This document shows positions 1 to 64,000 of a DNA stretch of 64,000 bases, piece after piece (the stretch's first letter is position 1; the number at the start of each line of letters is the position of its first letter). The stretch is from Methylobacterium sp. SyP6R. Its GTDB lineage: Bacteria > Pseudomonadota > Alphaproteobacteria > Rhizobiales > Beijerinckiaceae. A program made the translations under genes and the position numbers. The notes below the pieces were generated by a model that saw nothing but the letters and a program-made list of their open reading frames with translations, searched no databases and was not told the DNA's origin. The stretch covers positions 1 through 64,000 of the forward strand of contig NZ_JAAQRC020000003.1 of NCBI RefSeq assembly GCF_019216885.1, given 5' to 3'.

Positions 1-232
1 CCTTCAGGGTGTAGAGCCGATCGTTGAGCTTCATGATGAGGCTAGATGCCACTTGCGGATCGGGTTCGGCGTCAGGTCTTTCGTAATGAACGAGGACGAG
101 GATTGAAGCGTCACCGTCCGAATCTTCGGCGTCCACGACCTCGACCGTCTTGATACCGAAGCGGCCTAATTCTTCGAGAACGATCGCATTGATCGCATCC
201 AGCACTTCGGCGGAGATTTCCGTGTCGCTCAT
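1..232 (-). CDS. partial CDS, hypothetical acidic protein
   Basis: An open frame on the minus strand begins at ATG 232 and runs off the left edge of the window, giving 77 visible residues (start MSDTEISAEVLDAINAIVLE). Codon use is coherent and the residues are acidic and alternately hydrophobic, ending in a helical segment (SSLIMKLNDRLYTLK). I do not recognise the family. The gene starts immediately beyond a decayed IS5 transposase, so its promoter region may be disturbed. The C-terminus is outside the window, so the length and function cannot be judged. Confidence 0.6.
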   Translation of the reverse strand, partial: MSDTEISAEVLDAINAIVLEELGRFGIKTVEVVDAEDSDGDASILVLVHYERPDAEPDPQVASSLIMKLNDRLYTLK

Positions 233-239
233 GAACGAG

Positions 240-715
240 CCATACCACTCGCGCCGTCGCTCTTATATCCCTGATCGACATAGGCAAGGTCCATGCGGCC
301 ACGGGTGGTCTCGTGCATGGCTTCAGCCAGCGCCGCGACGGCGGAGCGGTCACCGATGTCGGCGGGTGTGACGTGTAGCGCCTTGGATCCGTCCGAGTAT
401 ATCGACGGCCGCGTGCAGCTTCGAGCCGCGGGTGCGTTTGTGGCCATCCCAAGAGGCGCAAGTCCCGCTCTCGAACTTCAAGCGCGAGATGCGGCGGTCG
501 AGCATGACGGCCGAGGCCCCGTCAGCCCGACCCAAGACCAGGCGCAACACGGCCCGCAGATCGTAGACCACGCTCTCAAAGCAGCCAACCCGCAGCCAGC
601 ATTGAGATTAATCGTATGCACTATGCGAGGGCGGCAGGTTAGGAGACATAGCGCAGCATCCCACACTATTGCGAACGACGTACCGCAGCCCGTTGAACAC
701 CTCCCGCAAGCCGTG
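240..715 (-). pseudogene. IS5-family transposase remnant
   Basis: Pieces of an IS5-family (IS427-like) transposase occur in successive order on the minus strand but in different frames. The N-terminal motif HGLREVFNGLRYVV lies near 670-715. The middle piece (DLRAVLRLVLGRADGASAV, then a block ending KRTRGSKLHAAVD) lies near 400-565. The piece KALHVTPADIGDRSAVAALA, with AYVDQGY further on, lies near 245-380. Several frameshifts mean it cannot encode an active enzyme. A related element with intact ends is at 52988-53846. The stretch from about 870 to 1049, upstream of the next operon, shows nothing else I can name. Confidence 0.7.
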
Positions 716-1049
716 ATCGCGATAGTATCCTGCGTCTGAAGTTCGTAGCAAAGGCGTCGTCTCTGGCTCAGCTTCGCGTGCTCTCAGGCAGAAGCGTTTG
801 ACGCTGGCGAAGATGGCGTCGGCCGACTTCATCCACCGGAGCGGTTTCGGACGCGCGGGCTCCATTCGAAGCGGTGATGATACGATTTCGCCACATCTCA
901 TCTTTTCAATTCGATGCAGCACTGATACTAGCAAGGGCTTGCCTCGCGCTCGTAATGCAGCATGACATTACGTTTGATTCGCTCACAGAGAAAATAATTG
1001 CATGAAGCGCCCTATCTCGAAAGATTAACTCTCGCATTTTCGCGTCCAA

Positions 1050-2294
1050 GTGATATCTTTTGTAGAAAGTAAGAATTTTGACGATCGGAGTTTTGCGCAA
1101 TTGCCATCGTTCGGATTGACCTTCCTCTCTCGTTCAGCCCTGCGCGAAGCCGAACAACTGATGCTCGGCGAGACCGCCGGCGTACGGGATGAGGTAGGCT
1201 TTCTCGTTGTCCACCAGCGCTATGCGGATCGCTTCTTTCCGGGCACCTCGGTGCTCCATACGCGACTGCGCTACTCCCTGTTCATTCCGTGGATCCTCGA
1301 ACGCTTGAAGGTACGCGGCGAGGGGGGCGCCACGTTCACGGATGCATTGCGCCGGGAGGAAATCGCTTTGGCCGAACGGCTGAAGGCTGAGAAATACGGG
1401 GTGATCGGCCGTCTGACGCTCCCGGAGGCCAGCAGCCAGCCGCCCTCCTACAGCTATTGGACGGCACTCTCGACCTGGGGGCTCATCGACCTCAAGCCGA
1501 GCGGCCGCGTCTGGAGCCGTGTCGAGCTCGGCGCGCTCGCCGCCGCGGCTCGCGGGCGTGCCCTGAAGGACGACGACGGCAGGCCGCTCGCGGAAGCGGT
1601 GTGGCCTGTGGCCGAACTTCCGCCGGCTCCCGACAACTGGGATTCCGGCGCGCCCCTTGGGTTCGATCTGCTACCGCGCGAGAAACACCACCTCGCCAAG
1701 CTGCTCCGCGCGGTTCGCTGCCCGAGGACCGAAGCACCTTCCCTGCTCGCGAGGCTGGTCGGGCATTCCGTCTCTGATGCCGGTTCGTGCTGGGATCAGG
1801 TGATCCTCGACCTCGCCGGCGAACACCGTCCCGCCCTCCTGCGGGCCGGGCGGGCCGCCTCGCTCGCCGCGATCGGGCGAGGGGCTTACGCCGCCCTGGT
1901 GGAGGTCCAGAAGGAGCGCGACGGTCGCACCGCGGGTCATCGCCACCGCGACGCTCTCGCGGAGGTCCTGACGCGTCATGCCGATTGGGCCTCGGGGCTC
2001 GACCCGGACGATCTCGTCGCCGATCTGCAACCCGACCTGCCCGGCCGGGTCGAGGAGGTGCTGCGTCGAACGATGGCCTGGATCCGCGGCGGCGGGACGC
2101 AGGTCTCGCACCTGCTCGGGGCCTATCGCCGGGCGGAGATCCAGCGCAAGGGCCCGAGGGCGCGGCTGGCCGAGGAGCAGCGGGGCGTCGACCGGCGCAT
2201 CGAATGGGACGCCGCCAAGCACCCGTCGCCTGAGCCGCTCCATTATCGATGGGATCGCGTGCGGCTGATGATGCGGGACCTCGAGGCCGCATGA
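1050..2294 (+). CDS. DUF6361 family protein
   Basis: This 414-residue protein matches DUF6361: the N-terminal block DEVGFLVVHQRYADRFFPGT followed by HTRLRYSLFIPWILERL (about residues 46-86) is the family signature. The biochemical role of the family is unknown. The start is GTG at 1050; no strong ribosome binding site is visible. The stop overlaps the start of the next gene (ATGA at 2291-2294), so it is translationally coupled to a phospholipase-D-like protein and, through a second ATGA, to a helicase. The stable three-gene arrangement suggests that the products act together, most plausibly in defence against foreign DNA. That role is inferred from context and not shown by this gene alone. 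Confidence 0.75.
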   Translation: MISFVESKNFDDRSFAQLPSFGLTFLSRSALREAEQLMLGETAGVRDEVGFLVVHQRYADRFFPGTSVLHTRLRYSLFIPWILERLKVRGEGGATFTDALRREEIALAERLKAEKYGVIGRLTLPEASSQPPSYSYWTALSTWGLIDLKPSGRVWSRVELGALAAAARGRALKDDDGRPLAEAVWPVAELPPAPDNWDSGAPLGFDLLPREKHHLAKLLRAVRCPRTEAPSLLARLVGHSVSDAGSCWDQVILDLAGEHRPALLRAGRAASLAAIGRGAYAALVEVQKERDGRTAGHRHRDALAEVLTRHADWASGLDPDDLVADLQPDLPGRVEEVLRRTMAWIRGGGTQVSHLLGAYRRAEIQRKGPRARLAEEQRGVDRRIEWDAAKHPSPEPLHYRWDRVRLMMRDLEAA

Positions 2295-4093
2295 GCACGT
2301 CCCGCCCGTGGAGGGGACAGCCCTATCTGGACGAGCTGAGGCCAGCACCGGGGTGGGACGTCGACCTCGCGCTGTTCGCGACTTACTCGCTCGATCTTTC
2401 GGCGCTCGGCGCGGCGCTGCTGGCGCTCTGCGGACGCAATGACGGCAACGGCAGCGGATCCATCGCGGATTTCGCACAAGCCGTCGAGGCGCTCCGCGGC
2501 CGGGCCCGATTCATGGTTCAGCGCGGCAGGATCGCCCGCCCGTCGAGGCTGCCCGTGCTCGCCGGCATCCTCGACCAGTTCGTCGTCGAGATCCCTTACG
2601 ACGAGGAGCGTCGGAGCTGGCATCCGAAGGCGGCGCTCGTTCGCTACGCCTGCGATCGGGGCACGATGTGGCGTCTCTGGCTCGGCAGCCGCAACCTGAC
2701 GCGTTCGGCCGACCTTGATGTGGGGCTGCTCCTGGAGAGCACGACGGGGCGGCGCAAGGGCGGGCGCCGCGTCGCGGGCATCGGCACGGTTGGGCAATTG
2801 CTCGCGGGACGATCCGGCCTCCCCGACCTGAACGTCGATGCGGTCGTCGTGGAACTCGAGGCCGCGCGCTGGCTCTCGCCGGAAGGCGTGGAGGTAACCC
2901 GGATCGACGTCGCCGACGAGGGCGCCGGGATGCGGCAGGCGCCTGCGCAAGGGTCCTTCGACGCGATCACCGTGGTGTCGCCCTTCCTCGACGCGACGTT
3001 CCTGCGACGGGTCGGCGCGTGGGGCGATGAGGGGACGCGACGGACGCTGGTGTCAACCCGGCAGGCGCTGACCGCCGCCGCGCAGGCGCGGAGTTCGCCG
3101 CTCCACCGGTTCGATCGCATCCTCGCCCTCGACGCGCCGATTCCGCCGTTGGACGTCGCCGACGACGCTGCATCGCCCGCTCCCCTCGACGATGCGGATC
3201 CTCAGACACCGTCGCTTCACGCCAAGCTCTTCTGTTTCGAGCGGAACGGCAAGGCCACGCTCCTTGTCGGCAGTGCCAACGCGACCTCGCGGGCCTGGGA
3301 GGGACGCAATGCCGAGCTGCTCGCGGAACTGACGGGTGGAGCGGCCCTCACCGAGGGGCTCGGCCATCTCACCGGATCGGCGTCGCCCGTCGCGTTCGCG
3401 GACCTGAAAGAGGCCCCGCCCGCGGAGCCGGGCCCCCGCGAGGCGCTCGAACTCCTCCGTCGGCGGCTCGTCGGCGCGTGGTCGCCGAGGCTCGTTCGCG
3501 ACGGCCCGGCATTCGCCGTCGAGACCGACGCTCCGATCCCGCGGCTGCCGGACGGCGCACGCCTGCTGGCCGGTCTCGCCACGACGGACCTGTCGCCTTG
3601 GCCGGAGGGCGCGACGCGCCTCCCGCTGGGTGACGTCCCGGCAAGCCGACATACCGACCTGCTGCGGTGCGAGTTGCGCACCGACGCCGCCGCCGTCGGC
3701 TGGATGCAGCGGGCGCCCGTCTCGCCTCCGCTGGACTCGGACCGCGACGTCGTGGCGCTTTCCAGCCTGATGGGCTTCGGCGCGTTCCAGGCCTGGATGC
3801 GCCAGCTCCTGTCAGGCGACCTCGTGCGGGACGGCGGCAGACGGTGGGACCGGCATGACGGGCATGCCGACGAACCCGCCGATCGCCTCGGCGACCTCGA
3901 ACTGCTGACCCTTGAGGACATCGTCGGGGCATGGGGGGCGGACAAGGCCCGGTTCCGCCGTGCAGATGCTCAGTTCGATCGGTACTGCGACGCACTGTCC
4001 GCACAGGATGGCTTACTCAGCGACGAGGAACTCGGAGCGCTCGGCGAATTGCGGGCGATCTGGCGATTGGCCCGGGAGCGCCTGCCGGCATGA
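2291..4093 (+). CDS. phospholipase D-like (HKD-type) protein of a helicase operon
   Basis: The product is about 600 residues starting at ATG 2291, which overlaps the preceding stop. It carries two PLD-type half sites: WHPKAALVRY followed by WLGSRNLTRSADLD (about residues 108-142), and PSLHAKLFCF followed by LLVGSANATSRAWEG (about residues 310-345). These H-x-K plus G-S-x-N patterns are the paired catalytic signature of PLD-superfamily nucleases and phosphodiesterases. In helicase-linked operons such proteins are usually thought to cut nucleic acid. The stop overlaps the helicase start (ATGA at 4090-4093). The cleavage target is not known; the pairing with a helicase favours DNA over lipid. 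No signal peptide or membrane segment is seen. Confidence 0.75.
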   Translation: MSTSRPWRGQPYLDELRPAPGWDVDLALFATYSLDLSALGAALLALCGRNDGNGSGSIADFAQAVEALRGRARFMVQRGRIARPSRLPVLAGILDQFVVEIPYDEERRSWHPKAALVRYACDRGTMWRLWLGSRNLTRSADLDVGLLLESTTGRRKGGRRVAGIGTVGQLLAGRSGLPDLNVDAVVVELEAARWLSPEGVEVTRIDVADEGAGMRQAPAQGSFDAITVVSPFLDATFLRRVGAWGDEGTRRTLVSTRQALTAAAQARSSPLHRFDRILALDAPIPPLDVADDAASPAPLDDADPQTPSLHAKLFCFERNGKATLLVGSANATSRAWEGRNAELLAELTGGAALTEGLGHLTGSASPVAFADLKEAPPAEPGPREALELLRRRLVGAWSPRLVRDGPAFAVETDAPIPRLPDGARLLAGLATTDLSPWPEGATRLPLGDVPASRHTDLLRCELRTDAAAVGWMQRAPVSPPLDSDRDVVALSSLMGFGAFQAWMRQLLSGDLVRDGGRRWDRHDGHADEPADRLGDLELLTLEDIVGAWGADKARFRRADAQFDRYCDALSAQDGLLSDEELGALGELRAIWRLARERLPA

Positions 4094-6888
4094 GCGCGAC
4101 CGCCAAGGCGTTCCAGGCCGCCACGGTACGCGCCGCTGTCGCGGCCCTGCGGCGAGAGGACGGGACGCGCCGGTTCCTGATCGCCGACGAGGTGGGGCTG
4201 GGCAAGACGCTGGTTGCCCGCGACGTCGTGGCCGCCCTCTCCTCGCGTCGCCGTCGACCGCTGATCGTCTTCTACGTGACGAGCGGCAGCAGGGTCGGCG
4301 ACCAGAACAAGCGCGACCTGCTCACCTTTCTTCCCTCCGACGAGCGCAGGGCCGCCCTCTCCGGGGCCGATCGTCTGGGGCTGATCCCGTTCACGAAGCG
4401 CCCCGAGGGCAAAGTCCATCTCTATGCCTTCGCGCCGGAGACGTCATTCCCCGCTGCGGGCTCCCGCAGCAGCCCGGGGCGTGCCGTCGAGCGCGCCTTC
4501 GTGTCCAAGCTGCTCAAGGCCGCTCTGCCGCAGGTCCACCGCTCGCTGGGGACTGCGTTCTTCCAGCTGGCTGCGACCCGGAGCTGGCCGTCCGCGCTCA
4601 AGATGGCGAAGGCTACGATGCGCGCGGGTGTCGGCCGGCTCCCGCAGGCCTTCCGCAAGGCCCTCGAGGCGGAGTTCGCGCCGCTCGACGTCCGGGAGGC
4701 GGTGGTCGCCGCGAAGGGCAAGCCCCACGCGCTGATCGCGCGGTTCCGTCGCGCGCTCGCCGAGGCGAGCCTCGCGGCCAACCCGCCCGACCTCGTCATC
4801 CTCGATGAATTCCAGCGCTACTCCCGGCTGCTGTGGCCGGCGAAGGAGGATCGAATCGCGGCGCGGCTGCTCGGAGACGCGACGGCGCCGAACCGCAGGC
4901 CTGCCGCGCTGCTGCTGTCAGCGACGCCCTACCGCTCCTATGCCGAACGCTGGGAGGTGGGTCCGCAGGCGCAGCCGCACCGAGAACTCTTCGACGTCGT
5001 CTCGTTCCTGGGCGGAGACGAGGCGGGGCGCGCGACTGCCGCGGCCTTCGAGCGGTTCGGTGGGCAACTGAACGCGCTGGGGCGCCTGCCTGCGGGCGCG
5101 GACCATGCAAGGCCGCTCGCCGAGGCGAGGAACACCAAGGTCGGGATCGAAGCGCTGCTGCGGCCGTACATGTCGCGAACGGAACGGGCCGTGCACGACG
5201 ATGGGGCAGAGGGCCCGCAGGACTCCACGGGCGTTGCCCTCGACGGACCCGATCTCGACGTCTACCGCCATTTTGCCGACCGGGTCGGCAACCGGTTCAA
5301 GACGAGCGCCATGGCCTACTGGCTGTCGGTCCCGCTGCCGGCGCAGGCCCTGGGGCAGAGTTACCAGATCTCCTGCAACGTGCACTTCGGCGTCCGAGCC
5401 GGGGTGCCGAAGGTGGTCTCCGGTCGCCTCTACTCGCCGTCGGCCGGTGGCTGGGGGAGCGCCAAGCTGCGCCGCCTCCACGAGATCGCCAATCCGGACG
5501 ACCTCGCGCTGCCGTGGGTCCGGCCCTCTCTGCCCTGGTGGAGGCCTGCCGGGCCCTGGACCGGGCTCGCCGCGCGCAAGCTGCTCATCTTCAGCCGTTT
5601 TCGCGCGACGCCGCCGGCGCTGGCGTCGCTTACCAGCCTCGAGGTGGAGCGGCGACAATTCGGCCGGTCCGCGGCGAGCTACCGGAAGGCCTGGAGAACG
5701 CGCCGGCTCCAGCCCAAGCGTGGACAGGGCGCCACCGTCGCGCTGTTCCATCCCTCTCCGTTCCTGATCGGCGCGACCGACGTTCTCGTCGCGCCTGACG
5801 CGACGACGCCCGGTCGGGTCCGTGCCGCCGTGCGGCGCCAACTCGTTCGCGCCCTCAGCGGGTTGAAGATCACGATCGATGGCGGGGGACGTCGCGGTGC
5901 CGGACGCCACCGGCCGGGATGGGAGATTCTTGCGGCGATCGAACGCCTGGCCGGTCACGACGTGGCCGTCGGCAAGGCATGGAGCCCCCTGGCCGGCTGC
6001 GACAGGGCGCTCAAGGAACTCCTTGCCGAGCGCTCGCGCGCCCGGCCTCTCACCTGGGTCAGTCGCCGCGAACTCGACGACCTGGTCGCGATGGCGATGT
6101 CCGGACCGGCCGTCGCCCTCGGCCGCGCCTTGCTTCGCCACTATCCGGACGCACTTGGCCGGGGCCTGCCCGCGTTGACGAAGCTGTGCTGGTCCGGGCT
6201 GCGGACCTACCTCGACAACCCCGTGTTCTGGGCGCGCCTCGGCGAGGGAAAGCCGACGGAGACGCTGCAGCGGGCCGTTCTCGACGGTTGCTTCGAAAGC
6301 GTGATGGACGAGCATTTCTGGACGCGCAGCGCCAAAAAGGCCGGAGAGGAGCTCGCCGACGACCTCGGGGCGACGTTCGCGGCCCAGATCGGCTGGTTCA
6401 CCTTCCGCAGCCTGAGCAATCGCGATGACGGTGTCCGCGTCCGATGCCATGCTGCAGTGCCCTTCGGTGGAGTCGAGGCCGAGCCGGCCGCCGGCGAACC
6501 TGCCCCCAACGAGCGTCCTCCCCGGAGCGAGGGCATACGGGCAGCATTCAACACGCCCTTCTGGCCGCACGTGCTCGCCACCACCTCCGTCGGCCAGGAG
6601 GGGCTGGACTTCCATACGTGGTGCGAGCGGATCGGCCACTGGGACCTGTGCTCCAGCCCCGTGGACCTGGAGCAGCGCGAGGGCCGCATCCAACGCTTTC
6701 GGGTCTGGTCGTACGCAAACGGCTGGGAGCGCAACTCGCGGCGGAGGGACGACGGGGCGGAGCCGCTGGAAAGTCACCGTGGACAGCGATCGCCGCAGAG
6801 GCCGAGCGCCGATTCGCGGACGCGTCCGGCCTCAGACCCTGGTGGACGCTTCCCGGCGCGGAGATCGAACGCCACCTGTTCGCACTGA
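4090..6888 (+). CDS. SNF2/DEAD-like helicase, frameshifted before its natural C-terminus
   Basis: A superfamily 2 helicase starting at ATG 4090 inside the upstream stop. Walker A is ADEVGLGKTLVA (about residues 32-43); the Walker B region is LVILDEFQRY (about residue 235), with LLLSATPYRSY as motif III. The C-terminal RecA domain has TTSVGQEGLDFHTWC and the arginine-finger motif VI DLEQREGRIQRF near residue 860. Immediately after motif VI (about nt 6700-6710) this frame turns into low-complexity arginine-rich sequence, while the family-like sequence continues in the third forward frame to 7154. One missing base explains this. It forms the third gene of the DUF6361-PLD-helicase operon and would power remodelling or translocation on nucleic acid. 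Confidence 0.8.
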   Translation: MSATAKAFQAATVRAAVAALRREDGTRRFLIADEVGLGKTLVARDVVAALSSRRRRPLIVFYVTSGSRVGDQNKRDLLTFLPSDERRAALSGADRLGLIPFTKRPEGKVHLYAFAPETSFPAAGSRSSPGRAVERAFVSKLLKAALPQVHRSLGTAFFQLAATRSWPSALKMAKATMRAGVGRLPQAFRKALEAEFAPLDVREAVVAAKGKPHALIARFRRALAEASLAANPPDLVILDEFQRYSRLLWPAKEDRIAARLLGDATAPNRRPAALLLSATPYRSYAERWEVGPQAQPHRELFDVVSFLGGDEAGRATAAAFERFGGQLNALGRLPAGADHARPLAEARNTKVGIEALLRPYMSRTERAVHDDGAEGPQDSTGVALDGPDLDVYRHFADRVGNRFKTSAMAYWLSVPLPAQALGQSYQISCNVHFGVRAGVPKVVSGRLYSPSAGGWGSAKLRRLHEIANPDDLALPWVRPSLPWWRPAGPWTGLAARKLLIFSRFRATPPALASLTSLEVERRQFGRSAASYRKAWRTRRLQPKRGQGATVALFHPSPFLIGATDVLVAPDATTPGRVRAAVRRQLVRALSGLKITIDGGGRRGAGRHRPGWEILAAIERLAGHDVAVGKAWSPLAGCDRALKELLAERSRARPLTWVSRRELDDLVAMAMSGPAVALGRALLRHYPDALGRGLPALTKLCWSGLRTYLDNPVFWARLGEGKPTETLQRAVLDGCFESVMDEHFWTRSAKKAGEELADDLGATFAAQIGWFTFRSLSNRDDGVRVRCHAAVPFGGVEAEPAAGEPAPNERPPRSEGIRAAFNTPFWPHVLATTSVGQEGLDFHTWCERIGHWDLCSSPVDLEQREGRIQRFRVWSYANGWERNSRRRDDGAEPLESHRGQRSPQRPSADSRTRPASDPGGRFPARRSNATCSH

Positions 6889-7154
6889 AACGCAGCCGCG
6901 ACATCCATCGCTATGCGCGGCTCTGCCGTCAGCGCTCGCTGTACAGGCTCGCGCTCGGCCAGCCCAGACAGCAGGAACTCGTCGAGATGCTCGACGCCAA
7001 GGATCCAAAGGTAGTCGCCGAACTTGGCCGTCTCGCGCTCGACCTGTCAGCCTATAATGCGGAGCGTGCGTTCGCTTCGTCAGTGGCTGGGGACGCCATG
7101 AGCCTGCCTGCCTTTCAGTGCGAGGTTCGCGCGCCCGAAGATCGTCGACGATAG
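6708..7154 (+). pseudogene. displaced C-terminal part of the helicase (other frame)
   Basis: In the third forward frame the sequence reads SGLVVRKRLGAQLAAEG, then a block containing GLRPWWTLPGAEIERH and LALGQPRQQELVEML, and ends at 7154. This is the expected tail of the helicase that precedes it: motif VI is normally followed by GG-V-RK-type sequence. There is no plausible independent start or ribosome binding site. With one base restored near 6705 the full protein would be about 1020 residues. It may be a sequencing error, a decayed gene or, less likely, a recoding site. Confidence 0.65.
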
Positions 7155-7418
7155 GCTCCGTGGCTCTGCTGGGCGAGGGCACTTCCTTGTTCGGGACACC
7201 GAGTTTCCGGCGATGCCGCGGCACTCTGAAATTCAGGTCGCGCCCGCTGGTGCATGCAATCCATGACTCATTAATGATGTGAATCGCGCCTAGAATGAGT
7301 AATAAGTTCCATAACTAATCTTACGCGACTTGCATGTTTGGTCGCAAATTTTGATTGCCCAACTTGAGTCAAGCATGAAAAGCGCATTCCCCTATTTGGC
7401 GAAGTGCGGGAGTTTGCC

Positions 7419-7593
7419 ATGAAGTTGGTCGTGATGAGCGAGCATGAGGTGCACCGGGTCGAGATGTTACAGGCGGCGCATGATGGGTCACTAAACCATG
7501 GATGCCGCTGCCCAGGCCTTGGGGATCAACTGGTGGTAGGCCTAACGGCTTGCCGATGCGTTCTTCCCGCGACCGCCACATCCAGCAGCGCGC
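7419..7593 (+). pseudogene. ISNCY-type transposase N-terminal fragment
   Basis: The sequence MKLVVMSEHEVHRVEMLQAA resembles the start of ISNCY-group transposases (M-K-x-V-x-M-S-E-x-E-x-x-R-I-E-V-L). After a frame change AAAQALGINWW and RLADAFF resemble the following helix-turn-helix, but stops interrupt it. No further part of the element is present. Between 7155 and 7418 I see no gene. Confidence 0.45.
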
Positions 7594-7980
7594 TCACGGC
7601 GAGGTGCCTCTCAAGCGCGGTGGCGATCTCGTCGAGGGCCGCCTCGACCGAAGCGCCATGATCGATGCCGCCGCCCGCCACTCCGAACGGCGCAAGCCAG
7701 GCCGCGCGTTGTGCGGCGAGGCCGAAAAGACCATGGACGTAGGTGCCAGCGATGCGGCCGTCGGCACTCGTCGCCCCTTCTGGTCGACCGGGCGCCGGGG
7801 GTCGACCCCCATGTCTCGCCCATGTGTATCTCGTAGCCTTCAAACGGCGCACCACGCGCGTTGCTCGCCACCCGCCTGAGGATCTTCCCCGGCCCGAGCA
7901 CGGTTTCGACGTCGAACAACCCCAGACCTTCGGTGTCACTGGGCGGGCCTTCGAGGCCATCGGCAGCGCGATGCTGATCG
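7530..7980 (-). pseudogene. cobQ: cobyric acid synthase (CobQ) C-terminal fragment
   Basis: Read on the minus strand, GLEGPPSDTEGLGLFDVETV followed by GYEIHMGET is the glutamine-amidotransferase-domain region of CobQ. In a second frame GRIAGTYVHGLFGLAAQRAA continues into a helical tail ending near 7530. The frame change falls in a C-rich run near 7790-7810. The whole N-terminal synthetase domain is missing. CobQ amidates cobyrinate side chains in cobalamin synthesis, but this copy is a relic that cannot function. It lies among other truncated genes, which points to repeated deletion and insertion here. Confidence 0.7.
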
Positions 7981-8151
7981 CCTTCGCGCTGCTGTGCTTG
8001 GTCGTCGACGCCTTGGACGACGCTACCCTCAGCGAGCCGTCCGGTTCCAAAGGCAACCAGATCCGGGTTCTCAGCCTTCCCAGGTACGTGCAGGACGGCG
8101 GCGCAGAGGACTGACCCACGCATCCAGAAGGGCGAACCCGCGATGATCTGC

Positions 8152-8242
8152 GGGCGCTTCCCTTCGGGCCCGGGCTCTATTCGCCGCCCGCGGCAGCTCC
8201 CCGAACCCGCTGACGCGGTGGCAGCCCTTCGGGTGACGATCA
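8152..8242. repeat. dispersed imperfect repeat, copy A
   Basis: About 90 bp containing CCCTTCGGG near each end, a CCGGGCTCTA motif and CTCCCCGAACCCGCT. It matches 16036-16132 at roughly four bases in five by eye. Both copies lie at the end of decayed or orphan genes. Confidence 0.6.
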
Positions 8243-8323
8243 GCCTCGCGTAGCCCTCGGGCCCCGTGTGCCAGTCTCCCGACAAGTCGCCGGACCTACC
8301 ATCGGCCATGTCTCGAGCCCAAA

Positions 8324-8409
8324 TCTCATCTCGGCAAGGACAACCGCACCGCCAGGCCGCCAAGCCGCGACGCTTCTAATTCGAGCGCGCCGCCGTACAG
8401 CTCCGCCTT
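8324..8409 (-). pseudogene. histidine kinase C-terminal tail fragment
   Basis: The minus strand encodes AELYGGALELEASRLGGLAV plus RLSLPR, nearly identical to the last 28 residues of the sensor kinase at 13799-15169, and the DNA matches closely over about 84 bp. The match stops abruptly where a thermonuclease fragment begins on the other strand. It is a partial duplication or a recombination scar. Confidence 0.75.
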
Positions 8410-8691
8410 ATTGAGCCGGACGCGCCCGAGATCTCCCGTCCTCGCTACAACGCGGAACTCGCCAAGGGCCTGATCGCCTCCGGCCGGCTGCGCCAGCTTC
8501 TTGATGGCCCGGTTACGATTGGACGGTCCGGCCGTACCGATCGCTATGGACGGACTCTGGCGTCCCTCACGGGGCCCAAGGGTAACGTGGTCGTAATTCT
8601 GATCCAGGAGAGTCTTGCGGTTCGCTATGAGCCGGGGCGTGAGGCCTACAAGCGACGTGAGCTCCATTGGTGTTCTAATATATCAAAATAA
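8410..8691 (+). pseudogene. thermonuclease (SNase-like) C-terminal fragment
   Basis: A forward frame open to TAA 8689-8691 reads IEPDAPEISRPRYNAELAKG, then GRTDRYGRTLASLTGPKG, and later LAVRYEPGREAY followed by HWC. This is the C-terminal half of a staphylococcal-nuclease-type domain: DRYGRTLA carries the second catalytic arginine region, and the R-x-x-W-C ending is typical. The N-terminal half with the first catalytic residues is absent, and the frame joins directly onto the histidine-kinase tail fragment. No start codon is plausible. From 8692 to 8892 nothing further is recognised. Confidence 0.65.
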
Positions 8692-8892
8692 TATCAGCGT
8701 AGTTTCAATATGACATCTCAATAATACCAATATGATGGGGAGCAGGCTCGAGCCGGTTTGAATCCAAGTCGCGGAGACATCGCTGCTTCTCGTGCTGGAG
8801 GGCATGGCCATTGACTGCCCGTAATTACCCACGGGGTATTTTTGGGAACGCGCGTTCGTCGGCCCGTCACATCCGGGATGGCGAGGGGGTGA

Positions 8893-10220
8893 TCAGGCGG
8901 TGATGGTGGCGAGCAGAGTGGCGAAGGGGGTCGCCTTGGTTCGGAGTGCCGCGGTGGCGACGACGGTGCGCACGTCTGCCTCGCCCTTGGCCGCCCACAT
9001 CGCCCGGTAGCCGTTCGTCATCTTGCGCTGGATCACCGCCGGCCGCAGGTCTCGCTCACAGGCGTTGTTGGTCACGTCGACCTTCCCGGGGAAGGCCACG
9101 AAGGTCAGGAGTTGGTCGCGCGCCCGTTGCAGCCGGGTCTGGAGCGCCCGGGCCAGATCGCAACGAGCCGGGGCCTTCAGGATGTCGTCGAGGTCCTGCT
9201 CCAATTCGCGCCGTTTGCGCGCCAGGGTCGAGGCCGCCAGTTCCGTCAGGCGCCGGGCCAGCCCGAAGGCCTTGTCGAGCCATCACTGGAGCCGCAGGGC
9301 GAGCAGGTCGTCGCCCGCCTCGACCGCGTAGGCCACGTCGCGCGCGAGGTGCGCCAGGCAGGTCTGCTGGCGCTCGCCATGGCCCTGCTGGGCCGAGTAG
9401 CGGTCGGAGAGCCACACCGCCAGCCGGTGTCCGGCCATCACCTCGCCGACCACAGCCGCCGCCCGGCTCGGGGCGGCTTGATGCACCACCGCGTCCTGGC
9501 AGCGGAGCACCCAGTGCCAGCTGTTGGTGCCCTCGATGCGCACCTCGGTCTCGTCCGAGGCCACGACAGGGTCCTGCCGCAACCATGCCAGTGCCGCGTC
9601 CCGGCCCTCGGCAAAGCAGTCCTGGGCGCGGCGCAGCACGTTCATCAGCCCGCCTTGGCTGAGCCTCAACCCGAATAGGTCCGACAACGCCGCCTGCAAC
9701 CGCTCGTAGGACAGCGCCTGGAAGGTCTTCAGATAGGTCGTCTCCGCGTGCAACCGCGGCCCGAACGGTGTCGCGTCGGCTCCCGCCGGGCTTGGGGCGG
9801 CGACCCGGGTCCGGCAGGCCGGGCAGGTCACGCACAGGCGCCGGTGCTGCTCCACCACCGGACGAACCAGCGGCAGATCGATCCGCTCGTGCACGCTGAC
9901 GACCTAGGCTGGAAGATCGGCAGGCAGTGGTTCGCCGCACGATGAGCAGGCGGAGGGCCGATGCTCCACCACCTGATCCGGATCCGGGGTCAGCGCCCGC
10001 TTGTGCCCCTCATGCCCGGGCTTGGCACCGCCGGGACGGGCCTTCTCCCGCCGTTACTTGCGATCCGTGGCCGGCGGCTTGGACGAGGTGCGCGAGGTCT
10101 TCTCGGGCCGGTGCAGTTTCAGCACCAACTCGATCAGCTCCTCCTTTGCTCAGGCGCTCCAGGTCGCTGCGGCTCGTCCCGACAGGGAAGCAGCCAAACC
10201 GTCAGACGGCAAGAGGGGGT
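8893..10220 (-). mobile_element. IS66-family element with inactivated transposase
   Basis: The minus strand carries an IS66 transposase in order: an N-terminal helical part (EELIELVLKLHRPEKTSRTS, near 10050-10150), a zinc-binding region (RLCVTCPACRTRV, near 9820), a catalytic core (DPVVASDETEVRIEGTNSWH, then SDRYSAQQG and CLAHLARDVAYAVEAGDD) and a C-terminal block (VDVTNNACERDLRPAVIQRK). In-frame stops occur near 10060, near 9903 (TAG) and near 9282 (TGA), so no active protein is made. The accessory IS66 genes (tnpA, tnpB) are not seen. The element lies directly upstream of a group II intron. Confidence 0.8.
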
Positions 10221-10637
10221 AGAACGGCCTGACGCCTAAGCCGCGATGGAGCCGCCCGTCCCGGCAACCCCTGGGTAATTAGTGCGCCGGGAGACCGGCA
10301 AGGAGTATGTGGTGCAAGTCCACTACGATGAAGGAGTAGCGACCCACATCGGCCCCGAGCCGTGCGTGTCTGCTCGCGAGGGCAGGGGCGAAGCGTCGAT
10401 AGGGGAGCACATAGGCCAGCCATTGAGCCGCGAAATCACGGAGTCCCGGACGCCGACGCTGTTAATTAGGCGGAAGGCAACACGAAGGGGTGCGCCAGCG
10501 CGAGCGCCCCGGCGGTCCGGCGCGGTCGGAGACCCTGGCATGTGTGGACGCTCCTTGCGCGGGAACCGGGAGATCTCCGGCTTGGCCGGCGGCTTCGGCC
10601 GCTTGGCCCGCATCGGGAAGGCGAGGAGCCGAAGCCG

Positions 10638-12077
10638 ATGATGTACGGGCCGGAGAAGTCAGACCCTTCCATAGTAGCTGCGAAACCGACGAACAAAGCT
10701 GGGATACCGGCGGCGGAGCCGGTGGAGCCAAGGGAAGGGGCCAAGGGAAACACGCACCAGCAGCGCACGCGCCGGGCTCAGGACCGGGAAAGCGTGTCAC
10801 GGGTGCTGGCGCGTGTACGGACAGCGGCACGAAGCCGGAAGACGGACCGGTTCACCTCGCTCCTCCACCACCTCGACCCGGCCATGTTGCGGACGGCGTT
10901 CTTCGCCCTCAGGCGGGACGCGGCCGTCGGCGTCGACGGGCTGACGTGGCGGGCCTACGAGGCCGATCTCGATGGCAGGATCGCCGACCTGCATGGACGG
11001 GTCCAGCGAGGGGCCTACCGGGCGCAGCCGGCCCGGCGACGGTTCATCCCGAAGCCGGACGGGCGACAGCGTCCCCTCGCGATCACGGCCCTGGAAGACA
11101 AGATCGTCCAAAGAGCCACGGTGGCGGTACTGAACGGGATCTACGAGGAGGACTTCCTCGGGTTCTCGTACGGGTTCCGGCCTGGGCGCGGCCAGCACGA
11201 TGCGCTGGACGCGCTCTGCGTCGGGATCTCCGGCACGAAGGTGAACCACATCCTGGATGCGGACATCCGGTCGTTCTTCGACGAGGTCTGCCAGCAGTGG
11301 CTGCTCAAGTTCCTGCAACACCGGATCGCCGACTCGCGCCTGCTCCGCCTGATCCAGAAGTGGCTCAAGGCGGGCATCCTCGATGACGGAAAGGTCGAAG
11401 TGAGCGACAGGGGCACGCCCCAGGGCGCGGTCATCTCCCCGTTGCTCGCCAACGTGTACCTGCACTACGTCTTCGATCTGTGGGCCGACCGCTGGCGACG
11501 ACGGGAAGCCACGGGCAACGTCGTGGTCGTGCGCTACGCCGACGACATCGTCGTCGGGTTCGAGCACGAGGCCGACGCCGTCCGGTTCCGCGAGGCGCTG
11601 ACGGCGCGGCTCGCCTCCTTCTCGCTCACGCTCCATCCGGAGAAGACGCGCCTGATCCAGTTCGGCGGCCGCGCGGGCCCGGTGCGGCCTCGGCAAGCCG
11701 GAAACCTTCGCCTTCCTCGGCTTCACCTTCGTGTGCGGCAGGTCACTGAGGGGCAGGTTCCTGCTCCTGCGGCTGACGCGCCGCGACCGCATGGTGGCGA
11801 AGCTCAAGGCCGTGAAGGTGGAGTTGCGGCGACAGAGACACCAGCCGATCCCTGTCCAGGGTGCGTGGCTGGCCCAGATGATGAGCGGCTTCTTCAACTA
11901 CCACGCGGTGCCGACCAACGCGCGTGCACTCAGCGCGTTCCGCGACAGGGTGGTGGACCTCTGGAGGCGCTCGCTCCGGCGGCGCTCCCAGCGCGACTTC
12001 ACCACCTGGGAGCGGATGAGGAAGCTCGCCAGCGACTGGCTGCCGAGACCACGTATCCTCCATCCATGGCCCAGTGA
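10638..12077 (+). pseudogene. ltrA: group II intron reverse transcriptase/maturase (frameshifted)
   Basis: Translation from ATG 10638 (AGGAG at 10623) gives a group II reverse transcriptase. It has GVDGLTW, the fingers motif FIPKPDGRQRPLAITALEDK, FSYGFRPGRG and the catalytic YADD in VVVRYADDIVVGF at about residue 300. The frame is lost near 11680-11693. GKPETFAFLGFTFVCGRS, the X (maturase) domain and the C-terminal RTWER-like segment (TTWERMRKLASDWL) then continue in the first forward frame to 12162. A single indel separates the two parts. Family knowledge: these proteins help the intron splice and copy it into new DNA sites. As read here the maturase domain is not made in frame, so it should be inactive. 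Confidence 0.85.
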
Positions 12078-12105
12078 ACGCTTCGCCGTCAAACACCCGA
12101 GGTGG

Positions 12106-12138
12106 GAGCCGAGTGCCCGAATGGGGCCCGCTCGGTTC
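12106..12138 (+). ncRNA. group II intron domain V
   Basis: A 33-nt hairpin beginning GAGCCGAGTGCCCGA and closing GCTCGGTTC has the conserved catalytic domain V layout of bacterial group II introns. It sits about 34 nt before the 3' splice site, as expected. Confidence 0.8.
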
Positions 12139-12282
12139 TGTGCGGGGGGCGCTCAGAAATGAGCGTCCCTACCGCGATCGATTGCCCCTACTCGGTCCGT
12201 ATTAGGCCAGCAGGAACCCTTGCGATCCAAACGGCGGTCACCATGTCATATCCACCGGATTAGCCGACCGCAGGGGGGTGTA

Positions 12283-13053
12283 ATGTTAAATACCCTACGT
12301 ACCGTGTCTTGGCGACTGCCCCCGCCTCCGCCGAAACGAGAAAGCGTAGAATTTGAATTAGTGTTTAATGGCGGAATAGCTTTAGTGTCCAGAAAGCTTG
12401 CGGGGGTAGGGGCGTCTGCCTACGGTGTGCCTGCTTTTGCTGGCTTTATGCCACAATTTGCTATCGGCGTAGGGCTTGTTCTCGGAACTTCGGGGGTTCG
12501 GCACGGGTACCGTGTGCTTTCGACTCACCAAGAACGTTGCCGGAAGCATGAAAAGGCTGTCGATAAATGGCAGAAATCCTTGCCGAAGCCACGCCACGAG
12601 GTCGCTAAGACTGAGGATGATATTGAGAAATTCCGCTTAGATTTTCGCCAGGCGAAATTTGGGGCAGGCAGTACAATTGTTGTTGAAGGCGAGCTCGGTG
12701 AAAGAATGGCCGATACATTCAGGGCAGCCTGCGACGTGATGAAAGAATACGACAAATTTGGTGATGCAAAGAAAATCGCGACAATCTTGAATGATTTTAG
12801 GAAGATTGCTGCCTTAGCAGCAGCAGCCAATGGAAATATATCAGATATTCTCATCCAAGCCGCTGATCTTGGCAAAAAGATCGGAAAATTTCGTAAGGAA
12901 CAGCGCGATCAATTTTGGGAAAATCGAAAATATGAGTCTCGATTTCTAGCCGGGCATATGCTGGAGTTTGTTGCGAATGGCGCATATGTTGTTCGGAACG
13001 AAAATAACAATGCGATGATATGCTATGGTTTAAGCGATAGAGTAGAATATTGA
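12283..13053 (+). CDS. hypothetical protein, hydrophobic N-terminal part and helical C-terminal part
   Basis: A 256-residue protein chosen to start at ATG 12283, with AGGGGGGTG just upstream; an earlier in-frame ATG at 12220 lacks such a site. The N-terminal third has a proline run and a hydrophobic segment (ASAYGVPAFAGFMPQFAIGV, about residues 45-75) that could be membrane-associated. The rest is charged and helical, with possible coiled coil around residues 95-135. Codons are clearly more AT-rich than in the neighbours, pointing to recent acquisition. It lies alone just beyond the intron. No family is recognised; a role in mobile-element conflict is only a guess. Confidence 0.65.
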   Translation: MLNTLRTVSWRLPPPPPKRESVEFELVFNGGIALVSRKLAGVGASAYGVPAFAGFMPQFAIGVGLVLGTSGVRHGYRVLSTHQERCRKHEKAVDKWQKSLPKPRHEVAKTEDDIEKFRLDFRQAKFGAGSTIVVEGELGERMADTFRAACDVMKEYDKFGDAKKIATILNDFRKIAALAAAANGNISDILIQAADLGKKIGKFRKEQRDQFWENRKYESRFLAGHMLEFVANGAYVVRNENNNAMICYGLSDRVEY

Positions 13054-13150
13054 TGCGGATTGGCATGTCCCGCACCGCTCCCCCGATCCGCTTGGACGCC
13101 TCTCTGGTCAGCCCCGCGCCGATCAGCCAAGCTCCCGCACGCGCGGTGGA

Positions 13151-13684
13151 TCAGGCTCGGTGGCCCATGGAGACGCCCCGGCGCTGCGGAGCCCGAAGCG
13201 ACGCCGTCGCCTCCCACACGATCGCCTCCGTCGGCCGCGGCTTCGACGGGATCCGGATCACCCGGTACTGCCCCAGCGCCAGCAGTGCATCACGCGCATG
13301 ATCCTTCACAGGATCATGGCTCGCGTCGTCGAGCTCGATCACCGCTTCGACGCTGCCCGTCTCCGCGTTGATCACCACGAAGTCCACGATCTTCTGGCCG
13401 AACCGGTTGCGGGTCTGCCAGAATTCCTTGCGGCTCAGACCACGCTGCGGCTTCAGAAGCGCCCCCATCGAGACCTGGCAGGACACATGGTACCCGGGCA
13501 GCACCTGCCGCAGGTAGCCGAGAACCTCGACCTCGGCCCGCGTCAGGAACGCCTTGCGCTCGATCCTGGGGCCCCCGCCTCGGCGCAAAGCCCCCAGCAG
13601 CGCGGCGAGGATGCCGATGACGCCGACCAGAACCAGTCCGGGGAAAGGCAAACTCGAAAGCACGTTCTCGGGTACAGCCATCAT
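13151..13684 (-). CDS. DUF2726 domain protein with N-terminal membrane anchor
   Basis: About 177 residues from ATG 13684 (a second ATG follows at 13681). A hydrophobic segment (FPGLVLVGVIGILAALLGAL) at residues 13-32 forms a membrane anchor. The DUF2726 domain follows: FLTRAEVEVLGYLRQVLPGY, KIVDFVVINAETGSVEAVIE, LDDASHD and the C-terminal GQYRVIRIPSKP. DUF2726 resembles restriction-endonuclease-like folds, and the D-F-V and E-L-D-D residues would fit a nuclease-type core. The function is unproven. It ends near the AT-rich orphan gene and begins upstream of a sensor kinase tail on the same strand, with about 115 bp between them. Confidence 0.75.
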   Translation of the reverse strand: MMAVPENVLSSLPFPGLVLVGVIGILAALLGALRRGGGPRIERKAFLTRAEVEVLGYLRQVLPGYHVSCQVSMGALLKPQRGLSRKEFWQTRNRFGQKIVDFVVINAETGSVEAVIELDDASHDPVKDHARDALLALGQYRVIRIPSKPRPTEAIVWEATASLRAPQRRGVSMGHRA

Positions 13685-13798
13685 GACGCTATGTAACCCC
13701 GCAGGTTGGCCCTCGAGCGTGCTTTCTGGATCTGTTCCTGCCCTCCCACATCCCTGTAAATCGAGAGACACAGGTTTCAATCTCCCCAGGCCAGGCAA

Positions 13799-15169
13799 TC
13801 AGCTCGGCAAGGACAGCCGCACCGCAAGACCGCCGAGCCGCGACGCCTCAAGTTCGAGCGCGCCGCCGTACAGCTCCGCCAATTCCTGCGCGATCGGCAG
13901 CCCGAAGCCGTGACCCGGCTCGCTCTCGTCCAGCCGACGGCCGCGCTGAAGCACCGCTTCCCGGTCGCCCGGCTCCAGACCCGGACCGTCATCCTCGACC
14001 AGGACGACAACCGAGGAATTCTCTCGCGCTGCCGATACCCGCACCCGGCCGGAGCACCACCGGCACGCATTCTCAATCAGGTTCCCCAGGATCTCCTCGA
14101 CATCCTCCCGGTCGCACGCCACGGCCAGCCCGGCCGGGACATCGGTGCCGAAGCTGATCGCCTTCTCGGCATTCACGCGCCCCAGCACCATCACCAAGTC
14201 GCCGACGACGCCGGAGAGATCGACACGCTCCCGCGTCGTTCCGCCAGTCGCGGCCGCACGAGCACGGCGGAGATGATGCCGGATCCGCCGGTCCATGCCG
14301 TCAACCAACCCGGCCAACCTCGCATCCCGGCTCGATCCAGCCTCGCCGAACGCCATCGCCAGCGTCGCCAGCGGTGTCTTCAGCCCGTGCGCGAGGTTCG
14401 CGACGTGCCCGCGCGCATGCGTTAGGTTGGCCGCGTTCTGGTCGAGAAGCGCGTTGATCTCCCCGACCAACGGCCGAACCTCGACCGGCTGGTCCGCCGG
14501 CACACGCTCGCGCAGACCCGCCCGGACCTCGCCGAGCTGCTCGAGCAACCGCCGAAGCGGTCGTAGCCCGACGCGGACCTGCACCAGCACACCCGCGACC
14601 AGGAACACGCCGATCAGGGCCATGCAGATGCCGACCGAGCGCAGCACCTCGAGAACGGGCCGATACAGCGCCGCGGCCGGCGCCGACGCCACGAACACCG
14701 TTGCAGGTACGCCAGGCCGTCCGGGGACCGTCAGGACCCGAAGGATCAGCCTGTCGCCATAGGGACCTACGCCGTCGGCTGGGATGGGCCGGTCAGCCTC
14801 GGCCGGGCGCACCGGCACATCCGGCATGCCGAGCTGCGCTCCGCCCAGCGACGCAGACCCGAGCACCGCGTCGCCGCGGCGTACCTCCCAGTACCAGCCC
14901 GAGCGTAGATGATCGAAAGGCGGGACCTCCCGGTTGCGCCGCAGAGACAGATCGCCCTCCGGATCTTCCCGCACCTCCGACACCAGCGATATGATCCGCT
15001 CGTCGAGGCGCCCGTCGAGCTGCCCCCTTACGAACCGATGCAGCACCACGCCGATCGACAGGCTCGCGCCAACCAGCGCCACTGCCGTGCCGACAGCCGC
15101 CCCCAGGATCAACCGCCTCTGGAGCGAGCCCGGTGGCCGGACGATGGGACGCGACGTGAGCAGCTTCAT
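13799..15169 (-). CDS. sensor histidine kinase (PhoQ/EnvZ-like layout)
   Basis: 456 residues with two membrane spans (about 19-45 and 178-198) enclosing a periplasmic sensor region, a HAMP-like linker, and a HisKA dimerisation domain with the phospho-accepting histidine in NLAHGLKTPLATL (His261). The ATPase domain shows the N box (NLIENACRWCSG, about residue 362) and G boxes (VEDDGPGLEPGD, then EPGHGFGLPIAQ). It would phosphorylate a response regulator. None is visible upstream or downstream: the 270 bp before its start hold no regulator gene, so it is an orphan here. Its last 28 residues recur as a fragment at 8324-8409. Confidence 0.85.
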   Translation of the reverse strand: MKLLTSRPIVRPPGSLQRRLILGAAVGTAVALVGASLSIGVVLHRFVRGQLDGRLDERIISLVSEVREDPEGDLSLRRNREVPPFDHLRSGWYWEVRRGDAVLGSASLGGAQLGMPDVPVRPAEADRPIPADGVGPYGDRLILRVLTVPGRPGVPATVFVASAPAAALYRPVLEVLRSVGICMALIGVFLVAGVLVQVRVGLRPLRRLLEQLGEVRAGLRERVPADQPVEVRPLVGEINALLDQNAANLTHARGHVANLAHGLKTPLATLAMAFGEAGSSRDARLAGLVDGMDRRIRHHLRRARAAATGGTTRERVDLSGVVGDLVMVLGRVNAEKAISFGTDVPAGLAVACDREDVEEILGNLIENACRWCSGRVRVSAARENSSVVVLVEDDGPGLEPGDREAVLQRGRRLDESEPGHGFGLPIAQELAELYGGALELEASRLGGLAVRLSLPS

Positions 15170-15436
15170 GGATCACGTCCCCAAGGTGATGGTGATCGTA
15201 GCGCCTGTACCTGGGCCGCCGGTTGGCAGGCCCGACGCGAGGCCGGCGCTTCTAAAAAATGCCTTTTAACTGAACCTGAACAGCCGGTGCGGTAGGACGT
15301 AGCCGGCTTTAGAATGACTGATGATGATAATTCTATAATCATCAAGGATCGGTCGCGCTCATTCCAAGCATCTGCTTGGGTGCTTGTGAGCGAAAAGTCT
15401 ATATAACTTGTGTGTCAACCCTTGAGGAGATTTGTA

Positions 15437-15970
15437 ATGACTTATGGTGAACTCCAGGCTGTCTTTCAATTGGCTGTAGGGTTGAATATTGGCGTTTATG
15501 CCCTAAAAGATATTAGCTTCTCTACCACTTCTATGGCAAGTAAGGATTATAATTACGTAAGATTATCTATTGACGTTCGGGCCGCAAAACTGAAGCGAAT
15601 CGAAAGCAGTCCTGAACGCAAAGAGTATGATGATTTGCTTTCTATGATTAATGAAAAAATTGTAGACAGGTGGGCAAAATCAAAAAAATTTAATGAGAGT
15701 TGGGGTGAATTTATTAGATATTCAACAGTTGCGACAGGAATAACGGCTTTTATCGCTTTGTACTATCTATTTATGACGTCATACAAATACACCAATCATG
15801 CTCCTGGTTTTATTAAATTTATGGCATATCTTGTATATCTTCCGGGAATTATGACAATCGGGTTTCATCTTCTTGTTAGACGATTAAACAAATCTTTTGA
15901 AGCAGAACAAGAAAGTATTGATCAGGAAATTCTGAAAATCGACAGATTTGTTGTAAATAAGTCTGAATGA
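15437..15970 (+). CDS. hypothetical membrane protein
   Basis: 177 residues from ATG 15437, with GAGGAGA upstream. Two probable membrane segments (VATGITAFIALYYLFMTSY, about residues 100-118, and KFMAYLVYLPGIMTIGFHLL, about 131-150) are preceded by a charged cytoplasmic helix and followed by a short charged tail. The gene is strikingly AT-rich (AAA, GAT and ATT codons dominate) in GC-rich surroundings, a sign of horizontal transfer. The layout (helical domain, paired spans, short tail) is seen in SLATT-type and other membrane effectors of conflict systems, but I cannot assign a family. Confidence 0.65.
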   Translation: MTYGELQAVFQLAVGLNIGVYALKDISFSTTSMASKDYNYVRLSIDVRAAKLKRIESSPERKEYDDLLSMINEKIVDRWAKSKKFNESWGEFIRYSTVATGITAFIALYYLFMTSYKYTNHAPGFIKFMAYLVYLPGIMTIGFHLLVRRLNKSFEAEQESIDQEILKIDRFVVNKSE

Positions 15971-16035
15971 TAGTTATATTAAATGGCGAGTTGCGATCTA
16001 TGTGAGATGATGTTGCCTGATGCGGTAGCAGAGAT

Positions 16036-16132
16036 GGGCGCGTCCCTTCGGGACCGGGCTCTACTCGCCGCCGTCGGCGGCTCCCCGAACCCGCTCCGCG
16101 GTTTCGGCCCTTCGGGTAACGATCTCATCGCG
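16036..16132. repeat. dispersed imperfect repeat, copy B
   Basis: Counterpart of 8152-8242: CCCTTCGGGACCGGGCTCTA, then a CTCCCCGAACCCGCT block and a second CCCTTCGGG. It separates the AT-rich membrane protein gene from the next leftward gene. Confidence 0.6.
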
Positions 16133-16197
16133 CGGCTCGCCGGCAACGGCAGTGCATAGCCTCCACCGCCAGGCAACGTGTGACCGGAAGGAGGGCT

Positions 16198-16680
16198 TCA
16201 GCCATACAGCCCTTCCGCCTGAAGCTCGCGGAGAAGCTGGCGTGCCTGTTCCTGGGCCGTCGAGTCCCGCTTCTGCTCGTCGAACCCGTGCGCGAACATC
16301 GGCAGGAGCCGGCTCGTCGCGCGCGCCATCGCCGAGCCCTCCCATAGGATCAACACCTCGCGATCCGTCAGATCCTTCAGGAAGTACCAGAGCGTCAGCA
16401 TCACACTCAGCGTCGCCCGATCCTTCCACCCGGCGATCACGCCCCGCGCGGTCCGCTCGACCCGCCGCAGCAGCGCGCCCTTCTTCTTCTCGGATAGATC
16501 CTCGATCGGCTCGTAGCAGGCCGCCCTCAGGTCGACGCGCATCGCCGCGATGTCGGCCTCGGCTCTCTCCGCCTGGTTCGGGTCGGCCGGGACGAACGCG
16601 CTTGGCGCGGAGGTCAGCGCAAACAGGAGGTAGGCCGGGATCGCGAGTTCGACCCGCTGGCGATCGGATAATGTCGGCAT
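16198..16680 (-). CDS. hypothetical protein
   Basis: 160 residues, start ATG 16680, GC-rich codons typical of the host. The sequence is mostly helical (YLLFALTSAPSAFVPADPNQ at the N-terminal side, a basic KKKGALLRRVERTARG, then WYFLKDLTDREVLILWEGSA). No membrane span is certain and no motif is recognised. It is divergent from the following plus-strand pair and has no strong ribosome binding site. Confidence that it is coding rests on codon use and its uninterrupted length. Confidence 0.55.
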   Translation of the reverse strand: MPTLSDRQRVELAIPAYLLFALTSAPSAFVPADPNQAERAEADIAAMRVDLRAACYEPIEDLSEKKKGALLRRVERTARGVIAGWKDRATLSVMLTLWYFLKDLTDREVLILWEGSAMARATSRLLPMFAHGFDEQKRDSTAQEQARQLLRELQAEGLYG

Positions 16681-16859
16681 CAGGATAGCTTATGGATGAA
16701 TCGGATGCATGGTAAATAGCATGGATCCTGCGCACATAGGTAACGCTACGACAGACAGTGGAGCCAGAGAGGGTCGGGACCGGATGACGGTCAAAGGTTT
16801 GGAGAGAGACTCCGATCCGGGCCGGCAAGGAACCTTCCAACCTCTCGGGAGACCATCCG

Positions 16860-17219
16860 ATGACCATCCAGCCCATCATCACCACCGCGACATCCCAGGC
16901 CCAGCGTGAGGAGGCCGAGCGTTCCGGGCTACCCTGGTTCGTGGCGAGCTTCGAGGTGTTCCTGATCGCCGCCCGCGCCTTCCACGGGCAGGACGACATC
17001 GACCCCGCGGCGCTCATATCCGGGATCGCCGAGATCCGCGTGCGCGCCGCGGCCGGCTTCACCGCGGAGACCTTCCTCGAACTGCAAGGCCGGCGTAGCC
17101 CGGGCAGGCTCCCGATCTGGGAGGAACTGCTGCTGGCTGCCCTCGCCACGCGGATCGGCCTTGGCGACGACGTCGACACGGGCGAGATCGAAACGGCCCG
17201 TCGCCTCGGCCTCGTGTGA
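16860..17219 (+). CDS. hypothetical protein
   Basis: 119 residues from ATG 16860 with GGGAGA upstream. It is helical and acidic, with WFVASFEVFLIAARAFHGQD and a C-terminal LLAALATRIGLGDDVDTGEI. The stop overlaps the next start (GTGA at 17216-17219), so the two are co-translated. A GGAGAGAGACTCCG leader at 16801 resembles the repeated leader found before two other genes in this window (39804 and 45370). Family unknown. Confidence 0.6.
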   Translation: MTIQPIITTATSQAQREEAERSGLPWFVASFEVFLIAARAFHGQDDIDPAALISGIAEIRVRAAAGFTAETFLELQGRRSPGRLPIWEELLLAALATRIGLGDDVDTGEIETARRLGLV

Positions 17220-17851
17220 GAACTGCCTTCATGCCGAGAGCCAGGAAATCCCGCCACGTCCGCCAGGACGTCACGCGCCTGCCCGCCGGCAGCGATGCCC
17301 GGTGGCGCGCCGGTTTCCGACAGGCGCAGTACGAGCGCGCCCTGATCGGCATCCAGGCCGACCTCCTCGGCGGCCCGGCCGTCGAGGTGTTTCGCGCCTC
17401 GCCCAAGATGCCGGCGCCGCCAGCCTGGACGCCGGACTACGAGATCGAGTGGTTTCACGACCTGGCGTCCGAGGAGCAGGCCCGGCGCCTCTCGGTCGAT
17501 CCCCAGACACCGTTCGCCCGCACCACGAGGCCGACCCTCACCGCCGAGGAGATCGCCGCCCTCGTCGCCTCCGCCGCCAACTGGCTGCGCATCGGGCAGG
17601 ACGTTCGGATCATCGGGTCGCCCCTGAGCCTGGATGGCAGCGACGAACGCCGCGTCGGCCGCACCGGCGTCATCTGGCGCCTGTGCGGCGCCGTCTTCGC
17701 CGACCACGTCTACGTCAATCTGGACCTGATAGGCGCCGAGCGGTCTGAGAAGGTGGTGTTCGTCGAACTGTGCGACCTCGACCCCATCGAGTCGCGCCAA
17801 GCTGCGGCCTCGCGGACTGGTGTTCCGCCTTCTCCATCACTCCGAGAATAG
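17216..17851 (+). CDS. hypothetical protein
   Basis: 211 residues if it starts at the overlapping GTG 17216; ATG 17231 would shorten it by five. It is basic at the N-terminus (MPRARKSRHVRQDVTRLPAG) and ends with a beta-rich region containing DVRIIGSPLSLDGSDERRVG and VIWRLCGAVFADHVYVNLDL, which could be an SH3-like or KOW-like barrel. It forms a two-gene operon with the preceding small protein. No enzymatic motif is seen. From 17852 to 18036 there is no gene. Confidence 0.55.
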   Translation: MRTAFMPRARKSRHVRQDVTRLPAGSDARWRAGFRQAQYERALIGIQADLLGGPAVEVFRASPKMPAPPAWTPDYEIEWFHDLASEEQARRLSVDPQTPFARTTRPTLTAEEIAALVASAANWLRIGQDVRIIGSPLSLDGSDERRVGRTGVIWRLCGAVFADHVYVNLDLIGAERSEKVVFVELCDLDPIESRQAAASRTGVPPSPSLRE

Positions 17852-18036
17852 GACTTGAGGATCCGCTAACCAGTCTGGGACATCTTACCCAGGGGCGTGT
17901 TGCGTTCTTGAGCCCCCTTGCCGTCTGAACACGTCATCGCCCCGCTGTGCCTCTGTCCAGCGGAGCTGTAATTTTTTCAAATGCTACATCAGTAATATTC
18001 TCGCGGATCGATATTGCCTTGTGGTAGATTGCCTGC

Positions 18037-18288
18037 ATGAGCACAAACCCTGCTACGTCAATATCTGACGACGCCCTTGATCTGATATCGCTTCTGGCGG
18101 GAGTGGTCGCCCACGCACTCGCGGGCGAATACATGCCGTCGAGACTCCACGAGCCGGATCCGCGCTACGAGATGATCGATAAAGCCCGCACCGTGTTGAT
18201 GCAGAACGCCCGGCACGTCCCCGTTGCGGTCGACAAAATCCTCGAACTCGCCTTATCCCAGGGCGGCTACGCCCCCCGCGTCCCGTAG
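18037..18288 (+). CDS. small hypothetical protein
   Basis: 83 residues from ATG 18037. A hydrophobic stretch (DLISLLAGVVAHALAGEYMP) lies in the first half; the rest is helical and polar. It is followed 9 nt later by a TTG-started gene on the same strand, so the two are probably co-transcribed. Not recognised. Confidence 0.5.
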   Translation: MSTNPATSISDDALDLISLLAGVVAHALAGEYMPSRLHEPDPRYEMIDKARTVLMQNARHVPVAVDKILELALSQGGYAPRVP

Positions 18289-18297
18289 GAGCGCGCG

Positions 18298-18783
18298 TTG
18301 ATCGATCTCGCTGCCCCCATCACCTCCTGGATGCCGATCGTCTGGTACGGCGGCTTCCTCCCTGGGCTGCCGGACCTGTGCGTCGGCCGGTGGCCGCCTG
18401 GTATCTCCGTCGAGACACCCTGGAAGCTCTGGGCCGTCGAGACCGCGGCGGAACGCGAGGCGCTGCTCGCAGCCCTAGCCCGGCCTGTGCCGCGCCGGGG
18501 AGGGGCCCTGGACTTCGCCGCAGGGCCGGACGCCGCCGTGAGAAGGCAGAGCTCCGGCGACACGGTGCTGGCGCTCTACGAGCCCCCGGCGCCGGGCTGG
18601 CCCTGGATCACTCTTGGGCGCTGGCCGCCGGAGATCGGACGCGAAGTCGGTGCTCACCGGGACATCTACACCTGGGACGCCGATTTGACCGAGGCCGCAG
18701 CCCTCGATCGGATTGCCCAGGGGGTCAGCAACGGCGTGATGCGTGCCGATCTCCTCACTACGCCACCGGCCGGGACGGCATGA
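18298..18783 (+). CDS. hypothetical protein with repeated GRWPPxI motif
   Basis: 161 residues using TTG 18298, with AGGAGCG just upstream. The motif GRWPPGI (about residue 31) recurs as GRWPPEI (about residue 103), and two tryptophan-rich segments (WMPIVWYGG; PGWPWITLGRWPP) suggest an internal duplication. No catalytic motif is recognised. It overlaps a tiny possible frame at its stop. Confidence 0.5.
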   Translation: MIDLAAPITSWMPIVWYGGFLPGLPDLCVGRWPPGISVETPWKLWAVETAAEREALLAALARPVPRRGGALDFAAGPDAAVRRQSSGDTVLALYEPPAPGWPWITLGRWPPEIGREVGAHRDIYTWDADLTEAAALDRIAQGVSNGVMRADLLTTPPAGTA

Positions 18784-18866
18784 TGAAGGGGAGGGGCATG
18801 GGGTGGATCGCACCCTTCGCCGGGTTGATGCGCTCAGCCACCGCCAGGCTCTACGATTTTCGCTGA
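18780..18866 (+). CDS. possible 28-residue peptide overlapping the upstream stop
   Basis: ATG 18780 overlaps the preceding stop (ATGA) and gives a short hydrophobic peptide containing WIAPFAGLMRSATARLYDFR, ending at TGA 18866. Translational coupling is possible, but nothing independent supports it. Confidence 0.25.
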   Translation: MMKGRGMGWIAPFAGLMRSATARLYDFR

Positions 18867-19219
18867 GCGAAGCAGATGCCTGGTATCAGGATAACGCCGC
18901 AGGTCGCGCGCTTGGGCAACATCATAGTCCTTTGATGTCATGGTCTCCGGTCCGGCCAGAACCGAGCGGGAGAAGACGCTCCACCAGTTTTGCTCAGATT
19001 GGTCATGCGTATACATTGAATTTTCTTTTTTCTTGGATCGGTGATGATGATGTTTGCTGCGTTACGTGTCCCGTCCGTCCATTCGTCAACGTGCGATAGG
19101 GCCTAGCGAATATCTGCGCTATTTTTTTCGATGACGATTGCATAAGGGCGTCGAAATCCATTTCGCCGGCAAGAAGCGTAATCAAAGTAATGACATAAGA
19201 TTGCGTCACTGCAAACTGT
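18867..19219. other. intergenic, no gene seen
   Basis: About 350 bp with mixed base composition, AT-rich between 19010 and 19140. No convincing frame, hairpin or promoter was found. Confidence 0.4.
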
Positions 19220-19729
19220 ATGGGCCTTTTTGTGGGCGCTTTAATCTCGCTCGCTACAGGCGTCCGCATGGTCCCAGGTGCTCGCTTCCTACCGGATCTG
19301 AGGGCCTGGTCCGTCCCGTTCGCGAGCGTCCGCGGGCTCTACGACGTGATCGACCGAATGGAGGAATCCCTTGCTAGGGCGTCGGCGGCCGCGGCGGCGA
19401 CACGCGAGCAGGGCGTCGATGAGGCGGACCAAGAAGCCGCCGCGCAGGCCCGCCGGGCCGGCCGAGTCCTGATGCTGATCGCCCTCCGGCCAGTCGTCGG
19501 CACGTTGGTCCGAGTCGGATCCGAGCCCCGTGTGATCGAGGGATTTGGACGGGCCTTTCCCCCTCGATGTGAAGACCGCGAGGGCCTTGGGCTCGCACCT
19601 CCACGGGCAGGAGGGCCAGCCCTGCTGCTACGCCTACACCCGTGCCGCAACGCCCGGAGAAGCCGCAGCCCTCGAGGCGCACGAGGCCTCCCGAGTGATC
19701 GGGCGGAAACGCCTTTTGCTCATCACTAG
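19220..19729 (+). CDS. hypothetical protein (uncertain)
   Basis: An open frame from ATG 19220. The first 110 residues have host-like codons: a hydrophobic start MGLFVGALISLATGVRMVPG, then a helical AAAAATREQGVDEADQEAAA. After about residue 110 the frame becomes arginine-rich and compositionally like a shadow of the overlapping frame at 19545. The real gene may therefore end early or be frameshifted into that frame. Confidence 0.35.
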   Translation: MGLFVGALISLATGVRMVPGARFLPDLRAWSVPFASVRGLYDVIDRMEESLARASAAAAATREQGVDEADQEAAAQARRAGRVLMLIALRPVVGTLVRVGSEPRVIEGFGRAFPPRCEDREGLGLAPPRAGGPALLLRLHPCRNARRSRSPRGARGLPSDRAETPFAHH

Positions 19730-19775
19730 AACCAGGTCGGTCCCACGTCGATCGGAGGCCGCTTACAGGGAGTAG
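19545..19775 (+). CDS. small hypothetical protein
   Basis: 76 residues from ATG 19545 in a different frame from the preceding one, with strong GC3 codon use. It contains LDVKTARALGSHLHGQEGQP, CCYAYTRAATPGEAAALEAH and EASRVIGR. It could stand alone or be the continuation of the upstream frame after an indel near 19540. Not recognised. Confidence 0.4.
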   Translation: MDGPFPLDVKTARALGSHLHGQEGQPCCYAYTRAATPGEAAALEAHEASRVIGRKRLLLITRTRSVPRRSEAAYRE

Positions 19776-19960
19776 TTTTTGAAACCCTTCATGAACGTCA
19801 CAAAGCCCACACCATCAACCAGAAGCCCGGCCACCGCGAGCATCGCAACTTCTGGAGATGTCAGAACTGAGGTGCTCATCGACGCTATCAATTGGGCTCC
19901 CATGGTGAACCCACCTAAGCCCATCAGGACTATTCCGCTAGCTGCGAAAGCGGTATTCAT
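19763..19960 (-). CDS. small two-span membrane protein
   Basis: 65 residues from ATG 19960 (start MNTAFAASGIVLMGLGGFTM). Two hydrophobic segments cover most of the chain, separated by a short polar loop. It resembles the small membrane proteins common in this group of bacteria and is roughly twice the length of the one at 43774-43872. The 210 bp between it and the VapBC pair hold no gene. Confidence 0.5.
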   Translation of the reverse strand: MNTAFAASGIVLMGLGGFTMGAQLIASMSTSVLTSPEVAMLAVAGLLVDGVGFVTFMKGFKNYSL

Positions 19961-20171
19961 GGACGGCCTCGAATTTTTCTGAATATTTTGTACCGATTAT
20001 TTTTCAACCATTCGCATCGTGAATAGGTAAAAATCGATCTTCTGCGATGGTCCAGATGCCGGCTGCTCGGGCAAGGGTGGATCGCGCCCTTACCCGTCCA
20101 GCCGGTAGGCGCGCTGCCGATCGTTCAACTCGGCCGAGATCCCCATGAGGGCTGCGGCGCTCGCCATCGGT

Positions 20172-20573
20172 TCAGCGCAGCAACTTGATCGTGACGCCGA
20201 TGGCGGTGCCGTCCAGCCGCGACCAAGCCCGATCGGTGGTGAGCGCCGGGGCGCCGAGTTGCCCCGCCACGGCCAGGCAGGCACGATCACCGAGCGACAG
20301 ACCAGCCGGCCGGGTGAGCGTCCGAAGGCGCGCACTCGCACGCGCATGCGCAATGTCGAAGGGAACGATTGTGAGCTGCAAGCCCTCGACAATCGCGTCG
20401 ACTGTGTCTTCCGGCATCCCGAGGTCGACCAGCTTGGTCATCACCTCCGCCGCGTTGACCGCGGAGATCCGCGCGCCGGGCAGGTGGCCCGCAACGCGAT
20501 CGGCGCCCGCCTCGCTGAAGATGACGGCCAGCACGGCCGAGGCATCGAGAACGGGATCAGTCGCGTCCGGCAT
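20172..20573 (-). CDS. vapC: VapC-type PIN-domain ribonuclease toxin
   Basis: 133 residues from ATG 20573, which overlaps the end of the upstream antitoxin. The PIN domain starts with DPVLDASAVLAVIFSEAG (first acidic residue D in LDAS), has NAAEVMTKLVDLG (conserved glutamate) and the C-terminal GLSLGDRACLAVA (D in GDRA) followed by LTTDRAWSRL. These are the four acidic positions of VapC toxins, which cleave RNA when the antitoxin is lost. Longer starts upstream would overlap the antitoxin further and are less likely. Confidence 0.85.
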   Translation of the reverse strand: MPDATDPVLDASAVLAVIFSEAGADRVAGHLPGARISAVNAAEVMTKLVDLGMPEDTVDAIVEGLQLTIVPFDIAHARASARLRTLTRPAGLSLGDRACLAVAGQLGAPALTTDRAWSRLDGTAIGVTIKLLR

Positions 20574-20844
20574 CCGAATCCTCACCATCTTCTCGCGCAG
20601 CTTCGGCCCGACGCTCCGCAAGGAATTCATCGACCACGGACTCCCGTCCTTGGGCAAAAGGCGCGGCTAGGGCCCGGATGCGCTTGAGGGCTTGATCGAC
20701 CGTCGAGATGCGGATGCCATCCTCATCCTGAGTCAGGATCACACGGCCTGCGCCGTTCAGGCCCAAGCCGCGGCGCATATCCGCAGGAAGGTTCATTCTC
20801 CCATTTTCCGCAACCTGTACCGTGCGGCGTAACGGTTCAGCCAT
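20557..20844 (-). CDS. vapB: VapB-type AbrB-fold antitoxin
   Basis: 95 residues from ATG 20844. The N-terminal part (LRRTVQVAENGRMNLPADMR, then GRVILTQDEDGIRI) is an AbrB/MazE/SpoVT swapped-hairpin DNA-binding domain; the C-terminal helical, acidic tail (VVDEFLAERRAEAAREDGED) would bind the toxin. It lies directly upstream of vapC with a 17-nt overlap. Such antitoxins repress their own promoter. No clear operator was found in the 100 bp upstream. Confidence 0.8.
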   Translation of the reverse strand: MAEPLRRTVQVAENGRMNLPADMRRGLGLNGAGRVILTQDEDGIRISTVDQALKRIRALAAPFAQGRESVVDEFLAERRAEAAREDGEDSDAGRD

Positions 20845-20947
20845 GCCACTATGCCCCGTAGCTCTCAAAGGGAAAAAACTTGTGTCACTCCTCAAATCGC
20901 ATACTCGCAGCAAGCCGCGTTCGTGTCACGGCCGATTTGGCGGTCTA

Positions 20948-20983
20948 AATTGTGTCCGATAATAGGCACTATCGGACACAATT
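20948..20983. promoter_or_regulatory. 14-bp inverted repeat with 8-nt spacer upstream of the recombinase
   Basis: Left arm AATTGTGTCCGATA (20948-20961), spacer ATAGGCAC, right arm TATCGGACACAATT (20970-20983); the arms are perfect. The layout of two recombinase-arm-sized repeats around a 6-8 nt core, 37 bp before a tyrosine recombinase gene, fits a Xer/dif- or core-type recombination site. An operator for the recombinase gene is the alternative. Confidence 0.6.
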
Positions 20984-21020
20984 AATGGATCGTTAGGGCG
21001 CGATCGGTTAGGCTCGGCCC

Positions 21021-22082
21021 ATGGACCTCGACCGCGCCGACCCGACCCCTGATTCCGCCCGCGAGGCACCGGCCTTGCCGGTCCCGCTCGCCGCAGCGTT
21101 GCCGCCGACCGACGAGATCCTGATCGAGCGCGTCGAGGCGCACGCCCGCGCCGCATACGGCGCCTTCGCCGACAACACGGTCCGGGCCTTCGCCGCCGAC
21201 AGTCGGATCTTCGCCGCCTGGTGTCGGGAGACCAGCCGGACGATGCTGCCGGCAACGCCCGAGACGATCGCCGCCTTCATTGATGCGCAGGCCGAGACGA
21301 AGTCTCGCGCGACGGTCGAGCGTTACCGCTCCTCGATCGCCGCGCTGCACCGGGCCGCGGGCCTGCCGAACCCTTGCGCCGACGAGATCGTCCGGTTGGC
21401 GGTGAAGCGGATGAACCGGGCCAAGGGCCGGCGCCAGAAGCAGGCCGAGCCGCTCAACCGTCCCAGCATCGACCGCATGCTCACCGTGATGACGCCCGAG
21501 CGCCTGCATCGGCGCGTGTCGGAGGGTGAGCACGGCGCCCCGCTGATCGCGCTCCGCAACGCCGCGCTGATTGCGGTCGCCTACGACACCCTGCTGCGTC
21601 GCTCCGAACTCGTCTCTTTAGAGATAGGGGATCTGGAGCGGGGCGCCGACGGTTCTGGCACCGTGCTAGTGCGGCGATCCAAGGCCGACCAGGAGGGCGA
21701 AGGCGCGATCAAGTATCTCGCCCCCGATACCATGGCGCACCTCGATGCTTGGCTCGCCGCGGCCAAGCTGGAGAATGGTCCGCTGTTCCGGCCGCTGACC
21801 AAGGGCGGCAAGGTCGGGGCGAGTGCGCTCGGGGACCGGGACGTGGCGCGGGTATTCCGCACCCTCGCCGCGGCGGCCGGGCTGAAGCTCTCTCGCCTCC
21901 CCTCCGGGCACTCGACCCGGGTCGGGGCGACGCAGGACATGTTCGCGGCCGGGTTCGAGCTGCTTGAGGTGATGCAGGCCGGCTCATGGAAGACGCCGGC
22001 CATGCCCGCGCGCTATGGCGAGCGCTTGCGCGCGCAGCGAGGCGCCGCCCGGAAGCTGGCAACGATCCAGAATAGAACGTAG
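21021..22082 (+). CDS. tyrosine recombinase / phage-type integrase
   Basis: 353 residues with an N-terminal SAM-like core-binding domain (about residues 40-130, including NTVRAFAADSRIFAAWCRE) and a catalytic domain. The active-site residues are visible: Arg194 in LLRRSEL, Lys221 in VRRSKAD, His297 and Arg300 in SGHSTRVG, Trp323 in place of the second His (GSWKTPAMPARY) and nucleophile Tyr332. It is of XerC/D-like size. Together with the inverted repeat just upstream it may resolve or integrate the element. Start ATG 21021; an alternative start further in is possible but not needed. Confidence 0.85.
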   Translation: MDLDRADPTPDSAREAPALPVPLAAALPPTDEILIERVEAHARAAYGAFADNTVRAFAADSRIFAAWCRETSRTMLPATPETIAAFIDAQAETKSRATVERYRSSIAALHRAAGLPNPCADEIVRLAVKRMNRAKGRRQKQAEPLNRPSIDRMLTVMTPERLHRRVSEGEHGAPLIALRNAALIAVAYDTLLRRSELVSLEIGDLERGADGSGTVLVRRSKADQEGEGAIKYLAPDTMAHLDAWLAAAKLENGPLFRPLTKGGKVGASALGDRDVARVFRTLAAAAGLKLSRLPSGHSTRVGATQDMFAAGFELLEVMQAGSWKTPAMPARYGERLRAQRGAARKLATIQNRT

Positions 22083-22152
22083 TTCGTACCGTAATCTGCG
22101 AGCGTGAGGGATAAAGGTCCGACCTTTTCCGGGTGCGCCTTAGGAGTAAACA

Positions 22153-22420
22153 CTATGGATCATTTGCCTCTGGCAGCATATTTTCAATCTGTTCAAGAAG
22201 TGCGGCCGCCAAGCCAGGGCCTTCGAGATGGATGCCGATCTCGTCCAGTGGGTCGTCAGCTCGACCCGATTGCGATCCCCAATTCATCGTGCTCACCACA
22301 ACATCGTTGTCATCCCACAACAGGACTTTACAGTGAAGTTGGGGCTCTCTTACGCCGATTACATCTACCACGCCGTGGAGGCGCGTGCGCTGCTCAGCTA
22401 CGTGCAGCCCGCTCTTGACT
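22153..22420 (-). pseudogene. phospholipase D-like C-terminal fragment
   Basis: On the minus strand GVREPQLHCKVLLWDDNDVV followed by VSTMNWGSQSG has the H-x-K and following S-x-N/W-type pattern of a PLD half site, then a short helical tail ending at 22153. Upstream (above about 22415) the frame meets a stop and the family match fades into another frame (MVEAGLKIVSQERAAR). It is a truncated relic between the recombinase and the biosynthetic cluster. Confidence 0.5.
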
Positions 22421-22620
22421 TACAATTTTCAGTCCAGCCTCGACCATGCGCCAATTCAACGAAAGAATGGCGCGGCAAAAGACCGTGGGTGGGGACGGTA
22501 TAGGATCGCCCCTGGGCCGGTTTAAACCCGGCGAGCTGAAGCGAGGGCACCACCTATGCCATGAAGAGGTTACGCAAACGATCGAGACTTCTGTGACTGC
22601 GCACAATACTTATAAATAAT

Positions 22621-23451
22621 CTACAGGACAGCAATTGTGATTACGAAAAATTCCCTCGTGCAAAGATCGGGATCTGAAAGTATTTTATGGCGATGATTGC
22701 AAATATCTCGCCATTTATCTCTATCAGTGGTTGAAATTGGCAATTGTTCGGACAAAGAAGAGAAGTATAAAATCATATCTTCAATATGATTCAATGATGA
22801 TTGATCGAGGGGAGCCCATCTCTCCACGAGTTGACCTTTCCGCTTTATAGGATTAATCCCTTTCTCTCGTAATCTTCTAGAGATAGAAGTGCCACTCCAA
22901 GGCCCGAGAAGCTCTTCTGGAGCGGAATATTTTCTGCGAGCCTCTTGCAATCTACTGATAAGGAATGGATCTATCGGGTCAATTTGGTACAATGAGGTGT
23001 CAGCCTCTTTGATTGCGAGAGTGCCGCCTCGCCTAAGGACGCGCTTGAACTCCTCAATTGCTTCTGAAAAGCCCTCTGCCGTCAGGTATTGAAGTACATT
23101 TGCGGTCCAAATGCAATCAAACGCTCCCGTCTTTATTGGTATTTGATTGATTTTTCCAACTAATGATCTCACAATCGTATTGCGAGCAGCACTTGTTGCA
23201 AGGCAGTTTGTAAAACGAATATTTTCTTCCGCTAGGTCCAAAGCCAAAATTGACCCGTCAACGCCAATAGATCGTGAGATTGCGTGATGATAACTGCCTA
23301 TTCCGCAACCTGCATCGAGGACAGACCAGCCGGGTTGAAAACCGACTTCGTCCACAGCACGCTCATATTCCTGCCGTGCGAAATAGTAATGCCGGTTAAG
23401 ATGAGCATGATCCGATCTCGCGTGGCCTCGAGATGTTCTTTTGATGTTCAT
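22621..23451 (-). CDS. class I SAM-dependent methyltransferase
   Basis: 276 residues from ATG 23451, chosen because TTGAGG lies 9 nt upstream; an in-frame TTG at 23466 is less likely. The Rossmann-type methyltransferase core is clear: motif I VLDAGCGIGSYHHAIS, the acidic loop ILALDLAEEN, and FDCIWTANVLQYLTAEGF followed by LRRGGTLAIKEAD. It would methylate a small molecule with S-adenosylmethionine. It is the last gene of the leftward biosynthetic series, 53 nt after the SHMT-like gene. Codons are markedly AT-rich, as in that neighbour, so the two probably arrived together. Confidence 0.75.
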   Translation of the reverse strand: MNIKRTSRGHARSDHAHLNRHYYFARQEYERAVDEVGFQPGWSVLDAGCGIGSYHHAISRSIGVDGSILALDLAEENIRFTNCLATSAARNTIVRSLVGKINQIPIKTGAFDCIWTANVLQYLTAEGFSEAIEEFKRVLRRGGTLAIKEADTSLYQIDPIDPFLISRLQEARRKYSAPEELLGPWSGTSISRRLREKGINPIKRKGQLVERWAPLDQSSLNHIEDMILYFSSLSEQLPISTTDRDKWRDICNHRHKILSDPDLCTREFFVITIAVL

Positions 23452-23504
23452 TAACTTAAACCTCAATCTGACTGCTGTAATGACAGCATTGGCTCAATTT
23501 AATA

Positions 23505-24776
23505 CTAAATATAATTAATTTTATTTTTATCAAAAGAGTACTTAATCAAATGAGCTTGATCAACGATTTCCTTGACAGCGGCGCGTAATGACGGCGTTTC
23601 CTCTTTTTCGAAAAGACATGAAGATATTATCTTGCCGATGGTTGTCATATGCTCTTCAATAAGACCCCTCCGCGTGATTTCTTGAACGCCAATCCTTATG
23701 ACATTTGTGTTTAGGGAGCGTTTGGCGTTCACGCTCAGGCCGCATCGAAGCAGCCTTTCGGTCCCCGACAGATGCTGATTGTCCGAGAAATCCTGCAGAT
23801 ATAGCTGATGCGTGTCCGTATGCCTTCCATCAATGTTGGTAACGTTGAGACCTTCATCTTGCAAACATTTAGCCAGCGTCCTTGAGTTGCTCAGTATTTG
23901 TTTGCTATATTCTACACCAAAAGACTCCATTTCAAGCATCGTGACATACAAAGCCAGAGTGTCGCCAGAATGTTGACTTGAGACCATTACGTCCATTGCG
24001 CTTGCAATACGTTGAAAAATTTCTTCATTATTTGAAAATACGGCTGCCTTTTGCGGACCAGGGAACGTCTTGTGCGTATTCCCTTGGAGGACGTCGCAAC
24101 CATACTGAAGTGGGTTGGGGAAGGCGCCGCCAGCTATTAACCCGAGTGGGTGAGAAGCATCGTAAACGATTGGGACGCTATCTCCTGCAATCTGACGAAG
24201 TTCTATCAAATTTAGCGAAAATAAACAACATGAATGATCGACATAGATAAGATCTGGAGCCCTTGATCGAAAGGAATTTTGGATACCGATTAAATCAAAA
24301 TCCAATTTATTATCATCCCACTCAAGGTATGCTGCCTGCCGTCCGAGCCTTTCAACGATTGGAGTGGTGGCAAAATGCCCCCCTTGCGAAGGATTAATAC
24401 AGTAAACGGTATCATTTTTATTTGTAAGCGCGGAAATAGTCACAATCATAGCATGCAATCCGGAAATAGGCCTTAGGTCAACGTGGCTTGCGCTAAACAA
24501 TTTCATTGCTGCACGACTCGCTTCCAACTCAAAATCATGCATGGCCGGAAGTGCAATGCTCGTTAGTCCAAGAGCGCTCACCCCAGAGCGGCGATATTCC
24601 CGTTTATTGACATGGCCCAGATGATATCTGCCATGTACAGGACAGGTTAGCATCGATTTGGCGGCATCAGACAAAACATTTTCATTTGCTGTAAGATGCA
24701 AAACATCGCTTGATCTAGAAAATTCTGACGAAAGCTGCTGAAAATGATGCATAAAAAGGCGGCGATCAGCGTTCAT
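23505..24776 (-). CDS. serine hydroxymethyltransferase-like PLP enzyme
   Basis: 423 residues from ATG 24776, which has GGAGG five bases upstream; an earlier ATG at 24788 overlaps that site. The fold-type I PLP features follow the SHMT pattern: HLTANENVLSDAAKSML (SHMT has ASEN-x-x-S), YDASHPLGLIAGG (cofactor aspartate and histidine) and the Schiff-base lysine in GNTHKTFPGPQK (about Lys236). The canonical TNKYAEGYPG substrate loop is altered to CPVHGRYHLGHV. A changed substrate is therefore likely, for example an amino acid or aldehyde other than serine/glycine. SHMT-like aldolases and transaldolases occur in natural-product clusters. AT-rich codons set it apart from the upstream genes. Confidence 0.7.
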   Translation of the reverse strand: MNADRRLFMHHFQQLSSEFSRSSDVLHLTANENVLSDAAKSMLTCPVHGRYHLGHVNKREYRRSGVSALGLTSIALPAMHDFELEASRAAMKLFSASHVDLRPISGLHAMIVTISALTNKNDTVYCINPSQGGHFATTPIVERLGRQAAYLEWDDNKLDFDLIGIQNSFRSRAPDLIYVDHSCCLFSLNLIELRQIAGDSVPIVYDASHPLGLIAGGAFPNPLQYGCDVLQGNTHKTFPGPQKAAVFSNNEEIFQRIASAMDVMVSSQHSGDTLALYVTMLEMESFGVEYSKQILSNSRTLAKCLQDEGLNVTNIDGRHTDTHQLYLQDFSDNQHLSGTERLLRCGLSVNAKRSLNTNVIRIGVQEITRRGLIEEHMTTIGKIISSCLFEKEETPSLRAAVKEIVDQAHLIKYSFDKNKINYI

Positions 24777-24899
24777 CTTAACCTCCATTGTGTGGCAAAA
24801 TGAATTTACGGGGCAGGGTGATCATTTCTACGGTCTGTTTCATCAGATGTGAGCATGATATATTTGATATTAGCATCATTATGTAATATTAATATTCAT

Positions 24900-26078
24900 C
24901 TATAGGAAGCAAACTTCAAAGTTTGTCATATATTCGTCGGTGCAAATTCTGCCGTCTGCAGCTAACAATGCGCCCAGTCGTCCGATTTCATCTGAGCTTT
25001 TAGCGGCTGCGCCGTTGCCGCCGGTAAGAACGATGATCCGGTGCGACTCCGCGAAGCCGATATACGGGTGTCCGTGCCGCGTGCATGTCGTCACACAAGG
25101 CATTGTTGAGAAGGCGCCGGGACGTAAATCGGGAAGAAGTGCTTCTAAGTGACGGCGCATATGGGCGGCCGCTGCGGTGTCCCCGTCCCCCGAGAACCAA
25201 GCGCGGATTACTGACTCGTTGGCGAGAAGGCGGTCTGAAGGATCACCCCCGATTTTGATCTTTAGGCCACCGTCCGGATAGCGGACGGGTGGAAGGACGT
25301 AGAAGCTGTCTGCATCCCCAGTCCCGGAGCAGATAACGCAAGGCATGGCTGCGTAGCGCCCCACATCCTCGGGTTGGACCTCGGCGAGAAGCACCGTGCG
25401 CGCCTTGACCTTTAGGTCAAGGGGGCGCGGCAACAGCTCCGATCTGATCGAGAAACCACCGACGGCCACGAGCGTCCGTGCGGCAGCGTACCGCTCCCCG
25501 TTGACCGTGCTTACCTCGACGTGTCTCCCTCTGTCATGCACCGCCGCTACTTCCGCGGTGATGACTGTCGCACCAGCGGCCTTGGCTAGCCTCACCTGTG
25601 CGGCAACCAACGCTCGTGGATCAATTATCCCGGCCGCTCGCATCTCGAGCAGTCCGGTGTATTCCTCAGGGAAGCGCAGCGCTGGAAAAGCGGAGCGCAA
25701 CTCGGCCGGATCGAGTTCCGCCACGTCGACGCCGACTCGGTCGCGTGTCGCGATGAACCGCATTATGGCCTCGCCGGCCTTCGGAGCCGCGATGACGCAG
25801 CCGACTTCAGTGTGGAAGCTGATGCCGCTCTCGGCCTCGATCTCGGCGTAGCGTGCGATCGAGCGCTGCGCGAGCAGCGCCCAGTCGGGATCGGCGTCTA
25901 TGGTCCGGGTGATGCGGCCGCTGTCGTAGTGGCTGGCGAAGACGCCGCCATGCGTGCGTCGATTGGCTGGCTCGTCGGGACCGACCAGAACGACGCGGGC
26001 GCCGAACCGCGCCAAGTGGCGCGCCGCAGCAGCACCCATCATGCCCTTTCCGACGACGGCGAAGTCGAAGGTCTTCAT
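24900..26078 (-). CDS. FAD-dependent amine/amino-acid oxidase (DAO family)
   Basis: 392 residues. The N-terminal dinucleotide fold VVGKGMMGAAAARHLARFGA (about residues 8-27) and the C-terminal TGGNGAAAKSSDEIGRLGA place it in the DAO/sarcosine-oxidase-like family. It starts 16 nt after the GNAT-like gene, within the leftward operon. In known hydrazine pathways a glycine/D-amino-acid-oxidase-type flavoprotein (Spb39 in s56-p1 synthesis) oxidises the N-N-linked intermediate to a hydrazone and cleaves it. The same role is inferred here. A simple amine or N-methyl-amino-acid oxidase is the alternative. Confidence 0.75.
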   Translation of the reverse strand: MKTFDFAVVGKGMMGAAAARHLARFGARVVLVGPDEPANRRTHGGVFASHYDSGRITRTIDADPDWALLAQRSIARYAEIEAESGISFHTEVGCVIAAPKAGEAIMRFIATRDRVGVDVAELDPAELRSAFPALRFPEEYTGLLEMRAAGIIDPRALVAAQVRLAKAAGATVITAEVAAVHDRGRHVEVSTVNGERYAAARTLVAVGGFSIRSELLPRPLDLKVKARTVLLAEVQPEDVGRYAAMPCVICSGTGDADSFYVLPPVRYPDGGLKIKIGGDPSDRLLANESVIRAWFSGDGDTAAAAHMRRHLEALLPDLRPGAFSTMPCVTTCTRHGHPYIGFAESHRIIVLTGGNGAAAKSSDEIGRLGALLAADGRICTDEYMTNFEVCFL

Positions 26079-26094
26079 GACGCGTCCGGCGACA

Positions 26095-26772
26095 TCATCT
26101 GAGCATCCCCACGGCGAAGATGGCGTCGCGCGGGTTAGGAATGGTCCGGGAGAGCCACGCGTCGATTGTGGGGTCGAGCGCTGTGCCCGGTCGTTTTTCC
26201 GACAGGTGGAGGTAGACGTCCCGCATGATCATCTTTGGCACCAGCAGGAGTTGCCGGGGATAAACGATCCGCGCGATCCGCTCGCACGCCTCGCGTAGGT
26301 GGGCGCTACCAAGGCTCAACGGGGCTGGCGCCACCTCTCGGCACAGGCGCGCGTTGAATTGCCATACGAAGGGATTCCGAGTCCGCCACGCCAAATACCG
26401 GGTTCCGGTATCGTCAGCAGGAAATCCTTCGCGTAGCATGATCTCGGTCAGGAGACGGTAGCAACTGCGGCCGCGCTCCTCCGGCCTGACGGCCGCCCCG
26501 GCCCTGTACAGGGCATGGTCCGTTCCGAGCGGAACTCGAAAGAAGATGCTGTATCCGACGGCACGGCGACCGCGGTGGCAGAAGACGACGCCGTAGCCAC
26601 TCTGGAACGGAAAGTTCTCCGCGCCAAAGGCCTGCGCAACGCCGTCACGGTCGAAATCCCAGCAAGTTTCCATGACGTCGAGGATGTCGGTCAGGACGCG
26701 TGACCGCTCCGGATCGGAGAGCGCGGACGCATCGCCAATCACCTCCAGCACGGCTCCTTCGTCTCGCTGCAT
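26095..26772 (-). CDS. GNAT-like acyltransferase
   Basis: About 225 residues from ATG 26772, preceded by AAGGAG. The central part has a GNAT-like beta strand and pyrophosphate-binding loop (GYSIFFRVPLGTDHALYRAG, then AVRPEERGRSCYRLLTEIML). The C-terminal half (RYLAWRTRNPFVWQFNARLC) is longer than in small GNATs. It would acylate an amino group of a pathway intermediate or protect the host from a toxic product; both are inference. It lies between the DUF3291 and oxidase genes on the same strand. Confidence 0.55.
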   Translation of the reverse strand: MQRDEGAVLEVIGDASALSDPERSRVLTDILDVMETCWDFDRDGVAQAFGAENFPFQSGYGVVFCHRGRRAVGYSIFFRVPLGTDHALYRAGAAVRPEERGRSCYRLLTEIMLREGFPADDTGTRYLAWRTRNPFVWQFNARLCREVAPAPLSLGSAHLREACERIARIVYPRQLLLVPKMIMRDVYLHLSEKRPGTALDPTIDAWLSRTIPNPRDAIFAVGMLR

Positions 26773-26869
26773 GGCCTCTTCACTCCTTGCCTTTACCCAA
26801 CCTGTCTGCCCCGACAACGAGCCCACACGCGGCCCGGGCCCGCTGCGCGGCCGGGTTTAGCCACCGCCG

Positions 26870-27436
26870 TTAAGAGGCCGTTGCGGAGAGCGGCTCAATC
26901 CGCTGGCCGTCAATCTGGCTGAGCCGATGGCCGTCCGGATCGAAGGGCTGCGCGAAGTCGAAGACACGGGGGCTCGGACCGTTGTCGTGCAGGAATTCGA
27001 GGTTGCGTGCGGCCTCGACCCAGGTCGGGATATATTCGTCACCGACCCACCACATCGCGTAGGTTGGCCAGACAGGCTTGCGGAACCACTTCTCCCGCTG
27101 CGCCAGGGCTCGTGCGTGCAGGCCGCCGTACGCGAACGCGCGCACGGCCTCGATGTCGGTCCAGAGGCTGAGGGTCGAGGCGCGTGTATCGGTCTTCGTT
27201 TGACGACCGCCGTCGTAGAAGCGCGGGACGGCGAAGGGGCCCCATGGACCCCAGTCGCGTTCGAAATTGGTCAGGGCCTCGTTGTCCTCGTCCAACTCCC
27301 GCGCTCTCGTGATGAAACCTGGCGCCTTCTCGGCGTGCCGAAAGACGGCCGGGGTAATGGCTTCGAAGCCGCGGACGACCTCGCTCCCGTAGGGCTTCAG
27401 CATTATCGCGAAGGTCGTGAAGGCGAGTCGAGACAT
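26870..27436 (-). CDS. DUF3291 domain protein
   Basis: 188 residues from ATG 27436, with GAGGAAG upstream, 8 nt after the PhzF-like gene. It matches DUF3291: FAIMLKPYGSEVVRGFEAIT, then LSLWTDIEAVRAFAYGGLHA and PTYAMWWVGDEYIPTWVEAA. The family is a dimeric alpha-beta-barrel type related to antibiotic monooxygenase-like folds, with no established reaction. Tight spacing in the cluster suggests a pathway role. Confidence 0.7.
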   Translation of the reverse strand: MSRLAFTTFAIMLKPYGSEVVRGFEAITPAVFRHAEKAPGFITRARELDEDNEALTNFERDWGPWGPFAVPRFYDGGRQTKTDTRASTLSLWTDIEAVRAFAYGGLHARALAQREKWFRKPVWPTYAMWWVGDEYIPTWVEAARNLEFLHDNGPSPRVFDFAQPFDPDGHRLSQIDGQRIEPLSATAS

Positions 27437-27444
27437 GGGCTTCC

Positions 27445-28329
27445 TCAGAGCTTGAGCTGGCCCCGCAGGACCGTGACGCACCGACCGCCGACGGCATGGC
27501 GCCGGGCGGCGCCCTCGTCCGCTGCCGAGATCAGGACCCGCCCGGGCCGGCTGATCTCGGCTCCTTGTTCGAACACGAGTTCGCCGGGCGGTGGCGGGCT
27601 GCCAGACAGGAGGAAGGCCGCGAGCGCTCCGGCGCAGGAGCCGCAGACCGGATCCTCGTAGATGCCCTCGGCCGGTGCGAAGCTCCGTAGCCGAGCGGCG
27701 ACGCCTGGACAGGGTGCGCGGACGAAGACGGTGAGACCCACAGCGTCGTGGGCCCGTGTGATCCGGGTGATCGCGGAGAAATCAGGTGTGAGCGCTGCCA
27801 GCGCCGCGGGGCCGTCGAGCTCAACCAGGAGCCAGGGTACGCCCGTCGCTGCGCGCACCACCGGCCGGTCTAGCACACTCTCCAGTGCGATCCCGAGCGC
27901 CGCCGCCACCTTCTCGGGAACGATGTCGGTCTGGGTTAGGCTGGCCTCTGGCATCTGGACGAACCATGTCGCTCCGGGATTGGCGCGCTGGACGGTCACG
28001 AGACCGATTCCACATTCCTGTCGCAGTCCGATGGCCGTTGATCCCGTCGCCTCCGTGAAGGCGTGCGCCGCCGCCAACGTCGGATGACCGGCGAACCGGA
28101 GCTCACGCTTGGTCGTGAAGATGCGAACTCTGAAATCGCCGCCCTCCTCTGGAGGGGCCAGGAACACGGTCTCGGAAAGATTGGTCTCGCGCGCGATTGC
28201 CTGCAGCATGTCATCTGGCAGATCGGCAGCGCCGAATATCACCGCCGCCGGGTTTCCGGATAGCGGCCTCTCGGCAAAGACGTCCACCTGCCAGAGCTCA
28301 AGCCGCGTCGTGGTCGAAGGAAAGTTCAT
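27445..28329 (-). CDS. PhzF-family isomerase/epimerase-like protein
   Basis: 294 residues from ATG 28329. PhzF-type features are clear: the N-terminal WQVDVFAERPLSGNPAAVIF, the catalytic glutamate in IARETNLSETVF (about Glu49), FTTKRELRFAGHPTLAAAHA, and the second half EGIYEDPVCGSCAGALAAFL. The family includes PhzF (phenazine synthesis) and diaminopimelate-epimerase-like folds, and usually catalyses proton shifts without cofactor. In this cluster it could isomerise a diaminobutyrate- or hydrazine-derived intermediate. It belongs to the leftward run, about 130 nt after the aminotransferase. Confidence 0.8.
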   Translation of the reverse strand: MNFPSTTTRLELWQVDVFAERPLSGNPAAVIFGAADLPDDMLQAIARETNLSETVFLAPPEEGGDFRVRIFTTKRELRFAGHPTLAAAHAFTEATGSTAIGLRQECGIGLVTVQRANPGATWFVQMPEASLTQTDIVPEKVAAALGIALESVLDRPVVRAATGVPWLLVELDGPAALAALTPDFSAITRITRAHDAVGLTVFVRAPCPGVAARLRSFAPAEGIYEDPVCGSCAGALAAFLLSGSPPPPGELVFEQGAEISRPGRVLISAADEGAARRHAVGGRCVTVLRGQLKL

Positions 28330-28461
28330 GGATTCGTTCTCGCACGTCCGCTCGTGAAGAGTTTGGACTGGCTCCGCTCCCGAGCAACGCGGCGGGACCA
28401 AGTGCAATGGGGCTAACCGGGTGAGGTCGGCCGGCATCACGGTCAGAGGACGATCTCCTGC

Positions 28462-29736
28462 TCAACTCGCGAGCCGAGGCTGGACCGCTTCGTGGCTGAC
28501 AGCCTCTCCAAGAAGGGCGAGGGCATCCTCCACCTCCGTCCTGCCGATTGTCAGCGGCGGCAGCAGCTTCAGCACCTCGTCCCGGCGGCCGCAGGTCTCG
28601 GCGATTACGCCGCCAGCGAACAGGCGCCGCGAGAGCGCTGTCGCGACTTGAGCCTCCGCGAACGACAATCCGATGAAGAGGCCGCGGCCTTTCACTTGAG
28701 CGGTACCGCCCGGCAGGTTCGCGGTGATGCGCAGCAGACCCTCCCGCAGGAGCGCTGCCGTCCCGGCCACCTCTCCCACGAAGCGATCGTCCGTCCAGTA
28801 AGTCTCGATGGCCGCTGCCGCGCCCACGAAAGCCAAATTGTTGCCGCGGAACGTCCCGTTGTGCTCGCCCGGCTGCCAGCGGTCGAGGTCAGGCCGGATC
28901 AGGACTAGCGAGAATGGCGTCCCGAAGCCGGACAGGGATTTCGACAACACCACGATGTCCGGCTCGATGCCGAAGGGCTCGAAGGAGAAGAAGCTTCCGG
29001 TCCTGCCGTTCCCGGCTTGGATGTCGTCGATGATCAGGATGGCGCCCAGCTCCCGCGCCAGGACGGCAATCCGCCGCACCCAAGACGCGGATGCCGTATT
29101 CAAGCCACCCTCGCCCTGGACCATCTCAACGAGGATCGCAGCAGGGCGATCGACGCCGGATCCGCCCTCCAGCAGCATCGGGGTGATAAAGTCGAGCGTA
29201 TCGACCTCGTCGCCGAGGAAGCCATCGTAGGGCATGAAGGTGGTGTTCGCGAGCGGCGCGCTCGCCCCGGCTCGCTTGGCTGGGTTGGCCGTCGCCGCCA
29301 GGGCGCCGAGCGTCATGCCATGGAAGCCGTTCGTGAACGCGACCACGTTAGTGCGCCCCGTCACCTTCCGGGCAAGCTTTAGGGCAGCTTCGATAGCGTT
29401 GGTTCCTGTCGGGCCTGGGAACTGCATTTTGTAGTTCAACTGGCGCCGCGATAGGATGTGGCGCTGGAACACGTCGATGAAATTCGCTTTTGCTTCCGTG
29501 TGGAGGTCGAGAGAATGAACTATGCCGCCACTCGTGAGGTAATCGATCACGCGCCCGACGATCGCCGGGTTGTTGTGGCCATAGTTCAAAGTGCCGGCGC
29601 CAGAGAGAAGATCAAGATAGCGCCGCCCACCCACATCGGTCATCCACACGCCCTCGCCACGAGCGAAGATCGTCGGAAAGCTGCGGCAGTAGCTGCGAAC
29701 TTCGGACTCGAAGCGGTCAAACACGTGGGCGTTCAT
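28462..29736 (-). CDS. ectB: EctB-like L-2,4-diaminobutyrate aminotransferase (class III)
   Basis: 424 residues, start ATG 29736 with GGGGAG upstream. It is a class III PLP aminotransferase with EctB-specific blocks: MQFPGPTGTNAIEAALKLAR, AFTNGFHGMTLGALAATANP, cofactor aspartate in IIDDIQAGNGRTG and the PLP lysine in SKSLSGFGTPF (Lys266). EctB enzymes convert aspartate semialdehyde and glutamate to L-2,4-diaminobutyrate. No ectA or ectC lies nearby, so ectoine is not the product. With the N-monooxygenase immediately downstream, diaminobutyrate is a good candidate building block for the hydroxylamine. Confidence 0.8.
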   Translation of the reverse strand: MNAHVFDRFESEVRSYCRSFPTIFARGEGVWMTDVGGRRYLDLLSGAGTLNYGHNNPAIVGRVIDYLTSGGIVHSLDLHTEAKANFIDVFQRHILSRRQLNYKMQFPGPTGTNAIEAALKLARKVTGRTNVVAFTNGFHGMTLGALAATANPAKRAGASAPLANTTFMPYDGFLGDEVDTLDFITPMLLEGGSGVDRPAAILVEMVQGEGGLNTASASWVRRIAVLARELGAILIIDDIQAGNGRTGSFFSFEPFGIEPDIVVLSKSLSGFGTPFSLVLIRPDLDRWQPGEHNGTFRGNNLAFVGAAAAIETYWTDDRFVGEVAGTAALLREGLLRITANLPGGTAQVKGRGLFIGLSFAEAQVATALSRRLFAGGVIAETCGRRDEVLKLLPPLTIGRTEVEDALALLGEAVSHEAVQPRLAS

Positions 29737-29811
29737 CGTTCTCTCCCCTCACAATACTCGGCGGAGCCGCCCGATGGATCAGGCCTGACCGAGTTCGGCA
29801 GGCTCACGCCG

Positions 29812-31152
29812 TCAGGCTGAGGCTCGGCGCAACGCTCGAGACGCGAAACCGGCGACGTCCCGCTCCATACTGGCCAGAATCTCGGACGATCTGAGCGACA
29901 GCAGACTGAAGGATCCAGCATCGCCGAGCCCGTGACTGCTTTCGCACAGGCCATTCAGGTAAATCCGCAATCCGCTCTCCGAGGCGACGCTGTAGTCGCG
30001 CTCAACGCAGAGAGCACCGTCCGCTCGGCGGCCGAGACCGTCCGCCACGCCAGCGAGCAGAGCTGGGAAGTGCTCCTTGCCCTCGCCACTACCCAGATCC
30101 TTGAATCCCGTCGCCAGCACGACCGCGTCGACGTAAAGCTCGGATGTACGGTCGAGAAAGCGCTCGCGGAGTTCCAATGCAACGCCGTCGGCGGATGGAC
30201 GGACCGACACCACCTCGGTGTTGTTGCTAATCCGGAACCGGTTGCGGCCCTCAAGCCGCTCTTCGTACAGGGTCAGATAGAGTTTATGCAGGACATCAAT
30301 GTCAGCTGTTCCATAATTTGTTGGGCGAAGCTGGCGCTCAAGTTCAAGCCGAGACGTATCTGAGACGCTGAAGAAGTAGTCGATAAATTCTGGAAAGTAG
30401 ACGTGATCTGAGAACGGGCTGGTGTCCTTCTGTCGCATGGCGTACCCGCGATGGATCGCGTGGATATGCGCATGCGGGTAACTCGCGAGCAGATCGAGGT
30501 GGATCTCGACCGCGGATTGGCTGCTTCCGACGACGGCGATCGAGTGCAGCCCGGGTGCGAGTGCCTTCATCGCTGGACGGTAGTCGCAGAGGTGGAACAC
30601 GCGACCTCCGAGATGAGGCGCGAACACTTCCGGAACATTCCGGCTCCGACCAGTTCCGACCAACAAGCTTCGCGCCAGAAACCTGTCTTTGTCGGATCGT
30701 GCCGTCCAACAGTGCAAGTCTCGATCGTATTCGACACTAGAAACGCGTGTGCCATAGGTGACACGCTCGCTGAAGAACTGTGCCGCCCAAGTGATGTACT
30801 TAGCATAATCCTTCCTGAGTGGATACAGGATGCCCAAATTGAGATAATCGTAGAGTCGTCCCTCCGACTTGAGATAGTTGATGAAGGTGTAGTGACTCTT
30901 CGGGTTGCGAGGCGTCACGAGGTCGCGCAGTGGATTGTTCTGGATGTCCGATCCGTCGAGCAGCATTCCGGGTTGCCAGTTCGGACCGTCTGCCTGCTCC
31001 AAGAACCTCACGTCGAGCTGCGAGTCCGCCTCCTCATGTGCGATGGCGAAGGCTAGGTTCGAAGGCCCAAATCCGACGCCGAGCACGTCGTGGATGAGAC
31101 AATTTTTCTCGAACGTCGACATTGGCAGATCAATCTCCAGGATTTCGCTCAC
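29812..31152 (-). CDS. L-lysine/L-ornithine-type N-monooxygenase
   Basis: 446 residues, start ATG 31152. It belongs to the IucD/PvdA/SidA flavin N-monooxygenases: FAD site GVGFGPSNLAFAIAHEE (about residues 25-41), substrate region LVTPRNPKSHYTFINYLKSE, NADPH site SIAVVGSSQSAVEIHLDLLA, and the C-terminal ATGFKDLGSG. These enzymes hydroxylate the side-chain amine of lysine, ornithine or diaminobutyrate. In hydrazine pathways (Spb38 type) the hydroxylamine is the substrate of the cupin-MetRS machinery, which is encoded just upstream here. There is no siderophore synthetase in the window. A 110-bp AT-rich gap separates it from the MetRS-like gene and may hold an internal promoter. Confidence 0.85.
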   Translation of the reverse strand: MSEILEIDLPMSTFEKNCLIHDVLGVGFGPSNLAFAIAHEEADSQLDVRFLEQADGPNWQPGMLLDGSDIQNNPLRDLVTPRNPKSHYTFINYLKSEGRLYDYLNLGILYPLRKDYAKYITWAAQFFSERVTYGTRVSSVEYDRDLHCWTARSDKDRFLARSLLVGTGRSRNVPEVFAPHLGGRVFHLCDYRPAMKALAPGLHSIAVVGSSQSAVEIHLDLLASYPHAHIHAIHRGYAMRQKDTSPFSDHVYFPEFIDYFFSVSDTSRLELERQLRPTNYGTADIDVLHKLYLTLYEERLEGRNRFRISNNTEVVSVRPSADGVALELRERFLDRTSELYVDAVVLATGFKDLGSGEGKEHFPALLAGVADGLGRRADGALCVERDYSVASESGLRIYLNGLCESSHGLGDAGSFSLLSLRSSEILASMERDVAGFASRALRRASA

Positions 31153-31261
31153 ATCGCCTTGTAAAAACTATGATTTAAAGAATTCACATGATGACTTATC
31201 TACATTATTGTATTTAGTGTTTGATCTGAATAAATGAAAACCGGTATCCAATATTGCAAAT

Positions 31262-32794
31262 TTAAATGATCTCGCTTGCTGCAATCGATGCTAACGGAGT
31301 GGGCCATGTGACTGGACCTGTCTCTCCGCAGGCAAGCCAGAGGCGCTCCGAAGCTGCTGGCACAATAGGAGCCATACCGGCGCAAAGGGCTCGTACGACG
31401 CCCCGAACGACGTCCGGATCCCCATCATGCGCAACAAGCGCCAGGGCAAGTTCTAGGCCGGTGGCGACTGCTAGTGCAGCGATCCGCAGGCTGGGCCTCT
31501 CGTGCCCGTAGGCAGCCTCGAACCTACGACGCAGCGCTCGCGCTTCCGGTGTCTCAGGTCGCGCTGAAGCCGGCGGATTCAGCGCCAGAAGAGCCTCCTC
31601 CAGTGCCTCGAGCGGCTTCCGGAACTTTCGGGCGACGATTAGTTCGAAGTCGTCCTGCGAAAAGTTCGCCTGATTGTACTCAGGATTTGAGTATGCGAGG
31701 TAGAAGCGCGCCTCGTCGGCATCGACTTTCGCCAGAAAGTCCCGGCCCCATATGAGGTGTCCTTGGCTTGTGGAGAACTTGAACTGATCTAGTAGGTAGA
31801 ACTCGTTTGTCACAAAGGCGGCGGGAAGCAACGCGTCGGCACCACATTCTGCGGCAGCGAATGCTAGGCATAATTGAGCGACGCAATAGAAGAACGAGTT
31901 GTCGAAGCCGAGATACTGTATGTACCGGACCCGGCTTGGCGCAGGAAACAATCCGGACCCATACTTCGTCCGGTGAGCCTTGTCGAGCCAGTAGTAGTGT
32001 CCCGGCACCATCTCTGCCCAGACGTTCAGAACCATCCCGCGTTCATCGCCCAGTGGCGAGGCAACGCCCCACATCGACGGGAAGGTGATCGGGAACGTCG
32101 GTAGGCGACTGTCGAAGAGTTCGTCTATCAGCCGAGCGAGCGTGGGCCTCCGTTCAGGGAGGGTGTCGAGCAGGTGCGATCGGAGCCGAGGTCGCCATGT
32201 CTCCAGATCGAAGACCACCTCTGAAACGGTTCTCGGCTCGATCCGGTCGCCTGGTCTGCCGCCCGTCGGATGGAGCCCGAACAAGGCCTCAGCATCGTTC
32301 GGGTGTCCGCAGGTCTCGCAGATGTTGCCTTTCGTCTCGCAAAGGCAAGTTGGGCATCGTCCCGAGGCGTAGGCCTCGAACAGGAAGCGGTCACGAGCGA
32401 CATCATACGGAACCGGTCGCTGCCGCCTGCTAAATACGCCGTGCCCGTCTAGATGGCGGAACCATTCCACGACATAGTGGGCGTAACTCGCATCCGGCAG
32501 TCCCACAACGTCGAAGGCAATCTCGGCTGATCTTAGCGTGGAGGAGATTTCAGCATGGCTCCGCGTCGCGAGGGTGCGCGGATCCAGACCCAGGCGCTCT
32601 GCAGTGGTGACGACGTAGCTTTGATGGGTGTCTACCCCGAGCGCTGCAACCGCCTTGTGGCCACGCAACGACAGGTATCGGCGCAGCACGTCGGCCCCGA
32701 AATATGGGCCCGACAGGTGACCGACATGGAGGTCGCCGTTAGGAGTCGGAGGTGGCGCGACGATCGCGAAGAGCTCTGTCTGAGGATATGTCAT
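31262..32794 (-). CDS. methionyl-tRNA synthetase-like protein, predicted hydrazine synthetase subunit
   Basis: 510 residues if started at ATG 32794 (an in-frame TTG 32806 is possible). The class I synthetase fold is clear: the HIGH motif is HVGH in PTPNGDLHVGHLSGPYF (residues 23-26), and a zinc knuckle CPTCLCETKGNICETCG (about 147-162) is MetRS-like. GFDNSFFYCVAQL matches the MetRS core. KMSKS is replaced by KFSTSQ (about 339-344), and a helical C-terminal domain follows. In s56-p1, triacsin and pyrazofurin-type pathways, a MetRS domain fused to a cupin activates an amino acid and joins it to an N-hydroxyamine before N-N bond formation. Here the two are separate adjacent genes. A housekeeping MetRS is unlikely given the context and altered motif. 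Confidence 0.8.
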   Translation of the reverse strand: MTYPQTELFAIVAPPPTPNGDLHVGHLSGPYFGADVLRRYLSLRGHKAVAALGVDTHQSYVVTTAERLGLDPRTLATRSHAEISSTLRSAEIAFDVVGLPDASYAHYVVEWFRHLDGHGVFSRRQRPVPYDVARDRFLFEAYASGRCPTCLCETKGNICETCGHPNDAEALFGLHPTGGRPGDRIEPRTVSEVVFDLETWRPRLRSHLLDTLPERRPTLARLIDELFDSRLPTFPITFPSMWGVASPLGDERGMVLNVWAEMVPGHYYWLDKAHRTKYGSGLFPAPSRVRYIQYLGFDNSFFYCVAQLCLAFAAAECGADALLPAAFVTNEFYLLDQFKFSTSQGHLIWGRDFLAKVDADEARFYLAYSNPEYNQANFSQDDFELIVARKFRKPLEALEEALLALNPPASARPETPEARALRRRFEAAYGHERPSLRIAALAVATGLELALALVAHDGDPDVVRGVVRALCAGMAPIVPAASERLWLACGETGPVTWPTPLASIAASEII

Positions 32795-32822
32795 CTGCTC
32801 AGCCAATCACTTCATGGAGTTT

Positions 32823-33533
32823 CTAGGCTTCTGGCTGCGTCGACGCTTTCAACTGGTCCGCGATGTGCATCAGCCTCGCGTTCGCTTCTGGACTTCCCCA
32901 GAAGATCGTCAGGAAGCGAAGTGGCACTAATGACGACGTGTTCCGGACGGTGTGGTGGCTGAACCTGGGCAGGTAGATGACGTCACCTGCTTCAATCGGT
33001 GAACTCTCGTCGTCAACTGTGATGATGCCGGCGCCATCCAGTATCAGGAAGGTCTCTTCCTCGTCGTGCGAGTGCGGTGTAGTCGACTCGCTGGGACGTA
33101 CTGAGGCAATTGCGCTGCCCCATAGCGGATCCGCGACATCAGCCCAAGGATAGAGGCGTCTAAGATCGCAGCCGTACTCGTAAGACGACGTCGCATCTTT
33201 GGCGCGAGCTATGCGCATCGCGTCCTCCTCTATTCGACCTGTGTTTTCGCCAGCCCACGCCGCTAGCGGCGTGGGCTGGCCGAAGCTCCCACGGCAACCA
33301 CCCTGGGTTTCTCTTAACAGGTACCCTGAGTACCATCGTGTCAAGGAAAAATTGCGGCCCAGCTTCGATTGAAGCGAGGAAAAAAAAGCCTCATCTCCTT
33401 GAGAAAATTCGATCAGCGGGTTGATGCGCAGCCGGGGTTGTGGCTCTCTGTCACCTCCTATGTCGAGAGTAAGCTCGTGAAGGAATGCATCCTGGCTGCT
33501 AAATAAAGGAAGTACAGCAGTCGCCGTGTTCAA
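32823..33533 (-). CDS. cupin protein, predicted partner in N-N bond formation
   Basis: 236 residues. A stop lies 9 nt upstream in frame and no ATG occurs in the first 100 codons, so the start is TTG 33533 or another rare codon. The C-terminal cupin barrel shows metal ligands in TPHSHDEEETFLILDGAG (His154, His156, Glu160) and YLPRFSHHTVRN (His194). The N-terminal 120 residues are not recognised. The gene ends 28 nt before the MetRS-like start, in the same order as the known cupin-MetRS fusion enzymes. In those, the cupin domain rearranges an ester of the N-hydroxyamine into the N-N product. A perfect 32-bp palindrome lies inside codons 85-96. Confidence 0.8.
   Translation of the reverse strand: MNTATAVLPLFSSQDAFLHELTLDIGGDREPQPRLRINPLIEFSQGDEAFFSSLQSKLGRNFSLTRWYSGYLLRETQGGCRGSFGQPTPLAAWAGENTGRIEEDAMRIARAKDATSSYEYGCDLRRLYPWADVADPLWGSAIASVRPSESTTPHSHDEEETFLILDGAGIITVDDESSPIEAGDVIYLPRFSHHTVRNTSSLVPLRFLTIFWGSPEANARLMHIADQLKASTQPEA
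33249..33280. repeat. perfect 32-bp palindrome inside the cupin gene
   Basis: The arms GCCAGCCCACGCCGCT and AGCGGCGTGGGCTGGC are exact reverse complements with no spacer. It is entirely within coding sequence (FGQPTPLAAWAGEN region). As RNA it would form a very stable stem with a small loop. Confidence 0.85.
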
Positions 33534-33732
33534 GCCCGCCTATCCGTCCGATATTGGGCCCGAAAACGACTAATACACATTCCGCGTTCTGTATCGGGTC
33601 GGGAGTGGCTGGTGTTGGTCTGCGACAGCTTCGGCGCGACCGCCTGCAACCGATCCGGAAAGCGCGCGCTGCTGCTTCCGAGAGGCCGCGGATGATCGTT
33701 GCGCCCCGTGATCCTCAAGGAGCGTGACCGAA

Positions 33733-35031
33733 ATGCAGACCCCTGATAGACCGTCCGGAGACGCGGCCCCCACGCCGCTCCGCGGCGGCCCGGCCCCATG
33801 GGCGCGGGCTGGCGGCTACTTCGCTTGGGCGTTGATGGCGACCGCCTACGCGCTCGCCTTCTTCCACCGCGTGTCCCTGCAATCGCTGAACTTCGGTCTA
33901 ACCCGCGACTTCGGTGCCGATGCTGCTGGGATCGCCGCGCTCGCCTCGGCCTATTTCTGGGGCTACACCCTCATGCAGTTGCCGGCTGGCCTGTTGGTCG
34001 ACCGGTATGGCGTGCGGCGTGTGGTCCTCTGCAGCATGGCCACGTCGGCGCTCGGCAGCGCGGCCTTCGCGCTAAGCCCAAATCTCTCTGTCGCCGTGCT
34101 AGCGCGCTTGGTGCTTGCGAGCGGCGATGCCCTTGTCTTCAGCTCACTCCTCAAACTCGTCGCCCTGCGTTTCCCAGACCGCCGGTTTGGCGTCATGTCC
34201 GGCCTGTCCCAGGTCTCGGGATACGTGGGTGGGGCCTTCGCCACCGTCCCGCTCGCTGTCGGGGTGGAGCATATTGGCTGGCGATCCTGCCTGCTCCTCG
34301 CGGCGCTGATCGGCGCCCTAAACTTCATCTTGATCGCTGCGTCCGCCAGCGTGCCTCGCGCGTCAGGCACTGCCAGGAGTTTGCATGCTCTCCTAACCTA
34401 CATGGCCGACGCACTCAGGAGCAGAGCGAACTGGGGCAATGTCTTGACGTTCGGATCCCACTTCGTTGTCGTCACGACTCTCTCGGGCGTTTGGGGGCTG
34501 CCGATGATCGCCCATGTGTTCGGAATCGACGGTTCGCAGGCGGGTGCCGCGCTGCTCGCCTTCATGATCGGGAATGCGTTTGGCTCCGGAGGGCTCGGCT
34601 ATTTGGCCGACCGTGTCTTGAACTCGGACCGCGCGTTGGTGGTCGTTTGCTTGCTGCGGAGCGTACTGATCGCCCTGCTCTTTCCTGCGGTCCTGCGCCA
34701 CACGCCGTTCGCGCTCGTTGTAGCCAACTTTGCGGTCCTCGGCCTCCTTGCCGGAGGCACGATCCCGCTGATCCTCAAATGCACGAAGCGCCTGTACACT
34801 GCCGAGTTCATCGGCGTCGGAGCGTCCGTCAACACCGCGTCCGCGGGCCTATTCGCCGCGGCTACGCAGCCAGTGATCGGCTTCGCGATGACCTGGGCGA
34901 GCGGCGGAGCCGATCGAGCCCCGGGTGCGCTGAACGATGTAGGGTACGGTGCGATGGTTGCGGCGCTCCTCCTGCTCTCGGTTCCGGGCCTGATCGGGCC
35001 CCTCATGATGGGTAGGCGCGTCCGGGGCTAG
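33733..35031 (+). CDS. MFS transporter, probable exporter of the cluster
   Basis: 432 residues with about twelve membrane spans. Start ATG 33733 is chosen because AAGGAG (33717-33722) is 10 nt upstream; GTG 33724 would be too close. The loop 2-3 motif GLLVDRYGVRRVVLCSMATS is the MFS A-motif region. It is divergent from the cupin gene across a 200-bp intergenic stretch that must carry both promoters. Major-facilitator exporters are common in antibiotic-type clusters and provide export or self-resistance. Its substrate is inferred from context only. Confidence 0.75.
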   Translation: MQTPDRPSGDAAPTPLRGGPAPWARAGGYFAWALMATAYALAFFHRVSLQSLNFGLTRDFGADAAGIAALASAYFWGYTLMQLPAGLLVDRYGVRRVVLCSMATSALGSAAFALSPNLSVAVLARLVLASGDALVFSSLLKLVALRFPDRRFGVMSGLSQVSGYVGGAFATVPLAVGVEHIGWRSCLLLAALIGALNFILIAASASVPRASGTARSLHALLTYMADALRSRANWGNVLTFGSHFVVVTTLSGVWGLPMIAHVFGIDGSQAGAALLAFMIGNAFGSGGLGYLADRVLNSDRALVVVCLLRSVLIALLFPAVLRHTPFALVVANFAVLGLLAGGTIPLILKCTKRLYTAEFIGVGASVNTASAGLFAAATQPVIGFAMTWASGGADRAPGALNDVGYGAMVAALLLLSVPGLIGPLMMGRRVRG

Positions 35032-35076
35032 AGCATCATCTAATAGAGTGGATGCCAAAGTCGAAGGGAGAAGGTC

Positions 35077-35565
35077 ATGTGCTCATCAAAACGCGGCGCT
35101 CTCCTCAACGAGGCCGTCAGGATCGGGATCGAGAACTCGGTCCTGTGCTGGTTAGCGACCGTCGATGAAGCAGGTAATCCCAATGTTTCGCCGAAAGAGA
35201 TCTTCGTCTCTCACGGCAACGACAGGATCTTGGTGGCAGATATCGCTTCCCCGACCAGCGTCAGGAACATCGCAGCGCATCCGAGCGTCTGCGTGAGCTT
35301 CGTCGACGTGTTCCGGCAGCGCGGCTTCAAGGTTCATGGCCGTGCTTCACTCATCACGCGCGGGTCGGAGGCCTTCGAGACGACGGGGGCTGACCTGCTG
35401 AAGAAGGCCGGCCCCGATTTTCCGGTTCGCACCATCATCTCCGTCCGCATCGAGCGGATCGCCAGCATCCGGGCTCCAAGCTACGCGCTGTTCCCCGAGC
35501 GGACCGAGGCGGAGCGCATGCGCGCCGCTTACGATACCTACAAGGTCGAGCCCCGCTCCGTCTGA
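35077..35565 (+). CDS. pyridoxamine-5'-phosphate-oxidase-like FMN-binding protein
   Basis: 162 residues from ATG 35077 with GGGAGAAGG upstream, 45 bp after the MFS gene. The split-barrel FMN fold is shown by VLCWLATVDEAGNPNVSPKE and NIAAHPSVCVSFVDVFRQRG. Such proteins reduce or bind small flavin substrates; residues for true PNPOx activity cannot be confirmed. It is probably co-transcribed with the exporter. It may act on the product or relieve oxidative stress. Confidence 0.75.
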   Translation: MCSSKRGALLNEAVRIGIENSVLCWLATVDEAGNPNVSPKEIFVSHGNDRILVADIASPTSVRNIAAHPSVCVSFVDVFRQRGFKVHGRASLITRGSEAFETTGADLLKKAGPDFPVRTIISVRIERIASIRAPSYALFPERTEAERMRAAYDTYKVEPRSV

Positions 35566-35587
35566 CGCTTTACATCGCTGAACAGGC

Positions 35588-36361
35588 TTACGAACCATTC
35601 GAAGCGTCTTCGCTGTCGCGCGGGAAGGTGTCGGCGTGAGCGTCGAGCAGCGCCGCTTCGAGCGGCCGCCCTTGCCTGTAGGGCGCGAGTTGAAGGGGCC
35701 TCGTGACGGTGGGCATTAGCCGCGGGCAGGCTTCCGGTTCACCAATTAGCAGGTGAACCGGCAGGCGCTCGGCGTAGATCGGCAGCGCGTAGTCATTCTC
35801 GTCGTCACCGACGCCTTTGGCGCGGATCTTCGCCGAGGCCCGCTCGATGTCCATGAATACCACTGCCGTGGCCTTGGTCTCCTGCGCCGTGCTCGGCCGC
35901 AGACCCGCCGTGCGGCCAGGGAAGAAGCGGTCTACCATCATCACGAGTGCCCGGCGCTTCTCCTCAGGGTTCGTGACGAGACGGGCGCGCCCAAAGGCCA
36001 TCACCGAGCGGTAATCGGCGGAGTGGTTGAAGCCGCTGCGCGCGAGCACGAGGCTATCGAGGTGGGTGACGGTGAGGCAAACCGGCTCGCCGTCCGAGAG
36101 GTTACGCAGCATCCGGCTGGCACTCGATCCGTGCCAGTAGAGCCGCGGGCCCTCACGCCAAAAAAGGGTCGGCGTGCAGTAGGGCTGGTCATCGATGATG
36201 TACGAGACATGACAGAGCGCGGCCGCATCGAGCAGCTGATACACGGTCTTGCGATCGTAGAAGCCGCGCTCGTGCAACCGCTTCATACGATTGACGGCAT
36301 CAATTGGATAGGTTGCAGAATAATCCTCGGGCACGCGCTTCTCCGCTGTTGGTGAGAGCAT
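35588..36361 (-). CDS. NimA-like pyridoxamine-5'-phosphate-oxidase family protein
   Basis: 257 residues, start ATG 36361, without a strong ribosome binding site. The N-terminal flavin split barrel has VYQLLDAAALCHVSYIIDDQ, YCTPTLFWREGPRLYWHGSS and ADYRSVMAFGRARLVTNPEE, like NimA nitroimidazole-reductase-type proteins. The C-terminal extension is conserved in larger family members. It converges on the other FMN-binding gene with 22 bp between the stops. A reductive step on an N-N or N-O group, or self-protection, would fit the cluster, but this is inference. Confidence 0.7.
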   Translation of the reverse strand: MLSPTAEKRVPEDYSATYPIDAVNRMKRLHERGFYDRKTVYQLLDAAALCHVSYIIDDQPYCTPTLFWREGPRLYWHGSSASRMLRNLSDGEPVCLTVTHLDSLVLARSGFNHSADYRSVMAFGRARLVTNPEEKRRALVMMVDRFFPGRTAGLRPSTAQETKATAVVFMDIERASAKIRAKGVGDDENDYALPIYAERLPVHLLIGEPEACPRLMPTVTRPLQLAPYRQGRPLEAALLDAHADTFPRDSEDASNGS

Positions 36362-36869
36362 TTAGCAGATCTAGCAGTTTCGCCTCTGCCGGATTGATAT
36401 AAACTAGATTCTTTATCATGTGGCGATTTATTGATGAAATCGCACCTGGAAGTTAATACCTATCAGACTAACAGCAATTTTCCGTACGTATGTCAGCGTG
36501 CGCTTCTTTGCGTCCGTGTCATACTTTCGCCTCTTAAGAATACGCCTGCCCTTGCACTTGTCGAAGAGTTTGCCCCTCTGGGCTGCCTCTGAGATAGCTT
36601 TGTAAATGGCCGGATAAGGCCTCGCACTTGTGAAAGTGTGATGCCTGGATCGTCACCACGCCCTCGTGATACGGCACTGCACATATCCAGTAGTGTTGCG
36701 AGGCGATCTTCAGCGCCGGTGCGCTCTTGAGCGTAGTCCCTCTTCATATCTGCCCGTCGTCGGTTTGGCAATCTCAAGTTTTCTCGCAAGGCTCGCCGTT
36801 AGTGGTGTAACCTTGCGGCTCAGCCTGAAGGTGCGAAGCGTGTCCGTGCACCTACGTGGGCTGAAAAGG
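36362..36869. other. intergenic region upstream of luxR
   Basis: About 500 bp with no convincing gene. It is AT-rich near 36380-36480 and must contain the promoters of the leftward FMN-binding gene and probably of luxR. A frame open through 36666-36869 joins luxR but has no recognisable content. Confidence 0.4.
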
Positions 36870-37628
36870 ATGTCGAACCGGAGCGCGTTCATGTCATCCA
36901 GGTTGGCCGACCATAGCAAAGAGGCGTTCGCCTTCATTGAGGAGATCGAACGTGTCGCGACGCCCAGGCAGGTAATCGACGCCATGGCCCGCTCGCTCGG
37001 GACGTTCGGGTTCGAGCACTTCGTCGTCACCCAACTGCCGGGACCTCAAGAGCGGTTCGAGCAGACCGTCATCAGCCGGAAATGGCCGATCGGCTGGTTC
37101 GAGCTTTACACGCGGGAAGATTACGTCCGCGTCGATCCTGTCATTCGGCGCTGTCGGGAGACGGTCCAGCCTTTCAAGTGGTTCGAGGCGCACTACGATC
37201 CCCAGCACGAGCCCCGCGCCCGTGAGGTGATGGAGCGCGCGTGTGACTTTGGGATGCGACGCGGCTTCAGCCTGCCAATCCATGGTCCTGAGGGTTACGG
37301 CGGCTGCTTCTCAATGAGTGGATCGCACCTCGATCTCAATCAACGCACCAAGCCGGCCATCCACCTCATGGCGATGTATGCCTTTGATCGACTTCGGCAG
37401 ATCGGACGAACGCCACGTAGCGAACAGAAGAACCCCCTTACCCAGAGAGAGCAGGAAGTCCTTCGGTGGGCGGCAGCCGGCAGATCAGCGGCTAATATTG
37501 CCGATCTCCTCGATATCACCGAGCGCACGGTGACCTGCCACACGGTCAATGCCATGCGGAAGCTTGGCGCGATTAATAAAACTCAGGCTGTTGCCTATGC
37601 TATCCAGCGGCGCCTGATCCATATTTAA
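36870..37628 (+). CDS. luxR: LuxR-type autoinducer-binding transcriptional regulator
   Basis: 252 residues if started at ATG 36870; ATG 36891 is an alternative with a clearer spacing. The N-terminal autoinducer-binding domain includes WFELYTREDYVRVDPVIRRC (conserved W, Y and D positions) and GFSLPIHGPEGYGGCFSMSG. The C-terminal helix-turn-helix reads NPLTQREQEVLRWAAAGRSA and ITERTVTCHTVNAMRKLGAI. It should bind an acyl-homoserine lactone and act on promoters nearby. It lies directly upstream of luxI on the same strand. Confidence 0.85.
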   Translation: MSNRSAFMSSRLADHSKEAFAFIEEIERVATPRQVIDAMARSLGTFGFEHFVVTQLPGPQERFEQTVISRKWPIGWFELYTREDYVRVDPVIRRCRETVQPFKWFEAHYDPQHEPRAREVMERACDFGMRRGFSLPIHGPEGYGGCFSMSGSHLDLNQRTKPAIHLMAMYAFDRLRQIGRTPRSEQKNPLTQREQEVLRWAAAGRSAANIADLLDITERTVTCHTVNAMRKLGAINKTQAVAYAIQRRLIHI

Positions 37629-37638
37629 ATCGATCTGA

Positions 37639-37660
37639 CCTGTAGATTCCTACGATATCC
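37639..37660 (+). promoter_or_regulatory. lux-box-like dyad upstream of luxI
   Basis: CCTGTAGATTCCTACGATAT contains the dyad GTAG-ATTC-CTAC centred 70 bp before the luxI start. Spacing and partial symmetry resemble a LuxR binding site; the outer bases do not match, so it is tentative. Confidence 0.35.
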
Positions 37661-37716
37661 TGATAAGCCGGAGCCAATAATAATCCCCCTCGGTCTATGG
37701 ATTGAGGAGGGGTTGC

Positions 37717-38364
37717 GTGACGAAGATTCATGTCGTTACCCGGCACAATCGCACGCTCTATGACGAGGCCATACGGCACCACCACCAACTCCGTCACGAC
37801 ATCTTTGTCGGGGAGCGATCCTGGCGTTCGCTCACCCGTTCGGATTGCCGTGACATCGACGCTTACGACAATGATAACACTACTTACCTGCTTGCTATCG
37901 ACAATGATCGGGTTGTTGGCGGCCAGAGACTGTATCCGACAGTCCTACCGCACATGATTAGTGACGTGTTCCCGCATCTCGTCTCAATGAGAAGCGTCCC
38001 AAAGGCGCCGGACATCTTCGAGTGGACCCGCTATTTCGTCGTGAAGGAGCGTCGGACCGGACGGACGGATTGCCGGATGCTCGCGGCTGTCCAGGAGTTC
38101 TGTCTGGAAGAGGGCATCAGCCAAGTCACTGCCGTGGTCGAGATGTGGTGGCTGCCGCGCTGGCAGCAATCGAGGTTCAAGGTGCGCCCCCTGGGCCTGC
38201 CGGTGGACGTCGAGGGGCAGCCGACGATCGCGGTGCTCATCGACATCTCCGAGGAGAGCTTGGCAGCCGTCCGTTGTCTCGCGGGCTTGCGCGGTGCGTC
38301 TCTTGTTCGCAGAGGACCACAGCGCCCCGCCATCCACTGGGTGCCCTATGCAACTGCATCCTGA
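37717..38364 (+). CDS. luxI: acyl-homoserine-lactone synthase
   Basis: 215 residues from GTG 37717, chosen because GAGGAGGGG lies immediately upstream (37704-37712); the in-frame TTG before it overlaps that site. LuxI signatures are present: RHDIFVGERSW (R, F and W), DIDAYDNDNTTYLLAIDNDR (paired aspartates), VVGGQRLYPT and DIFEWTRYFV (E and R). It makes an acyl-homoserine lactone from an acyl donor and S-adenosylmethionine. The end overlaps the start of a small gene. Together with luxR it probably controls the adjacent biosynthetic genes by cell density. Confidence 0.85.
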   Translation: MTKIHVVTRHNRTLYDEAIRHHHQLRHDIFVGERSWRSLTRSDCRDIDAYDNDNTTYLLAIDNDRVVGGQRLYPTVLPHMISDVFPHLVSMRSVPKAPDIFEWTRYFVVKERRTGRTDCRMLAAVQEFCLEEGISQVTAVVEMWWLPRWQQSRFKVRPLGLPVDVEGQPTIAVLIDISEESLAAVRCLAGLRGASLVRRGPQRPAIHWVPYATAS

Positions 38365-38584
38365 AGAGCCGGGCGAGCCGGAGCTGACGCCGCGGGAACT
38401 CACCAACGATTTGCGAATCACCCTGATCACGTTCGTGAGCCAGCTGTCGCCAGATGCGAAGGCCAAGCTGAACGCCTTTCTTTACATCGCCAGTTCGAAG
38501 CCGGTCTTGGACGTCGACCTCGTGATCGATCCAGATGGCTTGGCGACGCTCACGCTCCGTCACTCGGTCGCGAGTGCCCCTTGA
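38348..38584 (+). CDS. small protein coupled to luxI
   Basis: 78 residues from ATG 38348, overlapping the last 17 bases of luxI. The N-terminus is proline- and glutamate-rich (MQLHPEEPGEPELTPRELTN), followed by a helix (LITFVSQLSPDAKAKLNAFL) and a beta hairpin (DVDLVIDPDGLATLTLRH). The overlap implies translational coupling, so it may modulate synthase or regulator activity. Not recognised. Confidence 0.55.
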   Translation: MQLHPEEPGEPELTPRELTNDLRITLITFVSQLSPDAKAKLNAFLYIASSKPVLDVDLVIDPDGLATLTLRHSVASAP

Positions 38585-38587
38585 AGC

Positions 38588-38992
38588 TTAGGAGACTCGC
38601 CCTCGTCCGGCCGCAGCTAGTACGAGGGCGAGTATCGCTTGGCGCATCTCGGGCTCGTGGATACGGCTGAAGGCGAGCGCCACCTGCATGGTCTCATGGT
38701 CGGTCAGCATATCCTGACTCATCTCGCCGGGGTCTCCCTCGTTGTCATCACCATCTGGAGTTGCGAAGAAGAACATCAAATAGGTCTTGAGAATGGTGGT
38801 GACTTCGTAGAGCCGGGCCGCCCCAATCCGATCGGCGCCCCGCTCATACTTCTGGACCTGCGTGATGCTGATGCCTAAGGCTTCGGCCAATGTCTCCTGA
38901 CTCATCCCAATGGCTATTCGCCGCTGCCGGATCCGAGTGCCAACGAGTCGGTCGGTCGCCGTCGGCGCTTTCGTTCCCACTTCCACCTCCAC
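38588..38992 (-). CDS. XRE-family helix-turn-helix regulator
   Basis: 134 residues from ATG 38992. The Cro/C1-type helix-turn-helix is plain: RIRQRRIAIGMSQETLAEAL followed by GISITQVQKYERGADRIGAA. The C-terminal part (YLMFFFATPDGDDNEGDPGE, then a helical tail) resembles regulators common in Methylobacterium and rhizobia. It converges on the small gene after luxI, with 3 bp between the stops. Its targets are unknown. Confidence 0.8.
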   Translation of the reverse strand: MEVEVGTKAPTATDRLVGTRIRQRRIAIGMSQETLAEALGISITQVQKYERGADRIGAARLYEVTTILKTYLMFFFATPDGDDNEGDPGEMSQDMLTDHETMQVALAFSRIHEPEMRQAILALVLAAAGRGRVS

Positions 38993-39201
38993 CCTATATT
39001 CCTCGTATAAGGCGAAACACGGTAGAAAACAATTCTCCTGCGGGCTGCGTTATAGAAATACCGCTGAAGACGCCAGCTCATCGCCGGCGGAGGGTCGAAC
39101 CTTATTTTCGACAAAGTCGCAGACTAGCACTTCGTGCGGTGCGATGACCTGACGATCCCATCGCGCAGCAGCACGCCCGGAACTCAAGCGCGCCACTCGA
39201 C

Positions 39202-39633
39202 CTACGGGAGCGGATAGGGGCCGAGGAATAGGTCCCCGAGCGCCCGCCGCTGCAGATGTGTCAGCCGTCGGCGGCGCAGGTGCCCGGGTCGATCGTGGAT
39301 GAGATGGCAGCGCTGGCACCACGCCGCGAGATCCCGGTCGCCGTTCAGGCTGGTGTCGTGCGCCCGGTGGCACGTCGCCAGGATCGGCAGCGTCTGCCGG
39401 GCCTCGGCCAGGGCCGCGAGCCCGGGTGGGTGCCGAAGCGGTCGCCCCCGGGCGGAGCGCCAGCACCCTGCTTTGGCATCGTACCACGTCCCCTCGTCGA
39501 GGCAGACGATCACCTGCCTGTGCGGCCGCCCGCAGGCCTCGCAGCGCCCGCCGGCCCGGCCGAAGCGGATCACCGCCGAGAACTGCGGCCAGTCGATCGG
39601 GTAGAAGTGGCGGTGTTCGGGACGGATCGGCAC
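39202..39633 (-). CDS. HNH endonuclease-like protein
   Basis: 143 residues from ATG 39633. It has paired cysteines CEACGR (about 31-36) and a later LATCHRAHDTSLNGDRDLAA followed by WCQRCHLIHD. This gives the His-x(n)-Asn-x(n)-His layout with zinc-binding Cys pairs of HNH nucleases. Phage and plasmid HNH proteins of this size act as DNA nicking enzymes. It is a single leftward gene with no partner, and the 209 bp to the next rightward gene hold only its leader. Confidence 0.65.
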   Translation of the reverse strand: MPIRPEHRHFYPIDWPQFSAVIRFGRAGGRCEACGRPHRQVIVCLDEGTWYDAKAGCWRSARGRPLRHPPGLAALAEARQTLPILATCHRAHDTSLNGDRDLAAWCQRCHLIHDRPGHLRRRRLTHLQRRALGDLFLGPYPLP

Positions 39634-39803
39634 GATGCGGCCACGCTAGCATGGCCCGTTGAACGGCGAATCCCCCCTTCGACACATCGATGGCGATGTA
39701 GCCTCTACGATCCGAGCCCCCGGATCGGCACGCTCACCGGCTTCGCGGCCGGCCCAGCGCGGGAGTCAGAGGATCGCCCAGGGGAGGCGACGGGCTTTTG
39801 GAT

Positions 39804-39832
39804 CGGAGAGAGGCTCCGGCGCCCGTCGCGAA
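39804..39832 (+). repeat. 29-bp leader repeat, copy 1
   Basis: Begins CGGAGAGAGGCTCCGGCGCC and is identical over 29 bp to 45370-45398. It ends 10 nt before ATG 39843 and contains a CGGAG/CTCCG stem and a purine-rich Shine-Dalgarno-like core. Confidence 0.75.
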
Positions 39833-39842
39833 AGCTCTGCCG

Positions 39843-40070
39843 ATGCCCCGCCTCCTGATCCTCGCCTGCTCGGCGACCAAGAGCCCCGAGCTCGATCGCA
39901 TCCCGGCATTCGCGCGCTACGACGGCCCGCTCTGGCGCACCCTGCGCTCCGCCGATCCGGACGGCCGGCGCGCCCGGGTCGCCTTCCTCTCGGCCCACTA
40001 CGGTTTCCGGGACGCGGCGACGCCGATCGCCGATTACGACGCACGGCTGACGCGGGATCTCGCCGAGTGA
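39843..40070 (+). pseudogene. DUF6884-like protein, N-terminal part (in-frame TGA)
   Basis: From ATG 39843: MPRLLILACSATKSPELDRI, then DGPLWRTLRSADPDG and RVAFLSAHYGFRDAATPIAD, ending at TGA 40068-40070. This is the start of a DUF6884-type protein, related to YaaA-like folds (C-S-x-T-K, then L-S-A-x-Y-G). The same frame continues without a gap as MIAGGVTARWPRPPSPRRPD to 40385. A CGA-to-TGA change would therefore have cut one gene in two. Its role is unknown; it is common on plasmids and phages. Confidence 0.65.
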
Positions 40071-40385
40071 ATGATCGCCGGCGGCGTCACCGCACGCTGG
40101 CCCAGGCCGCCGTCGCCCCGGCGGCCTGACACCTCTGGGATCCACGCCGGCGCCGAGTTCGCCGGGCTGGCCCGGCACGGCGCCGAGCCCTTCGCGGATG
40201 TCGCGCTCGTCGGCGGGCAGCTCTACGTGGAAGTGATGCACGCTCTCGTGCGCGGCTTCGTCGAGATGGGCTGCGTGCGGCGCGACGCCTGCGTCAGCGT
40301 CATCAATGGGCCAATCGGCCGGATGCGCCAGGACCTGCGATCCTGTCTGTGCGAGGCGAGCGGGCTAGCCGGAGGCCGGCCGTGA
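40071..40385 (+). pseudogene. DUF6884-like protein, C-terminal part after TGA
   Basis: In frame with the preceding part: it continues RRPDTSGIHAGAEFAGLARH and VGGQLYVEVMHALVRGFVEM to TGA 40385, where it overlaps the next start (GTGA). Reinitiation at ATG 40071, directly after the stop (TGAATG), is conceivable, so both halves could be made as separate chains. Confidence 0.55.
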
Positions 40386-40768
40386 CCGGGCTCCTCGGGC
40401 ACAACGGTGGGCCCGTCCTCGACGAGCCGGCCGACACCCGCTCCGGCCGGTGCAAGCACTGCCGGCACTGGAAGGCCCCGTCCGACGAGGAGCAGCGGGC
40501 CTACGAGTGGTTCCAACTCGGCTTGTCGCGCCGCCGCGTCCGCCGGCCGACCGGCGCCTGCGACCGCGTCCTGATCGGCAACACCCCCAAGCCTGCCTTC
40601 TCGGCCACGGTGGGTGAGTTCGGCTGCCGGAACTTCGAGGCCGCCCCTCTGCCGCTGATGGCGAAGGGCGGCGGCTTCATTACGATCTGGCAGAACGATC
40701 GCGTCGTCTGGCAGGGGCAGGAGGAGGAGATCCCCGCCCGCTTTCTGCAGCAGGATCTCAACCTGTGA
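40382..40768 (+). CDS. hypothetical protein with Cys pair
   Basis: 128 residues from GTG 40382, overlapping the stop of the DUF6884-like gene. It begins with LLGHNGGPVLDEPADTRSGR, a motif often seen in small plasmid proteins of these bacteria, followed by CKHCRHWKAPSDEEQRAYEW and a late cysteine in GEFGCRNFEA. A zinc or iron site is possible. The function is not known; the overlap suggests co-expression with the DUF6884-like gene. Confidence 0.6.
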   Translation: MTGLLGHNGGPVLDEPADTRSGRCKHCRHWKAPSDEEQRAYEWFQLGLSRRRVRRPTGACDRVLIGNTPKPAFSATVGEFGCRNFEAAPLPLMAKGGGFITIWQNDRVVWQGQEEEIPARFLQQDLNL

Positions 40769-40795
40769 GTATCCGAGCCAGCCATCATCCGTAAG

Positions 40796-40822
40796 ATCCA
40801 TGGTATATGGATTTCGTGGATC
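40796..40822. promoter_or_regulatory. inverted-repeat operator upstream of phd
   Basis: ATCCAT (40796-40801), spacer GGTAT, ATGGAT (40807-40812), then a further TGGATC at 40817-40822. It sits 14-40 bp before the antitoxin start, as expected for Phd autorepression. Confidence 0.5.
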
Positions 40823-40835
40823 AGGAGACCCTTCC

Positions 40836-41090
40836 ATGCGTTCGTTCACGACCGCCGACCTCAACAAGCAGGTCGGCGAGGTTACCGACGCCGCCCAGCG
40901 CGCGCCCGTCGTCATCACCCGTCGCAGCAAGCCCCGCTTCGTCCTGATGAGCCTGGAGCACTACGAAGCCCTGCGCGGCCCGGAGGATCCGCGCCGAGCC
41001 TTCACGCTCGACACCATGCCCGACGACCTGCGCAATGGCCTCCTGCAGGCGGCCGAGGACTACGAGCGGGAGCATGGCGGTGACGACTGA
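40836..41090 (+). CDS. Phd/YefM-family antitoxin
   Basis: 84 residues from ATG 40836, with CAGGAG upstream. The N-terminal Phd/YefM domain is clear: RSFTTADLNKQVGEVTDAAQ, APVVITRRSKPRFVLMSLEH and YEALRGPEDP. The acidic C-terminal tail binds the toxin. It overlaps the next gene by 17 nt, which identifies the pair as a toxin-antitoxin operon, with an inverted-repeat operator just upstream. Confidence 0.8.
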   Translation: MRSFTTADLNKQVGEVTDAAQRAPVVITRRSKPRFVLMSLEHYEALRGPEDPRRAFTLDTMPDDLRNGLLQAAEDYEREHGGDD

Positions 41091-41514
41091 GACGGCGGAG
41101 ACCGGGCTCGTCGTCCGCTACAGCTTCCTATGGCCGCGCGAGCACGGTCGCGGCGAGCGCGAGGGCCGCAAGGACCGGCCGGTCTGCCTCGTCGTGCCGG
41201 TCAATGTCGCACCAGGCGCCGTGGTGGTGTTCCCGATCACCACGCAGGACCCCTTGCCCGGCCGGATCGCGGTCGCCGTCCCGGAGACCGAGCGACGCCG
41301 GCTCAAGCTTCCGGGCGACCGGCCGTGCTGGATCATGCTCGATGAGGCCAACGGCGACGTCATGCCGGGGTCGTTCCACCTGGTCCCGTTCGAGACACAT
41401 CCCTTGCGCTACGCCTACGGCCGGTTCAGCCCGGCCTTCATGCGCGTCGTGCTGCGGACGATGGCCGAGGCGATCCGCGCACGTCAGCTCCGGATGGTTC
41501 AGCGCGAACGTTGA
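41074..41514 (+). CDS. PemK/MazF-like toxin candidate
   Basis: 146 residues from ATG 41074, overlapping the antitoxin end. It has a beta-rich core: YSFLWPREHGRGEREGRKDR, PVCLVVPVNVAPGAVVVFPI and CWIMLDEANGDVMPGSFHLV. The K-D-R-P-V-C-L-V-V pattern and the later P-I-T resemble PemK/MazF-type plasmid growth inhibitors, which cut RNA. Assignment rests on this resemblance and on pairing with a Phd-type antitoxin; RelE-type toxins do not fit. Confidence 0.6.
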   Translation: MAVTTETAETGLVVRYSFLWPREHGRGEREGRKDRPVCLVVPVNVAPGAVVVFPITTQDPLPGRIAVAVPETERRRLKLPGDRPCWIMLDEANGDVMPGSFHLVPFETHPLRYAYGRFSPAFMRVVLRTMAEAIRARQLRMVQRER

Positions 41515-41592
41515 TCAGTCTCTGCTGCTCGAGCGCAGGCTCGGGTCGCCATTCCCTTGGCGTCCGCCCACGCCCCGCCTATGCGAGGAGCC

Positions 41593-42108
41593 ATGACGCT
41601 CTCGGACCGTCTCGATCATCTTCCCGAACGCAAGCGCCGCGAAATCCAGTTCGCGGCCCAGATCCTGTTCGAGGAATTCGAGGCGGCCCAGAAGGGCCGG
41701 CTCTCCGACAAATACAAGGGCGGGCGCATCATCAAGCTGGTCCTGTTCGGCTCGCATGCCCGTGGCGACTGGGTCGATGACCACAAGACCGGCGACCACT
41801 CGGATTACGACCTGCTCGTCGTGGTCGAGACCGAGCGTTTTACCGACCCGCACGATTTCTGGGAGCGAGCTGAGGAGCGGCTGTTGCGCGAACTGACCGT
41901 GACGCGCCGCCTGAGGACGCAGGTCAGCTTCATCGTCCACTCGATCCACGACCTGAACAACCAACTCGCCTACGGTCGTCCTTTTTTCGTGGATATCGCC
42001 CGAGACGGGATCTTGCTCTACGAGGTCGCGGGCTTTCCGTTCGCCTCGCCGAAGCTGCTATCGGCGACGGAGGTGCATGCTGAGGCCGAGCGGCATTTCC
42101 AGCATTGA
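41593..42108 (+). pseudogene. MNT nucleotidyltransferase domain of a MNT-HEPN protein (in-frame TGA)
   Basis: From ATG 41593 (GAGGAG upstream), 171 residues. The minimal nucleotidyltransferase motif is VLFGSHARGDWVDDHKTGDH followed by SDYDLLVVVETERF, giving G-S-x(n)-D-x-D. It ends at TGA 42106-42108 after AEAERHFQH. The same frame continues with a HEPN-like helical domain, so a TGG or CGA codon has apparently become TGA. Intact MNT-HEPN proteins modify or cut RNA in toxin-antitoxin-like systems. Confidence 0.75.
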
Positions 42109-42501
42109 TTTCGCGATGCGGATGAACTTCGAGCCGGTGCAAAGTTCTACCGCGATCGCGGCAATCTCAAACATGCAGCCTTCCTGCTGCACCAGACCAC
42201 CGAAGGCCTTTATCACTGCGCCCTGCTCGTGCTGACACTCTACAGCCCGAAGCTGCATCGTCTGAACCGTCTGCGACCGCTGGCCGAGGGCGTCGAGGCC
42301 CGGCTGATCGAGGCGTGGCCGCGCGACACACGGTTCGCCCGGCGCTGCTTTGCCCGGCTCGACCGGGCCTACGTCGATGCCCGCAACTCGCCGCATTACG
42401 AGATCACCGGCGAGGAACTGGCTTGGCTGGTGGAGCGCACCGGTGTCCTTCGCGAGATCATCGCTGCGGCCTGCGCTGAAAAGCTCGACGGTCGCTCGTA
42501 G
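42109..42501 (+). pseudogene. HEPN domain, C-terminal part after TGA
   Basis: Continuation of the preceding frame: FRDADELRAGAKFYRDRGNL, AAFLLHQTTEGLYHCALLVL and LIEAWPRDTRFARRCFARLD, then YVDARNSPHY. The RxxxxH-like motif of HEPN ribonucleases is R-N-S-P-H-Y here. No ATG follows the stop for about 120 bases, so separate translation is unlikely. Confidence 0.7.
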
Positions 42502-42812
42502 AGCGGCGTCAGCCCGGCCAGGACCAGCGGGGTTCGGAATGGCCCACGACGCAAGCGCATCTTGGCAGCATATCACTATGGCATTGATATCATGTCGATG
42601 CCGTTCGTGCCCCCGGCCGGCCTGATCGACCCCGCTCTCTCGCCGCAACCCCGATAGGCCGTCGCGGCCTTCCACGATCAACCCGCAAGGGGTCCGCTCC
42701 GCAAGCGGGCGGCCGCTCTCGGCTGCGCCTCCCGCGGTGATCGCGGCCGCTCCCGGCCTCCTGGGGCCGCTGTCGAGCGGGGATCGCCCCCGCTCCGTCA
42801 GGAGTAGAACCG
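42502..42812. other. intergenic leader region
   Basis: About 310 bp without a gene. It holds GC-rich dyads near 42690-42800 just upstream of a 57-residue gene with an AGGAG site, and nothing else recognisable. Confidence 0.4.
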
Positions 42813-42986
42813 ATGGCGACCGATCTCACCCTCGCAAACCGCTACGCCTACAGCCTCGCGGCCTCCCTGATGGTCCCGGTCACGGTCTTCCTCTCCGAGG
42901 CCGGCTACGGCGTCGTCACCTCGGACGAGTTCGAGGGCGATTCCGCCGACGTGATCTCCGAGTTCGACCCCTACGAGGAGGAGTGA
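42813..42986 (+). CDS. 57-residue acidic protein
   Basis: ATG 42813 with CAGGAG 8 nt upstream gives 57 residues: MATDLTLANRYAYSLAASLM, then PVTVFLSEAGYGVVTSDEF and an acidic tail EFDPYEEE ending at TGA 42986. High GC3 and a clean ribosome binding site support translation. The acidic end and small size could suit a DNA mimic or anti-restriction role. That is a guess; no family is recognised. Confidence 0.6.
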   Translation: MATDLTLANRYAYSLAASLMVPVTVFLSEAGYGVVTSDEFEGDSADVISEFDPYEEE

Positions 42987-43063
42987 TCCTCGCGCCGGGG
43001 CAGTGCACCCCCTGCCCCTCTCACTCCCATTGCACAGGGCGGGCTTGCCCCGCCCCCAAGTCG

Positions 43064-43107
43064 GGATATCCTCGATCGGATATCAGCTATATTCAGATGG
43101 GATATCC
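43064..43107. promoter_or_regulatory. triple GGATATCC operator of the vapBC pair
   Basis: GGATATCC at 43064-43071, GGATATC at 43078-43084 and GGATATCC at 43100-43107, spaced 14 and 22 bp, immediately before the VapB coding sequence. This is the pattern of an autoregulatory toxin-antitoxin operator. Confidence 0.6.
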
Positions 43108-43113
43108 GCAGCT

Positions 43114-43350
43114 CTGTTCGTCAAGGATCCGGTGGTCGACGCCCTGGCCCAGGAACTTGCGTCCCTCAGGCGTACCACCAAGACCGAGGCGGTACGCCAG
43201 GCGCTGCGCGGCGAGATCGATCGCGAGAAGGACCGGCTCGACCTCGTCGCCCAATCCCTGGCCTTCGCCCGCGACCTGCGCGAGCGGGCCGGTCCCAACG
43301 CAACGCCTGTGGGCCAGGCCGTGCGCGACGAACGGTATGGAAATCCGTGA
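43114..43350 (+). CDS. vapB: VapB antitoxin (Rv0623-like), start uncertain
   Basis: The recognisable sequence begins LFVKDPVVDALAQELASLRR, then TTKTEAVRQALRGEIDREKD, typical of Rv0623-type VapB, and ends at TGA 43350, overlapping vapC. No ATG or GTG lies in frame between the operator and the domain. The coordinate given uses CTG 43114. The in-frame ATG 43003 lies before the operator. ATG 43097 is in another frame and would join after a 2-base deletion. Confidence 0.65.
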   Translation: MFVKDPVVDALAQELASLRRTTKTEAVRQALRGEIDREKDRLDLVAQSLAFARDLRERAGPNATPVGQAVRDERYGNP

Positions 43351-43745
43351 TGTTCGTCGACACCTCCGCCCTGGTCGCGATCCTTGCCGGCGAGCCGGAC
43401 GCCGCCGCCCTCGTCGCGCGCCTTCAGCGCGCTCGCCAGCGGCTGACCTCGCCCCTCGCGGTCTTCGAGACCACGCTCTCCCTCTCCCGCATCCTCGACT
43501 TGCCGTTGCTCGACGCCCGGGAGGCCGTGCGGGATTACCTCGCGCTGGCAGGGATCCAGGTCGTTGCCATGTCGCCCAAGACGGCCGACGGCGCGCTTGA
43601 GGCGTTCGAGCGGTACGGCCAGGGCCGACACCCGGCCGGGCCCACCTCCGCGGATTGTTTCGCCTACGCGTGCGCCCAGGCCTATCGCATGCCGCTGTTG
43701 TTCAGGGGCAGCCATTTCGCGCTGACCGACGTCTCAGCGGCATAA
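43350..43745 (+). CDS. vapC: VapC PIN-domain ribonuclease toxin
   Basis: 131 residues from ATG 43350, overlapping the antitoxin stop (TGATG). PIN acidic residues are visible: MFVDTSALVAILAGEPD (Asp4), SPLAVFETTLSLSRIL (Glu), and GPTSADCFAYACAQAYRMPL with LFRGSHFALTDV at the end. It is a second VapBC pair, of a different VapB class from that at 20172-20844. Confidence 0.85.
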   Translation: MFVDTSALVAILAGEPDAAALVARLQRARQRLTSPLAVFETTLSLSRILDLPLLDAREAVRDYLALAGIQVVAMSPKTADGALEAFERYGQGRHPAGPTSADCFAYACAQAYRMPLLFRGSHFALTDVSAA

Positions 43746-43773
43746 CCTGTCGGCTGTTTCCTTGCTCGATCGG

Positions 43774-43872
43774 CTATAGGCCGAGCAGATGACTGGCCGT
43801 GCCATAGGCGGTCATGGCCAGCCCGCCGGCGAGGACGCCGATCATCATGTACGAGAAGCCCTTGAGCATCAT
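43774..43872 (-). CDS. 32-residue hydrophobic peptide
   Basis: ATG 43872 (and 43869) with GAAGGA upstream encodes a peptide starting MMLKGFSYMMIGVLAGGLAM and ending in TAYGTASHLLGL, with one predicted membrane span. It resembles the small membrane protein at 19763-19960 in character and starts immediately before a long non-coding stretch. Function unknown. Confidence 0.45.
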   Translation of the reverse strand: MMLKGFSYMMIGVLAGGLAMTAYGTASHLLGL

Positions 43873-44433
43873 GGCAGGGGATCCTTCCGATCGATGGCAA
43901 GGGTCGTGTCAGCCTCATGCTGCGATGCGGCAGGCAATTTAGCAAGTGCAGCATTCTAGGCATTCGCGTGCTTGAATGAGCAGCACTCTCTCGCCTCGTT
44001 GCCGACCGGACCGGCCCGTCGTCAGGTCCTCGCGGCTGAGCCCGGGGCTGCGGACAGCTGCAGCGCGGTTCGTCCCCCGGACGCGATCCTTGAGCCAGGG
44101 GCGGGGAGCGGGACGCGGAACCGGCGAGGTCAGGCAGGTTCACCCGAACTGGCCAGGAGGCGTTCCCGCGATCCGGTGGGCCGGGCCGCAATCCAGTGAC
44201 CTCGGTGATGGGCGGTTCTATCCGGGTCGACCGGGATCACCGCAACGGCGGATGCCGGGTTTCTTCCCCGCCGTTAAGGCGGCTCCTCGCGGATCAAGAA
44301 ACCCTGCCCTCGCCGTCCTCCGCTGACGCTGCGGCCCGCTGCGCGGGTGCGGCGCCGGTCGCCTCCGGCTCGACGAACGCCATCGAGGCCGCAGGGACGC
44401 GGCCGAGAGCAACCGGACGAGAGGATCACGACC
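43873..44433. other. long intergenic region before the DUF736 gene
   Basis: About 560 bp without a convincing gene. It contains several short GC-rich dyads and, near 44380-44430, a purine-rich leader (GACGCGGCCGAGAGCAACCG) similar in style to other plasmid gene leaders here. Confidence 0.4.
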
Positions 44434-44757
44434 ATGGCGACCATCGGCATCTTCACCCAGACCCAGACCGGCTTCTCCGGCGAGATCACCACCCTCACCA
44501 TCCAGGCCAAGAAGGTCGCGATCGTGGCGGAGACGGAGCGCGGCGGCGAGACCGCGCCGACCCACCGCATCTACCTCGGCAAGGCCGAGATCGGCGCCGG
44601 GTGGGCCAAGCGGTCCAGCGAGGGGCGGGACTACGTCTCGCTCAAGATCGACGACCCGAGCCTGCCGGCTCCCCTCTACGCCCGCCTCTTCGCCGAGGAG
44701 GACGGCAAGACCCACTCGCTGATCTGGAGCCGCTCCAACGGCCGCCGCCAGGACTGA
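44434..44757 (+). CDS. DUF736 family protein
   Basis: 107 residues from ATG 44434. The DUF736 pattern is complete: MATIGIFTQTQTGFSGEITT, IGAGWAKRSSEGRDYVSLKI and DDPSLPAPLYARLF. DUF736 proteins are abundant on conjugative plasmids and integrative elements of alphaproteobacteria and are small beta-rich proteins of unknown activity. It has its own leader and stands alone. Confidence 0.85.
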   Translation: MATIGIFTQTQTGFSGEITTLTIQAKKVAIVAETERGGETAPTHRIYLGKAEIGAGWAKRSSEGRDYVSLKIDDPSLPAPLYARLFAEEDGKTHSLIWSRSNGRRQD

Positions 44758-44809
44758 CCGAAGGCCTTACGGCCCCACCCTCCGGGCGGGGCCGGTCTCG
44801 CCGCCACCA

Positions 44810-45222
44810 TCAAGCTGACCTGATCGACGTTCCCGCTCGCATCGTCGCACGGGCCGACCACTCCTGTCGCGACTCTGCCCGGCTCGCCACCACCGTCGCC
44901 TCGGCGGTGATTTCGCGTTGGATCTCGCAACGCTTGGTTAGGCCTCTCGGCACGTAACCGAGCTGTGCGAGCAGCGCCCGCAGGAGCCGGAATTGCAGTT
45001 CGTGGTCGATCCTCGTGGCCTCGTACTCGCTGACTCCGGCCCCGGGGCGGGCCTCGCTTTCCAGTGCCTCGACCCGCATCAGCGCCGTGAGGTAGAGGTA
45101 GTGGGCCGTGCGGACGCGCTGCTCCAGGGTCTCCCCCTCGCCACTCGAGCAATGCAAGAGTTGCTCTCCGATCCGAACATGCTGCAGGGTTATATGCGAT
45201 CTTACTGCAATCGTAGGCGATA
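44810..45222 (-). CDS. hypothetical protein, start uncertain
   Basis: A leftward frame ending at 44810 has host-like codons from about 45222: SGEGETLEQRVRTAHYLYLT, ALMRVEALESEARPG, QFRLLRALLAQLGYVPRGLT and KRCEIQREITAEATVVASRA. It is mainly helical. No ATG or GTG with a ribosome binding site lies at the right place; TTG near 45160 is possible. The frame remains open to 45655, but that part is antisense to ArdC and not credible. Confidence 0.4.
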
Positions 45223-45369
45223 ATTTTTCCTCAAACCAGCAGCGTATTCGGGCATAATATTGGTCTGTGCCGTCGGCCGCACAGATGCGCGTTCGTCTGC
45301 GTCGCGGATGAGTCGGGACGTCGCGCCGGAGTGAGAGGAGGCCTGGAGGCCGATGACGGGAGATCAGGC

Positions 45370-45398
45370 CGGAGAGAGGCTCCGGCGCCCGTCGCGAA
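45370..45398 (+). repeat. 29-bp leader repeat, copy 2
   Basis: Identical to 39804-39832 and ending 9 nt before the ardC start at 45408. The same CGGAG/CTCCG stem overlaps the ribosome-binding region. Confidence 0.75.
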
Positions 45399-45407
45399 GG
45401 CACTGCG

Positions 45408-46424
45408 ATGGCCCGCCGCCCCTCCTCCTCCCGGAAACCCGCCGCCCGCCGCACCGAGGCCGCTCCAGAGCAGCGCCCCGACCTGTACCAGCTCATCACC
45501 GAGACGATCATCGCCCAGCTCGAAGAAGGCCAGGTACCGTGGGTGCAGCCGTGGGGCGACCTGCCGGGCGCCGCCGCGGTCGGGATGCCGCGCAACGCCC
45601 TGACCGAGCGGGCGTATTCAGGCATCAACGTCATGCTGCTGTGGGCGAGCGGCATGGCGGCGGGCTACCCGACCCAGCGCTGGCTCACCTTCAAACAGGC
45701 GCTCGAGCTCGGGGGCAACGTGCGCCGCGGCGAGAAGGGGACGCCGGTCGTCTACGCCAACCGCTTCACCCCCGAGCGGGAACGTGCGCGAGCCTCGCAG
45801 GCGGGCGATGAGGCGCGCTCGATCGCGTTCCTGAAGCAGTACACCGTGTTCAACGCCGCGCAGTGCGACGGCCTGCCGGAGGGGCTCTATGTACCGCCCC
45901 CGCTGCCCCGCGAGGATCTGATCGAGCCACGCTTCCGCGCGCTGATGGAAGCGAGTGGCCTGACCATCCACCTCGGCGGACAGCGGGCGTTCTACCGCTC
46001 GGCCGACGACGTGATCGTGCTGCCGCCGCCGCAGTCGTTCTTCGAGCCGGTGAACTTCCACAGGACCGCGGCGCATGAGATGAGCCACGCGACGGGTCAC
46101 CCCTCCCGGCTTGCCCGCGACTTCACCGGCCGCTTCGGCAGTGAGGGTTACGCGCGCGAGGAGCTGGTAGCCGAGATCTCGGCGGCCTTCGTCTGCGCCA
46201 GCCTCGGCATCGTGCCGACGGTGCGCCACGCCGACTACATCGCGAACTGGCTCGAGGTGCTGCGCTCGGATCCGCGCGCCATCGTGCAGGCCGCCGGCCT
46301 TGCCAGCCGCTCCGCGGAGTGGCTGCTCGGCCACCTGCCGCCCGAGCTCGGCCTGGACGGCGCCAGCGGGCCGGACGAGGGTGACGAGGAGGGTGAGGCC
46401 CCGGCCTCCCTTCAGGCGGCGTGA
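45408..46424 (+). CDS. ardC: ArdC-like antirestriction protein
   Basis: 338 residues from ATG 45408. The N-terminal ssDNA-binding domain has DLYQLITETIIAQLEEGQVP, NALTERAYSGINVMLLWASG and PTQRWLTFKQALELGGNVRR; the C-terminal metallopeptidase-like domain has FHRTAAHEMSHATGHPSRL (HEMSH, about residue 222) and GYAREELVAEISAAFVCASL. ArdC-type proteins protect incoming single-stranded plasmid DNA from restriction. The start follows the repeated leader. The stop overlaps the ATG of the next gene. Confidence 0.9.
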   Translation: MARRPSSSRKPAARRTEAAPEQRPDLYQLITETIIAQLEEGQVPWVQPWGDLPGAAAVGMPRNALTERAYSGINVMLLWASGMAAGYPTQRWLTFKQALELGGNVRRGEKGTPVVYANRFTPERERARASQAGDEARSIAFLKQYTVFNAAQCDGLPEGLYVPPPLPREDLIEPRFRALMEASGLTIHLGGQRAFYRSADDVIVLPPPQSFFEPVNFHRTAAHEMSHATGHPSRLARDFTGRFGSEGYAREELVAEISAAFVCASLGIVPTVRHADYIANWLEVLRSDPRAIVQAAGLASRSAEWLLGHLPPELGLDGASGPDEGDEEGEAPASLQAA

Positions 46425-46960
46425 TGCGCTTCAAGCGCTGGCCCCGGCCGACGGCCTTCGAGGATACGTCGCGCAAACGCGCGGCGTACCTTCGCAAGCA
46501 GGTCCGCGAGCAGGCGGCCCTCCCTCTCTTCGCCGCGGCGATCGCCGAGCGCCAGCTCGACGTCGACGAGGAGATGGTCCGGCGCACCGGACAGTGGGAG
46601 CGTCAGCAGCACGAGAGCCGCCGGCAGCGGGCTGCCGGCTGGCGCCGGGCCCGCGAGCGCCTGTTCAAGCACCCGGCCGGCGCCGGGCGATCCGGGCGCT
46701 GTGGCGGATCTGCCCGTATCCGGCCGATCCGAGCTATCTCGCAACCCTGTTGCACGAGATCGCGACCGGCCGGATCGATCCAGCGCGGCCTCCCTGGGGC
46801 GGGCGGCATACGCTCACCCCCCGCACGACGCCGAACCCGGCGACCTTCGGCGAGGCCTTCCGCCAGATCGGCCAGCGAACGGTCGGCGGCGGGCCGAAGA
46901 CCACCGGCGCCGACGAGAGGCAGTTCTGCGGCAATCTCGGCTCGGGGATCCTGTTCCTGA
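46424..46960 (+). pseudogene. hypothetical protein, N-terminal part (frameshifted)
   Basis: ATG 46424 overlaps the ardC stop. The first 85 residues are credible (RFKRWPRPTAFEDTSRKRAA, then QVREQAALPLFAAAIAERQL and RQRAAGWRRARERLF). After about 46670 the frame becomes arginine/serine-rich noise, while sensible sequence continues in the first forward frame. An indel near 46665-46690 is likely. The family is not recognised. Confidence 0.5.
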
Positions 46961-47223
46961 CCTCTCGGGTGCGGCTGATCGAGCCCAACGAGAGCGTCTA
47001 CACCTCGTCCAACCACCGCCTGCGCGACGGCCATGTTGGTCGCAGCGGACATTGGGTTGATATCGAGGTGCGAGGCATCTGCTCGGATGCCGACCTGGCC
47101 CTAATTCATCGCCTCGCTCAGGCTGCGGACAGCCGCCGCGTGTCGGTTCATCGAGCAGCCCCATGTGACGACCACGACGTCTCCCGATGCAAGGTTCCTC
47201 CAGGATCGTGTCTCGAAGCGTGA
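46690..47223 (+). pseudogene. hypothetical protein, C-terminal part in another frame
   Basis: Continuation of the gene after ardC: RAIRALWRICPYPADPSYLA, TLLHEIATGRIDPARPPWGG and TPNPATFGEAFRQIGQRTVG, then VRLIEPNESVYTSSNHRLRD to 47223. There is no separate start near 46690. The second half (from about 46960) may originally have belonged to a different gene, since codon use drifts towards AT there. Confidence 0.45.
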
Positions 47224-47260
47224 GTCTATGAGGGCGAGGCGAGGGTCGATCCGATGGCCG

Positions 47261-47298
47261 TTGACAGGGACCACTTATCGATTATCGATAATCGATAA
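47261..47298 (+). promoter_or_regulatory. promoter overlapped by a perfect 24-bp palindrome
   Basis: TTGACA at 47261-47266 is a consensus -35 box; TATCGA at 47283-47288 is a fair -10 after 16 nt. The palindrome TTATCGATTATC/GATAATCGATAA (47275-47298) covers the -10 region. A repressor bound there would block transcription of the gene starting at 47393. Confidence 0.6.
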
Positions 47299-47392
47299 AG
47301 CTGGATCTGCTCCACTGGCCCCCCTCCGCTCGGGACCGACGTGGTGTCAAGCAGATGGAATGCGTTGCGACGTGATCGGAGGCGAAGCGAAT

Positions 47393-48514
47393 ATGCACTA
47401 TATCAACGGAGCGACCGAGCAACTGGCCAATGACATTCGCGCCGTGATCGAAAGTCGACCGGACTTGCAGAATGAATCTCCGGTTATCGAAAGCTTCACG
47501 CGCTTCGATGAAACTTGTCGCATGCCGCCCGCTATCGTCTGTTACGTCGCCGAGAAGCTGAGCCATGAGGCCAACATGCCGGCGTTCTCCGACGCCCAGC
47601 TCGAAATCCTGATGCTGGCGGTCATCGCCCGCTCCTCGTCGACCTACGGTACGATCCCGGGCGTCGTCGCCCACCTCGCCCTGATCGGGGAACACCAGGA
47701 CGCAGCGATCCTCAACGAGAACGCCAAGAACGAGACCGGGGACCGCGCTCACACACCCCATCCGATCCTGCTCTACGATGGCTTCACGGTCATCGGGGCG
47801 GCACGCGGGATCCCTGCATTGTCGCCCGCGAGCTACCACATCATGCGCCATGTCATGATCGAGCGTGAGCGGCTCGGGCAGTCGGTCCTGCACACGGTCG
47901 AAGCCGTCAAAGACTACTTCGCAGTCAACGACCTGCACGTGCCAGCCTACACCGACGCGGACATCCGTGTCGCTCTCCACTACGCCGACCGGTGCGATCC
48001 AACGATCACACACCTTCACTCGAGCATCATCGAGGCGGAGTCCCGGATGAACGACGTCCCGGGCGCGGCTGCTTCTCGGAACCCCTATGACAGGGCCTGG
48101 CTCGGCGTGAGGCTCCTCGAACTCGCCATGCGCGAAGCCAGTTCGGTCGACGAGCACGACACGGGCCGACTCTCGTACATCGGAGCCTGGGGCCGAGTCG
48201 TCGAGCATCTCATCCCGCAATTCCCCCCGGACCAGCATGCCCGCGCCCGGGCCTGGACCGAGGCCCACAACGACGAGGCCGCCGGGCAGGCCGTCGGCTG
48301 GGAAGGCGCGGCCGAGGAGGGGCATGCCGAGGACGCCAGGGTTCAGGCGGTCGGGATGCTGAAGACGCTCAAGCCGGCGACGCTCGCCCTCGTGCTGTCC
48401 GAGGTCGCCGAGTTCAACGTCCTGCGTCTCGGCTTCTGGGATCGGGTGGTCGCCGATCTGCGACGCCTGGACGAGAGGCCCGAGGCCGCCGAGGCGGCCC
48501 TCGTGGCCGGATAA
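47393..48514 (+). CDS. hypothetical protein under a palindromic operator
   Basis: 373 residues from ATG 47393, chosen for GGAGG at 47378-47382; the frame is open further upstream, but that part would span the promoter. It is largely helical with many histidines: EKLSHEANMPAFSDAQLEIL, YHIMRHVMIERERLGQSVLH, ALHYADRCDPTITHLHSSII. The C-terminal third is acidic and alanine-rich. The histidine and glutamate content recalls metal-binding helical bundles, but no family can be named. The palindrome in its promoter suggests tight repression. Confidence 0.65.
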   Translation: MHYINGATEQLANDIRAVIESRPDLQNESPVIESFTRFDETCRMPPAIVCYVAEKLSHEANMPAFSDAQLEILMLAVIARSSSTYGTIPGVVAHLALIGEHQDAAILNENAKNETGDRAHTPHPILLYDGFTVIGAARGIPALSPASYHIMRHVMIERERLGQSVLHTVEAVKDYFAVNDLHVPAYTDADIRVALHYADRCDPTITHLHSSIIEAESRMNDVPGAAASRNPYDRAWLGVRLLELAMREASSVDEHDTGRLSYIGAWGRVVEHLIPQFPPDQHARARAWTEAHNDEAAGQAVGWEGAAEEGHAEDARVQAVGMLKTLKPATLALVLSEVAEFNVLRLGFWDRVVADLRRLDERPEAAEAALVAG

Positions 48515-48594
48515 TCGCTCGCGGCCCACGACCGGCGATGTCCGCCGGTCCGTGGGCGCGGTATCGCTCCGGATCAATCGAGACGAGGCGCGTC

Positions 48595-49380
48595 GTGGAG
48601 ATCTACCTGCTCAAGCTGACGGTCACACCGCTGCTCATGTGGCTGGTGTCGCTGGTCGGTCGCCGGTGGGGCGGCCTCGCCGGCGGCATCCTCGCGGGCA
48701 TGCCGATCACCTCGGGGCCGATCTCGATCTATCTGGCCATCGAGCAGGGGCCCGCCTTCGCGGACCAGGCGGCGTCCGGAGCCCTCATCGGGATCGGCGC
48801 CGTGATGGCCTCCTATGCGGCCTATATCGACGCGTCGAGAAGGCGCGGCATCGGCGGGAGCATCCTCACGGCGCTCGGGACCTACGGGATTGCCGCCTGC
48901 GCGCTGTTCGGGGCCGGCAGCGAGGCCGCGTCGGTCGCCGTCAGCGTCCTGGCCTTCCTGCTGATCGTGCGGCCGCGACCGGAGATCCCGACCGTGACGG
49001 CATCGGCCTCTCGGCCTGCCTGGGACATGCCGGCGCGGATGGCGGCATCGACCGTGCTGGTCCTCACGGTGACCGGGTGCGCGGCCCATCTCGGGCCGAC
49101 CCTGAGCGGGCTCGTCTCGCCGATCCCGGTGATCGCATGGCCCCTCGCGATCTTCGCTCATCTGCAAGGGGGAAGTGCCGAGGCCCAGTCGACCATCCGG
49201 GGCACGGCGGCCGGCTCGTGCGGCATCATCATCTTCAACCTGGTGGTCTCCCGCGGCTTCGAGGTGGCGGGCATTGTGCCGACCTACCTAGTCGCCTTCG
49301 GGCTCTCATGCTTGGCATCCACCGCGCTCGGATATCTCTTGAGCCACACCGGCCGGTCGGCCGTCCGTGCGATCTCCTGA
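48595..49380 (+). CDS. integral membrane protein
   Basis: 261 residues from GTG 48595 (EIYLLKLTVTPLLMWLVSLV), preceded by GACGAGGCG. About eight membrane spans are predicted, with conserved-looking GGLAGGILAGMPITSGPISI and a mirrored second half (GLVSPIPVIAWPLAIFAHLQ). This suggests an inverted-repeat transporter-like fold. It is followed 11 nt later by a GntR-type regulator with its own AAGGAG, so the two form an operon. The substrate is unknown. Confidence 0.65.
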   Translation: MEIYLLKLTVTPLLMWLVSLVGRRWGGLAGGILAGMPITSGPISIYLAIEQGPAFADQAASGALIGIGAVMASYAAYIDASRRRGIGGSILTALGTYGIAACALFGAGSEAASVAVSVLAFLLIVRPRPEIPTVTASASRPAWDMPARMAASTVLVLTVTGCAAHLGPTLSGLVSPIPVIAWPLAIFAHLQGGSAEAQSTIRGTAAGSCGIIIFNLVVSRGFEVAGIVPTYLVAFGLSCLASTALGYLLSHTGRSAVRAIS

Positions 49381-49391
49381 AGGAGCAAGCG

Positions 49392-50117
49392 ATGACCGGA
49401 GCCCCCGACCTGCCACCACACAGGGGTGCCTCGCCAAAGATGAGCCTGATTGTTCCGACCCCACCCTCTACGGAAACCCGATCGACAGTGGCAGTCGTGG
49501 CCGACGCTCTGCGGAGCACCATCCTGCACGGCACCTACGCCGGAGGCGAGCATTTGCGCCAGGATGCCGTGGCCTCGCAGTTCGGCGTCAGCCAAACCAT
49601 CGTGCGCGAGGCGTTCAAACAACTCGTCGGAGAGGGGCTGCTGGTTGCAGAGCCCCGGCGCGGCGTCAGAATTCCGGTTCTGACTGCCGATGAAGCCTAT
49701 GAGACGACCAAGCTGCGCAGCATCCTCGAGCCGCAGGCTCTGGCATGGGCCATCCCGCTGATGTCGTCCCGGGTGCTCGACGATGCGCGTGCGATCCTCG
49801 AGCGGCTGGACGCATCCACCTCAGTCGACGACCTGATCTCTCTCAACTCCGACTTTCACGACACCCTGTACGCACCCTGTGGCCGGCAACGCACCCTGGT
49901 CATCATTCGCTCCTTGCGAATGAGCTTCGAGCGATATCTGCGCTTCACCTGGACGCGGACCGAGCATCAAGGCCAATCGCAACGCGAGCACTGGGAGATC
50001 TACGCTTTGTGCCGCAAGGGCGCTGTGTCGGAGGCCTGTGCGCTGTTGCAGCGCCACGTCATGGGAACAGGCGAGCTTCTGATCGGACAATTGGAGGGCG
50101 GTATGGGCACATCATGA
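49392..50117 (+). CDS. GntR-family (FCD domain) transcriptional regulator
   Basis: 241 residues from ATG 49392 with GAAGGAG upstream. The winged helix-turn-helix reads VADALRSTILHGTYAGGEHL, RQDAVASQFGVSQTIVREAF and LVGEGLLVAEPRRGVRI. The C-terminal FCD ligand-binding domain has LRSILEPQALAWAIPL, SDFHDTLYAPCG and a late HWEIYALCRKG (metal-type D and H positions). FCD regulators respond to small organic acids and usually repress adjacent transport or catabolic genes, here the membrane protein. Confidence 0.8.
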   Translation: MTGAPDLPPHRGASPKMSLIVPTPPSTETRSTVAVVADALRSTILHGTYAGGEHLRQDAVASQFGVSQTIVREAFKQLVGEGLLVAEPRRGVRIPVLTADEAYETTKLRSILEPQALAWAIPLMSSRVLDDARAILERLDASTSVDDLISLNSDFHDTLYAPCGRQRTLVIIRSLRMSFERYLRFTWTRTEHQGQSQREHWEIYALCRKGAVSEACALLQRHVMGTGELLIGQLEGGMGTS

Positions 50118-50208
50118 CGTTGTGGTGAGAACTTGAGGCCAAACAAAAATAATACGACATATTGTATGATAAGCATAAAACGCTTCTCGTGATGGGCAAG
50201 GGTTTGCA

Positions 50209-50481
50209 ATGAGCGCCGAGACTGAAGTTGTGGGGCTGACGGTCGATGAAGTGGCGGACGTTCTGCTTCCGGTCGTAAAAGCGGCCAGAATGCTTGTCGA
50301 TCAGATCGAGACGCTGGTCAGTGCTAATTGTCAATCGACGAATGTGTCTGAGGAGGCCGCAGATGTTTTGTCGGATATATCTCATATAACGATGCGCCAT
50401 TCTCGAAGATTGATGCATGAAATTCATGAGCGTCGTGAGAACGGGAGGGGTTCACGACTCTTGATCGATCACAAAGAATAA
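50209..50481 (+). CDS. small helical hypothetical protein
   Basis: 90 residues from ATG 50209. It is mainly helical (LTVDEVADVLLPVVKAARML, then EAADVLSDISHITMRHSRRL) with moderate GC codons. The end overlaps the convergent gene at 50452. Not recognised. Confidence 0.5.
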   Translation: MSAETEVVGLTVDEVADVLLPVVKAARMLVDQIETLVSANCQSTNVSEEAADVLSDISHITMRHSRRLMHEIHERRENGRGSRLLIDHKE

Positions 50482-51033
50482 TTCGGTCTTTTCGGTCGAA
50501 CGTCTTGTTTCAGGGTCAATCAGGATTTCCGCGCTATCATCGTGAACGCGCTCCCCGATCAGGAATTCGATGTACCGACTGAGATCCAAGAATAAATCGA
50601 CTCCACCGCCATAGAAGGCGCAAACCAAAGGTTCCTGTTCTCTGCACCAGCGCAGGTAGGTTGCCTGGCCTCTCGCCTCATCGACCCCCAGCAGCGCCAT
50701 CCGTGCGGGATCGACACCGTCCGGAAGCGCCCTGGCGAGAGCCTTCATGTGCGCACTGTGCCAGGCCTGCTCCCGGAGCCGGGAGGACAGGGCTGGGACG
50801 TTGCGCAAGGCCGGCCAATCCTGGCCGAACGCCGCTCCGTGCCAAGCGTCCGCCCAGGCGTAGCGGGCTCGCAGCATGGCGCTCATCGCCAGCGTCACCC
50901 CAGGAACCAGGGTGCCGATCCGTTCTGCCGAGACCAACCCCTCCTCGCGGGCTTGCCGCATCCGATCCCTGCCGTTCAGACGCCAGAGCTGGCCCAGCAG
51001 CTCCTCGATGTCGTGGACCATGAGCTTCCCCAT
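50452..51033 (-). CDS. hypothetical protein
   Basis: 193 residues from ATG 51033. The N-terminal half is helical (HDIEELLGQLWRLNGRDRMR, then GVTLAMSAMLRARYAWADAW); the C-terminal part includes RWCREQEPLVCAFYGGGVDL and LDLSRYIEFLIGERVHDDSA. Codon use is host-like. It overlaps the end of the small convergent gene by 30 nt. No family is recognised. Confidence 0.55.
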   Translation of the reverse strand: MGKLMVHDIEELLGQLWRLNGRDRMRQAREEGLVSAERIGTLVPGVTLAMSAMLRARYAWADAWHGAAFGQDWPALRNVPALSSRLREQAWHSAHMKALARALPDGVDPARMALLGVDEARGQATYLRWCREQEPLVCAFYGGGVDLFLDLSRYIEFLIGERVHDDSAEILIDPETRRSTEKTELFFVIDQES

Positions 51034-51102
51034 CGGTTCAGCTCATCTGCGCCATGGCTGGGCATTTCTTGGCCTTCACGCTCGCCAGGCGAGGGCTCGC
51101 GG

Positions 51103-51321
51103 CTATCGCCAGCGGTCGCTGGCGCGCACGCCGATTTCCCGCCCCTCGAGGCGAGCGAGTTCGATCGCGACCTGAGTCCAGAACCAGTCCCGCCGCCCGC
51201 CAGGGCGCCGCGCCCGCTCGCGGGCGCGAGGGTAGGCATCGCCGGCATGGCGGTCGCGCATCACGCGGGCCCGTGCCCGCACCCGGGCGCGCCGGCGCAG
51301 GAATGTCGTGAGCCATGGCAG
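51103..51321 (-). CDS. small basic hypothetical protein, start uncertain
   Basis: A leftward frame ending at 51103 reads FLRRRARVRARARVMRDRHA, YPRARERARRPGGRRDWFWT and QVAIELARLEGREIGV. The arginine-rich helix followed by D-W-F-W-x-Q-V-A-x-E is coherent and unlike the other frames. No clear start codon is seen; TTG or GTG near 51320 is assumed. Confidence 0.35.
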   Translation of the reverse strand: MPWLTTFLRRRARVRARARVMRDRHAGDAYPRARERARRPGGRRDWFWTQVAIELARLEGREIGVRASDRWR

Positions 51322-51876
51322 GGCCGGACAGGAATGCACGGCGGTGGCCTCTGTCGGCGTTGTGATTGGTCGAGCACGACACGACTTGCTGCGTCCCCGG
51401 AAGGCCCGTGTCCGCGGTACGCCCCCGCAAACGAGCCTCGACCCACCCACAGCCGGGGAGTTGGAAAACCGCGATAGAACGGTCCCCGCGACCTTTAGCA
51501 CCGGAGCGCCTGGACATACGTCGCAGGCTCCCCGACCCGAGAGATCAGGAAGTGGGGCCCTGTCCAGCCGGACCCCAAAGCCGTCTATCGAGGGGTTTCC
51601 ACGCCCCAGGGCGGCGCGTACCACCCCACGGCAATCATAGGCGCTCGGGCCGCTTCGATCCAGCGGTTCAGCTCAAGAAAGTCAGAGGGGCCGGCATCTT
51701 CGACGAGGGATCAGCAAGCTGAGAGAGCGGCTCTCAGGCCCTCCCCTCCTGGTGAACGACCCGCATGACCGCCCACTCCTGACCTCCCCCAGGCCGGCCC
51801 CCCTCTGCCAGAGGGAGGCCCTTCGCCCGTGCAGGGTTCGCCGCCTCCGGCGGGTCCGTTGAGAAGGATCGGCACC
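51322..51876. other. intergenic, no gene supported
   Basis: About 550 GC-rich bases in which all frames are arginine- or proline-rich without a conserved-looking segment. A short GAGAGCGGCTCTC dyad at about 51723-51735 may be a terminator or part of the next gene's leader. Confidence 0.4.
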
Positions 51877-52377
51877 ATGGGCGAGTATGTGATGACCACT
51901 GTGACCATCGGCGGCCCGTTGAAGGGCTCGCAGGCCCTCAGCGGGCTGATCGCCGCGACGGGCCGGTACTTCGACGAGAGCGAGCGCCTAGTGCGTGAAT
52001 CGCTGGCCGAAGGGAGGAGCGTGACCTTCGAGGACATTCAGGATTACGGGCTCACTCCCGACATCGATAGGTTCTGCCAGGCCCAGGGGCTGTCCTACCA
52101 ACGTGCCTGGTCCGCCCGGCCGGGCGTGTTCGAAGCCGGCCTGCGCCACTGGCGCCCAGGCCTGGTGAGCCCGGTGGCCGAGGCCGCGGACGACGGCGGC
52201 GAGCCGATGATGACCCTGCCGGCGCTTCGCAATGCCCTCGCCGCTGGTGAAACCCTGACCGACCTCCTGGCGCGGCTCGACGAAGCGGTGTCCGCCGCCG
52301 TGCCGCCGCTGACACTGGTCGATCCCGAGCTGACCATCGGCTCGCACGCCAGCGTCGGGAATCCGGTCGTCGCGTGA
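51877..52377 (+). CDS. hypothetical protein
   Basis: 166 residues from ATG 51877 with AAGGAT upstream. Features: TTVTIGGPLKGSQALSGLIA, RYFDESERLVRESLAEGRSV, FEDIQDYGLTPDIDRFCQAQ and a C-terminal acidic region. The central part could be an alpha-beta ligand-binding fold; no family is recognised. Codons are host-like and it stands alone. Confidence 0.6.
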   Translation: MGEYVMTTVTIGGPLKGSQALSGLIAATGRYFDESERLVRESLAEGRSVTFEDIQDYGLTPDIDRFCQAQGLSYQRAWSARPGVFEAGLRHWRPGLVSPVAEAADDGGEPMMTLPALRNALAAGETLTDLLARLDEAVSAAVPPLTLVDPELTIGSHASVGNPVVA

Positions 52378-52688
52378 TCCGGGCATGACGCTGTGAAGCA
52401 TGCGCCACGCTGCTCGTATTGGCGTAGCGGTGACGATGGGTAAGAGTTAAGGGCGACAGCCGTAAGTTGGGCCGTCACAAGATCGATTGTAGAAGGAGAT
52501 GCCCCATGAGTTCGTGCGATCCGCCGGCGGTGGTGACTTCTGGTTAGAATGCTGGCACGGCCAGAATGGCCGGGCTCAAAGCCGCCAGTGCAGTGGCTCT
52601 CGCAGCGGGCAGAATATACCATTCGGATCATGCGCGCTTGCGAGAAGATGCCACGACTTTGCATTCAAGTACCATTAGAATTGAATAG
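52378..52688. other. intergenic region upstream of the split XRE gene
   Basis: About 310 bp falling from high GC to AT-rich towards 52690. No gene or clear signal is seen. Confidence 0.35.
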
Positions 52689-53000
52689 ATGCGCAATAAT
52701 CTTGTTAGAAATTTACTAGGAAAGTGGCGGGGTAAAATGGCTGGGAAATCTGCAAATGATTTTGATAAAAGACTCGGAGAGCGCATTTCGCAATTTAGAA
52801 CGGAGGCAAATATCAGTCGTGGCTCAGTAGCAAAGGCGCTGGGGGTTACGCAAGCGCAGTTAGGGAAGTATGAGCTGGGAATAAATTGCCTTAAAGCCAA
52901 TGTTCTTCCGATACTTGCATCACTTTTTGGTCGGAGTATCGAGGACTTTTTTGACGAAAATCCGAGCGGTTCGGCTTCTGCGTCTAAGAGCGTGTTATGA
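52689..53000 (+). pseudogene. XRE helix-turn-helix regulator, 5' part, split by IS5
   Basis: The frame from ATG 52689 (or ATG 52737) encodes LGERISQFRTEANISRGSVA, KALGVTQAQLGKYELGINCL and LPILASLFGRSIEDFFDENP, a Cro/C1-type regulator with AT-rich codons. The IS5 element enters at 52988 after codons for SASAS. Removing the IS and one TAA duplication joins the frame to 53850-53973. As it stands the product loses its own last 40 or so residues and gains three from the IS end. Confidence 0.75.
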
Positions 53001-53846
53001 ACTGTTTACGATGCGTCCAAGCTTGCTGAGCATGTCGCAGACGAAGGCGATCATGTAGATGCCTGCCAACGTGGTGGCATAGCGCTCGTAGTCCTTGACC
53101 AGCCGGCGGCAGCGCGCCGCCCAGGCCAGCGAGCGCTCCACCACCCACCGGCGTGGCAGCAGCACGAAGCCGCGCTTGGCCTCGGGCGCCTTGACTACCT
53201 CCAACGCGATGCCGTTCGCGTCGGCGGCCTTCGCCGGCTTCTCGCCCGTGTAGCCTTGATCGACGAACGCCGTCTCCACGCTCCCGTCCGTCTCCGCTTG
53301 CACCGCACACGTCAGCGCCCCAACCTGGCTGCGGTCGTCCACGTTCGCCGGCGTGACGTGCAGCGCCACCACATGCCCGGGCGTGTCCACCGCCAGGTGC
53401 ACCTTCGAGCCGCGCTTGCGCTTGGCCCCGTCGTAGCCCGCCCGCTCACCGCTCTCGGGCGAGGAGCGTTGGGTCCGGCTGTCCAGGATCACCGCAGACG
53501 GCTCCGGCTCGCGCCCCGCCGCTTCCCGCAACACAGCACGCAGGTCGCCCGCCACCGCGCCAAAGCAATCGGCGGAAAGCCAGCGTTGGGTCTGCTGGTA
53601 GACCGCCGCCCACGGCGGCAGGTCGTGGGGCATGAACCGCCACGGCGCACCGGTCTTCACGATGTAGCGCAGCCCGTTAACACCTCGCGCAACTCGTGGT
53701 CGCGTTGACCCGAGTCCTCGCGCAGCAGCGCCAGATAGGGGGCAACCAGCGCCCATTCTTCATCGGACACGTCGGACGGATAGGCGGGGCGATCAGCACT
53801 CATGCCCCTCAACGCTCACGCCACGTCATAGGTTCATAACACGCTC
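52988..53846 (-). mobile_element. IS5-family insertion sequence with TAA target duplication
   Basis: 859 bp bounded by GAGCGTGTTATGAAC (52988-53002) and its exact reverse complement GTTCATAACACGCTC (53832-53846), flanked on both sides by TAA (52985-52987 and 53847-53849). A 3-bp TNA duplication is typical of the IS427/IS1031 subgroup of IS5. Perfect ends and duplication point to a recent insertion. Confidence 0.9.
52995..53803 (-). pseudogene. IS5-family transposase, frameshifted near its N-terminus
   Basis: Translation from ATG 53803 gives MSADRPAYPSDVSDEEWALV, APYLALLREDSGQRDHELRE. The next part is in another frame: NGLRYIVKTGAPWRFMPHDL, then the DDE-type residues in SAVILDSRTQR and ETAFVDQGYTGEK, ending at 52995. 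One base is missing in the GAGGTGTTAACGGG run near 53676. Some IS427-group elements use programmed frameshifting, but usually further downstream. This one is probably dead or a sequencing error. Confidence 0.8.
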
Positions 53847-53849
53847 TAA

Positions 53850-53973
53850 GGCTGGTGTCGTGCCCCGGAGCTTGATTGATGCAGTTTCGAAGCTTCAACA
53901 GACCGTGGATCACATGGAGCGGGCCGCCAATGTCGTAAAAACCGCACTTGCAGAGGCTTCTTCTCAAAAATAG
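53850..53973 (+). pseudogene. XRE regulator, 3' part beyond the IS5 element
   Basis: After the target duplication the restored frame reads AGVVPRSLIDAVSKLQQTVD, HMERAANVVKTALAEASSQK and stops at TAG 53973. It is a helical tail in frame with codon 99 of the XRE gene. Confidence 0.7.
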
Positions 53974-54328
53974 TGATGTCATCAAAGGAATCATGCGAGA
54001 TGATATATCATGTGGAGTGATGTTTCTTGTAGAAAATATCGAAACTGCCAAAGGGCATGCTCAGAAATCGGCGTCGTATCAGTCCTGCTTGTTGGTCTGG
54101 TATGGCTCGCCCGCCGCCTGCCGGCGATGTCCGGGCTGTGATCAGCCAGCCTCTGCCTCTGCGCACGCACCGCCTCACCGAGGACACCGGCGCCGTCCGG
54201 CAGGTTGCTGACTGATCCGGCACCGTCACAGTCCCGGGTGCCCCTTCTGGAGTCAGAGAGGGGCTTCGCCTGCGTGAGGGTTTCGAGGTCGACAGAGAGC
54301 CGGCCGCCCGACGCAGGGATGATGAGCC
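53974..54328. other. intergenic leader of the ParB-like gene
   Basis: About 355 bp without a gene. Near 54250 TCAGAGAGGGGCTTCGCC and CAGAGAGCCGGCCGCCCG resemble the purine-rich GAGAGAGGCTCC leader motif seen before other plasmid genes here. Confidence 0.35.
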
Positions 54329-56593
54329 ATGACCCGGTCCAAGACCACCGCGAAGACCGCCGCCAGCAACACGGGCAAGATCGTTCTGACCGAGGCGGTG
54401 GGGATCCCGTTCGAGAAGCTGAGCCTGTCGCAGGCCAACGTGCGCCGGATCGCCGACGGCATGAGCATCGAGGACCTCGCCGCCGACATCGCCCATCGCG
54501 GCCTGCTCCAGAGCCTGAACGTGCGCCCGGTCCTCGATGCGGCAGGCCAGGAGACCGGCCGCTATGAGGTGCCGGCCGGCGGGCGCCGCTTCCGCGCGCT
54601 CGAGCACCTGGTGACGACCGGCCGCATGGCCAAGACCGTCAAGGTCCCGTGCATCGTGCGCGCGGCCGGCAGCGCGATCAGCGCGACCGAGGACTCGATC
54701 GCCGAGAACGCCATGCGCGAGGCCCTGCACCCGCTCGATCAGTACCGGGCGTTCAAGGCGCTCGCCGACACCGGCATGTCGACCGCCGACATCGCCGCGC
54801 GCTTCTTCGTGACCGAGCGGATCGTCACCCAGCGCCTGCGGCTCGCCGGGGTCAGCCCGGCGCTGCTCGAGGCCTACGGCGCCGGCGGGATGACGCTGGA
54901 ATGCCTCATGGCGTTCTCGGTGACGGAGGATCACGCTCGCCAGATGCAGGTCTGGGACGCGCTGAAGAAGCGTGGCGTCATGAGCAACTGGTTGATCCGG
55001 CAGGCCCTGACCGACCGCACGGTGAGCAAGGGTGAGCCCCGCGCCAAGTTCGTCGGCGAGGAGGCCTACGTGGCCGCCGGCGGCGTGGTCCTGCGCGACC
55101 TGTTCATGGAGCACGGCGACGGCTGGTTCGAGGATGCCGCGCTGCTCGATCGCCTGGCCGAGGCGAAGCTGGCGGAATTCAGCACCACCGTGGCGGCGGA
55201 GGGCTGGAAGTGGATCGAGGTGTCGCTGTCCCTCATGAGCAGCCGCGTCTACGGCCTGCGCGTCCTGCCGACCCGCTCCGACCTGAGCGAAGCCGAGGAC
55301 GAGGCCTTGGAGGCGGCCCTGGCCGAGCGCGAGCAGCTCGACAACGAATACGGCTATAGCGACGAGGAATGGCCCGCCGAGGCTGTGCATCGAATGGCAG
55401 AGCTGGAGAAGGCCATCGCCGCGTTCGAGGCACGCGCCGCCATCTATGACCCGGCCGACATCGCGATCGGCGGTGCCTTCGTCACCCTCGATTTCAACGG
55501 TCAGCCGTGCGTCCGGCGCGGCTACGTCCGACCGGAGGACGAGCCTCGGGGAGAGGCGGAGACCATGGCGGGAACGGAGCAAGGCTCGGCCCCGGCGGCC
55601 GCGGCGCAGGCACCGATCGGCGAGCCGGTCGCGTCGTCCTCGGGCGACGTCACCGCACCGGCGCCGGCTGTGATGCGCACGGTCATCACGATCGGCGGTG
55701 GCGCTGGTCCGGTCGTCCCCGTGGCGGAGCCGGAAGAGGCCGAGCGCCCGCTCTCCGAGCAGCACCGGATCGAGCTGACCACCTATCGCACGATCGCGCT
55801 GCGCGAGGCGCTGGCCGACGATCCGGTCGCCGCCTTCATCGCGGTCCTGCACGCCATGGTGCTCCGGGTCATCGTCACCGCGTACCGCACCGGGTCCTGC
55901 CTGGAAATCTCGGCCTCCTCGGCCCGGCCCGATCATTCCGTCCAGGGCCTCGAGGCCTACCGGCCGGCGAGCGCCCTCGATACGCGGCGCGAGGCGTGGG
56001 CGCGGCGCCTGCCGACCGAGCACCAGGCGATCTGGGACTTCCTGGTCGACCTGGCGCCTGAGGAGCGCACCGAGCTGTTCGCGCTCTGCGCCGGCCTCTC
56101 GGTCAACGCCTCGCACTCGCCCTACGACCGCCGGCCCGAGGCGATGCCGCATGCCGACCAGCTCGCGACGCTCGTCGGGCTCGACATGACCCGGGATTGG
56201 AAGCCGACGGCCACCAACTACTTCGGCCGCGTGACCAAGGGCCGGATCCTGGAGGCGGTGCGCGAGGCCAAGGGGGAGGACACCGCCCGGCTGCTCGAGG
56301 GCTTGAAGAAGGGCGACATGGCGCGCGAGGCCGAGCGCCTGATGGCTGACAGCGGCTGGCTGCCCGAGATCTTGCGCACGCCCGGCCTGAGCGCCGAGGC
56401 GGTGACCGTCCCGGCCGAGACCGTTGATTACATCGAGCCGCCGAAGACTGGGGATGCCGAACTACCGGCGTTCCTCGGTGCTGCCCAGGAGGCAGAGGGT
56501 GGGGCGAGCGAGCCGCTGCCGCCCTTCCTCGACGGCGAGGACGGCCCGGCCGACGCGGATCCCGACATGGGGTATGCCATCGCCGCCGAGTGA
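54329..56593 (+). CDS. ParB-like nuclease/partition domain protein
   Basis: 754 residues from ATG 54329. The N-terminal ParB/Srx domain has SQANVRRIADGMSIEDLAAD, IAHRGLLQSLNVRPVLDAAG and PAGGRRFRALEHL, then TEDSIAENAMREALHPLDQY and a KorB-like helix-turn-helix (STADIAARFFVTERIVTQRL). A long C-terminal extension (from about residue 300) is alanine/glutamate-rich, then helical. It is far longer than a partition ParB and has no ParA partner here. It is the type found on plasmids beside ArdC and strawberry-notch genes, probably in plasmid maintenance or transfer rather than segregation. Confidence 0.8.
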   Translation: MTRSKTTAKTAASNTGKIVLTEAVGIPFEKLSLSQANVRRIADGMSIEDLAADIAHRGLLQSLNVRPVLDAAGQETGRYEVPAGGRRFRALEHLVTTGRMAKTVKVPCIVRAAGSAISATEDSIAENAMREALHPLDQYRAFKALADTGMSTADIAARFFVTERIVTQRLRLAGVSPALLEAYGAGGMTLECLMAFSVTEDHARQMQVWDALKKRGVMSNWLIRQALTDRTVSKGEPRAKFVGEEAYVAAGGVVLRDLFMEHGDGWFEDAALLDRLAEAKLAEFSTTVAAEGWKWIEVSLSLMSSRVYGLRVLPTRSDLSEAEDEALEAALAEREQLDNEYGYSDEEWPAEAVHRMAELEKAIAAFEARAAIYDPADIAIGGAFVTLDFNGQPCVRRGYVRPEDEPRGEAETMAGTEQGSAPAAAAQAPIGEPVASSSGDVTAPAPAVMRTVITIGGGAGPVVPVAEPEEAERPLSEQHRIELTTYRTIALREALADDPVAAFIAVLHAMVLRVIVTAYRTGSCLEISASSARPDHSVQGLEAYRPASALDTRREAWARRLPTEHQAIWDFLVDLAPEERTELFALCAGLSVNASHSPYDRRPEAMPHADQLATLVGLDMTRDWKPTATNYFGRVTKGRILEAVREAKGEDTARLLEGLKKGDMAREAERLMADSGWLPEILRTPGLSAEAVTVPAETVDYIEPPKTGDAELPAFLGAAQEAEGGASEPLPPFLDGEDGPADADPDMGYAIAAE

Positions 56594-56778
56594 GCGGCCA
56601 TGGACGGGTGAGGGCCGTGCGCTCGGACCCGTCCCGATCCCCGGTCGCTGATGCGTCCTGCATGACCGCGGCGAGGTCGGGGTCAACGGGCAAGCCGTTC
56701 CCGCTCGCCTGCAAGCTCGCGTGACCCCGCCCCCTTGCCCGCGGTCGCGACGACGCATCAGCGATCGGGAGCAGGACG

Positions 56779-57084
56779 ATGTGTCGAGTTCTGAACAAGC
56801 GGACCGATGCCCACGATGGAGCCGTCTACATCGGCCGCGGCAGCAAGTGGGGCAACCTGTTCGTGATCGGCAGGGACGGGACCCGCGCCGAGGTCATCGC
56901 GAAGTACGTGGTGTGGCTGGCCGACCAGCACCACCTGCTGCGAGCGCTGGATGAGCTGCGAGGGCGCGACCTGCTGTGCTGGTGCGCCCCACTGGCCTGC
57001 CATGGCGATCTGCTGAAGTACCTCGCGGCCGCCAACCGCAACGAGCGCGTTGCGTGGTGGCGCGGGGTGAAGGCAGCCGCTTGA
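56779..57084 (+). CDS. DUF4326 domain protein
   Basis: 101 residues from ATG 56779. It matches DUF4326: CRVLNKRTDAHDGAVYIGRG, SKWGNLFVIGRDGTRAEVIA and LRGRDLLCWCAPLACHGDLL, with conserved G-R-G-S-x-W-G-N and C-W-C-x-P-x-x-C-H-G-D. The cysteine/histidine set could bind metal. It is common in phages and plasmids; the activity is unknown. Confidence 0.85.
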   Translation: MCRVLNKRTDAHDGAVYIGRGSKWGNLFVIGRDGTRAEVIAKYVVWLADQHHLLRALDELRGRDLLCWCAPLACHGDLLKYLAAANRNERVAWWRGVKAAA

Positions 57085-57289
57085 TCGACCACATGAGCGG
57101 CTCCGGTTCCGGGCGTCAGCCCGGACTCGCGGCCTGCCCTGTTTCACCCGGCCGGCGCCACCCGCCTCGGGTGAGATCAGTGCTGTAGGCCTTCGGTTTG
57201 TGCGGCGCCGCTTCACTCTGCACCTTGGCATTAGCGTTGAAGACATAGGTCTTGCGCGGCTTGGCCGTGCTGCGATCATACTTCCCGAG

Positions 57290-57613
57290 CTACCTCTGGC
57301 GGGCGAGCACGGCGCGATGCTGGAGGTCGGCCGCCGGCATCATCGGGTAGTCTGCCGGCAGGCCCCACTTCACGCGGTATGCGTGCGGTGTCAGGCCGAA
57401 CAGACGCAGATGCCGGCTGAGCATCCGGTAGTGCATGCCGTCCTCGAAGCAGACGAGGTACGTCTCCTGGATCGAGTCTGCGATCTCCTTGCGCGAGAGG
57501 CGCCGCGCCGGTGCCTGCTCGCGGGGATGGTCCGACGCGACGTAGGCGAGTTCGGGAGCGGCCGGGGCGATCACAATGTCGGGCCCGGACCTGAGCGCCT
57601 GCGACACCGTCAT
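57290..57613 (-). CDS. mucR: MucR/Ros-family transcriptional regulator
   Basis: 107 residues from ATG 57613. The family core is KEIADSIQETYLVCFEDGMH, then RMLSRHLRLFGLTPHAYRVK and WGLPADYPMMPAADL. In classical Ros/MucR the zinc site is C-x2-C-x9-H-x-H-like. Here the second cysteine position is aspartate (CFEDG), as in many MucR paralogues, so zinc binding may be altered. Such regulators are H-NS-like silencers of AT-rich and horizontally acquired DNA in alphaproteobacteria. It stands alone between DUF4326 and the strawberry-notch gene. Confidence 0.8.
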   Translation of the reverse strand: MTVSQALRSGPDIVIAPAAPELAYVASDHPREQAPARRLSRKEIADSIQETYLVCFEDGMHYRMLSRHLRLFGLTPHAYRVKWGLPADYPMMPAADLQHRAVLARQR

Positions 57614-57968
57614 GATGAGCGTGGAGAGGAGCAGTGGGCGGCAACCTGTGGCCGGCCACGTATCCCATCACGATCCGAGCCGTGCAGCGCACGATATCGG
57701 CGTCTTCGCTCGATTGCGGCCGGTTCAACCGACGAATCCCTCCGCTGTGTCCAATTGTTCAAGCAAGCCCATGACTCGCCTTTCGGTCAATAGTCTTAGT
57801 GGACCGTAAGGGAATCACCCGTGCGCAAGGAGTCGCGGTGTGTCCTTGAAGCTTCACCGCCGTATAAAACTCCGTGATCTGAGAGGAAGAGGAGCCCTCC
57901 GGGGGATTAAGCCGGCGCGAGGGTAAGAGAGACCCGCGGCCCGGCCTGATCCGACAGGAGCTGCGACC
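57614..57968. other. regulatory leader upstream of the strawberry-notch gene
   Basis: About 355 bp carrying the divergent promoters of mucR and the giant gene. Close to the start, GAGGAAGAGGAGCCCTCC, then GTAAGAGAGACCCGC and a final GACAGGAG, form a purine-rich leader like those of other genes in this window. Confidence 0.4.
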
Positions 57969-60900
57969 ATGAACTTTCCAATCATTGCCAAGCATTTGGA
58001 GGCCAGCGCCGCCCTCAGCGCGGGCCCGCGCCCGGACGCGATCCTTGAGGCCGGAAAATGCCTTGCGGACACCCTGGCCAAGGGCCGCACGATCGAGACC
58101 GGCGCCTTGCGCGCGGCGATGGAGGCCGCCTGCGGCGGCAGCGACGCCGAGGGCTTCTGGTTGTGGAAGGACGCCTACGAGGCCGGCGAGGTCGCCCAGA
58201 TCCTGTTCCTGCGCCGGTTCTGGCCGGCGATCCGCGCCAAGGCCGCGGCCCCGGCCGCCCGCCTCGCGATGCTCGGCCGGATCGCCGGCCTCCTGCCGAC
58301 CCACACCCGGCGCAGCGAGGAGAGCGAGGCGCTCCAGCAGTTCTCGACCTCCCTGCCCCTCGGCTATGTCGCGGCGCTCGCCTGCGGCCTGCGCCCGGGC
58401 GATGTGGTGCTGGAGCCGTCGGCCGGGACCGGCCTCCTCGCGATCCACGCCGAGCTCGCCGGCGCCCAGCTCCACCTCAACGAGCTGGCCGCGACCCGCG
58501 CCGGGCTGCTCCGGGCGCTCTACCCGGCCGGTTCGGTCACGCAGCTCGACGCCGCGCAGATCCACGACAGGCTCGATCCGGGCGTGACCCCGACCGTGAT
58601 CCTGATGAACCCGCCGTTCTCGGTCGCGGCCCATGTCGAGGGCCGCTATCGCGATGCGACCGCCGCGCACCTGCGCTCCGCCCTCACGCGCCTGGCACGC
58701 GGCGGGCGCCTGGTCGCTATCACCGGCGAGAACTTCCGCCCCGATCGCCCCTCGTCCGCCGATGCCTTCGCAGGCCTGGCCGAACGCGGCGGGCGGCTGG
58801 TATTCTCGGCCGGCCTGTCGGGGCGGGCCTATGCCAAGCATGGCACCTCCGTCGACGTGCGCCTCCACGTCTTCGACCGCCTGCCGGCCGGCGAGACGGG
58901 CACGCACGTCGCCCCGCTTGGGTTGATCGAGGACGTGGCCGGGCTGCTGGCCGCGGTCCTGGCGAGCCTTCCGGCCCGACTGGAGCCGTCCTCTCCGGCT
59001 GGACGCAGCGCGATCCCGGGCTTCGGCCGTAGGCCCATCCCGGCCCCGCGCTTCCGCGCTCCGGATGCCGCCCCGGCTCCTGCCAGCGAGACCGCCCCGG
59101 AAGTCGCCTACACCGTGATCGAGGAGTTGCCCGCGACGCTCGCCGCGGAGGCGGCCCTGTACGAGCCCTATGCCCTGGAGACCCTGCGGATCGAGGGCGC
59201 CCATCCGCATCCGACCCCGCTGGTGCAGTCGACCGCGATGGCCTCGGTGCGCCTGCCCCGGCCGGGCTACGCCCCGCGCCTGCCGGGGCCCGTCGTCTCG
59301 GCCGGCCTGCTCTCCGAATGCCAGCTCGAGACCGTGATCTATGCCGGCGCCGCCCACGCCCAGCACCTGCCCGGTCACTGGACCGTCGACGAGACCGGTA
59401 CCCTCCTCTCGGCCGCGGCCAAGGGCGCGGACGGCGCCGTGCGCTTCCGCCAGGGCTTCTTCCTCGGCGACGGCACCGGCGCCGGCAAGGGCCGGCAGGT
59501 CGCCGGGATCATCCTCGACAACTGGATGCAGGGGCGGAAGAAGGCGCTCTGGATCTCGAAGAACGAGGCGCTGCTGGAGGACGCCCAGCGGGATTGGCGC
59601 CATCTCGGCCAGGAGCCGCTCCAGATCGTCCCGCTGTCGCGCTTCGCGCCCGGCAAGCCGGTGACGCTGGCCGAGGGCATCCTGTTCACGACCTTCGCGA
59701 CCCTGCGCGGCGCCGGGCGGAACGGGTCCGGCTCGCGCCTCGACCAGATCCTCGCCTGGCTCGGGCCGGACTTCGACGGCGTGATCGCCCTCGACGAGGC
59801 CCACGCGCTCGCCAACGCGGCGGCCGGCTCCGGCGACCGCGGCGTGGTCGAGGCCTCGCAGCAGGGACGCGCCGGCCTCGCGCTCCAGTACCGCCTCCCC
59901 GATGCCCGGGTGCTCTACGTCTCGGCCACCGGCGCGGTCACGGTCGAGAAGCTCGCCTACGCCCACCGGCTCGGCCTCTGGGGCGGCGGCGCCTTCCCCT
60001 TCCCCACCCGCTCGGATTTCATCACGGCGATGGACCAGGGCGGGCTTGCGGCGATGGAGGTGCTGGCCCGCGATCTCAAGGCGCTCGGCCTCTACACCGC
60101 TCGCTCGCTCTCCTACGCCGGCGTCGAGGTCGAGATGCTGGAGCATGCGCTGACGCGTGAGCAGACGGCGATCTACGACGCCTATGCCGACGCCTTCCAG
60201 GTCATCCACACCAACCTCGACGCGGCGCTAAAGGCCTCGGGCGTGACGGGGGAGAGCGGCACGCTGAACCGGGCGGCGAAGTCGGCGGCGCGCTCGGCCT
60301 TCGAGTCGAGCAAGCAGCGCTTCTTCAACCACCTGCTCACGGCAATGAAATGCCCGAGCCTGATCGCTGCGATCGAGGCGGGGATCGAGGCCGGCCACGC
60401 CGCGGTCGTGCAGATCGTCTCGACCGGCGAGGCGCTGATGGAGCGGCGCCTGGCCGAGATCCCCTCGGAAGAGTGGGGCGACCTCCAGGTCGACGTCACG
60501 CCGCGCGAGTACGTGATCGATTATCTGGCCCACGCCTTCCCGACCCAGCTCTACGAGCCCTACAGCGACGACGATGGCAACATCTTGTCCCGGCCGGCAA
60601 TCGATGCCGACGGCCAGCCCATCCTGTGCCGCGAGGCCGTCGAGACCCGCGACGCCCTGATCGAGCACCTGTGCGGGCTGACCCCCGTGCAATCGGCGCT
60701 CGACCAGATCCTCCATCACTTCGGCACCGAGGTGGTGGCCGAGGTGACCGGGCGCTCGCGCCGGATCGTGCGCCAGACCGGGCGCGACGGCGTCGACCGC
60801 CTAGTGCTCCAGAACCGCCCTGCCACCGCCAACCTCTCGGAGACCCAGGCCTTCCAGGACGACGAGAAGCGGATCCTCGTGTTCTCCGATGCCGGCGGGA

Positions 60901-62321
60901 CCGGGCGGAGCTATCACGCCGATCGCGGCGCGAAGAACCAGCGCCTGCGCGTCCACTACCTGCTCGAAGCCGGCTGGAGGGCTGAAGCGGCCGTGCAGGG
61001 GCTTGGTCGCACCAACCGCACGAACCAGGCCCAACCGCCGCGGTTCCGGCCGGTGACGACCAGCGTGAAGGGCGAGAAGCGCTTCCTCTCGACCATCGCC
61101 CGGCGCCTCGACACGCTCGGCGCGATCACCCGGGGCCAGCGCCAGACCGGCGGCCAGGGGCTGTTCCGGCCCGAGGACAATCTGGAGGGCCCCTACGCGG
61201 CAACCGCGCTGCGCCAGCTCTATTGGGCGATCGTACGCGGCGAGATCGAAGGGTGCTCGGTCAAGGAATTCGAGGCGATGACCGGGCTCGTGCTTCTCTC
61301 CGAAGCCGGGTCCATGCTCGAGGAGCTGCCGCCGATCGGCCGCTTCCTCAACCGCGTGCTCGCGCTTCGCATCGACATGCAGAACCGCCTCTTCGAGGCG
61401 TTCGAGGAGCGCCTGGCCCAGATGATCGAGGGCGCGATCTCGGCTGGGGTCTACGATGTCGGGGTCGAAGTGTTGACCGCCGAGAGCTTCACGGTCACCG
61501 TCCGCGAGGTAGCCTACACCCACCCGGCGAGCGGCGCGCATACTCACCTCCTGACCATCTCCGAGCGTCGCCGGCTGCGGCCGCTCGACCTCCCTGCCGC
61601 TCTCGACATGATCGCCGAGGGCTTTCGCCCCGTGGTCAACGCGCGCTCCGGCCGGCCGGCGCTGATGGGCAAGGCGGCGAGCGAGACCCGCGAGGACGGC
61701 TCCGTGGTGGCACGTGTCCGCCTGGTGCGCCCGCTCCAGCGCCAGCTCCTCGACCGCGACCAGTACGCCCGCTCCTCGTTCGAGGAGGTGCCGGCCGAGG
61801 CCTTCGCGGCGGCTTGGGCAGCCGAGCTCGCCAGCCTGCCGGAATTCGACGAGCGCACGCTCTACGTCGTCACCGGCCTGCTGCTGCCGATCTGGGACCG
61901 GCTGCCCGGCATCGACATGCGGGTGTTCCGCCTCGTGACCGACGCCGGTGAGCGCATCGTCGGGCGCGTCGTCGACCCGCAGGACTTGCACGTCACCCGC
62001 GAGAAGCTCAACCTGGGCGCCGGCACCGCCATGGCCCCGTCCGACGCCTACGCGGCCGTGCTCGGGGGACGGGCCAGCCTCCAGCTCGCCGGCGGCCTTC
62101 AGGTCAAACGAGTGAGAGTGATGGGGGAGCACCGCATCGAATTGATCGGGGTGAGCGAGAGCGCACGGGCTGCCTTGAAGACGATCGGCCTGTTCTCCGA
62201 AGTCGTCTCGTTCCGCACCCGCCTGTTCATCCCGGTCGGCGAGAGTGGAGCCACCATCCTGGCCGCCGTCCTCGAACGCTACGCTCTCTTACGTTGCGTC
62301 TCCGCTCACGCTCACGCTTAA
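57969..62321 (+). CDS. strawberry-notch-like helicase fused to N-terminal methyltransferase
   Basis: 1450 residues from ATG 57969 with ACAGGAG upstream. Residues about 130-330 form a DNA-methylase-like domain: SAM-binding VVLEPSAGTGLLAIHAELAG and catalytic NPPF in VILMNPPFSVAAHV. Residues about 430-1120 are the strawberry-notch SF2 helicase: Walker A-like GDGTGAGKGRQVAGIILDNW, LWISKNEALLEDAQRDW, DEAH in GVIALDEAHALANAA, motif III YVSATGAVTVEKLAYAH, and motif VI VQGLGRTNRTNQAQ. These giant proteins are typical of plasmids and phages; they are thought to protect or remodel DNA during transfer. The next gene follows after 25 bp. Confidence 0.85.
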   Translation: MNFPIIAKHLEASAALSAGPRPDAILEAGKCLADTLAKGRTIETGALRAAMEAACGGSDAEGFWLWKDAYEAGEVAQILFLRRFWPAIRAKAAAPAARLAMLGRIAGLLPTHTRRSEESEALQQFSTSLPLGYVAALACGLRPGDVVLEPSAGTGLLAIHAELAGAQLHLNELAATRAGLLRALYPAGSVTQLDAAQIHDRLDPGVTPTVILMNPPFSVAAHVEGRYRDATAAHLRSALTRLARGGRLVAITGENFRPDRPSSADAFAGLAERGGRLVFSAGLSGRAYAKHGTSVDVRLHVFDRLPAGETGTHVAPLGLIEDVAGLLAAVLASLPARLEPSSPAGRSAIPGFGRRPIPAPRFRAPDAAPAPASETAPEVAYTVIEELPATLAAEAALYEPYALETLRIEGAHPHPTPLVQSTAMASVRLPRPGYAPRLPGPVVSAGLLSECQLETVIYAGAAHAQHLPGHWTVDETGTLLSAAAKGADGAVRFRQGFFLGDGTGAGKGRQVAGIILDNWMQGRKKALWISKNEALLEDAQRDWRHLGQEPLQIVPLSRFAPGKPVTLAEGILFTTFATLRGAGRNGSGSRLDQILAWLGPDFDGVIALDEAHALANAAAGSGDRGVVEASQQGRAGLALQYRLPDARVLYVSATGAVTVEKLAYAHRLGLWGGGAFPFPTRSDFITAMDQGGLAAMEVLARDLKALGLYTARSLSYAGVEVEMLEHALTREQTAIYDAYADAFQVIHTNLDAALKASGVTGESGTLNRAAKSAARSAFESSKQRFFNHLLTAMKCPSLIAAIEAGIEAGHAAVVQIVSTGEALMERRLAEIPSEEWGDLQVDVTPREYVIDYLAHAFPTQLYEPYSDDDGNILSRPAIDADGQPILCREAVETRDALIEHLCGLTPVQSALDQILHHFGTEVVAEVTGRSRRIVRQTGRDGVDRLVLQNRPATANLSETQAFQDDEKRILVFSDAGGTGRSYHADRGAKNQRLRVHYLLEAGWRAEAAVQGLGRTNRTNQAQPPRFRPVTTSVKGEKRFLSTIARRLDTLGAITRGQRQTGGQGLFRPEDNLEGPYAATALRQLYWAIVRGEIEGCSVKEFEAMTGLVLLSEAGSMLEELPPIGRFLNRVLALRIDMQNRLFEAFEERLAQMIEGAISAGVYDVGVEVLTAESFTVTVREVAYTHPASGAHTHLLTISERRRLRPLDLPAALDMIAEGFRPVVNARSGRPALMGKAASETREDGSVVARVRLVRPLQRQLLDRDQYARSSFEEVPAEAFAAAWAAELASLPEFDERTLYVVTGLLLPIWDRLPGIDMRVFRLVTDAGERIVGRVVDPQDLHVTREKLNLGAGTAMAPSDAYAAVLGGRASLQLAGGLQVKRVRVMGEHRIELIGVSESARAALKTIGLFSEVVSFRTRLFIPVGESGATILAAVLERYALLRCVSAHAHA

Positions 62322-62346
62322 TGCACGAACCCGCCGGAGGCCGACC

Positions 62347-63408
62347 ATGCCGACCCATCCCACCGCCGCGGACCTCTCCCGCCAGCTCGCCGACAACGTC
62401 GAGGCGTTCTGCCGGCGCTACCTCTCGAACGGCTACCGCTCCGGCCGCTGGTGGTGCGTCGGCGACGCCTTCAACAGCGAGGGGGGATCGATGTACGTGC
62501 GGCTCACCGGGCCGAACTCAGGCAAGGGGGCCCGCGGCAAGTGGACCGATGGAGCGACCGGCGAGCACGGCGACCTGCTCGACGTGATCCGGATGCAGTG
62601 CGGCGACCGGTGGAAGGACGCCCTCGACGAGGCACGGGCGTTCCTGAGCCTGCCCCAGCCGCCGGTGCCTGAACGGGCCCGCCCGCTCCCGAAGGCCCGC
62701 GACACGGTCGAGCCGGCCCGCCGCATGCTGCGCTACGGGCGGCCGGTGCCCGGCACCGTCGCGGCGGCCTACCTGCGCTCGCGCGGGCTCGATCACGCGG
62801 TCGACCAGCCTGCCCTGCAATTCCATCCGCGCTGCCTCTACCGGCCCTCGCGCAAGGAGCCGGCGGGCCCGGACACCTATCACCCGGCTCTGCTGGCCAG
62901 CGTCACCGACCTGTCGGGCGCCGTCATGGCGGTCGGCCGGACCTGGCTCGCTCCGGACGGGCGGGACAAGGCGGCTGTGCGCGACACGCGGCGGACCCTG
63001 GGCAACCAGCTCGGCCACGGGGTGCGGTTCGCCGGCACGGTGCCCGAGCTAATGGTGGCCGGCGAAGGCGTGGAGACGGTGCTGTCGGTCCAGCGCGTCC
63101 TGCCAGCCGTGCCGCACGTCGCCGCCCTGTCGGGGGCTCACCTCGCCGCCCTGATCCTTCCTCCCGGCTTGCGCCACCTCTACATCGCCCGCGACGCCGA
63201 TCCAGCCGGTGAGAGCGGTGCCGCGACCCTGCGCCGGCGCGCCGAGGCCGAGGGCATCCTGGTGACGGACCTGGATCCCCGCGAGGACGACTTCAACACC
63301 GACCTGCGCCACATCGGCCCGCGGGATCTCGCCCTGTATCTCGCGCCCCAGCTCGACCCGAACGACGCGGTGGCCCACCTCCAATTCGAGGAAGCGATGG
63401 CCGCCTGA
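62347..63408 (+). CDS. Toprim-domain protein (DUF7146/primase-like)
   Basis: 353 residues from ATG 62347, 25 bp after the strawberry-notch gene and so probably co-transcribed. The N-terminal part (YRSGRWWCVGDAFNSEGGSM, then GKWTDGATGEHGDLLDVIRM) resembles the primase-like zinc-free domain. The Toprim domain has VAGEGVETVLSVQRV (glutamate) and LRHLYIARDADPAGESGAAT (DxD) as metal-binding residues. Plasmid Toprim proteins of this class may prime or nick DNA at transfer or replication. A DnaG-type zinc finger is lacking. Confidence 0.8.
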   Translation: MPTHPTAADLSRQLADNVEAFCRRYLSNGYRSGRWWCVGDAFNSEGGSMYVRLTGPNSGKGARGKWTDGATGEHGDLLDVIRMQCGDRWKDALDEARAFLSLPQPPVPERARPLPKARDTVEPARRMLRYGRPVPGTVAAAYLRSRGLDHAVDQPALQFHPRCLYRPSRKEPAGPDTYHPALLASVTDLSGAVMAVGRTWLAPDGRDKAAVRDTRRTLGNQLGHGVRFAGTVPELMVAGEGVETVLSVQRVLPAVPHVAALSGAHLAALILPPGLRHLYIARDADPAGESGAATLRRRAEAEGILVTDLDPREDDFNTDLRHIGPRDLALYLAPQLDPNDAVAHLQFEEAMAA

Positions 63409-63815
63409 TCCATCACACTCCGGGTTGAGGATCGAACCGAAGACCGGTCCGGGCCGAGAGAGCCTTGGCGTCCACGGCCTTCTTGAGAGGGCGACGGATG
63501 CCGGGTCGGGGGACCTTGGGCGCAACGGCCCAGTCCGACGATTTTCCGCCGCCGCCCGGAGGGCGGCTTTGCATCGCGAAGAAAGTATGCCGGCCGGATC
63601 CTGACGGGGCGCTTCATGGGTCTGCATCCGACCCCATTCGGTCATTCGGCATTTCAGAGCCGGGTATACGGAAAACAGGTGTTTTCCGACATCATGATCG
63701 TAGCTAGATGACATATTTCTGATGCAATATAACAACTTCCTTTTAATCTTCTCCATAAATTGCAGTTCTGAATATTAAAACTGGCGTCTTCTTATGCATA
63801 TTTCGCCCTTTTCTC
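63409..63815. other. intergenic, GC-rich then abruptly AT-rich
   Basis: About 400 bp without a supported gene. GC-rich up to 63650, then AT-rich. A possible 18-codon leftward frame (MHKKTPVLIFRTAIYGED, about 63740-63796) has a purine-rich upstream site but is too short to trust. Confidence 0.35.
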
Positions 63816-64000
63816 TCATTTTTTTCCAGGTCGATGAGCATACCAATCGAACGGCTGACTTGGATTGAATGACCATAATCTATATTTATTTATTAAATAA
63901 GGCGACAAAAAGGTATTATATAACTCTATAGGATATATAAAATCTAGATATATCTCATCTACGGATGCCATACGACTTGTATTAACGCCGAATACAGACT
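63816..64000 (-). CDS. partial AT-rich hypothetical protein
   Basis: A leftward frame enters from the right edge and stops at TGA 63816-63818. The 61 visible residues include SVDEIYLDFIYPIELYNTFL, SPYLINKYRLWSFNPSQPFD and WYAHRPGKK. They are rich in aromatic residues and non-repetitive, which is unusual for a chance frame in AT-rich DNA. The start lies outside the window and no family is recognised. Confidence 0.4.
   Translation of the reverse strand, partial: SVFGVNTSRMASVDEIYLDFIYPIELYNTFLSPYLINKYRLWSFNPSQPFDWYAHRPGKK

Follow-up and report, generated by a model that had tools for sequence, protein, structure and literature searches.

Nitrogen-nitrogen bonds occur seldom in living systems and are of use in drugs. 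The locus described here raises the question of what a leftward run of ten genes (22621-33218) in a Methylobacterium genome might make, and whether an N-N bond is part of it. The genes lie in a stretch of 64,000 nucleotides (hereafter the window) on a replicon that appears to be a large plasmid. We consider it probable (about 0.7) that they form a secondary-metabolite operon making a hydrazine from diaminobutyrate.

Every gene named in a preliminary description of this DNA was recovered in place as an intact frame (Table 1). On the divergent side, a transporter, two flavin-type proteins and a luxR-luxI pair extend to 38364; the final 220 bases of the region 22621..38584 hold just one unassigned 96-aa frame, overlapping luxI. 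The remainder of the window, covered by a frame list and family scans of selected frames, served as context only. All operon genes are co-directional, with gaps of 16-111 bases and one 37-base overlap when starts are taken as first called, and gaps of 8-132 bases with later start codons. ATG 28329 for PhzF, ATG 27436 for DUF3291 and ATG 26772 for the GNAT-like protein are the more likely starts.

Table 1. Predicted genes and a palindrome of the locus, in window coordinates
Position	Strand	Feature	Basis
22621..23466	-	class I SAM methyltransferase; 44% GC	family scan
23505..24788	-	PLP enzyme, SHMT superfamily; nearest are fluorothreonine/threonine transaldolases; 44% GC	
24900..26078	-	FAD amine oxidase, monomeric sarcosine oxidase/N-methyltryptophan oxidase type	family models, tree
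26095..26772	-	no family match; looks GNAT-like by eye	
26870..27436	-	DUF3291 protein	Pfam; A. vitis counterpart
27445..28329	-	PhzF-family isomerase/epimerase	PhzC-PhzF 199 bits; TIGR00654 above cut-off; solved relatives 1ym5, 1u1v
28462..29736	-	EctB-type diaminobutyrate--2-oxoglutarate transaminase	TIGR02407 580 bits, genome search
29812..31152	-	flavin-dependent side-chain amine N-monooxygenase; predicted substrate L-2,4-diaminobutyrate	Lys_Orn_oxgnase 302 bits, trees
31262..32806	-	MetRS-like, 514 aa; predicted amino-acid-activating half of hydrazine synthetase	motifs, pocket, tree
32823..33218	-	131-aa cupin; half of hydrazine synthetase predicted to form the N-N bond, zinc-dependent	Pfam Cupin_2, relatives, ligands
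33249..33280		perfect palindrome, 32 bases, 16-base arms; cupin leader, 30 bases 5' of start codon	
33724..35031	+	MFS-family transporter, divergent from operon; probably an exporter	family scan
35077..35565	+	PNPOx_N split-barrel flavin-type protein	family scan
35588..36361	-	Pyridox_ox_2 flavin-type protein	family scan
36666..37628	+	LuxR-type regulator, autoinducer-binding; may start further in	family scan
37702..38364	+	LuxI-type acyl-homoserine-lactone synthase	family scan

RHS1 (PDB 5UQP), reported in excerpts of PMC8664883 to form an N-N bond, is a relative of the cupin (E 7.6e-7). The cupin's metal ligands H49, H51, E55 and H89 have the spacing of H50/H52/E56/H90 given for PyrN (pyrazomycin) in PMC8664883; all four are kept, and the two ligand sets are identical. 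MAFFT aligned E55 and H89 with E69 and H103 of RHS1 and placed H49/H51 one column off D63/H65, a stretch then read by eye. The proposed kinship with known hydrazine synthetase cupins is thus borne out. Translation most likely begins at ATG 33218, behind GGAGGA, giving 131 aa, and not at TTG 33533 (236-aa frame). An extension like that of the longer frame is absent from six aligned relatives; the L040 cupin, as excised, has about 20 extra residues, and L027, outside this alignment, matched from residue 87. A search for a sigma-70-like promoter pattern 5' of the cupin gave none.

The MetRS-like protein retains the ATP motifs HVGH and KFSTS. Where E. coli MetG has LYWAPYIHW and the housekeeping MetRS encoded separately in this genome has IYWALYIHW, the pocket of the MetRS-like protein reads PTWMVHNYQ; the methionine pocket is lost. 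The metG model scores 146 bits, compared with 508 for the true MetRS, and in the tree the protein does not group with housekeeping MetRS; a housekeeping identity, which would have refuted the preliminary description, was rejected. The identical pocket string occurs in no other row of the MetRS comparison. Predicting the second amino acid from the pocket was abandoned, since the sole comparator with a reported substrate, the Rhodococcus-type protein (glutamate), has a different pocket, NTALAYNRF. Within a set of 111 genomes of the genus, nine others gave a MetRS match at E 1e-20 or better, with 27-29% identity; because LYWAPY of the methionine pocket is retained in these nine (L020-L026, L034, L035), they are probably ordinary MetRS and were rejected as hydrazine synthetases. 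The cupin ligands and the separateness of the MetRS-like protein support the triad recognised earlier, and we conclude that these two proteins and the N-monooxygenase make up a predicted hydrazine synthetase module.

Which amine is hydroxylated is suggested by the gene next to the monooxygenase. EctB exceeds the TIGR02407 equivalog cut-off (580 versus 552 bits) and is the sole match above it in the genome. Of the 104 loci that gave a MetRS-like match, nine also have EctB above 200 bits; the set of 104 includes nine probable true MetRS, excludes 13 short or duplicate loci and was mostly picked by likeness to the window's MetRS, so that sampling favours its kin. EctB-like matches are common generally: at E 1e-5, 1,938 of 72,556 plasmid records have one. 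An ectoine synthase model found no match in the genome and none in control genomes either, so absence of that enzyme is not established.

Monooxygenases were compared in a small tree (36 hand-chosen rows plus the window enzyme and the Rhodococcus-type enzyme) and a large one (85 of the 88 enzymes from the linkage search, those over 330 aa). A 13-row clade (100/98) unites the window enzyme, 59-62% identical to that of Agrobacterium vitis, with seven of the nine EctB-linked loci. The enzyme of the Rhodococcus-type cluster, which is reported to use lysine, belongs to another clade (100/100), and this lysine-type clade also takes in the monooxygenases of the EctB-linked loci L093 and L104 (EctB 39%). 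In the larger tree, a 21-row clade includes 13 actinomycete rows without an EctB match above 200 bits in the locus DNA examined.

The first six genes recur in identical order in A. vitis CG118 (L037), with identities of 75% (cupin), 57% (MetRS), 62% (monooxygenase), 62% (EctB), 50% (PhzF) and about 65-66% (DUF3291). Judged by this shared order and by the nine EctB-linked loci, the cluster is more than a chance assembly, and the order places PhzF and DUF3291 within the core. No earlier report of a role for either in a hydrazine core was found among the papers listed from the literature searched, mostly without subscription papers, and PhzF gave no text match within Iyer et al. 2010 (PMC2922099). 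The DUF3291 protein had no match in the PDB, and its single-sequence structure prediction was uninformative (mean pLDDT 31.5). The A. vitis locus differs in having a LysE-type exporter (by eye) after the core and, in family scans that covered 20 chosen frames of related loci, adenylation-domain, FAD_binding_3 and hydrolase genes on its flanks. None of the four tail genes (GNAT-like, flavin oxidase, transaldolase-like, methyltransferase) has a match there.

Within this tail, the methyltransferase and transaldolase-like genes have 44% GC, against 57-68% in the rest of the operon, while the oxidase and GNAT-like gene resemble the core. The gene first described as SHMT-like does belong to that superfamily, but stands nearer to threonine transaldolases than to ordinary SHMT: the NCBIfam fluorothreonine transaldolase model gives 297 bits (cut-off 650; model positions 11-410 of 609) and SHMT 191, both under cut-off. 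We therefore call it a PLP enzyme related to fluorothreonine transaldolase without assigning it as one. Its best solved chain is 7k34, a 'threonine aldolase' (1e-39), with the SHMT chains 4bhd and 4uqv near (7e-38). The GNAT-like frame is present, its label given by eye, as no Pfam or NCBIfam family matches it; one plasmid relative (25% identity, E 5e-6) adjoins NRPS genes, and a single-sequence structure prediction was uninformative (mean pLDDT 34.9). The oxidase had been taken as an equivalent of Spb39. In a tree of 12 hand-picked rows that includes neither Spb39 nor Apy10, it groups instead with four rhizobial sarcosine-oxidase-like proteins (100/99), which does not support direct orthology; seven flavoenzymes beside other hydrazine synthetases lie apart from it, their own branching being poorly supported. 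One cysteine of the window's oxidase aligns with the sarcosine oxidase cysteine that is the covalent FAD site.

Several characterised systems resemble this locus. In actinopyridazinone biosynthesis, a diaminobutyrate monooxygenase, a cupin/MetRS hydrazine synthetase and a flavin oxidoreductase (Apy9/Apy10/Apy11) likewise occur, a likeness by description, and Apy11/Apy9 use N4-hydroxy-diaminobutyrate (excerpts of PMC11705231). Pathways of the Apy type are further marked by L-alanine as second substrate. A dedicated EctB, PhzF, DUF3291 and the transaldolase-like gene may set the window apart, and its flavoenzyme differs in grouping with sarcosine-oxidase-like proteins. Spb38/39/40 (s56-p1) and Tri26/27/28 (triacsin), which follow the hydrazinoacetic acid route and are again compared by description, also combine a monooxygenase, a cupin, a MetRS-like enzyme and a nearby DAO-family flavoenzyme. 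The Spb and Tri systems use lysine, as stated in parts of PMC11705231, whereas EctB linkage and the monooxygenase clade point to diaminobutyrate here; cupin and MetRS are moreover separate proteins in the window. They are equally separate in Rhodococcus jostii RHA1, where RHS1 and its MetRS-like partner use N6-hydroxylysine and glutamate (PMC8664883, in part); the DK17 cluster that carries the RHS1 accession differs from the window by a gene for saccharopine dehydrogenase. Among the MetRS-paralogue operons of Iyer et al. 2010, excerpts of PMC2922099 list an adjoining cupin and lysine-type monooxygenase and, in some, a diaminobutyrate transaminase; a methionine-lysine dipeptide was predicted there as product. 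Given the Apy and Iyer et al. precedents, as far as those excerpts go, the earlier view that EctB sets this pathway outside known ones was overstated, but PhzF/DUF3291 and the transaldolase-like steps are indeed new.

The best reading, by analogy with actinopyridazinone, is that N4-hydroxy-diaminobutyrate and a second amino acid would be joined to a linear hydrazine. Families and catalytic residues are observed here; the reaction steps are modelled on PyrN, RHS1 and Apy. EctB would convert aspartate semialdehyde to L-2,4-diaminobutyrate, whose side-chain amine the N-monooxygenase would hydroxylate. The MetRS-like protein would adenylate the second amino acid (not methionine) and transfer it to the N-OH as an ester, which the zinc cupin would rearrange to form the N-N bond. 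Because PhzF and DUF3291 travel with the synthetase genes, they are placed directly after hydrazine formation, where, speculatively, proton shifts or oxidation may lead toward a hydrazone or an amino acid with a pyridazine-type ring. From their position, the oxidase, transaldolase-like enzyme, GNAT-like protein and methyltransferase would act in later tailoring, and the MFS protein would export the product.

Other readings must be weighed against this one. The four tail genes might be a separate later insertion, the product being that of the six-gene core common to A. vitis; the low GC of two of them and their lack of matches in the A. vitis locus fit this, but they share strand and short gaps with the core, and the core-like GC of the oxidase and GNAT-like gene argues likewise against it, so that we regard it as unlikely. 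It is somewhat harder to accept that diaminobutyrate is a mere nitrogen carrier, the oxidase cleaving the side-chain C-N bond in the manner of Spb39 to leave an alpha-hydrazino acid building block for later enzymes and aspartate semialdehyde for recycling by EctB. Sarcosine oxidase-type enzymes, to which the oxidase belongs, attack secondary amines. In Spb39-type cleavage, the amino acid that was hydroxylated is released as its semialdehyde (excerpts of PMC11705231); from diaminobutyrate this would be the EctB substrate. Yet the oxidase is unmatched in the A. vitis locus and is placed by the tree apart from flavoenzymes encoded near other hydrazine synthetases.

More doubtful again is a monooxygenase acting on lysine or ornithine, with the EctB product serving either as the second amino acid or as a building block of its own. 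Its solved relatives are mostly named lysine, ornithine or putrescine enzymes, and many hydrazine synthetases use N6-hydroxylysine (PMC11705231, in part), but the clade common to EctB-linked loci, apart from the Rhodococcus-type cluster's enzyme, speaks for diaminobutyrate. A siderophore or hydroxamate pathway, in which the GNAT-like protein acylates N-hydroxy-diaminobutyrate and no N-N bond arises, matches the siderophore pattern of N-monooxygenase plus GNAT (discussed in parts of PMC2922099). It is highly improbable: it would give no role to the cupin and the MetRS-like protein, both of which keep their catalytic motifs, and no siderophore receptor or NRPS was found among the window frames scanned.

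As to the divergent side, the two 'FMN-binding' proteins noted earlier are present, their families being PNPOx_N and Pyridox_ox_2; the latter protein weakly matches the Nim family, and its relatives lie near hydrazine synthetase genes in six actinomycete loci. LuxI has an Autoind_synth domain, and LuxR has Autoind_bind and GerE. Judging by proximity alone, the pair may control the operon. The palindrome in the cupin leader does not fit the lux-box consensus, and no palindrome of 18-22 bases with up to two mismatched pairs was found 5' of luxI. A weak half-site, ACCTGTAG, was spotted there by eye against the same consensus.

It is conceivable, though we rate it unlikely, that the six-gene core is a new hydrazine sub-pathway in which PhzF and DUF3291 yield a cyclic pyridazine-type amino acid from the diaminobutyrate hydrazine. 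In this strain the transaldolase-like enzyme, under quorum control, would then lengthen it to a beta-hydroxy amino acid, and plant-associated bacteria would have a plasmid-borne signal or antimetabolite of a new class. Setting this aside, the bond-forming enzymes belong, by sequence, to a known family, while the gene combination around them seems novel and suggests a compound not yet described. A conserved hydrazine core thereby gains a PhzF-type isomerase and a DUF3291 protein, and the locus offers a testable set of hydrazine enzymes from outside the actinomycetes, which can be compared in two independent versions, one on the window's plasmid and one in A. vitis.

The operon very probably encodes a hydrazine synthetase pathway, as judged from the protein families and catalytic residues of its products. 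The preliminary description, which predicted an N-N bonded metabolite, made this depend on the MetRS-like protein being distinct from housekeeping MetRS and on kinship of the cupin with known hydrazine synthetases, and both expectations were borne out. Against the metG model (cut-off 336), the MetRS-like protein reaches 146 bits, compared with 508 for another gene in the same genome. Its pocket is replaced: nine aligned positions read LYWAPYIHW in E. coli MetG and IYWALYIHW in the MetRS of the host, but PTWMVHNYQ in the MetRS-like protein, which nevertheless retains the ATP motifs HVGH and KFSTS. The cupin is related to plu4264 (4mv2), 4rd7 and RHS1 (5uqp), and its residues H49, H51, E55 and H89 are spaced identically to the metal ligands of PyrN; beside RHS1 Asp63/His65 the MAFFT gap lay one column off, and this stretch was read by eye instead. 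According to Zhao et al. 2021 (PMC8664883), PyrN activity is gone without cupin Glu56 and nearly gone without His52, about 82% is left without His50 and 27% without His90, and all four ligand mutants of RHS1 failed.

The nature of the hydroxylated amine is suggested by EctB and the monooxygenase. EctB lies above its equivalog cut-off, which no second gene in the genome reaches. MetRS-like matches were present at 104 loci, nine of which probably hold true MetRS; EctB above 200 bits was found at nine of the 104, a lower bound because the DNA covered ranged between about 4 and 33 kb from locus to locus. The window monooxygenase falls into a 13-row clade (support 100/98) containing seven of these nine EctB-linked loci; L093 and L104 are the exceptions. 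On this tree the EctB label changes four times, compared with 8.1 in shuffles that ignore relatedness. Also against the pattern, the wider clade holds 13 actinomycete rows without EctB above 200 bits in the DNA examined (~4-33 kb per locus). In locus L027 (6507-9189), tandem monooxygenase matches with 31% and 48% identity to that of the window adjoin EctB and synthetase.

Two known systems offer different partners. In the Rhodococcus RHA1 cluster the substrates are N6-hydroxylysine and glutamate, as reported in the same paper (PMC8664883), but the window monooxygenase lies outside the separate clade of the enzyme from the Rhodococcus DK17 cluster, whose cupin bears the accession of RHS1. In the actinopyridazinone system, as outlined in a review (PMC11705231), Apy11 hydroxylates diaminobutyrate and Apy9 couples the product to alanine; EctB and the monooxygenase clade point the same way. 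Because of the EctB linkage, the clade and this reported chemistry, the first half of the pathway, set beside Apy by its published description, reads as Apy-like, and diaminobutyrate is probably the hydroxylated partner.

Six genes of the operon recur in Agrobacterium vitis CG118 (L037, one of 80 loci returned by a scan of genome contigs) in the same order, with identities of 75% (cupin), 57% (MetRS), 62% (monooxygenase), 62% (EctB), 50% (PhzF) and 66% (DUF3291). No PhzF or DUF3291 was detected at E 1e-5 in the searched loci apart from L037. This six-gene core is rare in the families and order sampled: a MetRS match at E 1e-30 occurs in 4 of 397 genomes of the host's family and a match in 7 of 297 of its order, the host included each time, and another family of that order yielded one match at E 1e-60 in 394 genomes (36% identity to the A. 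vitis protein). Within the host's genus, nine genomes (L020-L026, L034, L035) carry a MetRS-type gene with intact methionine pocket, 27-29% identical to the window protein; no match of this kind is present in the host. L037 and L033, a genome from the window's own family, have further protein groups in common. In these alphaproteobacterial synthetase clusters, adenylation-domain, FAD_binding_3 and two small proteins are shared beyond the synthetase genes; the first two are among the L037 copies, and no counterpart of either is found among the window genes scanned. Four actinomycete synthetase loci (L052, L055, L064, L069) encode a small protein, F15, resembling aspartate decarboxylase PanD by eye.

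The remaining operon genes have other affinities. The flavoenzyme is of sarcosine oxidase/N-methyltryptophan oxidase type, with a Cys aligned to a Cys of sarcosine oxidase. Four rhizobial proteins share 47-56% identity with it, three of which lie near mraZ/rsmH (in two records); it groups with these four at 100/99, apart from seven flavoenzymes near other hydrazine synthetases. The nearest relatives of the PLP enzyme are fluorothreonine transaldolase and 7k34 (ObiH); the match is below the curated cut-off, and two SHMT chains follow closely. A 42% relative of the methyltransferase occurs on two Rhizobium plasmids, and no synthetase gene was annotated near it on the one plasmid whose context was examined. 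Because GC content is 44% in the methyltransferase and PLP enzyme genes versus 57-68% in other operon genes, these two may have joined the operon later. For the GNAT-like gene, if it is GNAT at all, DobB, reported to acylate hydrazinoacetic acid (PMC13061610), would be a precedent.

Gaps within the run are 16-111 bases plus one 37-base overlap with starts as first called, or 8-132 bases with later starts for PhzF, DUF3291 and the GNAT-like gene. LuxR and LuxI, both sound Pfam matches, are putative regulators of the operon. The Pyridox_ox_2 protein has 36-39% relatives in six of the loci searched, directly adjoining the monooxygenase in four and some 2.5 kb beyond the MetRS match in two, and may be part of the pathway. 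The cupin gene has in its 5' leader a GC-rich perfect palindrome, which folds into a strong hairpin not followed by a T-run; even when two mismatches are tolerated, its 20-base core has no second copy in the genome. A protein-like open frame there, continuous with the cupin frame, has no counterpart in the aligned cupin relatives and may be a remnant or a leader. We infer that contig C3 (252,545 bases of a 7.5 Mb genome), which carries the window, is a plasmid; the ArdC, ParB, helicase and integrase genes fit this.

Positions of features in the window
Feature	Position	Strand	Remark
IS66 transposase and reverse transcriptase genes	9286-12074
Integrase gene	21-22 kb
Ten-gene run, cupin to methyltransferase	within 22621-38364	minus	cupin start ATG 33218
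MFS transporter, two split-barrel flavin-type proteins, luxR-luxI	within 22621-38364		other side of cupin
Open frame	33219-33533		105 codons
Palindrome	33249-33280		32 bases
ArdC (anti-restriction), ParB, strawberry-notch-type helicase genes	45408-62318 (45-62 kb)		plasmid backbone

In the literature searched, mainly non-subscription, no prior report combines PhzF or transaldolase with a hydrazine synthetase among the matches listed, nor places DUF3291 in such gene clusters or threonine transaldolase with hydrazine. The synthetase family itself is known; its combination with PhzF, DUF3291 and transaldolase-like steps, for which we found no earlier report, looks new.
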